Source of the DNA: Siphonodentalium dalli
Lineage: Eukaryota; Mollusca; Scaphopoda; Gadilida; Siphonodentaliidae
Assembly: GCA_032622095.1 (NCBI GenBank)
Contig: CP136061.1
Location: 18,416,991-18,480,990, forward strand
DNA length: 64,000 bases
Reading direction: 5' to 3'
A model generated the notes under the pieces. That model had not been told where the DNA came from. It worked only from the letters and a program-made list of their open reading frames with translations, and did not search any database. How positions within the stretch are numbered: the stretch's first letter is position 1; each line of letters opens with the position of its first letter. A program made the translations under genes and the position numbers. Positions 1 to 64,000 of the stretch are shown here, piece by piece.

Positions 1-2395
1 ATACATGTAACCTATGAGTATGCTATCCATGGGTTAATAAATAGAGCTGTATCACATACATGTAACCTATGAGTATGCTATCCATGGGTTAATAAATAGA
101 GATGTATCACATACATGTAACCTATGAGTATGCTATCCATGGGTTAATAAATAGAGCTGTATCACATACATGTAACCTATGAGTATGCTATCCATGGGTT
201 AATAAATAGAGCTGTATCACATACATGTAACCTATGTGTAGGACGCTATCCATGGGTTAATAAATAGAGATGTATCACATACATGTAACCTATGTAGGAC
301 GCTATCCATGGGTTAATAAATAGAGATGTATCACATACATGTAACCTATGAGTATGCTATCCATGGGTTAATAAATAGAGCTGTATCACATACATGTAAC
401 CTATGTAGGACGCTATCCATGGGTTAATAAATAGAGCTGTATCACATACATGTAACCTATGTAGGACGCTATCCATGGGTTAATAAATAGAGCTGTATCA
501 CATACATGTAACCTATGTAGGACGCTATCCATGGGTTAATAAATAGAGCTGTATCACATACATGTAACCTATGTAGGACGCTATCCATGGGTTAATAAAT
601 AGAGATGTATCACATACATGTAACCTATGTAGGACGCTATCCATGGGTTAATAAATAGAGATGTATCACATACATGCAACCTATGTAGGACGCTATCCAT
701 GGGTTAATAAATAGAGCTGTATCACATACATGTATAGGACGCTATCCATGGGTTAATAAATAGAGATGTATCACATACATGTAACCTATGCTATCCATGG
801 GTTAATAAATAGAGATGTATCACATACATGTAACCTATGTGTAGGACGCTATCCATGGGTTAATAAATAGAGATGTATCACATACATGTAACCTATGAGT
901 ATGCTATCCATGGGTTAATAAATAGAGCTGTATCACATACATGTAACCTATGAGTATGCTATCCATGGGTTAATAAATAGAGCTGTATCACATACATGTA
1001 ACCTATGTAGGACGCTATCCATGGGTTAATAAATAGAGATGTATCACATACATGTATAGGACGCTATCCATGGGTTAATAAATAGAGCTGTATCACATAC
1101 ATGTAACCTATGTAGTACGCTATCCATGGGTTAATAAATAGAGATGTATCACATACATGTATAGGACGCTATCCATGGGTTAATAAATAGAGATGTATCA
1201 CATACATGTAACCTATGTAACCTATGAGTATGCTATCCATGGGTTAATAAATAGAGATGTATCACATACATGTAACCTATGTAGGACGCTATCCATGGGT
1301 TAATAAATAGAGATGTATCACATACATGTATAGGACGCTATCCATGGGTTAATAAATAGAGATGTATCACATACATGTAACCTATGTAACCTATGAGTAT
1401 GCTATCCATGGGTTAATAAATAGAGATGTATCACATACATGTAACCTATGTAGGACGCTATCCATGGGTTAATAAATAGAGATGTATCACATACATGTAA
1501 CCTATGTAGGACGCTATCCATGGGTTAATAAATAGAGCTGTATCACATACATGTAACCTATGAGTATGCTATCCATGGGTTAATAAATAGAGATGTATCA
1601 CATACATGTAACCTATGTAGGACGCTATCCATGGGTTAATAAATAGAGCTGTATCACATACATGTAACCTATGTAACCTATGAGTATGCTATCCATGGGT
1701 TAATAAATAGAGATGTATCACATACATGTAACCTATGTAACCTATGAGTATGCTATCCATGGGTTAATAAATAGAGATGTATCACATACATGTAACCTAT
1801 GAGTATGCTATCCATGGGTTAATAAATAGAGATGTATCACATACATGTAACCTATGTAGGACGCTATCCATGGGTTAATAAATAGAGCTGTATCACATAC
1901 ATGTAACCTATGAGTATGCTATCCATGGGTTAATAAATAGAGATGTATCACATACATGTAACCTATGTAGGACGCTATCCATGGGTTAATAAATAGAGAT
2001 GTATCACATACATGTAACCTATGTAGGACGCTATCCATGGGTTAATAAATAGAGCTGTATCACATACATGTAACCTATGAGTATGCTATCCATGGGTTAA
2101 TAAATAGAGATGTATCACATACATGTAACCTATGTAGGACGCTATCCATGGGTTAATAAATAGAGATGTATCACATACATGTAACCTATGTAGGACGCTA
2201 TCCATGGGTTAATAAATAGAGATGTATCACATACATGTATAGGACGCTATCCATGGGTTAATAAATAGAGATGTATCACATACATGCAACCTATGTAGGA
2301 CGCTATCCATGGGTTAATAAATAGCGCTGTATCACATACATGTATAGGACGCTATCCATGGGTTAATAAATAGAGATGTATCACATACATGTAAC
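1..2395 (-). repeat. 53-55 bp satellite seeded at the WASHC4 exon 16 donor
   Basis: About 44 tandem copies. On the minus strand each starts ATAG|GTTACATGTATGTG and continues through CCATGGATAG. Two main variants alternate (ACTCATAG or CCTACATAG before the donor), with rarer deletions. The copy nearest the exon joins it without a gap, so the splice junction is part of the array. The array starts before base 1. There is no coding capacity. Confidence 0.95.
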
Positions 2396-2494
2396 CTATG
2401 AGTATCTGTCAAGTTATCACACATATCCATGAAGTAGAGAGGGAAGACAACTCTATGCCAGAATATGAAACTACAGTCACACGCGGACCTCAAC
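2396..2494 (-). CDS. WASHC4: WASHC4 exon (visible exon 16), donor merges into a satellite
   Basis: 99 nt, acceptor TTTGTTTACAG, donor CATAG|GTTACA. It encodes [16 protein letters not shown] followed by NLTDTHR, matching human CDCCFLYWHRAVFPIY and NAVDAAR. The final bases ACTCATAG and the donor are the start of the 53-55 bp satellite that runs to the left edge of the window. Confidence 0.93.
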
Positions 2495-5400
2495 CTGTAA
2501 ACAAACAAATGAGAAATGGGTGTAAAAGTTAGAAAAGATTCTCAGGAATATGACATGAAATCATTAAATGTCAGAGGTCATTTAATAACATAGATATTGA
2601 TAGAAATTTATATGCTAACTTTGGAACATAATGAGGTATGACACTAACTCTAAGATTAATATATACTTTATTGGGTGAAATAAATCAACTAAGTTTTGTG
2701 GACATTTGTTTGGGTAATAATGGGCACAGGTAACTCATATTAAAACCTGAGCTAGCCGGTGGAATGCTCGCATGTTTTCAATATGTTTTTGGCTTGAGAA
2801 ATTGAAACTTTAGTTTGCACTGTCTAAGTAACAATCATTCTGCATCAAATAAATGAACATGCTTCAAAATATTGATTGTTATGATATGCTCTTGAGTTAT
2901 TTTCCCGATTAAACATAAATGAAATGAACGAATATATGGGACAAACCTTTCTCTGATGTCAACAATTGCTTCAAGTTTCTTGTAAGTGGCAACAAATCCT
3001 AGTAATTCATCATCTCTAAATGCTTTCTGTTGGAGAGAAATTAAAGTTGTTTCATGTTGTTAATAAAATTTCCATCAAATAATAACAATCAGAACAAAGT
3101 GCACTTGTAGGTAGCATAATAGGGTAAATGAAAAATACAGGACTATTAACCCTTTGTGCTGGTGCATCATTAAAGATCCTGCGCCATTGCATCCTCTTAT
3201 ATATATGCGAGTCTCACATGGGAAGCCTGGCATATATAAGAGAATGCACTGGCTTACAAGATCATTGCAAATATAGGCCAATTGTGTTATATATGCAAGG
3301 CACCCTATGGGCGACTCGCGTATATAAGAGAATGCATTGGCACAGGGTTTTCGCAAAATTTCAGGAAGCTCCAGTCATCAAGGGATTAAGAGATAGACAG
3401 AACACAATTTGCATTTTCATCAAGAATATTTTATCGAATGAGTTGCGGATGATGCAAGGATATATTACACGAAAGCCGAGCTTGAGTGACATGTGACTAT
3501 GTGTGGTCTGCAATGAGTTCGATATATTAAAGAATTTGATGCAAGTTGTGTTCCAATATAAGTTCAATCCATGAGTGTGACTACCATTGATACTATATCT
3601 ACCTTTGTTGTGGTTTAAGTCTGATGAGAAACAGGTAATTATCATCTGTGCATCACCCAAAGCGGATAGTTGACATTATGTAGGCCACATACGCCATCAC
3701 TCTTGGCAAAAACATCAACCCAAAGTTGTTCCAGCTTGTATTCCACTTATAGTATACAATACAGTCTAACAAAACTCAGACCGTGTTTCATTTCAATCAA
3801 CTTACGGTCTGAAGAATCTCATGGTTAAAATTAATTCAAACGAGAGAAATCTAGCCAATTCGCAGCAAGCGATGCGTTGGTTGACCAATGAATAGCTTCT
3901 AGCAAATTCAATTAAAATTCACTATTTCATACAAGCCACACCCGCGACATTTGACTGCAATCTCATGAAGTTATCATATAAACGACACGTTAGTGTCGCG
4001 TATCTTAACTGACCAAACGTCGTATGTTCAAAATCACAACTAACGTACGTTTATTCATAATTGGGAAATGTTCAGACAGAACAATTATACATAACAGAAT
4101 TGTATTTGCAAAGACATTCAAAAAAATACTATTTTCTCCTAACCTAGGGAATTTCCCCTTCATCTCTGAAATCAGATTCCGTGCGAGTGTCGTCAGACGT
4201 AGTTGAAAGTAATGAGACGGAGTCTGGATATATATCAGACTGTATACAATACTATGTATTCAATGGCTGGGATTGCACTCAATACATATGCCTCACATCA
4301 ATGGGTATGGAATAAAATGAGTAAACTCAAAATGCTCATCAGATACTATGCTGGATTCAAGCAATGACAATCAAAGATTTCTATCAGAAGACATGAAAAA
4401 ACATTGTAAGAGTCAATAACACTGTAGCTCAACATGGAGAGGGGATAATGCCATACATCACAGTCAATGAATTGATAAGGAATGCGTGGAAAAGTTGTAA
4501 TGTTCAAGTAATACCAGAGGTCAACACAAAGATCAATCTCAAGTTTGGGATCAATTAGATGAAAAATGTTCGCTGTAGGGCATGCCAAAGTATTTAGTCA
4601 TACGCAGAGTAAAATCCAAGATGGCTGCCAGCGGCCATGTTTTTTTATTGAAAATCATTGAAATTTGATAGCTCCCATCTTGAAGTGATCCTAAACATGC
4701 ATGTATATTTTCAAAACATTTCTCCAAAAAATGTGGGCTGCAGGGTGTGCTGATGGATTCAAATGTGAAATCCAAGATGGCCACTGACAGCTATGTTTTA
4801 AAAGGATCTTCAGAACAGTTTTGTAGCTCCCATCTAGAGGTCACCCCAAAAATCCATATGAAGTTTGATGACAATCAGATGAGGAATGTGGCCTGTAGTA
4901 TGTGCCAAACATAATTGTTGACGGATGTATATTTTCGACTATACATCTTGCTAATATGAATTATTATTCTTACCATCTGTGTGCTGACAGATAAAGCAAG
5001 TCTCATGATAAGTCTTCTATCTTTGGTTCCTGCAAGATCCATGTTCAGATGTTAATGTAGAGGCTAAGGTTTTCAGTATAGCAATTTAGGTTATATTTAC
5101 ACTCGAATGCAGAACGATGGTTGGTTGAAATCGCATTGTGTGAAATCGCGCACAGGTCCCAACTTGTTTCAATATTGTTTTGAAACAACTTATACAACAA
5201 GAATATTGTTGAAAATGGCGCTAAATGCTATTTTAATCTGATAGCTGAGCAGAGCTGAGTGTAAATATAAGGAATTGATGTTGATTTTGTGGCGTTCCAT
5301 AGAGAAAGGATGCAAGTTCCACACAAAAAGTCAGACCGACTTCGAATCATACTCCATGGGATGTCAGAATCAACATCCATTTGTTGACAAGCTGAAATTA

Positions 5401-8400
5401 AGCTTTTCAAATAGCATACACCACATGAATGAGTTGATTGATTGATTGATTCGGGTTTAATGTCACTTTCAGCAACTAAGGCCATATCAAGACATTGCCA
5501 GTTTTAGTGGGGGAGGAAATCCGCACACTTACTGATAATCTAACAGTTATTTCAATGACTGATAGACTCGTCAACCATGTGCGGCAAACCACCAGCCATT
5601 GGCGAGTAACTGGAAACTCTACCAGATAACGATTTCGAGTTACAACATCCCCAATGGAAACATGTGGATTTGAACCCTCATCACCAGCGCTTGGAGTTTT
5701 ACCGACTTCGAATCATACTCCATGGGATGTCAGAATCAACATCCATTTCTTGACAAGCTGAAATTTTGACTGAGCCATCGAGGCCCCCATATGAATGAGT
5801 GATCTCCAAAACAGGTAAATACTGTATATAACAATAGAAAAAATTTAAAGGTAACACAGGTCTTTAATTTACAATGAACTTTTGTATAGAGTATTAGATT
5901 TCTTTTAATAACTTTCATTTTTATCCAATTTATATTTAAAAAACAATTAAAAAAATTAAATACCGTGAGCCAAGATATATTGCCTATCCAAATTCTCCAT
6001 ACCGACGATAAAAACATGATATGACAAAATATTGTAAAAGCATGAACCCCTACTAACCTGGCCCATGTAATGCATTCTCAGCCAGCACCAATGCTGAGAG
6101 TACATCTAGTCGTCTCTCACTGTACTTCTTATCAGATGTGATTCGCTTCTGTGAATAAAATACAGAATGATGATGTAAAAGAATGTATTTGAGTGAATAA
6201 TATTATATGACACTGTAACTATTGTCAGAATGTTTATTATATCGATTCAATGGGTAAAGGAAGTACAGAAATCAAGATATCAAAATCAACTTACTTGATT
6301 AATAAAAATAGCTTAGTTTAAGGTATCTATCCATTTCCCATAACTTTGTCATTGTTTGTCATTGTGTAAACTTGATAAATCTAACAAGAGACATCCCCAA
6401 AATTAGAAAATTAGCTAAATCTGAATTCGATGGCTTGCACGCAACACTCGACACAAAAACCATGTCAAAAGCTCCAAAGATTCGTTGCTAGGCACTGGAA
6501 ACATGCACCACACGCCACTTGAAATGGTCTTATCAGAGAATCATATTGATGTTGGATGATAGTCATCATGATACATACCTTGGCCGTTTCTATACAGTTT
6601 ATAAGAATAAAGCTAAGATGCTGTGCAATGTGGTTGATGGATTCGGCAATCAGCATACTCCGTCTGTGGAATGTATGTTCAATTGCCTGTGTAAAAATAA
6701 AAATCTATTCAGTTCACTCTAATATATATGAATGCTATTATTAAGGTACCTCACAGTTATAAACCAAGATGCTTGACAAGGAAACTTCATAAGATAGAAC
6801 GGAAACACATTTTAACTTTCACAACTAAACCCCAATTTGAAATGAAAATACAATCCTGTAAAATCATTGGTTGTAATGTCTTTGATAATCACTCTCACAC
6901 ATAAACGGCCACCTTGCACATACATACATAATGAACATTTATGCAATAAAATGAATTCTTCCTAAAGTTGTTTCACTTCAGCCTATTTTAAATTTGCTGG
7001 TGAGAGAAGTGACATCCATTTGCATGACACACCAGGTCTGCTGGCGCTCACAGATTAGACAGATGTCATTTCTCTCAAGAAAACTGGACACGCAAAGTCC
7101 CAATGGCATGAACACTAAAATCAATTCCCGTCATCGCGTATATTGGTATAAGTTAATCCAAAGAAAAAAGTTGATGTCAATAATTACTATGTTTCATGAT
7201 GTCCTCTTGAAAATGTAGTGTAATACATGTCCATAAAGTTGAAAGAGAGTGTTTCAATTATTACATCATAAGCTGTAAATTCATGTAATATTATAAAATT
7301 TTGTTGTCACTTAATTAGCCATTAATGTTATACAGTCAATTCCAATTAATCGAATAACGGTTAATCAAATAATTCTATGAACACTTTAGGCCTTTGTATG
7401 CTTTTATTACTGTTTATATTGTCACTGTTATTTAATATTTATCCGTTATATGTTTTAAAATAAATCATGTTCTATAAAATGTCTTCCTCAATCACTCGAT
7501 GTGCTTCTATCGATCAAAGGTGAATAACTCTAACCAGTCCTTCAATGTAAACATTAAACATGTGCTTCTATCGATCAAAGGTGAATAACTCTAACCAGTC
7601 CTTCAATGTAAACATTAAACACGTGCTTTTATAGATCGATGTTTTTACAATTTTCCCTCGGTAAAAAGTAACAACAAACACACAATCTGACAATGGTATT
7701 ACAAATATTTTAATATTATATGAAACAATCAATAAAGAGAACAATATTATGAAGTAAATACACATTTAATAACAGGTATTTTAAAGTTTTTATATCAAAC
7801 AAACATCGGTCAAGTCAGTGGTACATCGTCAACTCGAAATTACGTTTTGGTGCATCGTCAACTCGAAATTGCAACGTTTTGGTGCAAATTCGTCTAAACA
7901 AATAATCGGTTATTCAAATAAAAAATTGCTGCACCGAGCATATTCTATTAACCAAAATCGACTGTACCTCGATAAACTAATCAGTGTCGGTGACTCTTCC
8001 AAAAACCATAGGTGTGTGAACTAGTTTCCGAGACAGAATTAGGTTTCTCAGCAATTGGATGCGTGCTTGACATGTGTTAGTTTCCTGGACATAATTGTTG
8101 CTCGCAAAGAACTTATATAATTTTATGGAAATATATTTGGAAAACTACACGTTCTTGACAAATATTGCGATTATATAATAAATAACTTCTCCTTAGATTA
8201 AGATATAGCTGAAAAGTTTAAAGACAAACATTATAGAATTTGTCTTCAAATTTTGGTTATAATTGCAATTAAAGAAGGGTTATTTCTTCATTAATTCAGT
8301 AGTAAGGCTGATACACTGCAATGTATAACAACAGATACATTAGAATCCAACTAAAAATTTATTGTTAATGTCTGCATGAGGCCATTCATTAAAGTTATTA

Positions 8401-11400
8401 TTCTTCCGACGGCTTACAACATGTACCTTGAGCAGCTCGAGAAGGCGACATAGTGACAGGACAGCAGTTCTAGTCATAGGTTTCTGTAAGGCCACGTGTA
8501 GATTCATCATCGTCCGAATCAGATGACTCAGATTATATGAGTATAGCAAGCCCTGAAATACAAGAAATCATGTAGAATAAACATCATACGAACCAGATGA
8601 CTCCGATTATATGAGCATAGTAAGCCCTGAAATACAAGAAATCATGTAGAATAAACATCGTCTGAACCAGATGACTCAGATTATATGAGCATAGTAAGCC
8701 CTGAAATATATGAAATCATGTAGAATCATCATCGTCCGTGTAAACCAAGTTAATGAATATTAATGATTTATAAAGACCAGGGTAATGAATAGTGATGAGT
8801 AGTGACCCGAAGAAACAGGGTACATTTGTTGTTATGGTCCTCCATCAGATGACATAGTAAAGAATATTAAAGAGTATATATCAGAGTAATGAATATTAAT
8901 GAGTATAGATGATACTAATGAATATTAACAAATACTGAACTGAATTAAAAGGGTACACGTTGTTGAGGTCTTCCATCAGATGATATGATAATGAATATTA
9001 ATGAGAGTATGTGACAATAATAACTATTAATGAATATAGATGATACTAATGAATATTGATTTGGTATCAACCTGAAGAAACATGGTACACCTGTGTTGAG
9101 ATCCTCCATCAGGTTACACTGTAAGGAATATTAATGAGTACAGATGATAGTAATAAATATTAATGAGTATAGACGATACTAATGAATATCGATAAATACT
9201 GACCTGAAGAAACAGGGTACATCTGTTGTCAAGATCCTCCATTAGATATCATGGTAAGGAATATTAATGAGTATATATGATACTAATGAATATTAATGAG
9301 TACTGACCTGAATGAACAGGGTACATCTGCTGTCGAGGGCCTCCATTAAATGACATGGTAATGAATATTAATGAGTATAGATGATACTAATGAATATTGA
9401 TGAGTACTGACCTGAAGGAACAGGGTACATCTGCTGTCGAGGGCTTCCATTAAATGACATGGTAATGAATATTAATGAGTATAGATGATACTAATGAATA
9501 TTTATGAGTACTGACCTGAAGGAACAGGGTACATCTGGTGTCGAGGGCTTCCATTAGATATCATGGTAATGAATATTAATGAGTATAGATGATACTAATG
9601 AATATTGATGAGTACTGACCTGAAGGAACAGGGTACATCTGCTGTCGAGGGCCTCCATTAGATATCATGGTAATGAATATTAATGAGTATAGATGATACT
9701 AATGAATATTGATGAGTACTGACCTGAAGGAACAGGGTACATCTGGTGTCGAGGGCCTCCATTAGATTACTCCCCCGTGACAGATTAGACTCCATCTTCA
9801 CCATCCACGCTGAGATGTTAGTGTTGTAAACCTGCAGGTCCCTGAAGAAGGTTGTCAATAATGATCTTCATGCATCAAATTAGACATAACAGTAGGGCCC
9901 TGCGAATATTCGAATTCGATTCGAAATTTCGAATCATTCCTGCGATTCGATTCGATTTTATTTCGAATCTTGTTGACGTTGTTTTCAAATTGAATATCTC
10001 GTGGCATTCTCGCCGACGGTTGAGTCAAATGATGTCGTTTACGGTCAGAGTTTATACCAGTTTCCTGTCGCACACACACGATTCGTCGGCTCGCCCGTTG
10101 ACCGAATAACACTATTGTGCCGTCACATGGGGTCTATAATGCTAGAAACAAGGTGATGACTCTGAGCACCTTTAGATAACGATGGTATTGTTGAATCAAT
10201 TTATTTTCTGCCACACAGATCAGCATACTAGTCTCTGAGCTATTAAATATGCTTCCGACAATCAAGATTTGAATTGATGTCGCCATTTGATTATAATCTT
10301 ATGCTCACAGCATGACTGTTCCTTGAACCTTTTAGTCGGACACAAAATTTGTGATATCAATTATAACATAGATATTATATAGCTACAACAACCACCACCA
10401 GCGGTGCAAATGACACGTTCCGATGTGTCATTCCCGATTTTGAGTGAACCCAACTTATTTCCGTATTACATCGTCCATATTCAGCTGTTTCCGTGGATAA
10501 AATGAATCAGTTCCGGTTGACAATCCCACAACCCACACAAGGGATTAATGCCGGTGTGTACGATGAATTCTCTCATTAGTATTTACTTTTGTTTATGAAC
10601 TCCTCACATGTCAACACAATGTCTGATTCGATTTGAATTCAATTCGAAATCGAATACCATTTACCTGATTCGATTCGGTATTTGATTCGATAGAAACAAT
10701 CCGATTCGCAGGGGCCTACATAACAGTTATAATTTTTCGATTTGGATCAAGTCCTGATGGTCAGGATGGATTGATAAATACACGAAATACAAATATACTG
10801 ACTCTATTTACTCTTAAAAGACTTACTAGCACCAAAGCTGTGGAACCTGTTCAGCTGTTTTCAACTTTGGGCAAAAAATTATACAAATGCTTTTATTTTT
10901 ACCATATCAGGAATGTAATTTAATGCTTGAGGCCTAAAAAAAATATTCTATGATTTGAAAGAGTTTTTCCGAGACACTAAGGTTGCGTAAATAAGTACTG
11001 GGGGTACTTTATGCAAATTTAACAAAAATTAATAATGCAAGATAAAAACATTTACATCTTAAGTGCTAACCTTTGAGGTATCAAGGAAATTCTAAGATAC
11101 TGAAGAAAATGCAAGAGAAAAACTTTATAGGTGCTCGAAACAAATATTTATAACATACATGTATATGTTACATTTTATAGAACATGTTTCCCACTTAAAA
11201 AAGCATCAAATGTTATTTACTTATTTGTATTGAAATCGCCTTGACATAGTTGTTATATATAGAAAGCATGACATGATTCAGCTGGGATAAAGCAGGGTTG
11301 TCAACTTGATGTCAACCTTGTTTCCTTTTCTGTTAGCATGTACCCCTGTAGTGCAAGCCCGAGTTTAATGTGCCTGTCATTTGCAGAATGAGTTCCCCAG

Positions 11401-14400
11401 AGGGTGAATTTAGTGATGCTATCCCGCATAGTGGGCTAGCATCACAAAATTCACCCTCTGGGGACCTCATTCTGCTTAGGCCTCATCTGCTATGGGAGGC
11501 ATAGACTCAGAATGAAGTTCCCAAATGGTGTACACCCATTGGGAACCTTGATTATGCAATGTCTCGTCTGCCAATTTGGGAATATAGACAAACTAAACTA
11601 AAACAAAAATAGAATCTAGTGAAAAAGTTTCTATAGAAATTTGATAATAAAGAAACTTTCCAGAGAAGATGAGGACTAAACAGAATGAGGTCCCAGAGGA
11701 TGAATTTAGTGATGTTAGCCCACTTTGTGGGACAATGTCACTAAATTCACCTTCTGGGGACCTCATTCTGTAGATGACAGGCACACTAAACTCAGACTTG
11801 CTGTAGTGTATCATTCTTCGAGGGTGCCAACTTGAGACTAACTATTGAATAGGTACAGTAATGCCCTAAGTAATCGAACTTTTAACCACAGCAGAATTAT
11901 GGGTAACTTTTTAGGATTTAGTCGGAAATATGGCTTGTTGCCATTCATCGGAAAGCTCTCGGGGAGAGCTTTCCGATGAATGGCAACAAGCCATATTTTC
12001 GACTAAATCCTGAAAAGTTACCCATAATTCTGCTGTGGTTAAGAGGTCGATTACTTTGGGCATTACTGTAGATTACACCATCTTACCACCATCAGACCCC
12101 AAAACTCAGCATATATTGGTTTGGATCACATAATAACTTGCCATAAATGCACTACAAGATAACACATAAATCTTGTAGATGGCACTGAGCAACACCACTT
12201 TACTGGGTGCAGTCTACTAGTTATTCTGTACCCACACTGTGCCAAGTATTTCATCAGGTGTTCATGTTGAATACTCTATATCATAAAGATGATACGAATG
12301 AATGTGAGCAATGTATTACCATGAGGGCCCTTCCATATTAACAATGTATTACCATGAAGGGCCTTCCATATTAACAATGTATTACCATGAGGGCCCTTCC
12401 ATATTAACAATGTATTACCATGAGGGCCCTTCCATATTAACAATGTATTACCATGAGGGCCCTTCCATATTAACAATGTATTACCATGAGGGCCCTTCCA
12501 TATTAACAATGTATTACCATGAGGGCCCTTCCATATTAACAATGTATTACCATGAGGGCCCTTCCATATTAACAATGTATTACCATGAGGGCCCTTCCAT
12601 ATTAACAATGTATTACCATGAGGGCCCTTCCATATTAACAATGTATTATCATGAGGGCCCTTCCATATTAACAATGTATTACCATGAGGGCCCTTCCATA
12701 TTAACAATGTATTACCATGAGGGCCCTTCCATATTAACAATGTATTACCATGAGGGCCCTTCCATATTAACAATGTATTACCATGAGGCCCCTTCCATAT
12801 TAACAATGTATTACCATGAGGGCCCTTCCATATTAACAAGCTCTGCTTCAATAGGGTCCTGTTGTGTGTTTATGTAAACTTGTCATTGATTATCTAATAA
12901 ACTTGTCATTGATTATCTAATAAACTTGTCATTGATTATCTAATAAACTTTATTGAACTTGAACTTGAACTTGAACACGTGATTATTTGACATTCCGGAG
13001 TACCCTACACTGGTTCTGTCTATGAGATAACTTGTTGTCAGCGCCGTGGAATATTTTTTATTACATATCTATCAACGTAATTCGCATGATCGCACGACGT
13101 TCCAGGCGTGTGATAATTCTCAGAATCGCACTAGTGCAATCTGTTGACGGAACTATTTCATTCAGTGTTGTTAGACTGGCTCTCGCTGTTACTATTCTTA
13201 CTTTTTCAACTTTTCAACACAAGGGCGACATCGCAGCGTGCTGATTGGGTTATATTTTTGGAAAATCTGGGAAAACCCAATTATAGACGGATAGACGGGC
13301 TCCCTGACAGGATATGAGCAATCTAATGGTGCTGTTTAAATATGTCAAACGTGGCGCCATTCGCGTCAGGGATGCACGGAAGGGGAGAGGGCCACCAATA
13401 TTTATAAAACTAATTTTAGCGGCGATTTCCACCAAATTGATGTATATTCTTTTTCATAATAAAAGGAATCTAATTGTGCGATTTAAAGACTCCAAATTGC
13501 TGTCTGATTGTTGCGTTAACCCTAAAATGCTGTTAAAACTCAATTAAATTCACATTTTCTGTACGGGAGATGTACGATTGTGAGTCAACTTACTATGATA
13601 CGGAGATAAGTAATAAAAATAGAACCGCATGAGTGTCTGGATTTTGATGAATTATCGCACTCGATTTGTTGGCGGAACGCGATACCTCTCGTGCGGGACT
13701 GCTCCGCCAACAAATCTCGTGTGATAATTTCGTCAAAATCCAGAACTTGATTTGCGGTTCTATCTATATCCCACATGCCAGGATTGGATTAGTTATCTTC
13801 TACCAACATTTTTACACAAACAATTTTACTTGTATGATCGTATTACTTCAGAATTGATGTCCATAACTCATAAATATGCAGAATGTCAGGAACCTTGAAA
13901 ACTGAACATGTAAACCAGAGTGAATGGCCCATCACCAGTGAAAATTACATTAATTATTTTTTGCAACCTGTGAGTGTTCCATAATTTGGCCTAAAAAAGA
14001 CTGTTGTCTCCACTAACACAATCGACCCTATTTCAAATAATAATAATGATAATAAACAGGTTTCTTATATAATGCCAAATCCCAGTTGGTTCAAGGCACT
14101 ATAAAACCGCCTAGTCTATAAAACCTAGCACTATAAAACCGCCTAGTCTATAAAACCTAGCACTATAAAACCGCCTAGTCTATAAAACCTAGCACTATAA
14201 AACCGCCTAGTCTATAAAACCTAGCACTATAAAACTGCCTAGTCTATAAAACCTAGCACTATAAAACAGCCTAGTCTATAAAACCTAGCACTATAAAACC
14301 GCCTAGTCTATAAAACCTAGCACTATAAAACCGCCTAGTCTATAAAACCAAGCACTATAAAACCGCCTAGTCTATAAAACCTAGCACTATAAAACCGCCT

Positions 14401-17400
14401 AGTCTATAAAACCCAGCACTATAAAACCGCCTAGTCTATGAAACCTAGCACTATAAAACCGCCTAGTCTATAAAACCTAGCACTATAAAACCGCCTAGTC
14501 TATAAAACCTAGCACTATAAAACCGCCTAGTCTATAAAACCTAGCACTATAAAACCGCCTAGTCTATAAAACCCAGCACTATAAAACCACCTAGTCTATA
14601 AAACCTAGCACTATAAAACCGCCTAGTCTATAAAACCTAGCACTATAAAACCGCCTAGTCTATAAAACCTAGCACTATAAAACCGCCTAGTCTATAAAAC
14701 CTAGCACTATAAAACCGCCTAGTCTATAAAACCTAGCACTATAAAACCGCCTAGTCTATAAAACCTAGCACTATAAAACCGCCTAGTCTATAAAACCTAG
14801 CACTATAAAACCGCCTAGTCTATAAAACCTAGCACTATAAAACCGCCTATCTATAAAACCTAGCACTATAAAACCGCCTAGTCTATAAAACCTAGCACTA
14901 TAAAACCGCCTAGTCTATAAAACCTAGCACTATAAAACCGCCTAGTCTATAAAACCTAGCACTATAAAACCGCCTAGTCTATAAAACCTAGCACTATAAA
15001 ACTGCCTAGTCTATAAAACCTAGCACTATAAAACCGCCTAGTCTATAAAACCTAGCACTATAAAACCGCCTAGTCTATAAAACCTAGCACTATAAAACTG
15101 CCTAGTCTATAAAACCTAGCACTATAAAACCGCCTAGTCTATAAAACCTAGCACTATAAAACCGCCTAGTCTATAAAACCTAGCACTATAAAACCGCCTA
15201 GTCTATAAAACCTCGCACTATAAAACTGCCTAGTCTATAAAACCTAGCACTATAAAACCGCCTAGTCTATAAAACCTAGCACTATAAAACCGCCTAGTCT
15301 ATAAAACCGCCTAGTCTATAAAACCTAGCACTATAAAACTTCCTAGTCTATAAAACCTAGCACTATAAAACCGCCTAGTCTATAAAACCTAGCACTATAA
15401 AACCGCCTATCTATAAAACCTAGCACTATAAAACCGCCTAGTCTATAAAACCTAGCACTATAAAACCGCCTAGTCTATAAAACCTAGCACTATAAAACCG
15501 CCTAGTCTATATAACCTAGCACTATAAAACTGCCTAGTCTATAAAACCTAGCACTATAAAACCGCCTAGTCTATAAAACCTAGCACTATAAAACCGCCTA
15601 TCTATAAAACCTAGCACTATAAAACTGCCTAGTCTATAAAACCTAGCACTATAAAACCGCCTAGTCTATAAAACCTAGCACTATAAAACTGCCTAGTCTA
15701 TAAAACCTAGCACTATAAAACCGCCTAGTCAATAAAACCTAACACTATAAAACCGCCTAGTCTATAAAACCTAGCACTATAAAACCGCCTAGTCTATAAA
15801 ACCTAGCACTATAAAACCGCCTATCTATAAAACCTAGCACTATAAAACCGCCTAGTCTATAAAACCTAGCACTATAAAACCGCCTAGTCTATAAAACCTA
15901 GCACTATAAAACTTCCTAGTCTATAAAACCTAGCACTATAAAACCTCCTAGTCTATAAAACCTAGCACTATAAAACCGCCTATCTATAAAACCTAGCACT
16001 ATAAAACCGCCTAGTCTATAAAACCTAGCACTATAAAACCGCCTAGTCTATAAAACCTAGCACTATAAAACCGCCTAGTCTATAAAACCTAGCACTATAA
16101 AACCGCCTAGTCTATAAAACCTAGCACTATAAAACCGCCTAGTCTATAAAACCTAGCACTATAAAACCGCCTAGTCTATAAAACCTAGCACTATAAAACC
16201 GCCTAGTCTATAAAACCTAGCACTATAAAACCGCCTAGTCTATAAAACCTAGCACTATAAAACCGCCTAGTCTATAAAACCTAGCACTATAAAACCGCCT
16301 AGTCTATAAAACCTAACACTATAAAACCGCCTAGTCTATAAAACCTAGCACTATAAAACCGCATAGTCTATAAAACCTAGCACTATAAAACCGCCTAGTC
16401 TATAAAACCTAGCACTATAAAACTGCCTAGTCTATAAAACCTAGCACTATAAAACCGCCTAGTCTATAAAACCTAGCACTATAAAACCGCCTAGTCTATA
16501 AAACCTAGCACTATAAAACCGCATAGTCTATAAAACCTAGCACTATAAAACCGCCTAGTCTATAAAACCTAGCACTATAAAACTGCCTAGTCTATAAAAC
16601 CTAGCACTATAAAACTGCCTAGTCTATAAAACCTAGCACTATAAAACCGCATAGTCTATAAAACCTAGCACTATAAAACCGCCTAGTCTATAAAACCTAG
16701 CACTATAAAACCGCCTAGTCTATAAAACCTAGCACTATAACACCGCCTAGTCTATAAAACCTAGCACTATAAAACCGCCTAGTCTATAAAACCTAGCACT
16801 ATAAAACCACCTAGTCTATAAAACCTAGCACTATAAAACCGCCTAGTCTAAAACCTAGCACTATAAAACCGCCTAGTCTATAAAACCTAGCACTATAAAA
16901 CCGCCTAGTCTATACAACCTAGCACTATAAAACCGCCTAGTCTATACAACCTAGCACTATAAAACCGCCTAGTCTATAAAACCTAGCACTATAAAACCGC
17001 CTAGTCTATAAAACCTAGCACTATAAAACCGCCTAGTCTATAAAACCTAGCACTATAAAACCGCCTAGTCTATAAAACCTAGCACTATAAAACCGCCTAG
17101 TCTATAAAACCTAGCACTATAAAAACCGCCTAGTCTATAAAACCTAGCACTATAAAACCGCCTAGTCTATAAAACCTAGCACTATAAAACCGCCTAGTCT
17201 ATAAAACCTAGCACTATAAAACCGCCTAGTCTATAAAACCTAGCACTATAAAACCGCCTAGTCTATAAAACCTAGCACTATAAAACCGCCTAGTCTATAA
17301 AACCTAGCACTATAAAACCGCCTAGTCTATAAAACCTAGCACTATAAAACCGCCTAGTCTATAAAACCTAGCACTATAAAACCACCTAGTCTATAAAACC

Positions 17401-20400
17401 ACCTAGTCTATAAAACCTAGCACTATAAAACCACCTAGTCTATAAAACCTAGCACTATAAAACCGCCTAGTCTATAAAACCTAGCACTATAAAACCACCT
17501 AGTCTATAAAACCTAGCACTATAAAACCGCCTAGTCTATAAAACCTAGCACTATAAAACCACCTAGTCTATAAAACCTAACACTATAAAACCGCCTAGTC
17601 TATAAAACCTAGCACTATAAAACTGCCTAGTCTATAAAACCTAGCACTATAAAACCGCCTAGTCTATAAAACCTAGCACTATAAAACCGCCTAGTCTATA
17701 AAACCTAGCACTATAAAACCGCCTAGTCTATAAAACCTAGCACTATAAAACCGCCTAGTCTATAAAACCTAGCACTATAAAACTGCCTAGTCTATAAAAC
17801 CTAGCACTATAAAACCGCATAGTCTATAAAACCTAGCACTATAAAACCGCCTAGTCTATAAAACCTAGCACTATAAAACCGCCTAGTCTATAAAACCTAG
17901 CACTATAACACCGCCTAGTCTATAAAACCTAGCACTATAAAACCGCCTAGTCTATAAAACCTAGCACTATAAAACCACCTAGTCTATAAAACCTAGCACT
18001 ATAAAACCGCCTAGTCTAAAACCTAGCACTATAAAACCGCCTAGTCTATAAAACCTAGCACTATAAAACCGCCTAGTCTATACAACCTAGCACTATAAAA
18101 CCGCCTAGTCTATACAACCTAGCACTATAAAACCGCCTAGTCTATAAAACCTAGCACTATAAAACCGCCTAGTCTATAAAACCTAGCACTATAAAACCGC
18201 CTAGTCTATAAAACCTAGCACTATAAAACCGCCTAGTCTATAAAACCTAGCACTATAAAACCGCCTAGTCTATAAAACCTAGCACTATAAAAACCGCCTA
18301 GTCTATAAAACCTAGCACTATAAAACCGCCTAGTCTATAAAACCTAGCACTATAAAACCGCCTAGTCTATAAAACCTAGCACTATAAAACCGCCTAGTCT
18401 ATAAAACCTAGCACTATAAAACCGCCTAGTCTATAAAACCTAGCACTATAAAACCGCCTAGTCTATAAAACCTAGCACTATAAAACCGCCTAGTCTATAA
18501 AACCTAGCACTATAAAACCGCCTAGTCTATAAAACCTAGCACTATAAAACCGCCTAGTCTATAAAACCTAGCACTATAAAACCACCTAGTCTATAAAACC
18601 ACCTAGTCTATAAAACCTAGCACTATAAAACCACCTAGTCTATAAAACCTAGCACTATAAAACCGCCTAGTCTATAAAACCTAGCACTATAAAACCACCT
18701 AGTCTATAAAACCTAGCACTATAAAACCGCCTAGTCTATAAAACCTAGCACTATAAAACCACCTAGTCTATAAAACCTAACACTATAAAACCGCCTAGTC
18801 TATAAAACCTAGCACTATAAAACTGCCTAGTCTATAAAACCTAGCACTATAAAACCGCCTAGTCTATAAAACCTAGCACTATAAAACCGCCTAGTCTATA
18901 AAACCTAGCACTATAAAACTGCCTAGTCTATAAAACCTAGCACTATAAAACCGCCTAGTCTATAAAACCTAGCACTATAAAACCGCCTAGTCTATAAAAC
19001 CTAGCACTATAAAACCGCCTAGTCTATAAAACCTAGCACTATAAAACCACCTAGTCTATAAAACCTAGCACTATAAAACCGCCTAGTCTATAAAACCTAG
19101 CACTATAAAACCGCCTAGTCTATAAAACCTAGCACTATAAAACCGCCTAGTCTATAAAACCTAGCACTATAAAACCGCCTAGTCTATAAAACCTAGCACT
19201 ATAAAACCGCCTAGTCTATAAAACCTAGCACTATAAAACTGCCTAGTCTATAAAACCTAGCACTATAAAACCGCCTAGTCTATAAAACCTAGCACTATAA
19301 AACTGCCTAGTCTATAAAACCTAGCTCTATAAAACCGCCTAGTCTATAAAACCTAGCACTATAAAACCGCCTAGTCTATAAAACCTAGCACTATAAAACC
19401 TAGCACTATAAAACCGCCTTGTCTATAAAACCTAGCACTATAAAACTGCCTAGTCTATAAAACCTAGCAATATAAAACTGCCTAGTCTATAAAACCTAGC
19501 TCTATAAAACCGCCTAGTCTATACATTTTATTGAGATCTGTAAATTTACATGGCAATTTAATAGATTTTTAAAAGATGCACCACTTACCAGTTACGACCA
19601 GTGATGTACTTTGGATTATAAAATAGTCACACACGGAAATAACCCATTCAGGGAACTTTATGTAGGATGTTACTTTTAATCCATTATTAACACACCTTAC
19701 AACGGGAATTGTCCGGAGAATTGATCTTTTATTGAAAATCTGCACGCGTCTCGTTTCTAATGTACCAAGATACAGCAGAATAACACATGTCATGAAAGAA
19801 CTACACATGTTGAAGTTTGAGTACCGTGTCAGATACAGATGTGCCCTAATTGTTTTCAAGTCTCTGCACGGAGATACACCATCTAACATTTCTGAAATGT
19901 TTACCAAACACAGCTCAGTTACTTGAAATGGCCGAAGTGGAGTCCAACTGTCTCATATACCCGATAAACTAAATGTGAACTATGGAAAGTGCTCATTCCA
20001 AAATGTCTCAGTTTCTATTTGGAACAGCCTACCCATTGATATGAAGAAGATTGACTCAGTATCATCTTTTAAAACAGCTCTTAAAACTCACCTGTTCAGA
20101 ATGTGTTATTCGTTATAAGTGCACCATCTGTTATTTTAACTTTTTTTAGGCTTATCCGTTATAGTTGGAAATTAATATTTAACTTAATATTTTAATCAGG
20201 TCTTTTAATATACTGGATATTTTATTGTTAATTGTATGTCCAATTTCAGTCATCTTTCCGAGTTATCTGCCATATATATCGGTGAAGCTTGTATTGCTTT
20301 TTTATGCGCTATGTTATCTTGTTTGTGTATATTTGTGTATGTAATTGCGCATTGAAACTAATTGCTGTAGAATGCGTTTCTTAAATGAATATATAATAAT

Positions 20401-23400
20401 AATAATAACTAGAATGAAACTGTAATTGCACAGCAATTTCGATACTTCCATGTTCGCCAATGACGGAAATTGTGCCACCCGATAAAGTGTCAGTTGTCAG
20501 AAGACACATATCAGTATGGTGATACTATAGCTCATAGTAATACTCGACCACCACAGGTTCTATCCTCCAAATTCCATCAAAATCTGCACCAAAAACAATT
20601 TGAAACACTTACCAACACGCCATTTCTCCCAAATAGGAAGTAAAAACCGTAACATATATACATCATTATGCAGCGCAGAATCTGATGCAAACAATTCAAA
20701 AAGTCCGAACCCGATATCTCCAGCCGTTTTTGGGGAGATACCTTAAAAAATAATAACAAAGATAAAGGGCGTTGTTCCCAAAGAAGAATGTCAGACGAAA
20801 TTCTCTATTAGTCTGTCGACTGCATATGCACAATAGCTATGCAGGTACAAAACTCCAAATCAATTGGTTGAGCCGTTTTGACGATATAAGAAATAAAAAC
20901 TCGATTTGAAAGTCATTATGGTGGCACGAAACCTCCCAGAAAATCAGGTATTTAAGCAGCAATAACTCCAGAAGTTTTAGCCCGATTTAAAACTTTGAGT
21001 GGGATAGTGATCAGCGGCAACTAGAGATTATATCCACCAAATTTCATCATAATATGCGCCAGAACAGTTTTGAGGTACATACCCACACGCCCATTCTCCA
21101 TAAACGGAACTGAAATCCGTTAACTATATATATCTTTATACATCGCACAGTTGGATGAACATAACGCAAAAAGTCCCAACTCAATATCTCAAGCCGTTCT
21201 GGATTTCCAATAAAGAGCGTTCTTTTATTATTCGACCCAGGGTCAACTTTTAAACCGGAAGGGCGACCCCTATTATTGTTCGATGGTTTGTAACACATGT
21301 GCATGCGCAAATAATGAAAAAAGTCCGAACCAGATATATCAAGCCGTTTAGGAGGAGATACGTTAACAACAATAAAACAGATAAAGAGCGTTGTTTCCAA
21401 AGGTCAAGGTCAGACGAAATTCCTTATTTATGCATCGACCGCGAATGCTCAATGGCTATGCAGGTACAAAATTTCAAATCAATTGGCTGAGCCGTTTCAA
21501 CGATATAAGAAATCAAACATCGATTTTGAAGTTTTGCAAGTCATTCTAGGGGTCCGAAAACCCATACAAATCAGGTTTTTAAGCAGCCATAACTCCAGAA
21601 GTTTAAGTCCGATTTAAAAAATCTGAACGCAATAGTGGTCAGCGAGAGCTAAAGATCATGTACAACAAAGTTCATCAAAATCTGCGCCAAAATAGTTTTT
21701 GAGATACATACACACACGCCCGTTCTCCCAAACCGGAAGTGAAATCCATCAACTATATATATCATTAGAGAGCGCAGAGTTTGCTGCACATCATGCAAAA
21801 GGTCCCAACCCGATATCTCAAGCCCTTCTGGATTTCATATAAAGAGCGTTGTTTTATCCTTCGACCAGTAGCAAACTTTTAAACCGGAAGTGCGAACCAT
21901 ATCATTTTTCGGTGGTACATAACACACATAACTGAGCAAATAATGAAAAAAGTCCGAACTCGATATCTCAAGCCGTTTAGGAGGAGATACTGGAAAAACA
22001 ATAAAACAGATAAAGAGCGTTGTTTCCAAAGGTCAAGGTCACACGAAATTCCATATTAGTTCATCGACTGCCAATGCGCAATGGCTAAGAAGGTTCCGAA
22101 TTTCAAATCAATCGCCCAAGCCGTTTCGGCGATATAAGAAATCAAACGTCGATTTTGCAAGTCATTTTAGTTGCGCGAAGACCCCCCAAAAATCAACAAA
22201 ATGTTGATAACTCTGAAGGTCAAGGTCGGAAATAAATCAGGTTTTTAAACAGCCATAACTATCGAAGTTTATGTCCGATTTTTTAAATTCGAGTTGCATA
22301 GCAATCAGTGGAATCTACTGATGACGTCTACCAAATGTCATCAAAATATGCGCTAAAATAGTTTTTAGATACATACCCACACGCCCGCTCTCCCGAACCG
22401 GAAGTGATATCCGTTAACTATATATATTGTTCGATAGCGCAGAGTTTGCTGCACATAATGCAAAAAGTTCCAACTCAATATCTCAAGCCGTTCTAGATTC
22501 CCTATAAAGAGCGTTGTTTTATCCTTCGACCAGTAGCGAACTTTTAAACCGGAAGTGCGAACCCTATAATTTTTCGGCCGTTCATAACACACATACATGC
22601 GCAAATAACGAAAAAGTCCGAACTCGATATCTCAAGCCGTTTAGGAGGAGATACGATAACAACAATAAAACCGATAAAGAGCGTTGTTTCCAAAGGTCAA
22701 GGTCAGACGAAATTCCCTATTTGTACATCGACTTCGTATACTCAATGGCTATGCAAGTACCAAATTTCAAATCAATCAGTCGAACCGTTTCGACGATATA
22801 AGAGATCAAACATCGATTTCGCAAGTTACTTTTGTGTCGCGAAAAACCCCCAAAAATCAACAAAATGGCGATAACTCTGAAGGTCAAGGTCGGACGAAAT
22901 TCTCAATGGGCCATTTTCAGAGAACTTCCAAAGTTATATACTAAAGCCGAAAACAGTAGGTGAATCGGTCCAGCCGTTCCGGAGATTAAGGCATGTTATC
23001 GGAATAATAAGAATAAGAAGAAGAAAAACAATAAAAGCCAGAAGAATTACAATATACTTCCATTTAAAATGGAAGTATAATAATCGGCAAATTTTAACTC
23101 CGGCAAAAATTGGCAGACCAAACTTAACCTGTACATTGAGCTGATAAACTCACATACCAAATTTGGTTTCAATCCGATAGCCCAAAATAAAGTTCTCATC
23201 CAGAAACTTTCTGAAAGGACGTGCGACGGATGGCCACTGGCGATTTTAATAGTTCCCCAAAAAAAATTCTGGGGACAATAAGAGATAGCACCATGGAGAC
23301 TTTCTTTCAATACAAGACGCTAATAAGACTATCACAGCCTGTCGTTTTCAAATGCATCTGAATGTTTTCTCATAAAAAAATGCACATAAAATTAAATTAC

Positions 23401-26400
23401 ACATGTAGCCAATATAGAAAGTGAAAATGACAAACAACTACCATGTACATCTATACAATTAGCCAAAGGATATTTTTGGCTGGCATCAATACTGCCAAAG
23501 ATAAAAAAATTCACATTTACCATTGCATCCTAAGAGAAAATACTATCCATTCAAAAAGCACCAAGTCTGAATTTTGTGTGTCTGACATTCGCAGAATGAG
23601 GTCCCCAGAGGGTAAATTAAGTGAGGCTATCATGATTCATGCACGGCAGGCTAGCATAACCAAATTCACCCTCTGGGAACCTCATTCTGCTTAGGTCTCA
23701 ACTGCTATGGGAGACCTAGTTCCCCAGTTGAAGTTGGTGATATTCACCAATTAGTCACCTCCTTTTGCATTTTATCTTCTGCAAATTAGAAGATATAGAA
23801 ACTTTCCAGAAGGGAAAAAGTAACTAAAAACAATGTTAGTTTGAGACAATGGATACTTCCGAGAAGATGAGGCCTAAGCAGAATGAGATCTCCAGAGGGT
23901 AAATTTGGTGATGTTAGCCCGCTGTGCGGGATAGCATCACTAAATTCACCCTCTGGAGACCTCATTCTACAAAAGACAGACATGCTATTTGCAGGCTTGC
24001 ATTTGACAAAAAATATTTCCATTTGGCAAAAGTAAAGTTTGGGCCAGCGCAGACCCTGGAACTTGCTATACGAGCAGGCTATGTCTAACAGTGGAACTAA
24101 CATGGACATGCAGATATTAGAGACCTTGAGAAAATATACATGAACATTAATACAAAAATGATAGGATTTCTACAATTCCATTGTGATATTAGTGTTTCCT
24201 GTGCATGAAGATCAATTAAATATAAATCAAAACAGGCTGAATTATTTGAAATTGGATGAGTAAATTTTCATAAAACTAAGAAAATAATATACCAAAGATT
24301 TGAAAGGGCTAAAAAATCAGTAAAAATTTGTCAGTTCATAACATTTTTCATATTAGTCACTTTTCAGTAGTGTCACAGTGGCAAAGAAATTGTTTCATGT
24401 TTTATCATGATAATTGTATTAAGGGGTTTCCATGCCTGAGCTATGTCATGAGGTGGAAAGTTTAGATGGACCTACACAGAAAACTACTTACTTGTTAAGC
24501 TTGTACACCACATGAAGGAATCTATACTATCTGAAGACCACATCAAGCATTTTATATAATAATAAAAATGTCAAAAAGATGACTTTAACTCTTTCGCTGC
24601 CAAACGCGCATAAATGCGAAATTCGTAGACGCTGCCAATCGCGCATTTTTGCGAATTTAGTATGTAGTCTAATGTATGGGATATAACTCTATTCTTTCCG
24701 GCATGTTTGAAAGTGTACAATGTATTTATCTGTGGTACTGTTGCGCGCGAACAATTTAAAGCGACAATGTCCTCAAGGTCATGCTATTTCTGACGTTATG
24801 GAGGTACAGTCAGAGCCGGAATATTGCATCATTGTTATTAGCACGTGGTTATCAGTCGAAAATGGCTGCTCGCAAAAGACTCAGGACTGAAGAAGTTATT
24901 GTTATTACCTCTATACTCTAATGATCGAGGGGCGCCTGTGGCGCATAAGTTACTTATACCTATTATTTGTGTGGGCAGTAGCCTCTATTATAGGGGCGCC
25001 TGCGGCGCATAAGATACTAGGGTGGCGGGATGGGGTGGTGGGTGGGTAACTAACCTCTATACTCTAATGATCGAGGGGCGCCTGCGGCGCATAAGATACT
25101 TATACCTATTGTGTATGTGGGCATGCAGTAGCCTCTATAGGGGCGCCTGCGGCGCATAAGATACTATGGGTGGCGGGATGGGGTGGTGGGTGGGTAACTA
25201 ACCTCTATACTCTAATGATCGAGGGGCGCCTGCGGCGCATAAGATACCTATTATTTATAATACACCTTTACTGGTTTTGAACAACCCTTGTCTATTGTGT
25301 CGTTTTCCAGTGGTGATAACAGGCCACTAAATTAATTATGCTGGTGAGTTGACCATGCGTATGCCCGCGTGACCCATATAATTCACATAAATCATCGGCC
25401 GTCAATATCACGTGACTTATAAGGGGCGGAGCAGGGTCATATGTCCCCCTGCAGGTATATATACATATGGGTATGGTTATATTATATATATCTATACTAG
25501 TATTTGGAATTGTACCTATCAGGGAATATCCAAGGAACCAAAGCACGAACTCAACAAAGTGCACCATTGTATCCCATTTTGCTACAAATAGGTGGCAACT
25601 TGCATACATCCAAGATGGACGCCAAGGTCACGTGACCTATTCTATGTCCAACGTGGGTTCATATAGGTTACTCCCGTGTACCTTACTGTTGGACATCGTA
25701 TAATTGGGTTGAATATTATAAAACAAACAACACACCCATTCATACCCACACAAACTGTACATATACAGGCAAATAGCCACTAATCCAAGATGGCCGCCAA
25801 TGTCACTTGACCTTGGTGGGCGTGTCCACGGCGGCATTCGACAAGGTATACCTATGTCTATATACATGTGAAGTTTCAACTAATTATATTAGAAACTGCT
25901 TGAGATATAATGTATTACCCATATATACCTGAAATACATGGATATATGCATAGGATGCGTGGCACTGGGGGCTACGCCTGTGGTGGCAGGTGGCAGCGAA
26001 AGAGTTAATCATGGTTTTAGAAGAGAAATTTTCCAAACAGCGTTCTCAGCAAATACACAAATTGAGTGTAAATGGGGTGTACTTATTTAACAAATTAAGT
26101 AGTTTTCTGTGTAGGTCCATCTAAAGTTTCCACTTTCTGACATAGCTCAGGCGTGGAAACCCCATAAGATAATCACTGAAGATAAGCGTCCTTGCAAGTC
26201 TGAACAAATGAACATGATTTTTAAAAGATCTCTTTGTGTGATAAAACAATGAGGTGTGATATTAAACACAATACATTTTTATTAATGAATCGACTTATAT
26301 TACCTCTTCCTGATGTAAGAATAGAAAAGAAAATGTGAATATTATACTACATAATCAGATAAGAAATTATGATATTAATAGTTATTGTAGAAGAATGGTA

Positions 26401-29400
26401 GTAACATGTTATGACATTGATGGCCGGAATCAATAAAGTCATGAGGGGACGTAATTAATTGTAATTAATTGTTGAAAATATGGAGCGCATGCTTGGTGTA
26501 GTAAAACATTTGCAAGAATAATAGTATTTAGTAGTTATAAAATCAACACGATGTGAACAAATAATCAGTAATAAATTTCATTCTGAAAAACTTGAAGATA
26601 ATGTCTCCCAGATTGCAATCAATAAATTATGGATATATCATCAGTTCAGTTAAACTTCGTTAAGTCAAAACGCAAGGGACCGTTTGATTACTTCGAGTTA
26701 CCCATGTGTTCGACTTAACCATTTCGACCATTTGATGACCCAACTAGTCGAATTAATTGCGACCCGAAAATAATTCATTTCGTCTGTCAACACTATACTA
26801 ATCCTCACAAGGTGGAAATTGACCCACGCACCTTCTTAATATGCTAAATAAATAATGCATTAGGACAAACAAAGACTCTAAGAAACTTTACAGCTTTTTA
26901 TGCAATTGAATGGAAGCACAGAGTTAAAATCACATGGCGTGCATCGCCGACGGCACTTCGACTTAACCATAGTAATTAGTGTTATAAGCTGGCTGGTGGG
27001 ACCAAATTTCATTTCGCCTTAAGCAGGAATTTCGACTTATCCACCTTCGACTTAACCATGATTATTATATTGGCTTTGCACACAAGCTCAGCCGGGACCA
27101 GGCAATGGCTTCGACTTAAGTGGGGTATTCGAGTTACCGACGTTCGACTTAACGATGTTTGACTGTATTCTATATTATAAAATTTATAATGTTGCACTAT
27201 TCATGGGAAAATTGTCAAAACGACATTGGCTTCAGATCTCACAATTTAAATATAAACAATATTGAAGAATGTTTGTAATTGTCGTCTGCTTTTTAACCTG
27301 TTCGCTATTAACTATTAAAAGTGCACGTAATGTGCTATATGGTCCATAGTACCTACAGACCTACTTCAGCACACTAGCAGTAGGCCATTATTTATAACTG
27401 GAACTCGGAGATTGGTGCATCGGAATAACTGTATCTAGAACTTTCAAACAGTGTAAAAAGTCGTTACTTTACCATCTCCACTGAGAATATTTATTTTGTC
27501 TTTTAGCTCCTAAATTCAACGCAAACGGTGCCAAATCAAGGGATGAAGAAGTGCGCACATTCAAGATAGGAACGGATCAAAATTCAAGGCAAGAAGTGAT
27601 AGCCAAATTAACACTTTACCCTTATGCCCTGTGCCAATGCATTCTCTTATATATGCGAGTCGACCATAGGTCGCCTCGCATATATAAGAGAATGCAATGG
27701 CCTAAAAAAAATCTTTTTTTTAACACTTTTTACCATTTTTTCTTACATTCTTTAACAATTTTATCATTTTTTCTTACATTTTTTAACAATTTTTATAATA
27801 TTTTTCTACATTCTTTGACAATTTTATCATTTTTAATATGTGTTAAGCCAATGCATTCTTTTATATATGCGAGGCGACCTATGGTCGACTCACATATATA
27901 AGAGAATGCATTGGCACAGGGCCGTTCTGTTGGGTAAAGGGTTAAAGACAGGAAATATTACCCAAATTCAAGCTTGGAAGGCAGGGCCAAATTCATGGCA
28001 GAAAAGACACTAAAATGCAAAGCAAGAATGGAAGAGATGCATCAGGGAGAGCTTACTTGGTCAGCTGTTGGTTTTTCTGTTGTAGCCACGCCTGTTGTTG
28101 CTGTTGAACAGCAACCTTGGCCTTCCTATCAAGTGCTTTGTCCATATGTGGGAGTTTACTGAGCAAAAAGTCATTCGGAAACCACATCACATTGGCTATT
28201 AGGTGGACTGCTGGCACCTGCAATAGAAAGAGAAAACTACATCACATTGGCTATTATGTAGACTGCTGGGACCTGTGGTAGAAGGCATTAGGTCATAATG
28301 CAGTGACAAAGAATCCACATCACATTGGTTATTAGTTTTATGGGTAACCTATAAGTGGTAAGTGGGTGTCTGACCAGGTAACACATCATGTAGGGTTAGC
28401 GAAAATCACACCAAGCATCCCGGGATGAGAGTAAAAAGTCTAAATGAAATGCTGGCTGACGGCCCGAAGGCTTTTTGATATGTCAAATTAGGATACGCTG
28501 AAAGAAAAATGGCCTGAAACCAATTAGTCATATACATTTAATCACAAAGTGAAGTTGGTACCAAATGTATGGATGACAAAAGAAAGAAGAGGGAATCTGC
28601 AAAGCATATGAAAATATGGGGGGGGGGAATAATGCAGTGACAAAGAAGCCACATCACATTGGTTATTAGGTGTATTACTGGCACTTACAACAGAAAGCAT
28701 TTTGGTTCATTGGACATTTGATGATTTGAGCATTAACACTTCCATGACTGAAGCTTCCTGAAGGTTTACGAAAACCCTGTGCCAATGCATTCTCTTATAT
28801 ATGGTAGTCTCCCATAGGGAGTCATGCATATATGGGAGAATACATAGGCCAAAAAATATTTGCCTTGACCATGTCAGCCAGTGCATTCACTTATATATGA
28901 GAGGCTTGCTATGGGAGACTAGCATATATAAGAGAATGTACTGGCACAGAATCTTAAATGCTACACCTTCACAGATCCTGTGAAAGGGTTAAAACATTTG
29001 TGAATCAAAATGTATGAACAAAGTTATGAAGAGCTAGTGGGCAATCAAGCATGGCTTAGTTCAATGTAGAGTTTACATGGTACATGAGGAATGCCAAGTG
29101 CCAATTGCACTATTAACCCTTTCAGCATTAAAGATCCTGTGCCAGTGCATTCTCTTATATATGTGAGTCTCCCATAGGTAGCCTCACATATATTTTATAA
29201 GACAATGCACTGGCTGTCAAGGTAAATATTGTTAGGCCAATGTATTCTCTTATATATGTGAGGCTCCCAATGGGAGACTCGCATATATAAGAGAATACAT
29301 TGGTACACGGTTTTCGCAAAATTTCAGGAAGCTCGATCCAGTCATGGAAGGGTTAAAGGAGCATAGTTGTTATATATAGTTTATCACACTCACCAATGTG

Positions 29401-32400
29401 AGATGACTTACCTTTTTATACATGTCCCACAATGTCTTGAATGTCTTCTTGTCCGTCACATGGAAGATCTGATAGTGAAGAACATACAATCCACACAACC
29501 CAACAAACTTATATCTCTGGTCCATCTCGTTTGATTCACCTGATGGATAAAAAATACGATTTATATCTCCGGTCCATCTCGTTTGATTCACCTGATGGAT
29601 AAAAAATACGATTTATATCTCCGGTTCATCTCGTTTGATTCACCTGATGGATAAAAAATACGATTTATATCTCCGGTCCATCTCGTTTGATTCACCTGAT
29701 GGATAAAAAATACGATTTATATCTCCGGTCCATCTCGTTTGATTCACCTGATGGATAAAAAATACGATTTATATCTCCGGTCCATCTCGTTTGATTCACC
29801 TGATGGATAAAAAATACGATTTATATCTCCGGTCCATCTCGTTTGATTCACCTGATGGATAAAAAATACGATTTATATCTCCGGTCCATCTCGTTTGATT
29901 CACCTGATGGATAAAAAATACGATTTATATCTCCGGTCCATCTCGTTTGATTCACCTGATGGATAAAAAATACGATTTATATCTCCGGTCCATCTCGTTT
30001 GATTCACCTGATGGATAAAAAATACGATTTATATCTCCGGTCCATCTCGTTTGATTCACCTGATGGATAAAAAATACGATTTATATCTCCGGTCCATCTC
30101 GTTTGATTCACCTGATGGATAAAAAATACGATTTATATCACCGGTCCATCTCGTTTGATTCACCTGATGGATAAAAAATACGATTTATATCTCCGGTCCA
30201 TCTCGTTTGATTCACCTGATGGATAAAAAATACGATTTATATCTCCGGTCCATCTCGTTTGATTCACCTGATGGATAAAAAATACGATTTATATCACCGG
30301 TCCATCTCGTTTGATTCACCTGATGGATAAAAAATACGATTTATATCTCCGGTCCATCTCGTTTGATTCACCTGATGGATAAAAAATACGATTTATATCT
30401 CTAGTCCATCTCGTTTGATTCACCTGATGGATAAAAAATACGATTTATATCTCCGGTCCATCTCGTTTGATTCACCTGATGGATAGAAAATACGATTTAT
30501 ATCTCCGGTCCATCTCGTTTGATTCACCTGATGGATAAAAAATACGATTTATATCTCTGGTCCATCTCGTTTGATTCACCTGATGGATAAAAAATACGAT
30601 TTATATCTCCGGTCCATCTCGTTTGATTCACCTGATGGATAAAAATACGATTTATATCTCCGGTCCATCTCGTTTGATTCACCTGATGGAAAAAAAAATA
30701 CGATTTATATCTCCGGTCCATCTCGTTTGATTCACCTGATGGATAAAAAATACGATTTATATCTCCGGTCCATCTCGTTTGATTCACCTGATGGATAAAA
30801 AATACGATTTATATCTCCGGTCCATCTCGTTTGATTCACCTGATGGATAAAAAATACGATTTATATCTCCGGTCCATCTCGTTTGATTCACCTGATGGAT
30901 AAAAAATACGATTTATATCTCCGGTCCATCTCGTTTGATTCACCTGATGGAAAAAAATACGATTTATATCTCCGGTCCATCTCGTTTGATTCACCTGATG
31001 GATAAAAAATACGATTTATATCTCCGGTCCATCTCGTTTGATTCACCTGATGGATAAAAAATACGATTTAAATCTCTAGTCCATCTCGTTTGATTCACCT
31101 GATGGATAAAAAAAATGATTTATATCACTGGTCCATCTCGTTTGATTTACCTGATGGATAAAATATAAGAATTAAATCTCTGGTCCATCTCGTTTGATTC
31201 ACCTGATGGATAAAAAATATGTTAACAAACTTATATCTCTGGTCCATCTCATTCGATTCACCTGATGGATGAAAAATATGTTCATCCACTTTGGATATCA
31301 GAAAACATAGTCGTAAGAGCGACGTATTTTATTCCAAAGTGTTAAATCAGGTGTGTGAATTTAAAAAAAAAAAAAATCTACAAAGGCAAACATGTTTTGT
31401 AGCAAGATCTTTCATCGTCATAGACCACTATGCCATAACGCAGGGCATTTCAGAAAAGTAAGCTATACAATGATGTTGGGAAGTAGTTAGACAAAACTAA
31501 AACATAATTATGAAGTACAGGAATTTTGGCAGTAATGCTATTTCATTTGCGAATTAATTGGAATAATTCCCTGAGAAAGAATCATAGGAACTATATTTTT
31601 GCCGGCAGATTTGAGTGAAGCAGTTGTGTTAAACTTTCTTTCCAATTAATTGACCGGTGAAGCCAGTTGCTAATTTTTAAAACCCTCCCTCCACTTTTTT
31701 AGTTGTTGGAAATACAGGATTAATGTCTTTGCCTTTTGCCTACATGTATATGCGGTTATTGTGCCTCAAAAAATTATCACTCACATATTTGTATTTGTTA
31801 CTACTACATTTATTGTATCAGCTTCCTGTAAACAATTAAGCTTTTCTAAACAGGTAGCTAAAAACACATTTCAGTGTTTGTCTTTCACTCTAACCCTGTG
31901 GGATAAAAGCTATATAAAATTGCCTACCCATTAAAATTGCCTAACCATTAAGATTGTTTTCCCATTAAGATTGCCTTGCCATTGACCTTACCTAACCATT
32001 AAACTTATCTACCCATTAAGATTGCCTACCCATTAACATTACCTACCCATTAACATTGCCTACCCATTAACATTGCCTACCCATTAACATTGCCTACCCA
32101 TTTACATTGCCCACCAATAAAGATTGCATACCCATTAACATTGCCTACACATTGACCTTAACTAACCATTAAACTTATCTACCCATTAAGATTGCCTACC
32201 CATTAAGATTGCCTACCCATTTACATTGCCCACCCATTAACATTGCCCACCCATTAACATTGCCTACCCATGAAGATTGCCTACTCATTAACGTTACCTA
32301 CCTATTAAGATTGCCTACCCATTTACATTGCCCACCCATTAACATTGCCTACCCATGAAGATTACCTACTCATTAACGTTACCTACCTATTAAGATTGCC

Positions 32401-35400
32401 TACCCATTTACATTGCCTGCTCATTAAGATTGCCTACCCAGAAAGATTGCATACTCATTAACGTTACCTACCTATTAAGATTGCCTACCCATTTACATTG
32501 CCTGCTCATTAAGATTGCCTACCCAGAAAGATTGCATACTCATTAACGTTACCTACCTATTAAGATTGCCTACCCATTTACATTGCCCACCCATTAACAT
32601 TGCCTACCCATGAAGATTACCTACTCATTAACGTTACCTACCTATTAAGATTGCCTACCCATTTACATTGCCCACCCATTAAGATTGCCTACCCAGAAAG
32701 ATTGCATACTCATTAACGTTACCAACACATTAAGATTGCCTACCCATTAACATTGCCTGCTCATTAACATTGCCTGCTCATTAAGATTGCCTACCCAGAA
32801 AGATTGCATACTCATTAACGTTACCTACACATTAACATTGCCTACCCATTAACATTGCCTGCTCATTAACATTGCCTACCCATGAAGATTGCCTACCCAT
32901 TAACATTGCCTGCTCATTAACATTGCCTACACATTAACATTGCCTGCTCATTAACATTGCCTGCTCATTAACATTGCCTGCTCATTAACATTGCCTGCTC
33001 ATTAACATTGCCTACACATTAACATTGCCTGCTCATTAACATTGCCTACCCATGAAGATTGCCTACCCATTAACATTGCCTACACATTAACATTGCCTGC
33101 TCATTAACATTGCCTACCCATGAAGATTGCCTACCCATGAAGATTGCCTACCCATTAACATTGCCTGCTCATTAAGATTGCCTACCCAGAAAGATTGCAT
33201 ACTCATTAACGTTACCAACACATTAAGATTGCCTACCCATTAACATTGCCTGCTCATTAACATTGCCTACCCATGAAGATTACCTACTCATTAATGTTAC
33301 CTACACAATAAGATTGGCTCCCCATTAAGATTGGCTATCCATTAACATTGCCTACCTGTTAACATTGCCTACCCATTAACATTACCTACCTATTAAGATT
33401 GCCTACCCATTAACATAACCTACCCATTAACATTGCCTACCCATTAACATTACCTACCCATTAACATTACCTACCCATTTACATTGTCCACCCATTTACA
33501 TTGTCCACCCATTAACATTGCCTACCCATTAACATTGCCTACCCATTCTCGTCTCCAGGTCTGTAGCATACTCTCTGATGTTGATTGCAAACTCTTCAGC
33601 AAAAACAGCATTCTTTGACACATGAACCCTTGCATCATCATATGGCTTCTCAACGCAATTCTGAAACAATTAAATAAATTGAGAAATTGCAGACAATGCA
33701 AATTATACTCATTATAAAAGAACAAACACAAATCAAATATGAGAAATTAAGTTTGTTAGTCTCTCTCTGTTTTTTTTTCAAAACAAGGAAGACAAAGATA
33801 AATAAAGATATCTTAAATACTGTCTTCTCTGGCACCTCCCTCAAAAAGAGGGCCTCATCAAATAAATATAAATACTGTCTTCTCTGGCACCTCCCTCAAA
33901 AAGAGGGCCTCATCAAATAAATATAAATACTGTGTTCTCTGGCTCCTCCCTCAAAAAGAGGGCCTCATCAAATAAATATAAATACTGTCTTCTCAGGCTC
34001 CTCCCTCAAAAAGAGGGCCTCATCAAATAAATATAAATACTGTGTTCTCAGGCACCTCCCTCAAAAAGAGGGCCTCATCAAATAAATATAAATACTGTGT
34101 TCTCAGGCACCTCCCTCAAAAAGAGGGCCTCATCAAATAAATATAAATACTGTGTTCTCAGGCACCTCCCTCAAAAAGAGGGCCTCATCAAATAAATATA
34201 AATACTGTGTTCTCAGGCACCTCCCTCAAAAAGAGGGCCTCATCCAGGGTCCGCGCTGGACCGAAATAAACTTTTGCCAAATGAAAATATTGTTTGCCAA
34301 ATTCTGTTATAATTTGCCAAATGCTACCATTTTCTGCAACATTAAGTCTTATGTTTCGACACTCCCGGTTTTGAACGACTTTTGATAGCGATAGGAAAGC
34401 AGTTAGTTAATTAGTATTTTTCATACAACAATAAACCAACCAAAGAACAATAAAATGATAGTAGGGTTGCTTCCAGTCTGGAGTAAACTGCATACCCACA
34501 TATAAAAAATAGTGGGTCTGACGACCTTTCGTTCAGTTTTCATTTCCCAAATCCGGGATTCCTTGTAATTACCGCCAATCAAAACTTAGCTCCAAGAAAT
34601 GTGTGCCCCAATAAAAAACTAGTAACATGTCACGTGCTCTTGGTGTGGAAATTCCGAAGGTGTGGCTAAAGGTTGTTAAAAATAGTATACATGACGTCAT
34701 GTTATACCGGAAGAGAAATTCACAAATCGACAAATAAAGTAGATTGTTGACGAGCGGTCGAAAGTTTAAAATCAAGAATCACCGGAATGTGGATTGCAGG
34801 CAACTGTAATTTGGGTACAAGTGGTACAATCTTTGGAGCTAATAATACGGCTGTGTAATGTCAGATGGGGTTCGGTGGCGTTGGTGGTAGAATTGTGTTG
34901 CTCTTCGCTCGTTTTGCCTGCGGTGGTGCTACGGTACTGGGTAACTGATAGATCGTTTTTTTTATGTCAAGGTACTTTTTTTTTAGTTCTGTAGTTGTTT
35001 TATCAGATAGTCCCGACATTCATGTATTTTTTATTCGTGGCCGTTGATTTGTGTTATTTTTTGACAACATGGGCGACAAATCGCCTGGCCAATCTAAAAA
35101 TAATTCGTTCTGAGAACTTCTGAGTCCAAGAAATCCACATAAATTGACATTTTTTATAATTTCAAGTAGATCTGTCTTAGTTATTGTACATTTTATTTTG
35201 GATCCCGGAAGCTGTTTCCCTTTATTGTCAGTAAAATAACCGCCCAACGAAAAGTCACAAACCCTGCAACTATTAATTCCGATTCTTAGAATCAGCTTCA
35301 CAGGGTTGAAGCGGCCATGACGGCACTGGCACGTGACCATGTTTACACCTGTCAATCACAACTAATTTCAGATTTATATTTAGCGCGGTGTGACGTAATT

Positions 35401-38400
35401 TGGGGGAAGCCCACAACCGTTCAGAAATGAAAAGTTGATGGGAATGCAATAGACTCAGTATCATTATGAATCTGAGTGTATGTTTACATAGACTGGGTTG
35501 CTTCATCAGGATTAGCTACGTAAACATCACCACACTAAATATTTGTAATCCCTCCACCCATCAATACTATATATAATAGCTGTCAGATTAACTGCATCTT
35601 AATAGAGTTGTTAACTTTTCCTAAACCATATAAAACACCACTGATATAATTATATTGTAAGAGTTTCCTGAAATGAATGATATTGGTTGACCACTATTTG
35701 TGAGCTGTCTTGAGGAATTAAAAATGACTTGCCAAAACTTTTGCCAAATGAAAATAGTTTTTGCCAAATGTGAACAATTTTTGCCATTGGCAAATTTGGC
35801 AAGTGGCAGCGCGAACCCTGGCCTCATCAAATAAATATAAATACTGTCTTCTCTGGCTCCTCCCTCATCGCCAAAAGGAGGGCCTCATCAAAACATTTTA
35901 TTTGCAATTTTACCCAGAATTTTCAAAGAGTTCAAATATAATTCTCCAATTTACCCATAATTAGAAATTTAGATAGGTTTCTGTTGAATACATAATGGGT
36001 AAACGGCATTGGATGACAGATTCTATACATTTGTTTATCACAAAATAACCCATACATCCATTAGTTTCTAGAATTATCATACAATTTCCCATACATAATT
36101 GCCTGAGAACTCACCTGAAATATAAAACCATCTAGAAGTTGACCCTCGATTGACATCATCAGCTTCTCAAAGGGACGTAACTTGTCTCCAGAGATGTTGA
36201 ATCTGCTTGTATCATGATGTACAGATTTCAGCATTCTAAAATACAGTAAATGAAAATAATTACAAAAACACCCCTTTATACCGGAGAAAAAAGCTGCAAA
36301 AAATGGTATATTTACCTATATAGAGGGTTTCCTCAGGGAATATAATTGGTTATAGTAGAATTGAGCATTCAAATAACCACTGTCAATACCATGATTCAGG
36401 ATGACTTCAGAAAACCTATAATTATGGTAACTGAAACATTTGCATGCAAAATCTAAGTTTAAAATCTAACAACGGTCGCAGTTGAATCACATGTATTTTG
36501 ACAGGGTATTATTTTCAGTTTTTGGCATCATAAAAACACTCACCTTTTGTATAGTGTCCAGTGGTCCTTGAGCATACCTTGATTCTCTACGATAGCATCC
36601 AGTGTTATCAACACACCCAACATGTCACCCAGATGCTCAAATACAACCTGGAATAGTCAATATTGTGTTTATTATATTTGTATAATCTCTGAAAAAGATA
36701 TTATTTATGCAAAATACAAAAACACGATACAGAGATATCACAAAACATTCCCATTGGTTACTGACAATTTACAGAGCACAGTATGATGTGATTCAAGTTT
36801 TTATTGCAAATCTATATTTATGTAGCATCTTAAAATCAGCCCCGAGTGGGCCCTGTTATAGAAAAAAAGGCCTTTTTTTTAGGCCCCGTGCCATTTACAA
36901 TCCGCAAAGACTGATAATTAACTCACTTGGAAATGTACATCCTCCATACTCATGAATCGCTGCCCTCTGTAAAAAAAAAAAATTCTTGTTATCAATATTG
37001 TTCAAATATAATGTTACTAGCTGAAACATGCTCCCCGCGACATCCAACAAAATAACGGGTACAAGTCTACTACAGGCTTATATTAGAACCAAATAAGTCC
37101 AATATGAACCAATGTCAATATTTGGGTCCAATATGAACCTATTTACCCAAGGATTTATTGAATTAGCAACATAATATGATCAATATACATACAAGAGTAG
37201 GATCTGTTTGTCATGTGCGCTAAGCGACCACAGGGGCTTTGCCCCTTAAAGCCCTTAACGGACAGAGGGGCCACAGGCCCTCTGACGCTGAATAAAGGCT
37301 CCCGAAGGCCACAGTGAAAACAAATCTATAAAGAACATACATATGTGCTTATTTGTATTTTGTGGGAGTTATTATTTTTTCACACTCAGATGTATCTATA
37401 TCTACAATTGAATGAATGAATAAATGAAAAACATCAACATTCAATCCACAACCTGTAAATTTATTACTGTAAATGTACCTCTTTATTAAAAGATTTTTAT
37501 AATTCAGTATGTTGTTTTGTCTTCCTGGAATTCCTAGAATAAACTCATTAAAGTTCTTGTCTGAGCAACACATCTCAATAGTGTGCTGAAAGCCAATCTG
37601 ATAACTGCTGATAAAATTCTTTGACCTTGGGGCAATCCCAAAATATGTGCTTAATTGTTTCTTCATTTTGATTACATCTCAGACATGTACCATCTTGTAC
37701 AGATCAAAACTCTTTTAAATTCACGTAGAGGAGTAAAACACATTTATAGGGTTCTATCAACATGACCTTGTACATTCTCTTATATATGCAAGGCTCCCTA
37801 TGGGAGACTAGAAATAGGGAGCCTAGGCTGCCTAGCATATATAAGAGAATGCACTGGCACAGGATCCCTCCAAATCAATAATAGACCATTCCGATGTACA
37901 CTTTTTAACTGACTGGGAGAATCCATTTAGTATAGAAAGGGTTAACATAAAAGGAATTGATATGAGACAAAGAATGAGAATATGTGTTACTTCGTTCCTG
38001 AGTGTAGAATTGCGAGTTGTTGTATTACACTCTTGACAACCTCAAAGCATCTGTTAACAAAGCATGATAGTTCCTGTAGTAACGGCATCATTCTCCCCAT
38101 CTGAATCTGAGCCTCTCCATCATCCAGTCCTTTATCTGACTCTAAAATTATCCAACATAATAAGGTATTATAATTAGGGCTGTAATGGCATCATTCTCCC
38201 CATCTGTATCTGAGCCTCTCCATCATCCAGTCCTTTATCTGACTATAAAATTATCCAACAGTATACGTATTATAATTAGGGCTGTAACGAGTCATCGTGA
38301 ATTCAATATATATTGTGATACCCTAACAAACAATACGCGATACGGGAAATCAAGTAATTATTTAACATGGGCATGAGTTAAAAGAGCAAAACCGGCCATT

Positions 38401-41279
38401 TTCTCTCAAGTTTACATGTCTATTATGTGTATATGACTCATGTCTATTATGTTATGTGTATATGACTCATGTCTATTATGTGTATATGACTCATGTCTAT
38501 TATGTGTATATGACTCATGTCTATTATGTGTATATGACTCATGTCTAGTATGTGTATATGACTCATGTCTATTATGTGTATATGACTCATGTCTACTATG
38601 TGTATATGACTCATGTCTATTATGTGTATATGACTCATGTCTATTATGTGTATATGACTCATGTCTATTATGTGTATACGACTCATGTCTATTATGTGTA
38701 TACGACTCATGTCTATTATGTGTATACGACTCATGTCTATTATGTGCATATGACTCATGTCTATTATGTGTATATGACTCATGTCTATTATGTGTATTAT
38801 GTGTATATGACTCATGTCTATTATGTGTATATGACTCATGTCTATTATGTGTATATGACTCATGTCTATTATGTGTATATGACTCATGTCTATTATGTGT
38901 ATATGACTCATGTCTATTAAGTGTATATGACTCATGTCTATTATGTGTATATGACTCATGTCTATTATGTGTATATGACTCATGTCTATTATGTGTATAT
39001 GACTCATGTCTATTATGTGTATATGACTCATGTCTACTATGTGTATATGACTCATCTAGCTAACTATTAAACTGCAATTTAGTTAAAATTATTAAAACAT
39101 GTTAGTTCTGATAATTCAGGTGGTATTAATTTGCGAACACTAATTGAGTATATCGTACTATCGTGATATGTATCATATTGTTGATAATGTATCGTGATTC
39201 GTATCATGAACAAGTGTATCGCTACAGCCCTCATTATAATTCAGTATTTATTCACTGTTCACTACCACTATTTCCTACATAAAGCCTGCCCAATAAACGT
39301 TACGTTTATCATGCCAAAGTAGGTCAATGTAGCTTTAATTAGATTAGTACTACTTTCATGACGGTATGAAAATTGTAAAGGTAACTAGGGACAACATTAA
39401 CTGATCTTAATTACATCATTGTGATTTGGAATGCATTGTCATCACTAAAGCACTGCAACTGATACTATGTGTGAAGTTTGTTCCGAAATATCTATATACT
39501 ATAGGAACAAGCAAAGTTTAAAACAAGTGATCAAAGTACCAAACAAAATGCGATGTCAATGCAAATCCGAACTGACACGACGATTTACGTTACAGTAATT
39601 TTCTGATATATTATAGGCAAGCATATTCAATGTACTATACCTCCTTCTCCATAAAGACACAGAGCTGGGTAGAACTTCTTCTCTGCTTCATGTTTCAGTG
39701 AGCTGATCTCACAACACAGTGACGCCAGAGCGGTGATAATTTTATTAAATATTTTGTTGTCAGTTTTAATCAGCTGCAGCAGTGTACTCTGTTCAGATGG
39801 CAAAAACTGCAAGAGAAAACAGGTATATTAGTGTAAACCAGGTATATTAGTGTAAATCAGGTACATGTATATTAGTATATCAGTTTTTATATCTCCTAAT
39901 TTGCAGAAGATAAATTGCATAATCGAGGTGACTAATGGGTGAACATCACCAACTTCAACTGGGGAACTTAATCTGATCCTAGGTCTCCCATAGCAATTGA
40001 GGCCTGAGCAGTATGAGGTTCCCCAGAGGATGAATTTGGTGATGCTTGCCCACTGTGTGGGTTAGGGTCACTAAATTCACCCTCTGGGGACCTATTTCTA
40101 CTAATTTCAGACACTATAACCAGGCTTGATGGGGAAATCACCGGGTTCGATTTGAAAACATAAGCATACTTGAAGCTTCACAAGGTTGCTTGAATCTTCA
40201 CAGGGCTCTGGTGTCAAAAGATTATAATATGAAATATGAGTGGCAGGAAATATCATGCATTGGTACTAGTAGCTCACTATAAACTGTTGATAACCTCAAT
40301 TGTTATATGTGTGTAGCTATCAATCACATATAATATGGAATCTAATATGGAGAGTTTCAGATTACACTATCAAATAAAATCCTGTGAAAATGAACCGCAT
40401 TCAGAAAACGGATAAAGGAATATACTAGTAGCTGTCTCACTAATGGGTGATGTCTTTCCTGTTAACCCTTTACCCAACAGAAGGGCCCTGTGCCAATGCA
40501 TTCTCTTATATATGCGAGTCGACCATAGGTCGCCTCACATATATAAGAGAATGCATTGGCTTAACACATTAAAAATTATAAAATTGTTAAAGAATGTAAG
40601 AAAAAATGGTAAAAAGTGTTTTTAGGCCAATGCTTTCTCTTATATATGCGAGGCGACCTATGGTCGACTTGCATATATAAGAGAATGCATTGGCACAGGG
40701 CATAACTGTAACTATCACAATGTGGTCAAGGAGCCGGTTCCAATGATATCCATATTTGTATGGTTCTATTGAGACAGACCGAAGATATTTTAGGCTGTTG
40801 AAGCTTTATTTGGCCGGTTTTGGCCGGTTTGTTGGGTAAAGGGTTAGGCACATAAATATCATATTTTGTCGATGTCCGAAGCACCATATAGTCATATCTA
40901 AACATGGCTATTACTTGTTTAGTGGGGTAACCATAATATTGTAGAACTATTTGTTCACTAAGACCTAAATCTGTATGTACACTTTCTACCTTACATAGAT
41001 TAAATATTAGTAACAATAAGCTGGAATTAGCTTTGATTCAGATCCAAATATTCTGGAAATATGGTCAAAGAATATAAATCATGTTATTAAGCAATAAAGA
41101 TCTCATCATACAAGGTCAATACAAAACAGAAAGACTAACCTGTAAGCTGATAGGATCTAGAGTCATATCCCATGAGTCGCCAATAGAATCATCAAGAGCT
41201 TCCTCGATGTCTCTGAGCTGAGTTGCATAGTCCTCCAGAAATTTCCCATACTTCTTAAGCTGTCGTTCTCCAACAATTT
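2396..41279 (-). CDS. WASHC4: WASH complex subunit 4 (SWIP), partial gene: 16 internal exons
   Basis: Spliced gene, exons in transcript order: 41279-41140, 39806-39641, 38141-37991, 36966-36927, 36647-36544, 36235-36115, 33660-33543, 29539-29412, 28217-28057, 9841-9724, 8552-8427, 6686-6579, 6148-6058, 5029-4974, 3026-2947, 2494-2396. Every intron is GT-AG and the phase is continuous across all 16 exons (1807 nt, about 602 codons, no internal stop), so the gene looks intact here. The peptide follows vertebrate WASHC4 as I remember it from near residue 25 to about the middle (regions Pfam calls WASH-7_N and WASH-7_mid). WASHC4 is a structural subunit of the five-part WASH complex, which activates Arp2/3 on endosomes for retromer-linked sorting. 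The N-terminal exon was not found, and the C-terminal half lies past base 1. Introns are swollen by satellites, several built from the exon edges themselves. Gene identity is very secure; distal alternative splicing cannot be judged. Confidence 0.96.
2947..3026 (-). CDS. WASHC4: WASHC4 exon (visible exon 15)
   Basis: 80 nt, acceptor CTCCAACAG, donor GAAAG|GTTTGT. It encodes [20 protein letters not shown] then IVDIRE, matching human [20 protein letters not shown] and ISELRE. The donor is weak by consensus. Confidence 0.92.
3150..3385. mobile_element. TTAA-flanked double-hairpin MITE (subfamily B)
   Basis: 236 bp between TTAA at 3146-3149 and 3386-3389. Terminal repeats start CCCTTTGTGC and end ATCAAGGGA. 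It contains two diverged hairpins of the type CATTCTCTTATATATGCGAG facing its complement. Lies in WASHC4 intron 14. Length, TTAA and hairpins match copies at 28737 and 29117. Small open frames across it are by-products of the palindromes. Confidence 0.75.
3390..4973. other. WASHC4 intron 14, no gene; degenerate ~180 bp repeat at 4550-4920
   Basis: No exon-like conservation seen. At 4550-4920 two to three diverged units share phrases such as ATCCAAGATGGC and AGCTCCCATCT, typical of dispersed invertebrate repeats. The rest is unremarkable AT-rich sequence. Confidence 0.5.
4974..5029 (-). CDS. WASHC4: WASHC4 exon (visible exon 14), 56 nt
   Basis: 56 nt, acceptor ATCTTGCAG, donor CAGATG|GTAAGA. 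It encodes [18 protein letters not shown], matching human TKQRRLIVSLALSVGTQM, and bridges the phases of its neighbours exactly. Confidence 0.93.
5336..5768. repeat. 65 bp direct repeat flanking a SINE-like insertion
   Basis: A block of about 65 bp (starts CCGACTTCGAATCATACTCC) at 5336-5402 recurs at 5703-5768 with few mismatches. Between them, from a GATT repeat at about 5437, is a stretch with GGGTTTAATGTCACTTT and TTTGAACCCTCATCACCAG. It resembles a repeat family I associate with mollusc genomes. The 65 bp copies are too long to be a target-site duplication, so a local tandem duplication is likely. Confidence 0.6.
6058..6148 (-). CDS. WASHC4: WASHC4 exon (visible exon 13)
   Basis: 91 nt, acceptor TATTCACAG, donor CCAG|GTTAGT. 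It encodes [20 protein letters not shown] then NALHGP, nearly identical to the vertebrate [20 protein letters not shown]. This is the most conserved stretch in the window and the anchor for the gene identification. Confidence 0.97.
6579..6686 (-). CDS. WASHC4: WASHC4 exon (visible exon 12)
   Basis: 108 nt (36 codons), acceptor TTTTTACACAG, donor CCAAG|GTATGT. It encodes [20 protein letters not shown] then AQHL, matching human [20 protein letters not shown] and TQHL. Confidence 0.96.
7333..7964. mobile_element. Tc1/mariner-like non-autonomous element
   Basis: Flanked by TA on both sides, with inverted ends starting CAGTCAATTCCAATTAATCG and CAGTCGATTTTGGTTAATAG. 632 bp with no transposase frame. 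Inside, a 61 bp segment (starting TGTGCTTCTATCGATC) is duplicated head to tail at 7500-7622. Lies in WASHC4 intron 11. Confidence 0.7.
8427..8552 (-). CDS. WASHC4: WASHC4 exon (visible exon 11), acceptor edge repeated
   Basis: 126 nt (42 codons, phase 0 both ends), acceptor TTGTATTTCAG, donor CTCAAG|GTACAT. It encodes [20 protein letters not shown] and ends LCRLLELLK, matching human IIKTTMNLYMSMQKPMTKT and LCRLVELLK. The first 41 nt and acceptor are present in three tandem 74 bp units. Confidence 0.96.
8512..8733 (-). repeat. Three 74 bp units copying the exon 11 acceptor and exon edge
   Basis: Each unit holds 41 nt of exon 11 (8512-8552 is the true copy), the acceptor TTTCAG|GGCTT and 33 nt of intron. 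The array is bounded at both ends by the same CATCATCGTCCG block, one inside exon 11 and one at 8728, consistent with duplication between short homologies. Use of a distal acceptor shifts frame (74 is not a multiple of 3) and leads to an early stop. Confidence 0.9.
8800..9723 (-). repeat. ~104 bp units copying the exon 10 donor and exon edge
   Basis: About eight copies downstream of the true donor. Each carries up to 42 nt of the exon 10 end, the donor CTTCAG|GTCAGT and AT-rich intron. Copies from about 9305 to 9720 are nearly identical to the exon. Copies at about 8805, 8936, 9070 and 9200 are progressively diverged, so the array is youngest beside the exon. Read-through to the second donor meets an in-frame TAA within the first unit. 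Confidence 0.92.
9724..9841 (-). CDS. WASHC4: WASHC4 exon (visible exon 10), donor edge repeated
   Basis: 118 nt, acceptor CCTTCTTCAG, donor CTTCAG|GTCAGT. It encodes [13 protein letters not shown] and [10 protein letters not shown], matching human FVSSWMMKMESIL and LTNRCNVFIQ. The preceding intron is 18.2 kb. The last ~42 nt of the exon plus donor recur about eight more times downstream in 104 bp units. Confidence 0.95.
9893..10718. mobile_element. hAT-type non-autonomous transposon, 826 bp
   Basis: Terminal inverted repeats TAGGGCCCTGCGAAT and TAGGCCCCTGCGAATC, with perfect 8 bp target duplications CATAACAG at 9885-9892 and 10719-10726, the hAT signature. Subterminal regions are rich in TTCGAATTCGATTCGAA palindromes. 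No transposase frame. Inserted 51 bp upstream of the exon 10 acceptor without disturbing it. Confidence 0.92.
11347..11806. mobile_element. Hairpin-rich MITE (CATTCTG family), nearly full palindrome
   Basis: Outer arms (GAGTTTAATGTGCCTGTCA and TGACAGGCACACTAAACTC) enclose two internal hairpins built on AGAATGAGGTCCCCAGAGGG and its complement, each with a spacer mentioning GATGCTA or GATGTTA. Related copies are at 23565-24000 and 39900-40130. No coding capacity. Confidence 0.75.
11856..12068. mobile_element. Foldback mariner-like MITE, 213 bp
   Basis: Almost perfect inverted repeat. The ends are CAGTAATGCCC and GGGCATTACTG, flanked by TA (11854-11855 and 12069-12070), and the centre is AGCTCTC GGGG AGAGCT. 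A second copy of identical length (213 bp) is at 41944-42156. Would fold into a ~100 bp hairpin. Confidence 0.88.
12305..12838. repeat. 33 bp minisatellite, 16 copies
   Basis: Highly uniform unit ACAATGTATTACCATGAGGG then CCCTTCCATATTA. Because 33 is a multiple of three, long frames appear on both strands; they are artefacts of the period. Lies in the 18.2 kb intron 9; no exon sequence is involved. Confidence 0.95.
12876..12975. repeat. 23 bp triplicate followed by GAACTT hexamers
   Basis: Three copies of AAACTTGTCATTGATTATCT-AAT and then four GAACTT units. Short simple repeats. Confidence 0.8.
12976..14090. other. Intron 9 stretch with an inverted repeat at about 13620-13770, no gene
   Basis: A pair of diverged inverted arms (13620-13690 and 13695-13770; GTGCGGGACTGCTCCGCCAA region) surrounds GTTGGCGGAACGCG, suggesting a foldback repeat. 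The remaining sequence shows nothing I can assign. Confidence 0.4.
14096..19522. repeat. 32 bp satellite with two TATAAAA per unit, ~170 copies
   Basis: Unit GCACTATAAAACCGCCTAGT then CTATAAAACCTA, spanning 5.4 kb. Variants (CTGCC, CCACC, CATAG, ATACAACC) are shared in order by two blocks about 1.17-1.2 kb apart (16.7-17.9 kb and 17.9-19.1 kb), revealing a recent higher-order duplication. Inside WASHC4 intron 9, not adjacent to an exon. Confidence 0.97.
19700..20408 (+). pseudogene. Truncated non-LTR retrotransposon (CR1/L2/jockey-like), 3' end
   Basis: Conceptual translation in the plus strand shows a reverse-transcriptase C-terminal tail: [20 protein letters not shown], a stop at 19924, then [18 protein letters not shown] and [11 protein letters not shown], a pattern I recognise from CR1/L2-like elements. 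The 3' untranslated region ends in AAT repeats (20390-20408), typical for these LINEs. 5'-truncated and interrupted by a stop, so inactive. Confidence 0.8.
20440..23290. repeat. Composite interspersed repeat, four related ~0.5-0.65 kb units
   Basis: Recurring phrases include ACACGCCC near 20625, 21090, 21715 and 22378, CCGGAAGTGAAATCCGTTAA, CTCAAGCCGTTTAGGAGGAG and AAAGAGCGTTGTTTCC, so the block consists of head-to-tail diverged units. The right edge has CCAGCCGTTCCGGAGATTAA and an AAT/AAG-rich tail (23005-23040), followed by a palindrome (TTCCATTTAAAATGGAAG). Open frames of 60-117 codons in it share no family signature. Confidence 0.75.
23565..24000. mobile_element. Hairpin-rich MITE (CATTCTG family), second copy
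   Basis: Same organisation as the element at 11347: AGAATGAGGTCCCCAGAGGG arms at 23594 and about 23940, a second pair near 23880, and the internal phrase GTGACTAA/TTAGTCACC. Ends are diverged. Confidence 0.7.
24589..26004. mobile_element. TTAA-flanked element (inner), piggyBac-like TIRs
   Basis: Perfect TTAA at 24585-24588 and 26005-26008. The ends CTCTTTCGCTGCCA and TGGCAGCGAAAGAG are exact inverted repeats. 1416 bp, nested inside the outer element. Contains a ~145 bp tandem repeat (24908-25250) with GGGGCGCCTGCGGCGCATAA. No transposase frame recognised. Confidence 0.85.
24908..25250. repeat. ~145 bp tandem repeat, 2.5 copies, GC-rich core
   Basis: Repeats of CCTCTATACTCTAATGATCG, GGGGCGCCTGCGGCGCATAA and GGTGGCGGGATGGGGTGGTG inside the inner TTAA element. 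Markedly more GC-rich than its surroundings. Confidence 0.88.
26647..27165. mobile_element. Tc1/mariner-like MITE, 519 bp
   Basis: Inverted ends CAGTTAAACTTCGTTAAGTC and CAGTCAAACATCGTTAAGTC. TA follows the right end; the left flank is TT. Internal TTCGACTTAACCAT phrases recur in both orientations. No coding frame. Confidence 0.72.
27612..27941. mobile_element. TTAA-flanked double-hairpin MITE (subfamily A)
   Basis: 330 bp between TTAA at 27608-27611 and 27942-27945. Ends CACTTTACCC and GGGTAAAGG. Two hairpins, each CAATGCATTCTCTTATATAT facing its complement around a CGACCATAGGTCG loop, flank a T-rich centre. Related copies at 40466 and 52937. WASHC4 intron 9, just upstream of a splice-site-free region. 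Confidence 0.88.
28057..28217 (-). CDS. WASHC4: WASHC4 exon (visible exon 9), glutamine-rich
   Basis: 161 nt, acceptor TATTGCAG, donor ACCAA|GTAAGC. It encodes [19 protein letters not shown] and a glutamine-rich segment ([14 protein letters not shown]), matching human LTANIIWFPDNFLIQKIP and the QQKAQSLTK region. Three degenerate copies of its first 25-40 nt lie upstream at 28239-28275, 28314-28338 and 28649-28690. Confidence 0.94.
28239..28690 (-). repeat. Three degenerate copies of the exon 9 acceptor edge
   Basis: Segments at 28239-28275, 28314-28338 and 28649-28690 match the first 25-40 nt of exon 9 (reverse complement of ATCACATTGGCTATTAGG) with adjoining intron. The first retains a plausible acceptor (CTACCACAG|GTCCCAGC). 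A longer unit carrying AATGCAGTGACAAAGAA links the last two. They lack a donor and are not alternative exons. Confidence 0.85.
28737..28988. mobile_element. TTAA-flanked double-hairpin MITE (subfamily B)
   Basis: 252 bp between TTAA at 28733-28736 and 28989-28992, ends CACTTCCATGAC and GTGAAAGGG, with the two CATTCTCTTATATAT hairpins. Inserted in WASHC4 intron 8. Confidence 0.82.
29117..29352. mobile_element. TTAA-flanked double-hairpin MITE (subfamily B)
   Basis: 236 bp between TTAA at 29113-29116 and 29353-29356. Ends CCCTTTCAGCATTAAAG and CATGGAAGGG. Same internal phrase CGCAAAATTTCAGGAAGCTC as the copy at 3150. Lies 59 bp below the exon 8 donor inside intron 8. Confidence 0.85.
29412..29539 (-). 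CDS. WASHC4: WASHC4 exon (visible exon 8), acceptor merges into a 52 bp satellite
   Basis: 128 nt, acceptor TTTTTTATCCATCAG, donor AAAAG|GTAAGT. It encodes [18 protein letters not shown] and ends DMYKK, matching human IDQRDKYVGICGLFVLHF. About the first 31 exon bases and the acceptor are repeated roughly 34 times upstream. The assigned acceptor is the copy joined to the full exon and gives the right phase (+1 in). Confidence 0.95.
29540..31290 (-). repeat. 52 bp satellite built from the exon 8 acceptor and exon edge, ~34 copies
   Basis: Each unit reads on the minus strand TTTTTTATCCATCAG|GTGAATC and on through GAGATGGACCGGAGATATAA: an acceptor with polypyrimidine tract plus ~31 nt of exon 8. 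The interior is extremely uniform. The farthest copy (about 31228) keeps extra exon sequence (AACAAACTTATATCTCTGG) also seen in the real exon, so the founder duplication was longer than the present unit. Confidence 0.95.
31291..31916. other. Middle of WASHC4 intron 7, between the two junction arrays
   Basis: About 0.6 kb of unique AT-rich DNA separating the acceptor-type array (52 bp) from the donor-type array (17 bp). No features seen. Confidence 0.6.
31917..33542 (-). repeat. 17 bp minisatellite built from the exon 7 donor, ~95 copies
   Basis: Minus-strand unit AATGGGTAGGCAATGTT, beginning exactly at the exon 7 donor AATGG|GTAGGC. Variants include GGTAGGTAATG, GAGCAGGCAATG and TGGGCAATG. 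Divergence grows with distance from the exon. It fills the first 1.6 kb of intron 7. Confidence 0.95.
33543..33660 (-). CDS. WASHC4: WASHC4 exon (visible exon 7), donor merges into a minisatellite
   Basis: 118 nt, acceptor TGTTTCAG, donor AATGG|GTAGGC. It encodes [20 protein letters not shown] then AEEFA, matching human VSVSKNSTFAEEFA. The last five exon bases plus the donor (AATGGGTAGGCAATG) form the core of the 17 bp repeat filling the next 1.6 kb of intron, so the true donor is simply the first of about 95 near-identical donors. Confidence 0.93.
33811..34244. repeat. 55 bp minisatellite, left part (interrupted by a hAT element)
   Basis: About eight copies of a unit with AAATACTGTGTTCTCAGGCA and CCTCCCTCAAAAAGAGGGCC. 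The array is split by the hAT at 34245-35820 and resumes at 35821-35890. The CCTCCCTC...GAGGG part can form a short hairpin. WASHC4 intron 6. Confidence 0.92.
34245..35820. mobile_element. hAT-type transposon, 1576 bp, inside a minisatellite
   Basis: TIRs CAGGGTCCGCGCTG and CAGGGTTCGCGCTG. Perfect 8 bp target duplication GCCTCATC at 34237-34244 and 35821-35828, which is part of the host minisatellite unit. Subterminal GCCAAATGAAAAT repeats at both ends. The longest internal frame (35020-35355, minus) has a [16 protein letters not shown] segment that could be a zinc-binding or captured exon fragment, but I recognise no transposase. Confidence 0.92.
35821..35890. repeat. 55 bp minisatellite, right remnant
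   Basis: One to one and a half units identical in type to 33811-34244, cut off by the hAT insertion and carrying a small insertion (CATCGCCAAAAGG). Confidence 0.85.
36115..36235 (-). CDS. WASHC4: WASHC4 exon (visible exon 6)
   Basis: 121 nt, acceptor TATTTTAG, donor TTCAG|GTGAGT. It encodes [13 protein letters not shown] and [18 protein letters not shown], matching human LLKSVHHNPSKFG and LKPFEKFLLKLEGQLLDG. Confidence 0.96.
36544..36647 (-). CDS. WASHC4: WASHC4 exon (visible exon 5)
   Basis: 104 nt, acceptor ATTCCAG, donor AAAG|GTGAGT. It encodes [20 protein letters not shown] then LKDHWTLYK, matching human TVYEHLGELLTVLLTLDEII and LKDHWTMYK. Confidence 0.96.
36927..36966 (-). CDS. WASHC4: WASHC4 exon (visible exon 4), 40 nt micro-exon
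   Basis: Only 40 nt, acceptor TTTACAG after a poly-T run, donor CCAA|GTGAGT. It encodes [14 protein letters not shown], aligning with human APKIIETTGVHFQ; the shared VHFQ and the matching phases (+2 in, 0 out) support it despite its size. Confidence 0.88.
37760..37941. mobile_element. Truncated double-hairpin MITE
   Basis: One hairpin (CATTCTCTTATATATGCAAG facing its complement at 37825-37855) and a right end AGAAAGGG followed by TTAA at 37942-37945. No left terminus found. The right-hand phrase TTTTTAACTG-ATGGGAGAATCC is also seen at about 50182-50205, another fragment. Confidence 0.65.
37991..38141 (-). CDS. WASHC4: WASHC4 exon (visible exon 3), acceptor side duplicated
   Basis: 151 nt, acceptor TTTTAG, donor CGAA|GTAACA. 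It encodes a stretch containing [18 protein letters not shown], matching human [18 protein letters not shown]. Its first 58 nt, the acceptor and the adjoining intron are copied once in tandem at 38187-38286. The copy has no donor and its acceptor region has lost two bases, so it is a pseudo-exon fragment rather than an alternative exon. Confidence 0.94.
38084..38286 (-). repeat. Partial tandem duplication of the exon 3 acceptor edge
   Basis: Unit 1 (38084-38185) contains 58 nt of exon 3, the acceptor and intron. Unit 2 (38187-38286) is a near-identical copy whose acceptor region lost two bases. Both units end in TAGGGCTGTAA, the first bases of the hAT at 38277, so the duplication arose after that insertion. 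Confidence 0.92.
38277..39232. mobile_element. hAT-type MITE carrying an AP-1-like minisatellite, 956 bp
   Basis: Ends TAGGGCTGTAACGA and its complement ATCGCTACAGCCCTC, with a perfect 8 bp target duplication ATTATAAT at 38269-38276 and 39233-39240. Subterminal TATCGTGATACG repeats. Most of the interior is the 24 bp minisatellite. Lies in WASHC4 intron 2. Confidence 0.9.
38415..39056. repeat. 24 bp minisatellite, ~26 copies, each with TGACTCA
   Basis: Unit ATGTCTATTATGTGTATATG-ACTC. Nearly every unit contains TGACTCA, the AP-1 (TRE) consensus; three have CGACTCA. The period is a multiple of three, so frames stay open on both strands; these are not proteins. Confidence 0.95.
39641..39806 (-). 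CDS. WASHC4: WASHC4 exon (visible exon 2)
   Basis: 166 nt, acceptor CTCTTGCAG, donor GGAG|GTATAG. It encodes [18 protein letters not shown] and ends in the conserved YGEG motif (human LPYEQSSLLELIKTENK and FYGEGA). Immediately upstream in the intron (39816-39880) is a short run of three 22 bp repeats that does not include exon sequence. Confidence 0.95.
39900..40130. mobile_element. Hairpin MITE (CATTCTG family), third copy
   Basis: Contains AGTATGAGGTTCCCCAGAGG and TTCACCCTCTGGGGACCT arms around GATGCTTGCCCAC, and the phrases GAGGTGACTAATGGGTG and CTAGGTCTCCCATAGC shared with 23700-23760. Ends diverged. WASHC4 intron 1 (between visible exons 1 and 2). Confidence 0.68.
40466..40843. mobile_element. 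TTAA-flanked double-hairpin MITE (subfamily A), near full length
   Basis: 378 bp; TTAA at 40462-40465, TTAG at 40844-40847. Ends CCCTTTACCCAACA and TGTTGGGTAAAGGG. The right side has the AGCCGGTTCCAATGATATCC block that appears, inverted, in the left side of the copy at 52937. Confidence 0.88.
41140..41279 (-). CDS. WASHC4: WASHC4 exon (visible exon 1)
   Basis: 140 nt. The acceptor TTTCAG precedes a phase-1 start; the donor is CAG|GTTAGT. It encodes [17 protein letters not shown] followed by a stretch ending DPISLQ, matching the vertebrate segment QLKNYGKFLEEYTSQ. The two leading bases complete a codon begun in an upstream exon, so this is not the first coding exon. I could not identify the missing initiating exon between 41.3 and 63.5 kb. 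Confidence 0.93.
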
Positions 41280-41752
41280 CTGAAATACAATTCCTAGTTC
41301 AAAGTGATTAAGGTCGCAAAATGGGTAAATCATTTCGGATATCATTGTTAGTGTCAAGAGGAATATCTAATTAATTGTTAGGAAGAAATTTTGTAGCCTA
41401 CATTCCTATAATAGATTAGAAATTTGTTCCCATCCTCTATAGTCCTGCCGAATGTTGCTCGTGCTATTCTCTGAATTTGAACTGAACTTTATTAGATATT
41501 CTTGGCTGTTTGTACATATTGTTTAGCCTTCTTATCAAATTTGTGGAAAAAACAAATTATAAACCTGTGAATATGTAACCCAACCTGCCGAGTATTCGTT
41601 TCTAGGCAATATAGTTAGTCCCCGTCGTCAAAAGTGAGCGGTGTCAATACTGTCAAGAATCAATACTGCATACGCCATGAGTTATGAGTATGGTGATAAT
41701 GATGTCAGGGTGTAATTTTATACCCATGGCTATATTTAAAGTGCCATAAACG

Positions 41753-42415
41753 AGACAGGCCGAGTGGTTAGTGTTAGACAGGCCGAGTGGTTAGTGTTAG
41801 ACAGGCCGAGTGGTTAGTGTTAGACAGGCCGAGTGGTTAGTGTTAGACAGGCCGAGTGGTTAGTGTTAGACAGGCCGAGTGGTTAGTGTTAGACAGGCCG
41901 AGTGGTTAGTGTTTGGCTTGTAGTTGCTGTCAACACAGAGGTACAGTAATGCCCTAAATAATCGACTCCTTAACCACAGCAGAATTATGGGTAATTTTTC
42001 CGGATTTAGTTGGAAATATGGCTTGTTGCCATTTATCGGAAAGCTCTCAGTGAGAGCTTTCCGATGAATGGCAACAAGCCATATTTACGACAAAATCCTG
42101 AAAATTTACCCATAATTCTGCTGTGGTTAAGGGGTCAATTATTTAGGGCATTACTGTTTCAAGTTAAGCAGAATGTGACGGTATATACTGTTACACGCTG
42201 TTCAAAGATCACACCTACTAGTAGTTGTGACCCTTGAGCAAGGTCGCTTGTTCTGTGACTGCATTGTACCACTCAGGGTGCTTCCTGATTGGAGGATGGA
42301 CATGGCGACAATGGTGTCATGCACTATGGCCGGGGTAATAATTGGTGTAAAGCGCATTGAAATAAATTAATTGTGGAATGCGATTTTAATATAAATGAAT
42401 CGATTGTTATTATTA
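41753..42415 (+). mobile_element. tRNA-derived SINE with a sevenfold A-box head, split by a MITE
   Basis: Head: seven tandem 23 bp copies of AGACAGGCCGAGTGGTTAGT-GTT, matching the tRNA-Leu/Ser A-box context. Body after the MITE at 41944-42156: GTGACCCTTGAGCAAGGTCG and CACTCAGGGTGCTTCC. Tail: AAAGCGCATTGAAATAAATT ... GAATGCG ... TAAATGAAT then TTATTATTA, homologous to the 3' tail of the LINE at 20345-20408. Orientation plus. Confidence 0.8.
41944..42156. mobile_element. Foldback mariner-like MITE, 213 bp, second copy
   Basis: CAGTAATGCCC/GGGCATTACTG ends, TA on the left and TT on the right, same length as the copy at 11856. Inserted within the SINE 41753-42415, so it is younger than that SINE. 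Confidence 0.88.
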
Positions 42416-44754
42416 AATGAGAAAATTCTTATGTTTCAATGCATGAATTCAGCTTCATCAGTCACAGTGACCTAAATAATTTCAGTAGTATCATGTCGGT
42501 ACTGATATTCCACTATTGTTAGCACATAGCGACTTATCATCGCACCTATTGTGCTTTTAAGTATAAAATCAGTAGGGTAGCATTTCTTTAGCGTTTCTCA
42601 CATAGTCTGAGGTCTTTCCCCAAAGCTAAGTTATGATTGCTAATATATGAACATTTTGTCATATTGTTATAAAAATGTGAGCACCTAAAACGTGCCACAG
42701 AATCAACAAAAAAATGAAAAACTACACATTATAAATAAAACTAAAATCTTCACAGTAAAAATGTGCACGGAGCACAGGTGGAACCGTGTTATGTTGGTTA
42801 TGATCATTCATTTTCTTGACCTTTAGGTTGAGTTTTGTTTCTTTTGAAAAACATATCTTTATACAGGGTTTCCGCCAGGGGGAAATAAATGAGTCCGTAT
42901 TGGAGAAACACATAACGCGACGGGACGACCATGGTTCGTTCTGTCGGGCGAAAATTTTGTTATTTGACACTTAAAAGTAGCCATTTCCTTGCACCTGAGT
43001 GTCCCACAAAGCGATCCAAAGCTACATATATTATGCAAGTCGATCATTTCTGTGGGTGCATTAATTATGTTGATGGTATACAAATAATTAATCATGTAAT
43101 TACGTACGTATAAGACTGCCGTCTGATTGAATACTACATGTATATAAATAACGAGATACGAGTTACAGTGTTTACACATTTATAACTTGCAATAAGATAT
43201 AATGAATATAAACAATAAAAAGCATCTACGCATTGACCAATAATACCACGCAAGGAGAATTGAATAAAGTATTTTTTAGAATATCAAGTAGCGTCCGTGG
43301 AAATTAAACTGACAGGATTATGTACATGTATTCTGTCAATCGTAAAACTCTTTGTGTGCTGTGACGTCATACTGCAGGGTTTGTCTGGAGTATATTTTTA
43401 TAGCGGCGAAATACGAATGGTAGCGAAGTCTTTCACTCGGAACGCGTAGCTTGTTCAATAGTCTGTACAGGCCAACAACTGACGATCGACCGCAGCTATA
43501 GAACAGAGTTTTAGCCAACGTTCTATAAAATATAATTGAGTTTCGGCTGGAAATGTGAACATCTGCGTCGTTGATTGTGCTTGGGGACACAGGCGAGACA
43601 ACGAAACTATTATTGACTTACTTTGACTTTATCTCCATATTGGGGGGGGGGTATGTGTTTGTGTTTATCCTCCATGCGTGTAATGGCTCAAATGAATGGT
43701 GTTGTCACTATGAATTTGCGCTATAAAGACAGGACAGGTTCCGTATTATTGTGAAATAAATCACTTTGGGATTTTGTTGAGTGTGCATGGCAATATACGC
43801 ATAATAATCAACACACGTAGAGAATCACATGTTTTTTTCAGGAACTTCACTGACATCGAACTCAAAACAAATGATAATACAGCAATAAGATAAATGATCA
43901 ACATTGAGTAGTTTCATCCACGAAAATCCCGTGCATAAAAATGTCCCGACTCAGCAATTGTGTGTTCTTTGATCCAATTATGTAATTGTACGATAGGACG
44001 GGGTCTTCGAGTCTGAGTAGTTTCATCCATGGAATCCCGTGCACAAAAACATCAGTACTCAACAGTCCGGCATTCTTTGATGTTACCGCGACATGTATTA
44101 CGCTGTATCTAATGTCGCTATTTGACCCGCTTTTTCACCAGTATTCTGTTTAACTCCCGTTGCAGCCAAAAATTTGTTACGACATATTGCTACTGGCATT
44201 TGGTACATGCATGAATCAAACAGATCATCTGCGAGGGGAATGGGTCCGTGTGACGGACACGCAGCCGGCCTGGCGGAACTCCTGCTTTATAGTTCAGCTA
44301 CAGAGATTAAGTAATTTGGGCACAAATTTAGCATTTTCATCTATCTCTATATACTCTCACACGCCTGGCTTACTGGCATTAAAGAATTTGTGATTCAATC
44401 TTCACCACAGTACTGCACAGTAGGGATCTTTAACGTGCGCACAATGTTGTACATGGGACAGCCATTAGCATTGACTCCCGACTGAGAGTGTGCCAAGCGT
44501 AATGTCATCCCTAGTCATGATATTACGAGACAAATTAGGAGAGGAGGTATGACATTCGCCAAGTACGTATTTTGTCTGAGATTCTTTTACTTCTGGAATC
44601 GTTCTCAGAGCATTGTTTGTGGCATCGATGCATTCGATGGTTGATTCGTGTTGCCCAATGCCCATGGTACAGGGAATTCAGATGGCGACAAAAAGCATGA
44701 CCGATAATATGTAAGATTTGAACCATCAACCGTTCTGAAGGTGTAGTCATACAG
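42416..44754. other. No gene recognised; ~100 bp duplication at 43915-44085
   Basis: Upstream of the visible WASHC4 exons. A segment with GAGTAGTTTCATCCA and AATCCCGTGCA occurs twice about 105 bp apart (43910 and 44013). 44400-44470 has GGGATCTTTAACGTGCGCAC, a phrase I associate with dispersed invertebrate repeats. I found no convincing first WASHC4 exon. Confidence 0.4.
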
Positions 44755-47485
44755 GATGACGGTACATATGTATTATTCTCAACCCAAAAGGGTTGTTTTA
44801 CGGTATTGCGTAAGCGACGCAAGTATAGTTGTGACGTCAGTAATTTATATACCCCATCAACATGAAAAAATTGTTTTTACATCTGGGCGATTCAGACCTA
44901 CAATGTATGGGGCCTTATGGTGGCCGCCATGTTGGAATAGAATTGACAAATTAATAAAACGAATTTATTTTTCTTCTTCGATCAGCCTCCCCATAGCAAC
45001 ACTATTAAATTTGAAACACAAAATCAACCTTATTCAAAATTAAATGCTTAATGTGGATTTATCTGACACGGGCGCATAGCATTCGGCAAACCTCGCCAGA
45101 TTCCGTACCGTTAAAGTTTGAAAATTACGTCCCCTGGCAGGCCATAGCAACGTTGGAAATGATGACGTAATTTCTTTACAAAATGGTGGCGCTCTCTTAT
45201 TTGCGAAATTTGAAATTGCTTGTTATTGTTATCGCTCGTATTATAAATGTACAACGGTATCACAGCACGTAAGCGTTAAGAACAAACGAGAAAGCACAAG
45301 CGAAGATAGCACAACGATCCCATTACTGGAATGACTTTAGAGTCAAAGAAGTCAAAAGAAGAAGAATAACAACAACACTAGAAGTAGAAGAACTTGTTTT
45401 GAACTTGGAAGTTTAAAAGTGAAAATCAGTCAGTCGGAAAGAAACTCAATTACGAATCTGTGACTGAAAAAAATATGAAAATGAAGGTCACTGGAGTGAA
45501 ATGTGGACTGGTCTGTGCAGACTGATCACCACAGCGATTTGACTTGTTCTGTTATTGTTCAGTTTTAAGTTTGTTTTCACCTGGACTGGTTAGACTTAGA
45601 GTTGCAACTGCAAGCGGCAAATTGTTCAGTCTACTAACTAACTACTTCTCTAAATAGTAAATTTAATTGTTAATATCTAACACTGTCAGGTGAAGCCTCA
45701 ACTTGGGTCAAGGAAATCAGAAAATGGACATTTTACAGCTGACTGATTTACTCAGTATAGACAGTATAGTTCAGTCATGAACCGTTGAACGTAGCACGTA
45801 GCTGGAACTTGTGGAAGCAGTATTCGATGAAAGCGGTCATGTGGCCTTCTAATCTAATAATATTAGGATTGTATTAGTCAATTTAGTGATTACAGATTAG
45901 TAAATTTAGTTATCAACAACTTCAGGCTCAGCCTCACCCACTCACTGTGAATGTGACTCAGGTCAAAATTTAATTCTAGCCATCTACAGAGCAGTCAACA
46001 CACAGATGTAACAAACATGTAAAGCCCAGTGAATTGGTGACTAACAAAGTGAGTCGTTTATCTTCTTGTTGAGTGAAGGAAAAGAAGAACATATCCCAAT
46101 CCCACTTGGTCTCAGCACACTGCAGAGTTCATGCAGTGACTGGTGAGAGGATATGCTTCTGGGCCAACTTTCCATCTGTGTGTATGAATTCTGTTTCCTG
46201 TGATGGACACATCAAGTTAAATATAATAATTATAATGCACGGTGATTAGTTTTAGCATTCTCACATATTAAATAATTCATTATTTTAACACTGTGTTCTT
46301 GATTTAAACCTTAAGCATTAAGCGGGAGCTTGACCAGCATGGCTAGCATATATATTAACTAGTGGCTATTTGTGGAAAAATTATTAAATATAGCCCTGCG
46401 TACTTACTATTGTCGACTTGACACATTGGGATTGGAATAATATGTATGCTAAATATAATAATTCCAGGCCAACTTAGTTGAACTGTCACGACCTTCTTGT
46501 TATACATATACATGACTAATGAGGCAATCATATAAATGTTAAATTTAGTAGCATTTTCTCAGACCATGCCATGAATATCTATGTATCTATGCCCATCAAG
46601 AATGATATATTCCATCAGTAAAAAGTTTTTTCTGTTGCGATAGGGAAGTAACTAGTACAGTTAATAAATTATGAAGTACCTTTCATTAATAATGTGTGTC
46701 ATAGAATGTGAAGATCCAACTTTGAAATGGCAAGATTTAAATGACTTTGTGGTGGATTTTTCTTTGCGTCCCTCATACTATATAAATGTCATTCCTCATG
46801 GGCAATTATTAAAATGTTTATATACTATCAGATGCCTAACAATAGTGTCAGCATGTGCCGCATGATTAGTAATTTCAGATAAAATTCTCAACGATCATTA
46901 AGTTTTTTCGCATAGAGACATATATAGAATTAAATTTAAATAGAATTAAATTTCCATCAATATTGTTAATTTCAGTCTAGGTCTCCGCTATCACTATTAT
47001 TGACCATCACAATGCTTAGACATCTGAGAGTACGATATAAGCTCACAAAAGTCATGAACAAGCATGCAATCTCGAGCTGGGACCACCCTTAATACTTGTT
47101 TCTCATCATCTACTTCACAGAAGGGGTCACCCCTAAGTAGTAACCGTATAGCAAACACACCGAACATACCACTATTGCACAATGACATCAGTTTGTTTGA
47201 TCTAAATTATTTAGCCCCAAAACAATAGTCATTTGGCAAATTATCTCATTCCTTTTCGAAGTGCTGTCATCTACTGAAGTTGGATCCTACCAGGGCCATA
47301 AATTATGTCTCAGTGAGTCATTGTGTCCCATCCATGTAAATCGCTGAAAGTCAAGCATACATAAACCTCTATAAATAAATCAGATGTGGCTATGTGAAAT
47401 ATGCAATAAATCCCCGTTTTCATAAAAATGTATTCAGTATTACTAGTATATGTAAATTTATCCAATACAGATATTTTTCCCTTGA

Positions 47486-47925
47486 AGGTCCTCAATCCGA
47501 ATCAATAGTCCCCATATCATCAGATTCCAACAATAAGAAGATTTTTTGAAATGCCGCTTCAGTTGACAGAATTAATTGCTCGAAAATAATGCTAACTGCA
47601 GTCAATTATGGCATAAAATTGACAAAAACCAGTAATTTATCAACTTTTTGCTCAACGAATATTGCTGGTTTGTCAAACATCTGACACACACAAAAAAAAA
47701 CCAGTTGATTTTAGAGTTATCCATCTCCATCTGCAATTTGGTCAGAGAAAGTATTCTCGTCTGCTGTTTGCTGGGCCACGTAAAATTAAAATGATAGATT
47801 TTAAAAATCGGTATCTGATCACTCTGAGCTTTGATGTTGTGGGTTCCTCGACTTGAATCAAATATTTTTCACCTCCGAAGTCAAGGAAATAGTAATCTGC
47901 GAGGGTTAATTCGGATTGAGTACCT
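47486..47925. mobile_element. TTAA-target element, 440 bp, with empty site in copy B
   Basis: Ends AGGTCCTCAATCCGAAT and ATTCGGATTGAGTACCT. Flanks TTGA at 47482-47485 and TTAA at 47926-47929. The paralogous site in copy B (about 59460) reads TTTTTCCCTTAAAATTGC with no insert, proving a TTAA target. Related fragments at 48560-48825 and 50505-50790. Confidence 0.9.
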
Positions 47926-48559
47926 TTAAAATTGCAAAAATTAAATTAAATAATTTTGCCTTGAAAATTGGTTGCTTGGCCAGATTCAACCTTTACCTGA
48001 TGATTGCATTTTGAAGAAATATAGTAACATGTGCTATATGGCTAATATCTCTTGACTGGCGCCATGGATATTGGTCTGGAAATTAGAGAAATGTTAGAGG
48101 CAATATCTCACTCTGACCCATGTGACGGCCATGTCTAACTGTGGCCCACATTCCCACATTCCTCTATATCTGGTGCTGCAACATATTCTCGTGCAAATAG
48201 GTTTATTTGTACCTAAATAGTCACATATGTTCATATTGTTTTTATTTATTTAAATTTGTTTGAATAAAAATTTAGAATAACTAATATACACTCTGCCAGG
48301 TCACCCTGAGTCACCACACCAAATTTAGTTGAAATCTGAGCACCAATATTAACAAAGACATGTTGGTCTCAACTTTACTCCAGTCTTATATATGTATATA
48401 TAAACAGTCGAATGAAACATGTATACATTTATTGATGGACGTGTCATGGACTCTTCATACAGGATCAGGTTCAATATTCCGAAGGGTCGCTATTCCAAAG
48501 GTTCTTATTAAGAAGGTTCGCTATTCTGAAGGTATGCTATTCTGGGCGTATTTAACCAG

Positions 48560-48825
48560 AAAAGATGGACAACTCTAATACCAACTTACCAAGTAGTTAT
48601 TATTACCACGATTTTACAGTTATCCATCTTTATCTGGGAGACCGCCCGTTTGACCTCGTCCTGGCACGATTAGGCCCAGAAACAATAAAAATAGCAAACT
48701 GCAAAGATCGATATCTAATTACTCTGAGCTTTGATGGGTGGGTTCGACACTAATCAAATATTTTTTTCCCACCGAAGCCAAAGAAAGAGTAATTTAGCAG
48801 CGTCTTATCGGATTGAGTACCTTTA
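48560..48825. mobile_element. Fragment of the same TTAA-target family
   Basis: Shares TTACAGTTATCCATCTTTAT, ATCTAATTACTCTGAGCTTT and the right end CGGATTGAGTACCT followed by TTAA at 48826. Copy B lacks it at the corresponding GTTTTAAGTTATTTCC site near 61159. Confidence 0.75.
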
Positions 48826-49165
48826 AGTTATTTCCTTCATAAAAAGAGTCTTATGATAAAGAACCCTCTCAATACTTTAGAATATAGATAATAGAATGAA
48901 ACTTCAAAATAACAAGTTATAAAAACCTTCTGAATATTGAGGAATATAGAGAACCTTGGGAATAGCGAACCTTTGGACATAGAGTGACATGTCGCCGTCC
49001 TACGGTCCATACGCACTGGCGTGATCGTGATTCGTATATCCCAAGTTGGCCAGAAATAAAGACACTCCTATGAAACATACATTTATCATTTTATAGATGG
49101 ACGTACGTGTTTTGGGTTGTCCATACGTACTGACGTAATCATATTAAGTCTACAGTCATACTCAT

Positions 49166-50504
49166 GATACATGTACTGCATGACTATCGAAGGCATATAG
49201 CTCAGAGGTCAGCCCACAAACAAACTGACCTATCTGCTCCTCAGTTAGCTTATTATTGTAAAATTAGACTCATGCCTCTTTCGTTGAATTATCAAAACGC
49301 TAATATCCAAATTCAACTACAATAGTTAAATCCAACTGAAATATTTGAATCAGGATGTACAAGGCAGGCTGCATGAACATTCGGAAAGTGGGCGTGTCAT
49401 TTTGATTATTCGCGTACTATTTCGTGGTTTGTGATCAAATAATCGCTTCATAGCACATCCTACTATTAGTAGAACAGACAGATAATCTGATCAGTCTTAA
49501 ATATAGGACGTACTAAGAGAACCGTCGTCAAACTTGTCGAACTCCCAACCAGAATTGTCACTGGTAGTGACCATTTTGAAAATTTCTCACTGTCACGTGA
49601 TTAGAGTTGGTCGCCGCAAGTAGGCGCCGATATTGCGCTATGGTGCAGAACAAATGCGGTACGGTATCGGATAATTCGTTCCATCGCCATAATATAACTT
49701 CTCCGTTGCCATTTGAATATAATGTTCGCTTTAGTTCAAGTTCAATCCCCAGAGAGACCTATTCGTCAACAAAATTCGAAAAAATATTGCCAGTGCTTCT
49801 TCAGCATGGAACAACGAAGAGCGTTCATTGTAATTACTGATAGGCTTAACAATAAAGAGCGTTTTCGTATGTGAGAAAATTTAAACGACTGGAAAATTTG
49901 TATCATACAGATCACATTGCCTAATGTGCTCTATGTTATACAAATTATGTCTGTAGATCAGAATTGTGTGTAATTATCGAACTATACATCCCAAATAAGA
50001 CGACACCGGACTTAGGACATGTTTAGGGGACACATAAACATAAAATTTCCCCACCAATGAATCCCTAGCAATCCTTAGAGCCGCTCTTGTATAATATATG
50101 TGTCTGTTTGTCGTCTGCTCATTTCCCATGAACATATCCCTCTAAATGAACAATACACAATTCCAATGTCTACTTTTTAACTGGATGGGAGAATCCATTT
50201 AGCAAAGACATGTTTAAAGTAATTTAATCATCAAGCAGCAAATTACAAATATAGCAAGCCCTAGGCCTACTTGATTTCCCTATCAGGTTCCGAGAATCAA
50301 GATATAAGAATAAAATACATGAGTTCATATTGCTTTTCAGAAAGATTCCTTAACTTAGGAGTTACCAGCGGAAAACCAATCCAATTTAAAACTCCAAGTA
50401 GAAAAGGGCCCACATGTATTGTTGACATGTGGATGTCACATTTTGTCATTCAATAAGGGTTTATGTTCAATGTATGTAGTTATGTAGGGCTGCAGTAACA
50501 CATG
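49166..50504. other. No gene recognised
   Basis: Single-copy-looking AT-rich DNA. 50144-50215 resembles the right part of the truncated MITE at 37870-37941 (TTTTTAACTGGATGGGAGAA). Confidence 0.4.
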
Positions 50505-50790
50505 GTCAAATGGGCGGTCTTGCGGATGAAGATGGATAACTCTAAAACCAAGTGTTAATAACCACTTGATTTTAGAGTTATCCATCTTCATCCGCAAGAC
50601 CACCCATATGACCACGTTTTTCTGGTCCACTTATTACTGCAGATCTCGAGAAACAACAAACTTCAAAAATCGATATCTGATCACTCTGATCTTTGTTGGG
50701 TGGGTTCCTCGACTCGAATCAAATATTTTTTACCCCTGAATCCAAAGAAATAGTAATTTAGGAGCATCTGATCAGATTGAGTACCTTTAA
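50505..50790. mobile_element. Palindromic relative of the AGGTCCTCAATCC family
   Basis: An inverted repeat pairs GATGAAGATGGATAACTCTA (50526-50545) with its complement at 50574-50593 around CAAGTGTTAATAACCACTTG. Right end ATTGAGTACCTTTAA as in 47925. Confidence 0.72.
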
Positions 50791-51189
50791 ATGTTAATAA
50801 CACTAAACAGTCAGTGCATCGTCTATTGTTTTGGTGCAAGTTTGTACACGTGTATAATTTGTATTATGTTAGTTGATTGGAGAGATGGCTCATAAAGCAG
50901 CCCACAAACAGTCGGAGTGTTGATTTTTTAGGGAAAATATTTCTCAATACGTCTTTTGTTACAACCATTTTGAAGCCTCACAATTCATGTGTCCCGCATA
51001 TAAGGGGACATCAACACCAAGCAACAGTTTATTATAAATGCTATCCCAAAAATTATAAATCCATAAACAAAATTGTCACAATGAAGAGATTCCGCCCAAT
51101 AAAGGCCAAGTCTTCTGCTGACACAATGACAAAAAATTAAAAGAAGCAAAAAGTGCACGACAGCATGTGATACCGAGTTATCTAGAAAA

Positions 51190-52330
51190 AGTTCCCTGTG
51201 AACATTGTCCTGCCAACTATATATTCAATGTCAGCATGATACCGATTCATCTAGATGAGTTCACCGAGCCATCTATACCAGTTCGTTGTGAACATATTCC
51301 TGCCGTTATATTCAATGTCAGTCTGATACCGAGCTATCTATATCAGTTCTTTGTGAACATTTTCCTCACCACTGTTATATTCAATGTCAGCCTGATACCG
51401 AGCCATCTATATCAGTTCCTTGTGAACATTTTCCTGACCATTGTTTTATTCAATGTCAGCCTGATACCGAGTCATATATATGAGATCATTGTGAATATTT
51501 TCTGAAAACATCTAGATGAGTTTATTGTGAACATTTTCCTGACCACTGTTTTCTTCAATGTCAGCCTGACACCGAGCCATATATATCAGTTCCTTGTGAA
51601 CATATTCCTCACCACTGTTATATTCAATGTCAGCCTGATACCGAGCCATCTAGGTGAGTTCATTGTGAACATTTTCCTGGCCACTGTTATATTCAATGTC
51701 AGCCTGATACGGAGTTATATATATGAGTTCACTGTGAACACATTCCTCACCACTTATATTCAATGTCAGCCTGATACCGAGTTATCTATATGAGTTCATT
51801 GTGAACATATTCCTCACCACTGTTATATTTAATGTTAGCCTGATACCGAGCCATATATATGAGTTCATTGAGAACATTTTCCTGGCCACTATTATATTCA
51901 ATGTTAGCCTGATACCAATCCATATATATGAGTTCATTGTGAACATTTTCCTGGCCACTGTTATATTCAATGTCAGCCTGATACGGAGTTATATATATGA
52001 GTTCACTGTGAACACATTCCTCACCACTTATATTCAATGTCAGCCTGATACCGAGTTATCTATATGAGTTCATTGTGAACATATTCCTCACCACTGTTAT
52101 ATTTAATGTTAGCCTGATACCGAGCCATATATATGAGTTCATTGAGAACATTTTCCTGGCCACTATTATATTCAATGTTAGCCTGATACCAATCCATCTA
52201 TATGAGTTCATTGTGAACATTTTCCTGGCCACTGTTATATTCAATGTCAGCCTGACACCGAGCCATCTATAGATGAGTTCATTGTGAACATTTTCCTGAC
52301 CACGGTTATATTCAATGTCAACCTGATACC
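51190..52330. repeat. 67-69 bp minisatellite with higher-order 270 bp duplication
   Basis: About 17 units containing TTGTGAACATTTTCCTG, TATATTCAATGTCAGCCTGA and ACCGAGCC. A four-unit block at 51721-51920 is repeated almost exactly at 51991-52190 (offset 270 bp). Frames of 60-112 codons on both strands are by-products; stops interrupt them and there is no coding bias. Confidence 0.93.
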
Positions 52331-52869
52331 GAAAAAAGTGGCCGCAGAGACTCCAGACAAGATGGCGTCCATCATGGCGGCCATTTTTTTTATATGCACC
52401 AGGTCTCTTTGATGGCCGTTATAGTAAAGATGATATCATATGCGGTCTTGTTTTCTATGCTAATATACGTTATGCTAATATACAACCCTTACAAATTAGC
52501 CAAAAATTCGACACCAGAATCCAATATGGCGGCCAAGATGGCCGCCGAAATGTGAAAATATGCTATTTTTCTGACATTTCACCACCTTTCGTTTGTCTCT
52601 GTGGGAAAATATTGGCATTTTGGAATGATGTTATACATGTATCGTATAGCAGAGTCATTGGTGAACACATGGGACCGACCATAATATACATTCATTGTGG
52701 GATATGTTTGTCGGATATCACGTTTTCCCAAATGCCGGTATAATAGGTCAAAGCCGAATCAACGCTAATAACGTGATGTAATGTTTCGAATCAATGAATG
52801 TTATTGCTATCATAACAACACATAGACGTTATACACCTGAAAAACTCTAATGCATGTATGTGGTGGACA

Positions 52870-54260
52870 AATACCTACCAGCCAGTATTGGCAAAATTTA
52901 AATTTTCATTAAAACATAGCTGCTAAAACTGGTTAACCCTTTACCCAACAAACCGGCCAAATAAAGCTTCAACAGCCTAAAATATCTTCGGTCTGTCTCA
53001 ATAGAACCATACAAATATGGATATCATTGGAACCGGCTCCTTGACCACATTGTGATGGTTACAGTTATGCCGTGTGCCAATGCATTCTCTTATATATGCG
53101 AGTCGACCATAGGTCGCCTCGCATATATAAAAGAATGCATTGGCCTAAAAAAAATCTTTTTTTAACACTTTTTACAATTTTTTCTTACATTCTTTAACAA
53201 TTTTATAATTTTTAATGTGTTAAGCCAATGCATTCTCTTATATATGCGAGGCGACCTATGGTCGACTCGCATATATAAGAGAATGCATTGGCACAGGGCC
53301 CTTCTGTTGGGTAAAGGGTTAAACTGTCTTTTGGACTAAAGGAGATATGTTCTCAGTGGTATGAGCCATAACAATAAAAGAACTATTTTTTTTTGCAAGT
53401 TTGGGGTCCCCAAAAATGCGAGATGCAACACACCAGCATACCTTCCTGCAAATGTTTTACAATCCCCATGTTTCGCGGACCAGCATTCGGTGTCAGTTTT
53501 GTCACCAAGTTTGTCTGTACCGAATAATGTAAGGCAATACAATATTTGCAATTTTCTTACTATAATTATGTTCTATCGTTTTTATAAACATCGTTTCGAT
53601 TAAAAGTTATCCATCAGACTCTTTCTCGTGAAATATTGAACCGTGGCATGTATTCCATTGTCCCCCATTGGATCTTATCGGATATTTACAGTATTGGCGT
53701 CCTCAGTGACAAAATTAATACCTCTCAGCCAGTATTCGCAAAATTTAAATTTTCATTAAAAAACATAGCTGTTAAAACTGGTTAAACTGTCATTTGGACT
53801 AAAGGATATACGTTCCCAGTGGTATGGGCATTTATGTGGTTTGGTACCAAAATTAGCAACATTTGGGGGGCGGTGGGTGTAAAAAATTGGGACTAAATGT
53901 TTTTGTTTGTTTGCAGTTTTGGGGTCTCCAATAATGCCTGATGCAACAAACCAGCATACCTCCCTGCAAATGTCCCCTGTGTTACGGGGAATTATTGGGG
54001 ATATTTGTGACATTCATATTTTCTCCAAGGCTTTCGCGGACCATCATTTGGTGTCAGTTTTGTCACCAAGTTTGTCTGTACCGAATAATATAAGGCAATA
54101 CAATATTTGCAATGTTCTTACTATCATTATGATCTATCGTTTTTATAAACATCGTTTCGATTAAAAGTTATCCACCAGACTCTTTCTCGTGAAATATTGA
54201 ACCGTGACATGTATGCCATTGTCCCCCATTGGATCTTATCGGATATTTACAGTATTGGCG
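52870..54260. repeat. Tandem segmental duplication (~0.5 kb unit), two copies
   Basis: Copy 1 (about 52875-53700, including a MITE) and copy 2 (about 53725-54260) share GCAAAATTTAAATTTTCATT, ACATAGCTG-TAAAACTGGTTAA, TTTGTCACCAAGTTTGTCTG and GGATCTTATCGGATATTTAC. Copy 2 has an extra ~75 bp. Function unknown. Confidence 0.9.
52937..53318. mobile_element. TTAA-flanked double-hairpin MITE (subfamily A), full length
   Basis: 382 bp between TTAA at 52933-52936 and 53319-53322. Ends CCCTTTACCCAACA and TGTTGGGTAAAGGG. Copy 2 of the surrounding duplication shows the empty site AAAACTGGTTAAACTGTC at about 53775-53792, so the MITE inserted at a single TTAA after the duplication. Confidence 0.95.
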
Positions 54261-55160
54261 TATCAGACACTGAAGACTAAGAAGTGGAGACCTTGGAATG
54301 CCCGTGACCCAGATAGAGAACTGTTGTCTAGTTTAAGCCGCACATTTATCCTCCTCGTAAAATTATGCCGATATTATAGACCCATTTGGTCTCCTACAGA
54401 TGGCACCACCACGTTCTATAGCGGACAGGCAGACAGACAAACATTCGAAAATATAGACAAAAGACGAAAGGAGTGTCGCCTAATGCGATGCGTGACTCAT
54501 TTTCCAGTTACTACTGAAGTAGTTCAATTGTGGTTATTAGGGCTGTATAAAGGGGACGGTAGAATGCAATAGTATAGTCCGTTTGCACAATAGCCTGGCG
54601 AACACTTTCAGTTAGTATTAGATGCACATTTGGTTGTTTCAGTTATCAGTTTCAGTTCACCAACATCATGCATCTCATAGTTAACATGCATAAGGGATAT
54701 GAGTATAAAACGATGACTATTGAGATCCTACTTGTCAGAACCCCGAATATATATGGAGCTCAAAATATTTATGGCAATGTCTTCTCTTAGAAAAAAAAAT
54801 GGAAATAAACATAAGTCATGCATTTGATGTCTCAAAAAATTTACTAATAAAGAGATGTCTACCAGAAAACATTTAGTCAGAACTAAATAACTAGCATGTT
54901 TCGGACTCGAACATGACCACAATTTAAAAATAAATACCCTACGTGACTGGGATGTAACAGTGTTTTATGACCCTCCCCTGGCTATAGTTCGTAAGTCAAA
55001 TCTGACATTTCAAGTTTTGTTGCAGCCCCCTCGCATTTTTTATTTCTATATATGTATCAAAATGACGGACGTCATCTACCGGGCGCGATACTAATCTACT
55101 GTTGTAAAAGTTGTCCAAAGGTAATAAGAGTCAATGGAGACTACGCTGAGCCCCGACATC
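54261..55160. other. No gene recognised
   Basis: A 122-codon open frame (54204-54572, plus) begins inside the duplication and lacks any motif I know; I do not call it a gene. The rest is AT-rich. Confidence 0.4.
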
Positions 55161-55161
55161 A

Positions 55162-55625
55162 ATATGTGACCCGCCATATCAAATCCAGTCGTAAGTCGGG
55201 ATTTTTTTACCCTGTGCCAATGCATTCTCTTATATATGCGAGTTGACCATAGGTCGCCTCGCATATATAAGAGAATGCATTGGCCTAACAATTTTTTACA
55301 ATTTTAATAATTTTTTCTTGTATTCTTTAACAATTTTATAATTTCACCCATACAGAGCCCCAGACAAACATGAGCAGACGACACTCTTCTATATGCTTCT
55401 ATATATGTGTGGGGTTCCCTGCAGGGAATGGATGTTTTTTTTATTTTATGTCCTAAAAATTGTAAGAAACATTTATTTAAAAAAAATGATAAAAACATTG
55501 TTAGGCCAATGCATTCTCTTATATATGCGAGGCGACCTAGTATACTCGCATATATAAGAGAATGCATTGGCACAGAGTAAAAAAATCCCGACTTACGACT
55601 GGATTTGATATGGCGGGTCACATAT
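55162..55625. mobile_element. Double-hairpin MITE with different TIRs (TGTGACCCGCC type)
   Basis: Inverted ends of about 60 bp (TGTGACCCGCCATATCAAAT ... GTAAGTCGGGATTTTTTTAC) enclose the same two CAATGCATTCTCTTATATAT hairpins found in the TTAA families. The centre holds an unrelated segment (55340-55450, CAGAGCCCCAGACAAACATG). Confidence 0.85.
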
Positions 55626-56639
55626 GTGATTTATGTCCATTAAAGTGCCACCGTCTTTCAATGCACGTTGTCATACCTAGGGCATGTCCCCCCGTGTGAT
55701 TCCACGGTGAGCACTGCATGGGACACGTGTTTATAGTTTAAGACTTTGGACATGTTCCAGCATTCGTAAGCTATAATTATTTGAAATCTTCTGGCCCAAA
55801 TACATTTATGTTGTATTCCATAGATAGGATAATGAAAAGAAGTTTGTGTTCAATGATGATGAACACACATATAATCAACTCAAATATTTAGCACAAGCAC
55901 ACCGGTGCCATAAATAGCTTCGGTGCGGGCATGCGGTTTTCTCTTGAACGCATTTTATTTGGAATGTTCGCAAAAAAGAAATATCACTCATCAAGTAGTG
56001 TTATTTACTAAATAGTGTTCATTATATGGTACTGTAAACTTGGAGTTTGCTTATAGATAATTTTATGAATGTGGCTATTTTTACGCGATTTCAACATGAT
56101 GTATAGTCCATATCGAAGGCGCAATGTGGTATCATCACATCTTTTCAGTTTAACATAAAATAGGTCCTATTGCAGTTCGATTTCGACATTTTCGGAAAAG
56201 TAAAACAAATTGTTTTTTTTAAGGGGCAGGGTAAATGTTTGACACAGTGTTGCAATATGATTACTCCCATGTCGTGATTGTTTACCATTATTGTATCGGA
56301 CGATAACCTGGGAAGTTCTTAAAACTATATATAATGATCGAAGCAAAATTGTTAAAAATGATAATGAGTTGAAGGGCCAAACAAGTTTGAATCGTCATGG
56401 AAAATTTGAGACAAGTTTCCAAAAGTTCCGGCATTATGTGAAAATAGAAAGGGATATCCCACATGTCGTTCTTGTTTTGTCATCGTACCCATTCTCTTGT
56501 CATTATATATGTCAATCAGATACAAACTACGCAAAAATACAGTCACACGCCTCCATTATCTGACCAAAGGTGGAGGAAAATGTAGATCGATATTCGGAGT
56601 AGTCTTTCCTACTTTTCTCGACCTTTTGACACTTTTTAT
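55626..56639. other. No gene recognised
   Basis: AT-rich DNA between two repeats; no family signature in any frame. Confidence 0.4.
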
Positions 56640-57036
56640 AACCGGATATTCACAACCCAAAGGTTGTTTTACGGTTTGTAAGCGACGCAAGTATAGTTGT
56701 GACGTCACTACTTTATGTAAACCATCCACTGGACTAGATACTGGCTCTATGACGCTCCGACGCTCTGCTCTGTTCGCCGTCATAGTGTAACGACGTAGCC
56801 TCATAGAGCCAGCGCCTAGTCCATCCATCCACCTGTTTTTACATCCGGGCGATTCGAACCTATAGGTCCCTATGGGGGTCGCCATGCATGGGGAAATAAC
56901 CTCGAACCAGCCTGTACAATGAATTGACAAACTAACAAAACGAATTTATGTTTCTGCTTTGATCAGCCTCCCAATAGCAACACTATTAAATTTTAACAAG
57001 AAATTATGGCATTGAAATCCATGGCCATGTAAAAAA

Positions 57037-58020
57037 AAGGACGACCGTGCAGTCACGACCTGCACTACTCAGACTAATATGTGTTGACTTATATGAACGT
57101 CAAGATTTAATTAACTATAAATATTTCTTATAACCAATTACGTACACGAAGTTGATTGCTTGTGGTAGGGGGATTGGGTCTGTACCTCACAATTATCATA
57201 TTGTACTCATACATGTATCTTCCAGCCTTTCAAATCACAACCCAAATCATTAGAATATAAGTAAGGAAGAACATTCAATTTCCAAGAACATGTTTTGTTT
57301 GTACCTGTACAAATTCTATAGTGATTTTATAGGTTGGGATTTGATCAGTTTGATTACAATTGCATGGAGCTACATTTATACCAGCGCGGACTCGGAGCCA
57401 TGCACTATGAAACAACGTCAACCCAACCAAACCTAATGCGAACCATGTAATGCCAACATTAGGCCTGCTTTGTGTGCTATGTCGCGTCGCTGTCAAAGCG
57501 TCAATAACTTTCGCGGGAAAATGCGCGTGCTAATATGACGTCGCTTTGGATACAACATATGACGTAAGCTTACATTTTACGTGAACATGTTTCTACTAAT
57601 TTACTAAACTAAAGAAAAGTTTATTTAGTTATATGATAAACATTCAATATATTTACGATATGAATTATGTTGTTTTCGCGAGGTGGCTAAGGAAAATTTG
57701 CAGTTTTACGTAAATTTCCGACATTTCCCGAATGGCATAGCAACCCGAGTCCGGTCGACAATATTTATGATTTAAGTCATGATTATTGTTCAAAGAATAA
57801 ACCATGTAATGCCTTAACGCAATGAATACTGTTATGTTGGCTATATGAAAAGTAACATTTTGTAGTTTTAATTTAATTGCAATGACGTTTCAAGATGGCG
57901 GCCCCTCAAATCCAAGATGGCGGCGCCCATGTTCGAAAGCGAACTTAGTATAAGGACGACCTGCGCATATGTTGCTGCGCAACATATGCGCGGCTGGGCT
58001 GCGCCCAGCTGGTCGTCCTT
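57037..58020. mobile_element. ~1 kb insertion in copy B ending in a T-shaped double hairpin
   Basis: Copy A runs from ACTATTAAATTTGAAACACA straight into AACCTTATTCAAAATTAAAT; copy B is interrupted here. Both ends carry AAGGACGACC in inverted orientation (57037-57046 and 58011-58020). Inside are two AAGATGGCGGC motifs (57894 and 57915) and a 74-codon minus-strand frame (57275-57496) with one hydrophobic stretch (GITWFALGLVGLTLFHSAW). Whether it is a transposon or a promoter-bearing segment lost from copy A is open. Confidence 0.6.
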
Positions 58021-58021
58021 A
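57951..58021. other. Perfect three-way-junction inverted repeat
   Basis: Outer stem TAAGGACGACC (57951-57961) pairs with GGTCGTCCTTA (58011-58021). Inside are two perfect hairpins: GCGCATATGTTGC-TGC-GCAACATATGCGC (57963-57991) and GCTGGGC-TGC-GCCCAGC (57993-58009). Both loops are TGC. Can fold as a T-shaped cruciform in DNA or RNA. Confidence 0.93.
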
Positions 58022-58187
58022 AAAAAACACAAGCACCCTTATTTAAAATTAAATGATTAATGTGGATTTAGTTGACATAGGCGCATAGCATTCGGCAAAC
58101 CTCGTCAGATTCCGAACCGTTCAGTTTGAAATTACGTCCCCTGGCCCATAGCAACGTTGCAAATGGTGACGTAATTTTCGTTACAAA

Positions 58188-58382
58188 ATGGCGGCGCCCA
58201 GGTACAAGAAGTTATCGGCGAGTGCATATTCGAAATTCTCCGTTGTTGTTCTCGTGTTGAATTTTATTGGTATAAGCCAATCGATTGGGCAAACATTGTG
58301 TGTGAAGCCTCCAGATTTCTGGTTGAACAGTGAAAGTAAAACTCAGTCAGTCGGAAAGAAACTGAATGACGAATCTGACTGA
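58188..58382 (+). other. Possible first exon or orphan frame, 64 codons
   Basis: ATG in a good initiation context (ACAAAATGGCGGC) preceded by GACGTAA; the frame starts MAAPRYKKLSASAYSKF and continues into a hydrophobic segment (SVVVLVLNFIGISQSIG), like a signal anchor. The paralogous position in copy A keeps the ATG but diverges afterwards (MVALSYLRNLK). No family recognised, no downstream exon identified. Could be a promoter-proximal exon of an unassigned gene or chance. Confidence 0.25.
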
Positions 58383-59984
58383 AAAAAATATGAAAATGAA
58401 GGTCAGTGGAGTTGACTGTGGACGTTGGACTGTGGTCACCACGGTGATTTGATTTGTTCTGTTAAATTTTAAGTCTGTTTTCACCTGGACTGGTTAGAGT
58501 TGCAAGCGGCAAATTTTTCCGTCTACTTCTCTAAATTTAATTGTTAATAGCTGACACTGTCAGGTCAAGGAAATCAGAAAATGGACATTTTAGAGCTGAC
58601 TGATTTACTCATTTACTATACTAGTACTACCAGTCTATTACTATTAGGACTGTATTAATGATTACAGATTAGTAAATTTAGTTTTCAACGACTTCAGGCT
58701 CAGCCTCGCCCACTCACTGTGAGTGTGAGTGTGACTCGGGTCAAAATACAATTCTAGCCATCTACAGAGCAGTCGACACACATATGTGACAAACATGTGA
58801 AGCCCAGTGACAAAGTGAGTCAATTAACTTGGTGAGTGAAGGAAAAGAAGAACATCTCCATTTGGTCTCGGCACACTGCAGAGTGTAGTGATTGGTGAGA
58901 GAATATGCTTCCAACTTTCCATCTATGAATTCTGTTTCCTTTGATGGACAGATCATGTTAAATATAATAATTATAATGCACCGTTAATAACGCGATTAAC
59001 GTTGGTTTGTTTGTAGAGATTCATGACATGATCTTGTATTTTTTGTGGTTCGATAGTCTTTTAAGGTGAACTCCGTAAACGTGCATATATGCGCGTCTGA
59101 TTAATGAGTAGTAACCGCATAGGAAACGACCCGAACATACCACTATTGCACAATGACATCAGTTTGTTTGATCTAAATTATTTATCCACTCCAGCCCCAA
59201 AACAATAGTCATTTGGTAAATTATGACATTCCTTTTCGAAGTGCCTTTCATCTACTGAAGGTGGATCCTACCACATGCCAGAAATTGTGTCTCATTGAGT
59301 CATTGTGCCCCACCCATGTAACTCGCTGAAAGTCAAGCATACATAAACGTCTATAAATAAATCAAATGTGGCTATGTGAAATATGCAATAAATCCCCGTT
59401 TTCCACATCATAAAAATGTATTCAGTATTATATGTAAATTATCCAATAAAGATATTTTTCCCTTAAAATTGCAAAAATTAAATTAATTAATTTTGCCTTG
59501 AAAATTGGTCGCTGGGCCAGATTCAACCTTCACCTGATGATAGCATTTTGAACAAATATAGTAACATGTGTTATATGGCTAATATCTCTGGATTGGCGCC
59601 ATGGATATTGGTCTGGGAATTAAAGAAATGTTAGAGGCAATGTCTCACTCTGACCCATGTCTAACTGTGGCCCACATTCCCCTATATCTGGTGCTGCAAC
59701 ATATTCTCGTGCAAATAGGTTTATATTGTACCTAAATATTCACATAGGTTCATATTTTGTATTCATTTAAATTTTTTTTAATCAAAATTTAGAAAAACTA
59801 ACGCCATTATACACTCTGCGAGGGCACCCTGAGTCACCACACCAAATTTCGTTGAAATCCGGGCACCAAAATTAACAAAGACGTGTTGGTCTCAACTTTA
59901 TTCCAGTCTTATATGTATATATATAAACAGTCCCATTAAACCATGTATACATTTATTGATGGACGTGTCATACATGATCGGGTT

Positions 59985-60095
59985 CATTATTCCGAAGGTT
60001 CCACATTCCGAAGGTTCATTATTCGGAAGGTTCGCTATTCCAAAGGTTCGTTATTCCAAAGGTTCGTTATTCTGAAGGTTTTCTATTCCGGGCGT
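59985..60095. repeat. 16 bp GGTTCGCTATTCCGAA repeats, inverted partner at 61243-61350
   Basis: Five to six degenerate GAAGGTTCGCTATTCC units here face the same motif in opposite orientation at 61243-61350 (GGAATAGCGAACCTTC). Copy A retains a shorter version (48475-48545 and 48955-48985). The two arms border a ~1.1 kb interior, suggesting a foldback element. Confidence 0.8.
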
Positions 60096-60391
60096 ATTGA
60101 ACCAGAAATGAATTAAAATTTGCACCCCCGACAAAAAAAACCACACGAGGAATGAAAAATACTATCACGCTAGTATTCACATATGGTACATTTATACACC
60201 CCATTCAAATTCCCAAATTGTCCAAGATGTCGGTTATTAATAGCAAGAAGACAGTATCAGTTTATCGTTTATTATGGAAAGTTGAAAACACGATGACTGT
60301 ATATATGACTGAAATAAGCTACATGTAAGAGTCTAAGTTATAGAGTCTGTCCGAACTGGCAATCTGTATTTGAAAGAAACACCAACATTAA

Positions 60392-60889
60392 AGGCCCACT
60401 TAATTTTCGAACCCCCAGATCACATATATAAAATATATGCCATATTATGTACCATGCATTTGAAATAGGAAGCTCTCTAACATTGTATTATCAACTTATC
60501 CGTGTGTAATAAACTGTGAACATTTTTGTTGTTGAGTTGCCGCCGTGTTTTTGTGCTAAAGTTTCATCTGGTTTTGTTGTGCAAAGTGTATTATTTTCAA
60601 TGGAGGAGGAATAACTCTATATTTTAAACATAGAGTTATTACCCTTCCATTGAAAATTCCTTTTTCTAGCTTGAATTCTGTTGCATTTTGGGAGCCACAA
60701 CGGGGGGGGGGGGGGGGATTTTTTTTTATGATTTCAGCTGTTTTCTATTTCTCTATGGGCATCTTCTAAGACACAGACGTCTCAAATGGTGATGAATTAT
60801 AGTATTTTAATCATATTTTATGTTATTAAAACAGTATATCAAGGCACTATAAAAAGAAAAAATCAGTGATGCGAAAATCAAGTGGGCCT
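60392..60889. mobile_element. TTAA-flanked MITE with internal palindrome, 498 bp
   Basis: TTAA at 60388-60391 and 60890-60893. Ends AGGCCCACTTAATTTTCG and CGAAAATCAAGTGGGCCT. The interior has a palindrome (ATTTTCAATGGA...GGAATAACTCTATATTTTAA and complement, 60593-60656) and a poly-G run (60703-60718). Present in copy B of the duplication only. Confidence 0.85.
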
Positions 60890-61805
60890 TTAAAGTCAAT
60901 ACAAAGTCACAATAGCATTTAAGTTCATCTCTTACTCGTCTATTCTGCGATATTCTGCTACGCAGTATGTTATGGCGCTCCAGTATCCATTAAGCGTTAT
61001 AGCCCCACTGTTATAAACCGCCTTTAGCTGGCGTATTCTTGCCTCTAAGATTATTGCGATATAACGTCATGGAAACATCGCAATGGTGTGGGCTGCGTGA
61101 CGTGACATTAAATTTGAAGCAAACCCGCAAAAAAATATCACATTTATTGTTTCAATGTTTTAAGTTATTTCCTTCATAAAAAGAGTCTTATGATACAGAA
61201 CCCTCTCAATACTTTAGAATATAGAATTAAACCTCAAAATAACAAAACCTTCGGAATAGCGAACCTTTGGAATAGAGAACCTTCGGAATAGCGAACCTTC
61301 GGTATAATGAACCTTCGGAATAGTGAACCTTCGGAATAGCGAACCTTCGGAATAGAGACATGTCGCCGTCCATATGTACTGACGTGATCATATATCCCAA
61401 GTTGGCCGGAAATACAAGCACTCCCATGAAACATACATTTATCATTTTATAGATGGACGGACGTGTTTTGGGTTGTCCTTATATTGTAACGTATACTTCC
61501 GTAATCATATTATCAAAGTTAATGTTTTGATATATATAAATTACGAATTTCCGTGTCCAAGACGTAATCAAATTAATTCACGGATAGTGATATTATACAA
61601 AGCGTGGCACAGATGATCGTGTAAACAATTATATTAATACAGGGCGTAAACTCAAGCCACTCACCGATTGGTGACCATACAATAACTTAATAATGAGTAT
61701 ATGGGACTAGTATACATATAACATTTATTTGATACATTTGCTTGAAAACTATACTGTGCAAAAATTACTCGACAACAACAATTTTATTTTCGCATTCCGG
61801 CTAAT

Positions 61806-63116
61806 CTGCGGACACACGTATCACAGTAGCGATGGCATAGTAGGTGTGACAAGTTATTATGGAGTTTGGTGACAATTGGTCGTCATAATTAATATGCCAT
61901 AGCCAGCCATGTTGGCCGCTGAGTTTCCGCACAATGAGTTGACTGGACCAATTAACCCATTGAGTTTCACCAAGGTTGATCTCTACTCATTACGTTTTGA
62001 TAAATTGTATTCGCTACGATATATAATTGCACGATCGGTCGTCCAAAATTTTGTTTGACCGTGGCCTGGTGGCAATTCCTCATTCATTCACATATCATGC
62101 GCTAGGTACGTTTTTTATATGATTTCAATGCATGTTTATCTACTTATATTTATTCCATGACAGTTCCCCACTTGCGTTTTTTTATTTTGCGACGTTTAGT
62201 TCTACGCATAAGTTTTTGACTCACTTACATCTGCTGAGAATTACACGGGCGATTTGTTCTTAGCAAGAACAATCATGACTGTTGAGAGAAATGGGTTATC
62301 ATTAAGTTATCAAGTGGACTTGTGTGTTAGCGTGGAAAATATAACACTGAGTGACACCAACATATTCCGCTGTGCACTAAAAGACATATTGGAGACGAAC
62401 TGCACTACTTATTAGAATGTGAATGTTTATGTGAGGCCAGACATCGCATCTTGCCTAGCAAATATACCAGCATAGAACATGCAACTATTGATATTTTAGA
62501 TGACATTCTGAATTTGGAAGATGTGGCTTGTCTGCGCAGACTATGTTCATTCATCCGACTGATAAATCTTAAGTTAAATGATATTGACTAATATGCATTT
62601 TGTTGTTGTTGTTGTTGTCGTTGTTGAATATAACGATGAAAATGGTACTGGCGATTGTGACGACGAGTAGACGAAGACGTTAACGTGATGACAACGAAGA
62701 CGGTGATGCTGATGACGACTGCCATGATGTTGACAATGATGACGATGAGGGAAGTTCGTTTATATATTGTACATATGCTGCAACATTCTCAATCTTTTGT
62801 ATATATCTTCTAATTGTATCTCAATATCTATTTGATAAGAGAATAAACGTATTATTAGTAAAGATAAACAACGACAAGACATTCGGGTATAGATACATCC
62901 TTGGGAGATCGACCGTCGCTGGTAGAGCTTGGAAGACTCATTGTGCGAAGTTGCAGAGGGCGACATGGCTTGCTATGTCATATTAATTATGACGAGCAAT
63001 TGTCACCAAACTCCACCATAATAAATAGTCACACCTGAATTTGAATCTGAATCTGAAGTTTATACGGCACAGTATCCTTTCGGATGTATAAGCTACTGTG
63101 GTACGTGTGTCCGCAG
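61806..63116. mobile_element. Long-TIR DNA element containing a LINE fragment
   Basis: Ends CTGCGGACACACGTATCACA and its complement at 63090-63116. A further inverted pair (GGAGTTTGGTGACAATTG at about 61861 and its complement at 62998-63015) extends the arms to ~100 bp with small indels. The interior holds the LINE fragment at 62371-62591. No transposase recognised. Confidence 0.75.
62371..62591 (+). pseudogene. Non-LTR retrotransposon reverse-transcriptase C-terminal fragment
   Basis: In-frame plus-strand peptide with KRHIGDELHYLLECECLCEA and LRRLCSFIRLINLK, ending in TAA. The GDE-HYL-C pattern is typical of the extreme C-terminus of many invertebrate LINE ORF2 proteins. Only ~70 codons remain. 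Confidence 0.6.
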
Positions 63117-63539
63117 CCATTACTTCGTACTCATCAGACTTTCAAATAACGGAAATATGGTTACCTCATACTACGACTCACAGACTATAGAAACCAACAA
63201 CAACATTTGAGTACAGTATCCCTTTAAGCTATCTTCAAATAAATTAAAAATATATCCAACTATTTAGAGTTCTCTCCAAATGAAATATTTGGTGATATAT
63301 CTAAATATTTTAAGACATGTTCAATAGCTGATGACATCTCCAAATATTTGAAAATATCCCATAATATTTTTGAACACAATATATCTTGTATCATTTAGTT
63401 GGACCAAGTGACAACGTGATTGTGAATATTATATTTCGGTTAATCGCGAATTTGGAATTCACCTTACCACAATAACATGATGTCTTCGTGTTACCATATA
63501 CTTATACGTGTGTTAATGGCCCGCCATCACGTTCATGTT

Positions 63540-64000
63540 CTACAAGCTTGTTAGTCTTAAAACAAGTGGTGGATCTGGATGACTCGTGGATGCTGGAACG
63601 CTTCCAACGTTTTCCATCCCAGGTGTCAACTCAAATTTAAAATGTCGCAGCAATTGAGCCAGATATATTTTCATTTCCAGCATAGCGAATTTGTATCCTA
63701 TGCACATCCTAGGACCGGCTGTAAATGGGAGAAATGTGAAGGGTTTAATATCATCCTCGTGAAGAAACCTTTCCGGTCTAAACTTGTTTGGTTCCTTCCA
63801 ATATTTGGGGTTCATGTGAACTGCTGAAGCAAAAGTCAAAACTAGCGTCCCAGCAGGAATGTGCCAGCCATCAATGACGTCATCGGCGACCAATTCTCTA
63901 GCAGCCAACGGCACCGGAGAATGAAATCGCAAAGTTTCTTTAACAGTGCATAGTAGGTATTGCATTTGATCAACTAGATCCACAGTTAAAGGTGTATCAA
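63540..64000 (-). CDS. Cytochrome P450, C-terminal part (truncated by window edge)
   Basis: Open frame from the right edge to a TAG at 63540-63542, about 152 codons. It is the haem-binding C-terminal third of a cytochrome P450 (a full protein is about 500 residues), a monooxygenase normally anchored in the endoplasmic reticulum. Visible signatures in order: helix-K ExxR (KETLRFHSP), the PERF-type motif (FRPERF) and the Cys-ligand loop FTAGPRMCIG, fitting FxxGxRxCxG, followed by helix L (YKFAMLEMK). The LPFTAGPRMCIG and PAGT motifs fit the microsomal clan 3/clan 4 type; the exact family cannot be assigned from this piece. The reading frame stays open to base 64000, so the upstream exon border lies outside. 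It sits on the same strand as WASHC4, upstream of it. No defects are visible. Confidence 0.93.
   Translation of the reverse strand, partial: DTPLTVDLVDQMQYLLCTVKETLRFHSPVPLAARELVADDVIDGWHIPAGTLVLTFASAVHMNPKYWKEPNKFRPERFLHEDDIKPFTFLPFTAGPRMCIGYKFAMLEMKIYLAQLLRHFKFELTPGMENVGSVPASTSHPDPPLVLRLTSL

Follow-up and report, generated by a model that had tools for sequence, protein, structure and literature searches.

Tandem arrays resembling amphioxus mirages at seven splice junctions of a molluscan WASHC4 gene

In the mollusc Siphonodentalium dalli, 7 of the 33 WASHC4 exon borders visible in the window (the whole 64,000-nucleotide stretch of contig CP136061.1 analyzed here) sit within tandem repeats that contain the exon edge, the splice site, and intron. 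We think it probable that these arrays are mirages, minisatellites that arose from tandem duplications spanning splice junctions by chance, that were tolerated, and in which the exon-proximal copy is used. A gene with seven such arrays looks unusual, and the phenomenon itself has already been described in amphioxus and in human CBS.

WASHC4 lies on the minus strand, where 17 visible coding exons from 49574 to 2389 form a single open frame. Fifteen of these, E2 to E16 (2389..39806), encode 558 amino acids without a stop codon. The product matches Pfam WASH-4_N (1.4e-200) and is 69% identical to Haliotis asinina WASHC4, and the 15-exon part aligns to the Haliotis protein with one gap, a single residue long. 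Searching by tblastn with molluscan WASHC4, together with splice sites and reading frame, added two coding exons to this set: the first (49514..49574, with the start codon at 49574) and the second (41140..41279). We keep the exon numbers of the preliminary description, which are one too low if every coding exon is counted. Its statement that the coding exons are intact and in phase holds across all 17. No local copy was found of the donor border of the first coding exon or of either border of the second, and Rfam and ARAGORN (bacterial code) found no RNA features. A tree of homologues used 34 sequences picked by hand from the best 120 of 340.

TRF and comparison of units and copies placed arrays at all seven junctions named in the preliminary description (all on the minus strand). 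Default TRF detects six, and the exon 9 acceptor is found only with relaxed scores. Three of the arrays are at donors. At exon 7 there are 96 copies of a 17-bp unit (31915..33547; 5 bp of exon and 12 bp of intron), with GT kept in 74 of the 95 decoys. The exon 10 array (8783..9767) has nine copies, with 44 of 104 bp exonic and GT kept in 7/8 decoys. On its exon side are five units of 104 bp, including the coding copy, followed by three of 132 to 133 bp and a cut copy. The exon 16 array (1..2400; unit about 56 bp, 12 bp exonic) leaves the window at base 1, so its 43 copies are a minimum; GT is present in all 19 of the copies that have the modal length. The 27 CT sites counted in this array are off-register matches rather than decayed donors.

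The other four arrays are at acceptors. The exon 8 array (29509..31278) consists of 34 units of 52 bp, 31 bp of them exonic, and AG is kept in all 33 decoys. Exon 11 has three units of 74 bp (8497..8738; 56 bp exonic) with AG in both decoys. Exon 3 has two copies (38079..38289; at the junction the unit spans 103 bp, 63 of them from the exon), and its single decoy no longer has AG at the corresponding position. At exon 9 the tandem copy is degenerate (28179..28283; offset 55 bp, of which 39 bp are exonic). A further spanning copy (28645-28697) and a partial one (28311-28335) bring the total, coding copy included, to three spanning copies and one partial, and the splice site is kept in one of two decoys. 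Counted with the coding copy, there are 2, 34, 9, and 3 copies at exons 3, 8, 10, and 11, 96 at exon 7, three plus a partial copy at exon 9, and at least 43 at exon 16. Every unit carries its own exon edge and units range from 17 to 104 bp, which bears out the proposal that the arrays had separate origins.

Arrays of this kind are difficult to assemble, and the BflGb6 array of amphioxus was seemingly misassembled in a draft, according to the excerpted account in PMC3087553. An assembly artefact, with repeats collapsed or inflated, is nevertheless an extremely unlikely source of the WASHC4 arrays. Their copies differ from one another: those of exon 7 are about 81% identical, and exon 10 has two unit sizes. 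Although the number of copies could be inaccurate, assembly error would hardly account for the existence of the arrays.

The preliminary description knew of no described class of splice-junction minisatellites. Such a class does exist. In the excerpted accounts of PMC3087553 and PMC3902484, amphioxus mirages are minisatellite-like repeats containing exon edge, splice site, and intron, found in Adh3, BflGb6, BflGb9, TnC, and PGBD5. Their units are 10 to 72 bp in Adh3, 60 and 108 bp in PGBD5, and 150 to 160 bp in the globins; two globin genes have them at a single junction each, and PGBD5 has them at exons 3 and 4. Splicing is reported to be undisturbed in Adh3 and the globins (PMC3087553) and in Adh and TnC (as cited in PMC3902484). 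The WASHC4 arrays share with these the location at acceptors or donors, the variable units, the decoy signals in many copies (fewer at exon 9, with one of two, and at exon 3, with none of one), and the intact coding exon. At all seven junctions, the unit holds exon edge (5 to 63 bp), splice site, and intron, an intact coding copy lies on the exon side, and the frame is retained. Unlike the cases in those excerpts, they are in a mollusc rather than a cephalochordate, there are seven in a single gene, and they reach 96 copies.

Human CBS provides two further examples, again as given in excerpts of the sources. One is a 31-bp VNTR at exon 13/intron 13, c.1444_1467+7, with 16 to 21 copies (numbering from PMC2630376, location from PMC5188458). 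As at the WASHC4 donors, exon edge, donor, and intron are repeated together in tandem, here with 24 exonic and 7 intronic bp, but the site is polymorphic in humans and involves a single donor. Lower CBS activity accompanies more repeats (PMC5188458, citing Lievers 2001). The other is 844ins68, a duplicated intron 7/exon 8 junction at which splicing uses the more distal site, the one still attached to the intact remainder of exon 8 (PMC2630376). It differs from the WASHC4 arrays in having only two copies and in being polymorphic. (The excerpt of PMC2630376 calls the 844ins68 site a donor, although the border from intron 7 into exon 8 is an acceptor.) The gain of introns through tandemly duplicated AG/GT segments (Rogers; Gao and Lynch, both as cited in the excerpted PMC3087553) resembles the WASHC4 case in that tandem duplication copies splice signals within a gene. 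We considered and rejected this model, which calls for a new intron with both ends in copies of one repeat. Each WASHC4 array touches one end of its own intron, and no intron-derived insert was found in the WASHC4 exons aligned to the Haliotis protein.

Decoy splice sites are not purged from the arrays. Among copies of modal length, conservation of the decoy GT/AG was 1.00/1.00 in the arrays of exon 8 (against 0.986 for the other unit positions; 29 of 34 copies), exon 16 (0.959; 19 of 43), and exon 10 (0.965; 5 of 9), and 0.95/0.82 in that of exon 7 (0.88; 95 of 96). Decoy sites are thus conserved to about the same degree as the remaining unit sequence, which is what one would expect if they are ignored. 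The well-kept decoys of these four arrays might instead point to a functional role, in which redundant splice sites buffer or regulate WASHC4 splicing. We regard this as very improbable. Homogenization alone would give the same level of conservation, and the copies at exons 9 and 3 have partly decayed splice sites. Moreover, a reading-frame computation indicates that use of the next decoy leads to premature stops at six of the seven junctions. These stops are 11 bp (exon 7) and 63 bp (exon 10) past the donors; at the acceptors of exons 3, 8, 9, and 11 they come after 68, 53, 33, and 96 bp of extended reading. At exon 16, use of the next decoy causes a frameshift; the first in-frame stop is 54 bp past the donor and is therefore included in any extension exceeding one unit.

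Splice-site scores count against the reading that decoys are ignored. With a PWM derived from WASHC4 itself, the exon 7 donor scores -4.4, the weakest of 15, and 56 of its decoys score at least as high. In the exon 8 and exon 10 arrays, 30/33 and 5/8 decoys equal or exceed the true site of their own array, so the right copy could not be selected by site strength alone. Most likely, splicing takes the copy that touches unique exon sequence and ignores the others.

A mirage would begin when a tandem duplication happens to span a splice junction and seeds a minisatellite, and WASHC4 would have collected seven. Such a duplication still leaves a complete exon attached to a single splice site, so it should be tolerated, probably as a neutral change. 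Slippage or unequal exchange may then have expanded some duplications to tens of copies, and the intron would lengthen as the array grew. Array sequence now accounts for 96% of the length of intron 10 and for 84% of that of intron 7. The exon-edge copy can also join in array turnover. At exon 10, the coding copy and the four nearest decoys have a derived D-to-A codon, whereas four distal decoys retain the ancestral codon. The exon 10 edge has therefore been drawn into turnover. Similarity to the coding copy falls with distance clearly in exon 10 alone (rho -1.0, eight decoys), where gaps from the longer distal units contribute; there was no such gradient in the arrays of exons 7, 8, and 16. 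The coding copy lies inside the homogenized block at exon 10 and outside it at exon 8. In this the exon 10 array differs from amphioxus BflGb6, where the excerpt of PMC3087553 puts the cluster boundary outside homogenization.

Seed-placement simulations yielded far fewer arrays at borders than are present. With 29 borders (the outermost, the exon 2 acceptor, is on the span edge and was excluded), 0.53 to 1.38 were expected versus 6 with default TRF or 7 with relaxed TRF (P from 5e-6 to 1.5e-4). For arrays of at least 200 bp, 0.42 to 0.83 were expected versus 6 (P from 0/200,000 runs to 1.5e-5). With 33 borders, using default TRF only and leaving out the exon 9 array, the expectation was 0.55 uncollapsed (P = 1e-5) and 0.78 collapsed (P = 6.6e-5). 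A repeat of 629 to 664 bp at 20682-22894 was excluded from both simulations. The excess persists when every array is collapsed to one unit and when the 18-kb intron 9 is removed. All border P values come from a single gene picked for looking striking, and they ignore that choice.

We also used a BLAST control, comparing 7/30 borders with 1,500 intron-interior points. Strong copies no more than 200 bp away occurred at 1.2 to 5.7% of interior points (P from 5.7e-8 to 1.2e-3), and strong copies within 600 bp at 6.5 to 11.7% (P from 0.0027 to 0.055). When any copy within 3 kb was counted, the figure was 8.7 to 16.5% and the excess was weak or insignificant (P from 0.013 to 0.21). These P values hinge on the strictness of the criterion for a tandem copy, and WASHC4 was chosen post hoc, so a duplication bias toward splice sites, raised in the preliminary description, is suggested but not shown. 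WASHC4 might simply be the tail of a random distribution in a genome where arrays are common. The 49.6-kb gene span has 25 default TRF clusters, and local copies were found at up to 16.5% of interior points with loose criteria. This combination of chance and striking-case selection is possible, if on the unlikely side, because the within-gene P values are about 1e-4 or less even with arrays collapsed, and many genes would need to be examined to find such a case.

Conversely, the duplication process might be biased to junctions, for example, by transcription- or splicing-linked DNA structures at borders, which would make borders hot spots of array birth. The seed-placement excess, the strong-copy BLAST control, and the repeated discovery of mirages in amphioxus genes (in the excerpted accounts) argue for this, and the excess over a purely random seed model means that neutral placement may not be the whole explanation. 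We still consider such a bias unlikely. In addition to the single striking gene and the fading of the excess with loose criteria, unit edges vary in their distance from the junction (5 to 63 bp on the exonic side and 12 to 60 bp on the intronic side). Introns 7 and 10 have arrays at both ends, and this clustering is within chance (P = 0.11).

A little-known phenomenon, described mainly from a chordate, is now extended to molluscs, and one gene supplies seven separate cases at both donors and acceptors. A broader proposal, which we put forward with considerable doubt, is that junctions are hot spots of array birth in some animal genomes, where arrays make introns longer and also trade sequence with the edge of the exon. 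If so, a noncoding minisatellite could rewrite codons beside a splice site, and exon 10 would be a case. Intron 7 contains about 75 GT donors and 34 AG acceptors, and the normal protein presumably comes from a single pairing among them, which makes this intron a natural assay for how splice sites are chosen. Furthermore, the two tests used here turn the impression that mirages are common into something that can be counted, an excess at borders versus shifted borders, in any long-read genome.

The first 49.6 kb of the window holds the N-terminal part of WASHC4 on the minus strand. Joined at GT-AG sites, exons 2 to 16 (15 exons) encode 558 residues without a stop. The product matches Pfam WASH-4_N (profile positions 38 to 572 of 572; 1.4e-200) and is 69% identical to WASHC4 of Haliotis asinina. 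We keep the exon numbers of the preliminary description, which are one short because there are two earlier coding exons, at 41279-41140 and 49574-49514 (both minus strand). In a tree of 34 chosen homologues, the window sequence fell within the molluscs, beside gastropods and bivalves, without class resolution. A cytochrome P450 C-terminal exon occupies the window end (63543-64000, minus strand; Pfam p450, 2.4e-48).

Seven exon borders of WASHC4 had been described as lying in tandem arrays, and this was borne out: TRF and a separate BLAST test agree on the same seven. Six border-crossing arrays were found by default TRF, and relaxed TRF added the one at exon 9. For the BLAST test, each border ±50 bp was compared with 3 kb on either side (E < 0.01, at least 18 bp). 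Of 30 borders, these seven had spanning copies and the remaining 23 had none, nor did any appear at the three upstream WASHC4 borders. The arrays lie at the acceptors of exons 3 (2 copies), 8 (34 copies), 9 (3 spanning copies and one fragment), and 11 (3 copies) and at the donors of exons 7 (96 copies), 10 (9 copies), and 16 (at least 43 copies), with 5 to 63 bp of the unit being exonic. Array sequence makes up 96% of intron 10 (1127/1171 bp) and 84% of intron 7 (3367/4003 bp). A 19-bp × 2.5 repeat at 39816-39863 is a near miss: it is upstream of the exon 2 acceptor by about 10 bp and wholly intronic.

The preliminary description knew of no class of splice-junction minisatellites, but one is known from amphioxus as mirages, in which the unit holds exon edge, splice site, and intron. 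According to excerpts of PMC3087553, amphioxus globin genes have intron-exon boundaries duplicated in minisatellite-like fashion, for which the paper uses a name taken over from work on Adh3. Units are 10 to 72 bp in Adh3 and 150 to 160 bp in the globins, splicing is seemingly undisturbed, and mirages are put forward there as a source of new introns. Excerpted text of PMC3902484 describes PGBD5 repeats of 60 and 108 bp that overlap exons 3 and 4, with Adh and TnC cited in connection with such repeats; that of PMC2630376 and PMC5188458 gives a 31-bp VNTR and a 68-bp junction duplication in human CBS. Among the matches listed in our literature search, we noticed no molluscan reports of such junction arrays; an abalone gene with an intronic minisatellite is on record.

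Array copies of an exon edge and splice site that lie apart from the coding copy are called decoys here. If the next decoy were used, translation would end prematurely at six of the seven junctions and shift frame at exon 16, where longer extensions would meet a stop codon 54 bp beyond the donor. The splice dinucleotide is present in 33/33 decoys at exon 8 (AG), 7/8 at exon 10 (GT), and 74/95 at exon 7 (GT), in only 1/2 at exon 9, and in 0/1 at exon 3. With its true donor and 74 decoys, intron 7 therefore has about 75 GT donors; its AG acceptors number 34. Under a PWM built from WASHC4, the true site is equalled or exceeded in score by 30 of 33 decoys at exon 8 and by 56 decoys at exon 7. Therefore, site strength is ruled out as a guide. 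Conservation of the dinucleotide in the four larger arrays (modal-length copies only) is similar to that of the rest of the unit. The spliceosome presumably takes the exon-proximal site, with decoys drifting and homogenising along with their arrays, and the level of decoy conservation matches the expectation for such splicing.

The exon 10 coding copy and its four nearest decoys are 104-bp units reading M-E-A-L-D. The four distal decoys are units of 132 to 133 bp (the last one cut) in which aspartate is encoded in place of the alanine; at this position, 34 homologues have D (28), E (4), or N (2) and never A. Therefore, the array is older than the codon change, and the pattern of units and codons indicates that the exon is part of one later five-copy block. 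This could have come about in two ways: by a change in the exon followed by its outward re-amplification, or by the overwriting of the exon by a decoy. Resemblance to the coding copy drops steadily with distance (rho -1.0, 8 decoys), partly from the longer distal units; this gradient is absent from the exon 7, 8, and 16 arrays. At exon 8, the farthest decoy best matches the coding exonic part (0.95 over 38 bp; 0.82 to 0.87 for the other 32) and still reads a 12-residue stretch, and 27/33 decoys have a Q-to-R change. Because the farthest decoy is the one most similar to the exon and most decoys are changed, exon 8 has remained outside homogenisation.

Other repeats were also present. A 5.4-kb array of ~32-bp units (GCACTATAAAACC...) at 14096-19523 forms a large part of intron 9, touches no exon, and is strongly asymmetric between the strands (GC skew near -0.5). 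Near-palindromic 16-bp units of one kind (GGTTCGTTATTCCGAA and its complement) build up short arrays at three dispersed sites (48467-48551, 59981-60090, and 61230-61358). At 41753-41913, a 23-bp unit (AGACAGGCCGAGTGGTTAGTGTT) occurs in seven perfect copies; it resembles the D-arm/A-box of a tRNA, and ARAGORN and Rfam reported nothing within the window. Intron 6 contains a 55-bp × 7.8 array (33814-34244). Because its translated motif, YLYLFDEAL..., recurs in a single stretch at ~35721-35922, at a distance of ~1.5 kb within intron 6, this array may have its origin in a dispersed repeat and not in a junction.

To compare border overlap with chance, a single seed unit from each TRF array was given a random position in the gene, with positions lying entirely within an exon disallowed. 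Default TRF (17 arrays; 11 without intron 9) gave 6 overlaps versus 0.53 to 1.03 expected (P, 5e-6 to 1.4e-4), and relaxed TRF (28 arrays; 18 without intron 9) gave 7 versus 0.69 to 1.38 (P, 5e-6 to 1.5e-4). These ranges cover arrays left whole or collapsed to one unit, with intron 9 in or out. When all 33 borders were used with 24 arrays (the 25 clusters minus that of 629-664 bp), P was 1e-5 and 6.6e-5. Against 1500 random intron points per variant, the BLAST control gave P values of 5.7e-8 to 1.2e-3 for strong copies at most 200 bp away, 0.0027 to 0.055 for copies within 600 bp, and 0.013 to 0.21 for any copy within 3 kb. The border excess holds for tandem copies in WASHC4, and it hints at a bias of duplication toward splice junctions, as suggested earlier as an alternative to neutrality. 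However, a bias of the process cannot be demonstrated from a single gene that was selected for looking odd, and the hypothesis deserves the genome-wide count proposed with it. The junction arrays of WASHC4 are real and well formed, and they belong to an already known class. They are unusual in being so many within a single gene and in showing a sign that an exon edge joined in array turnover.
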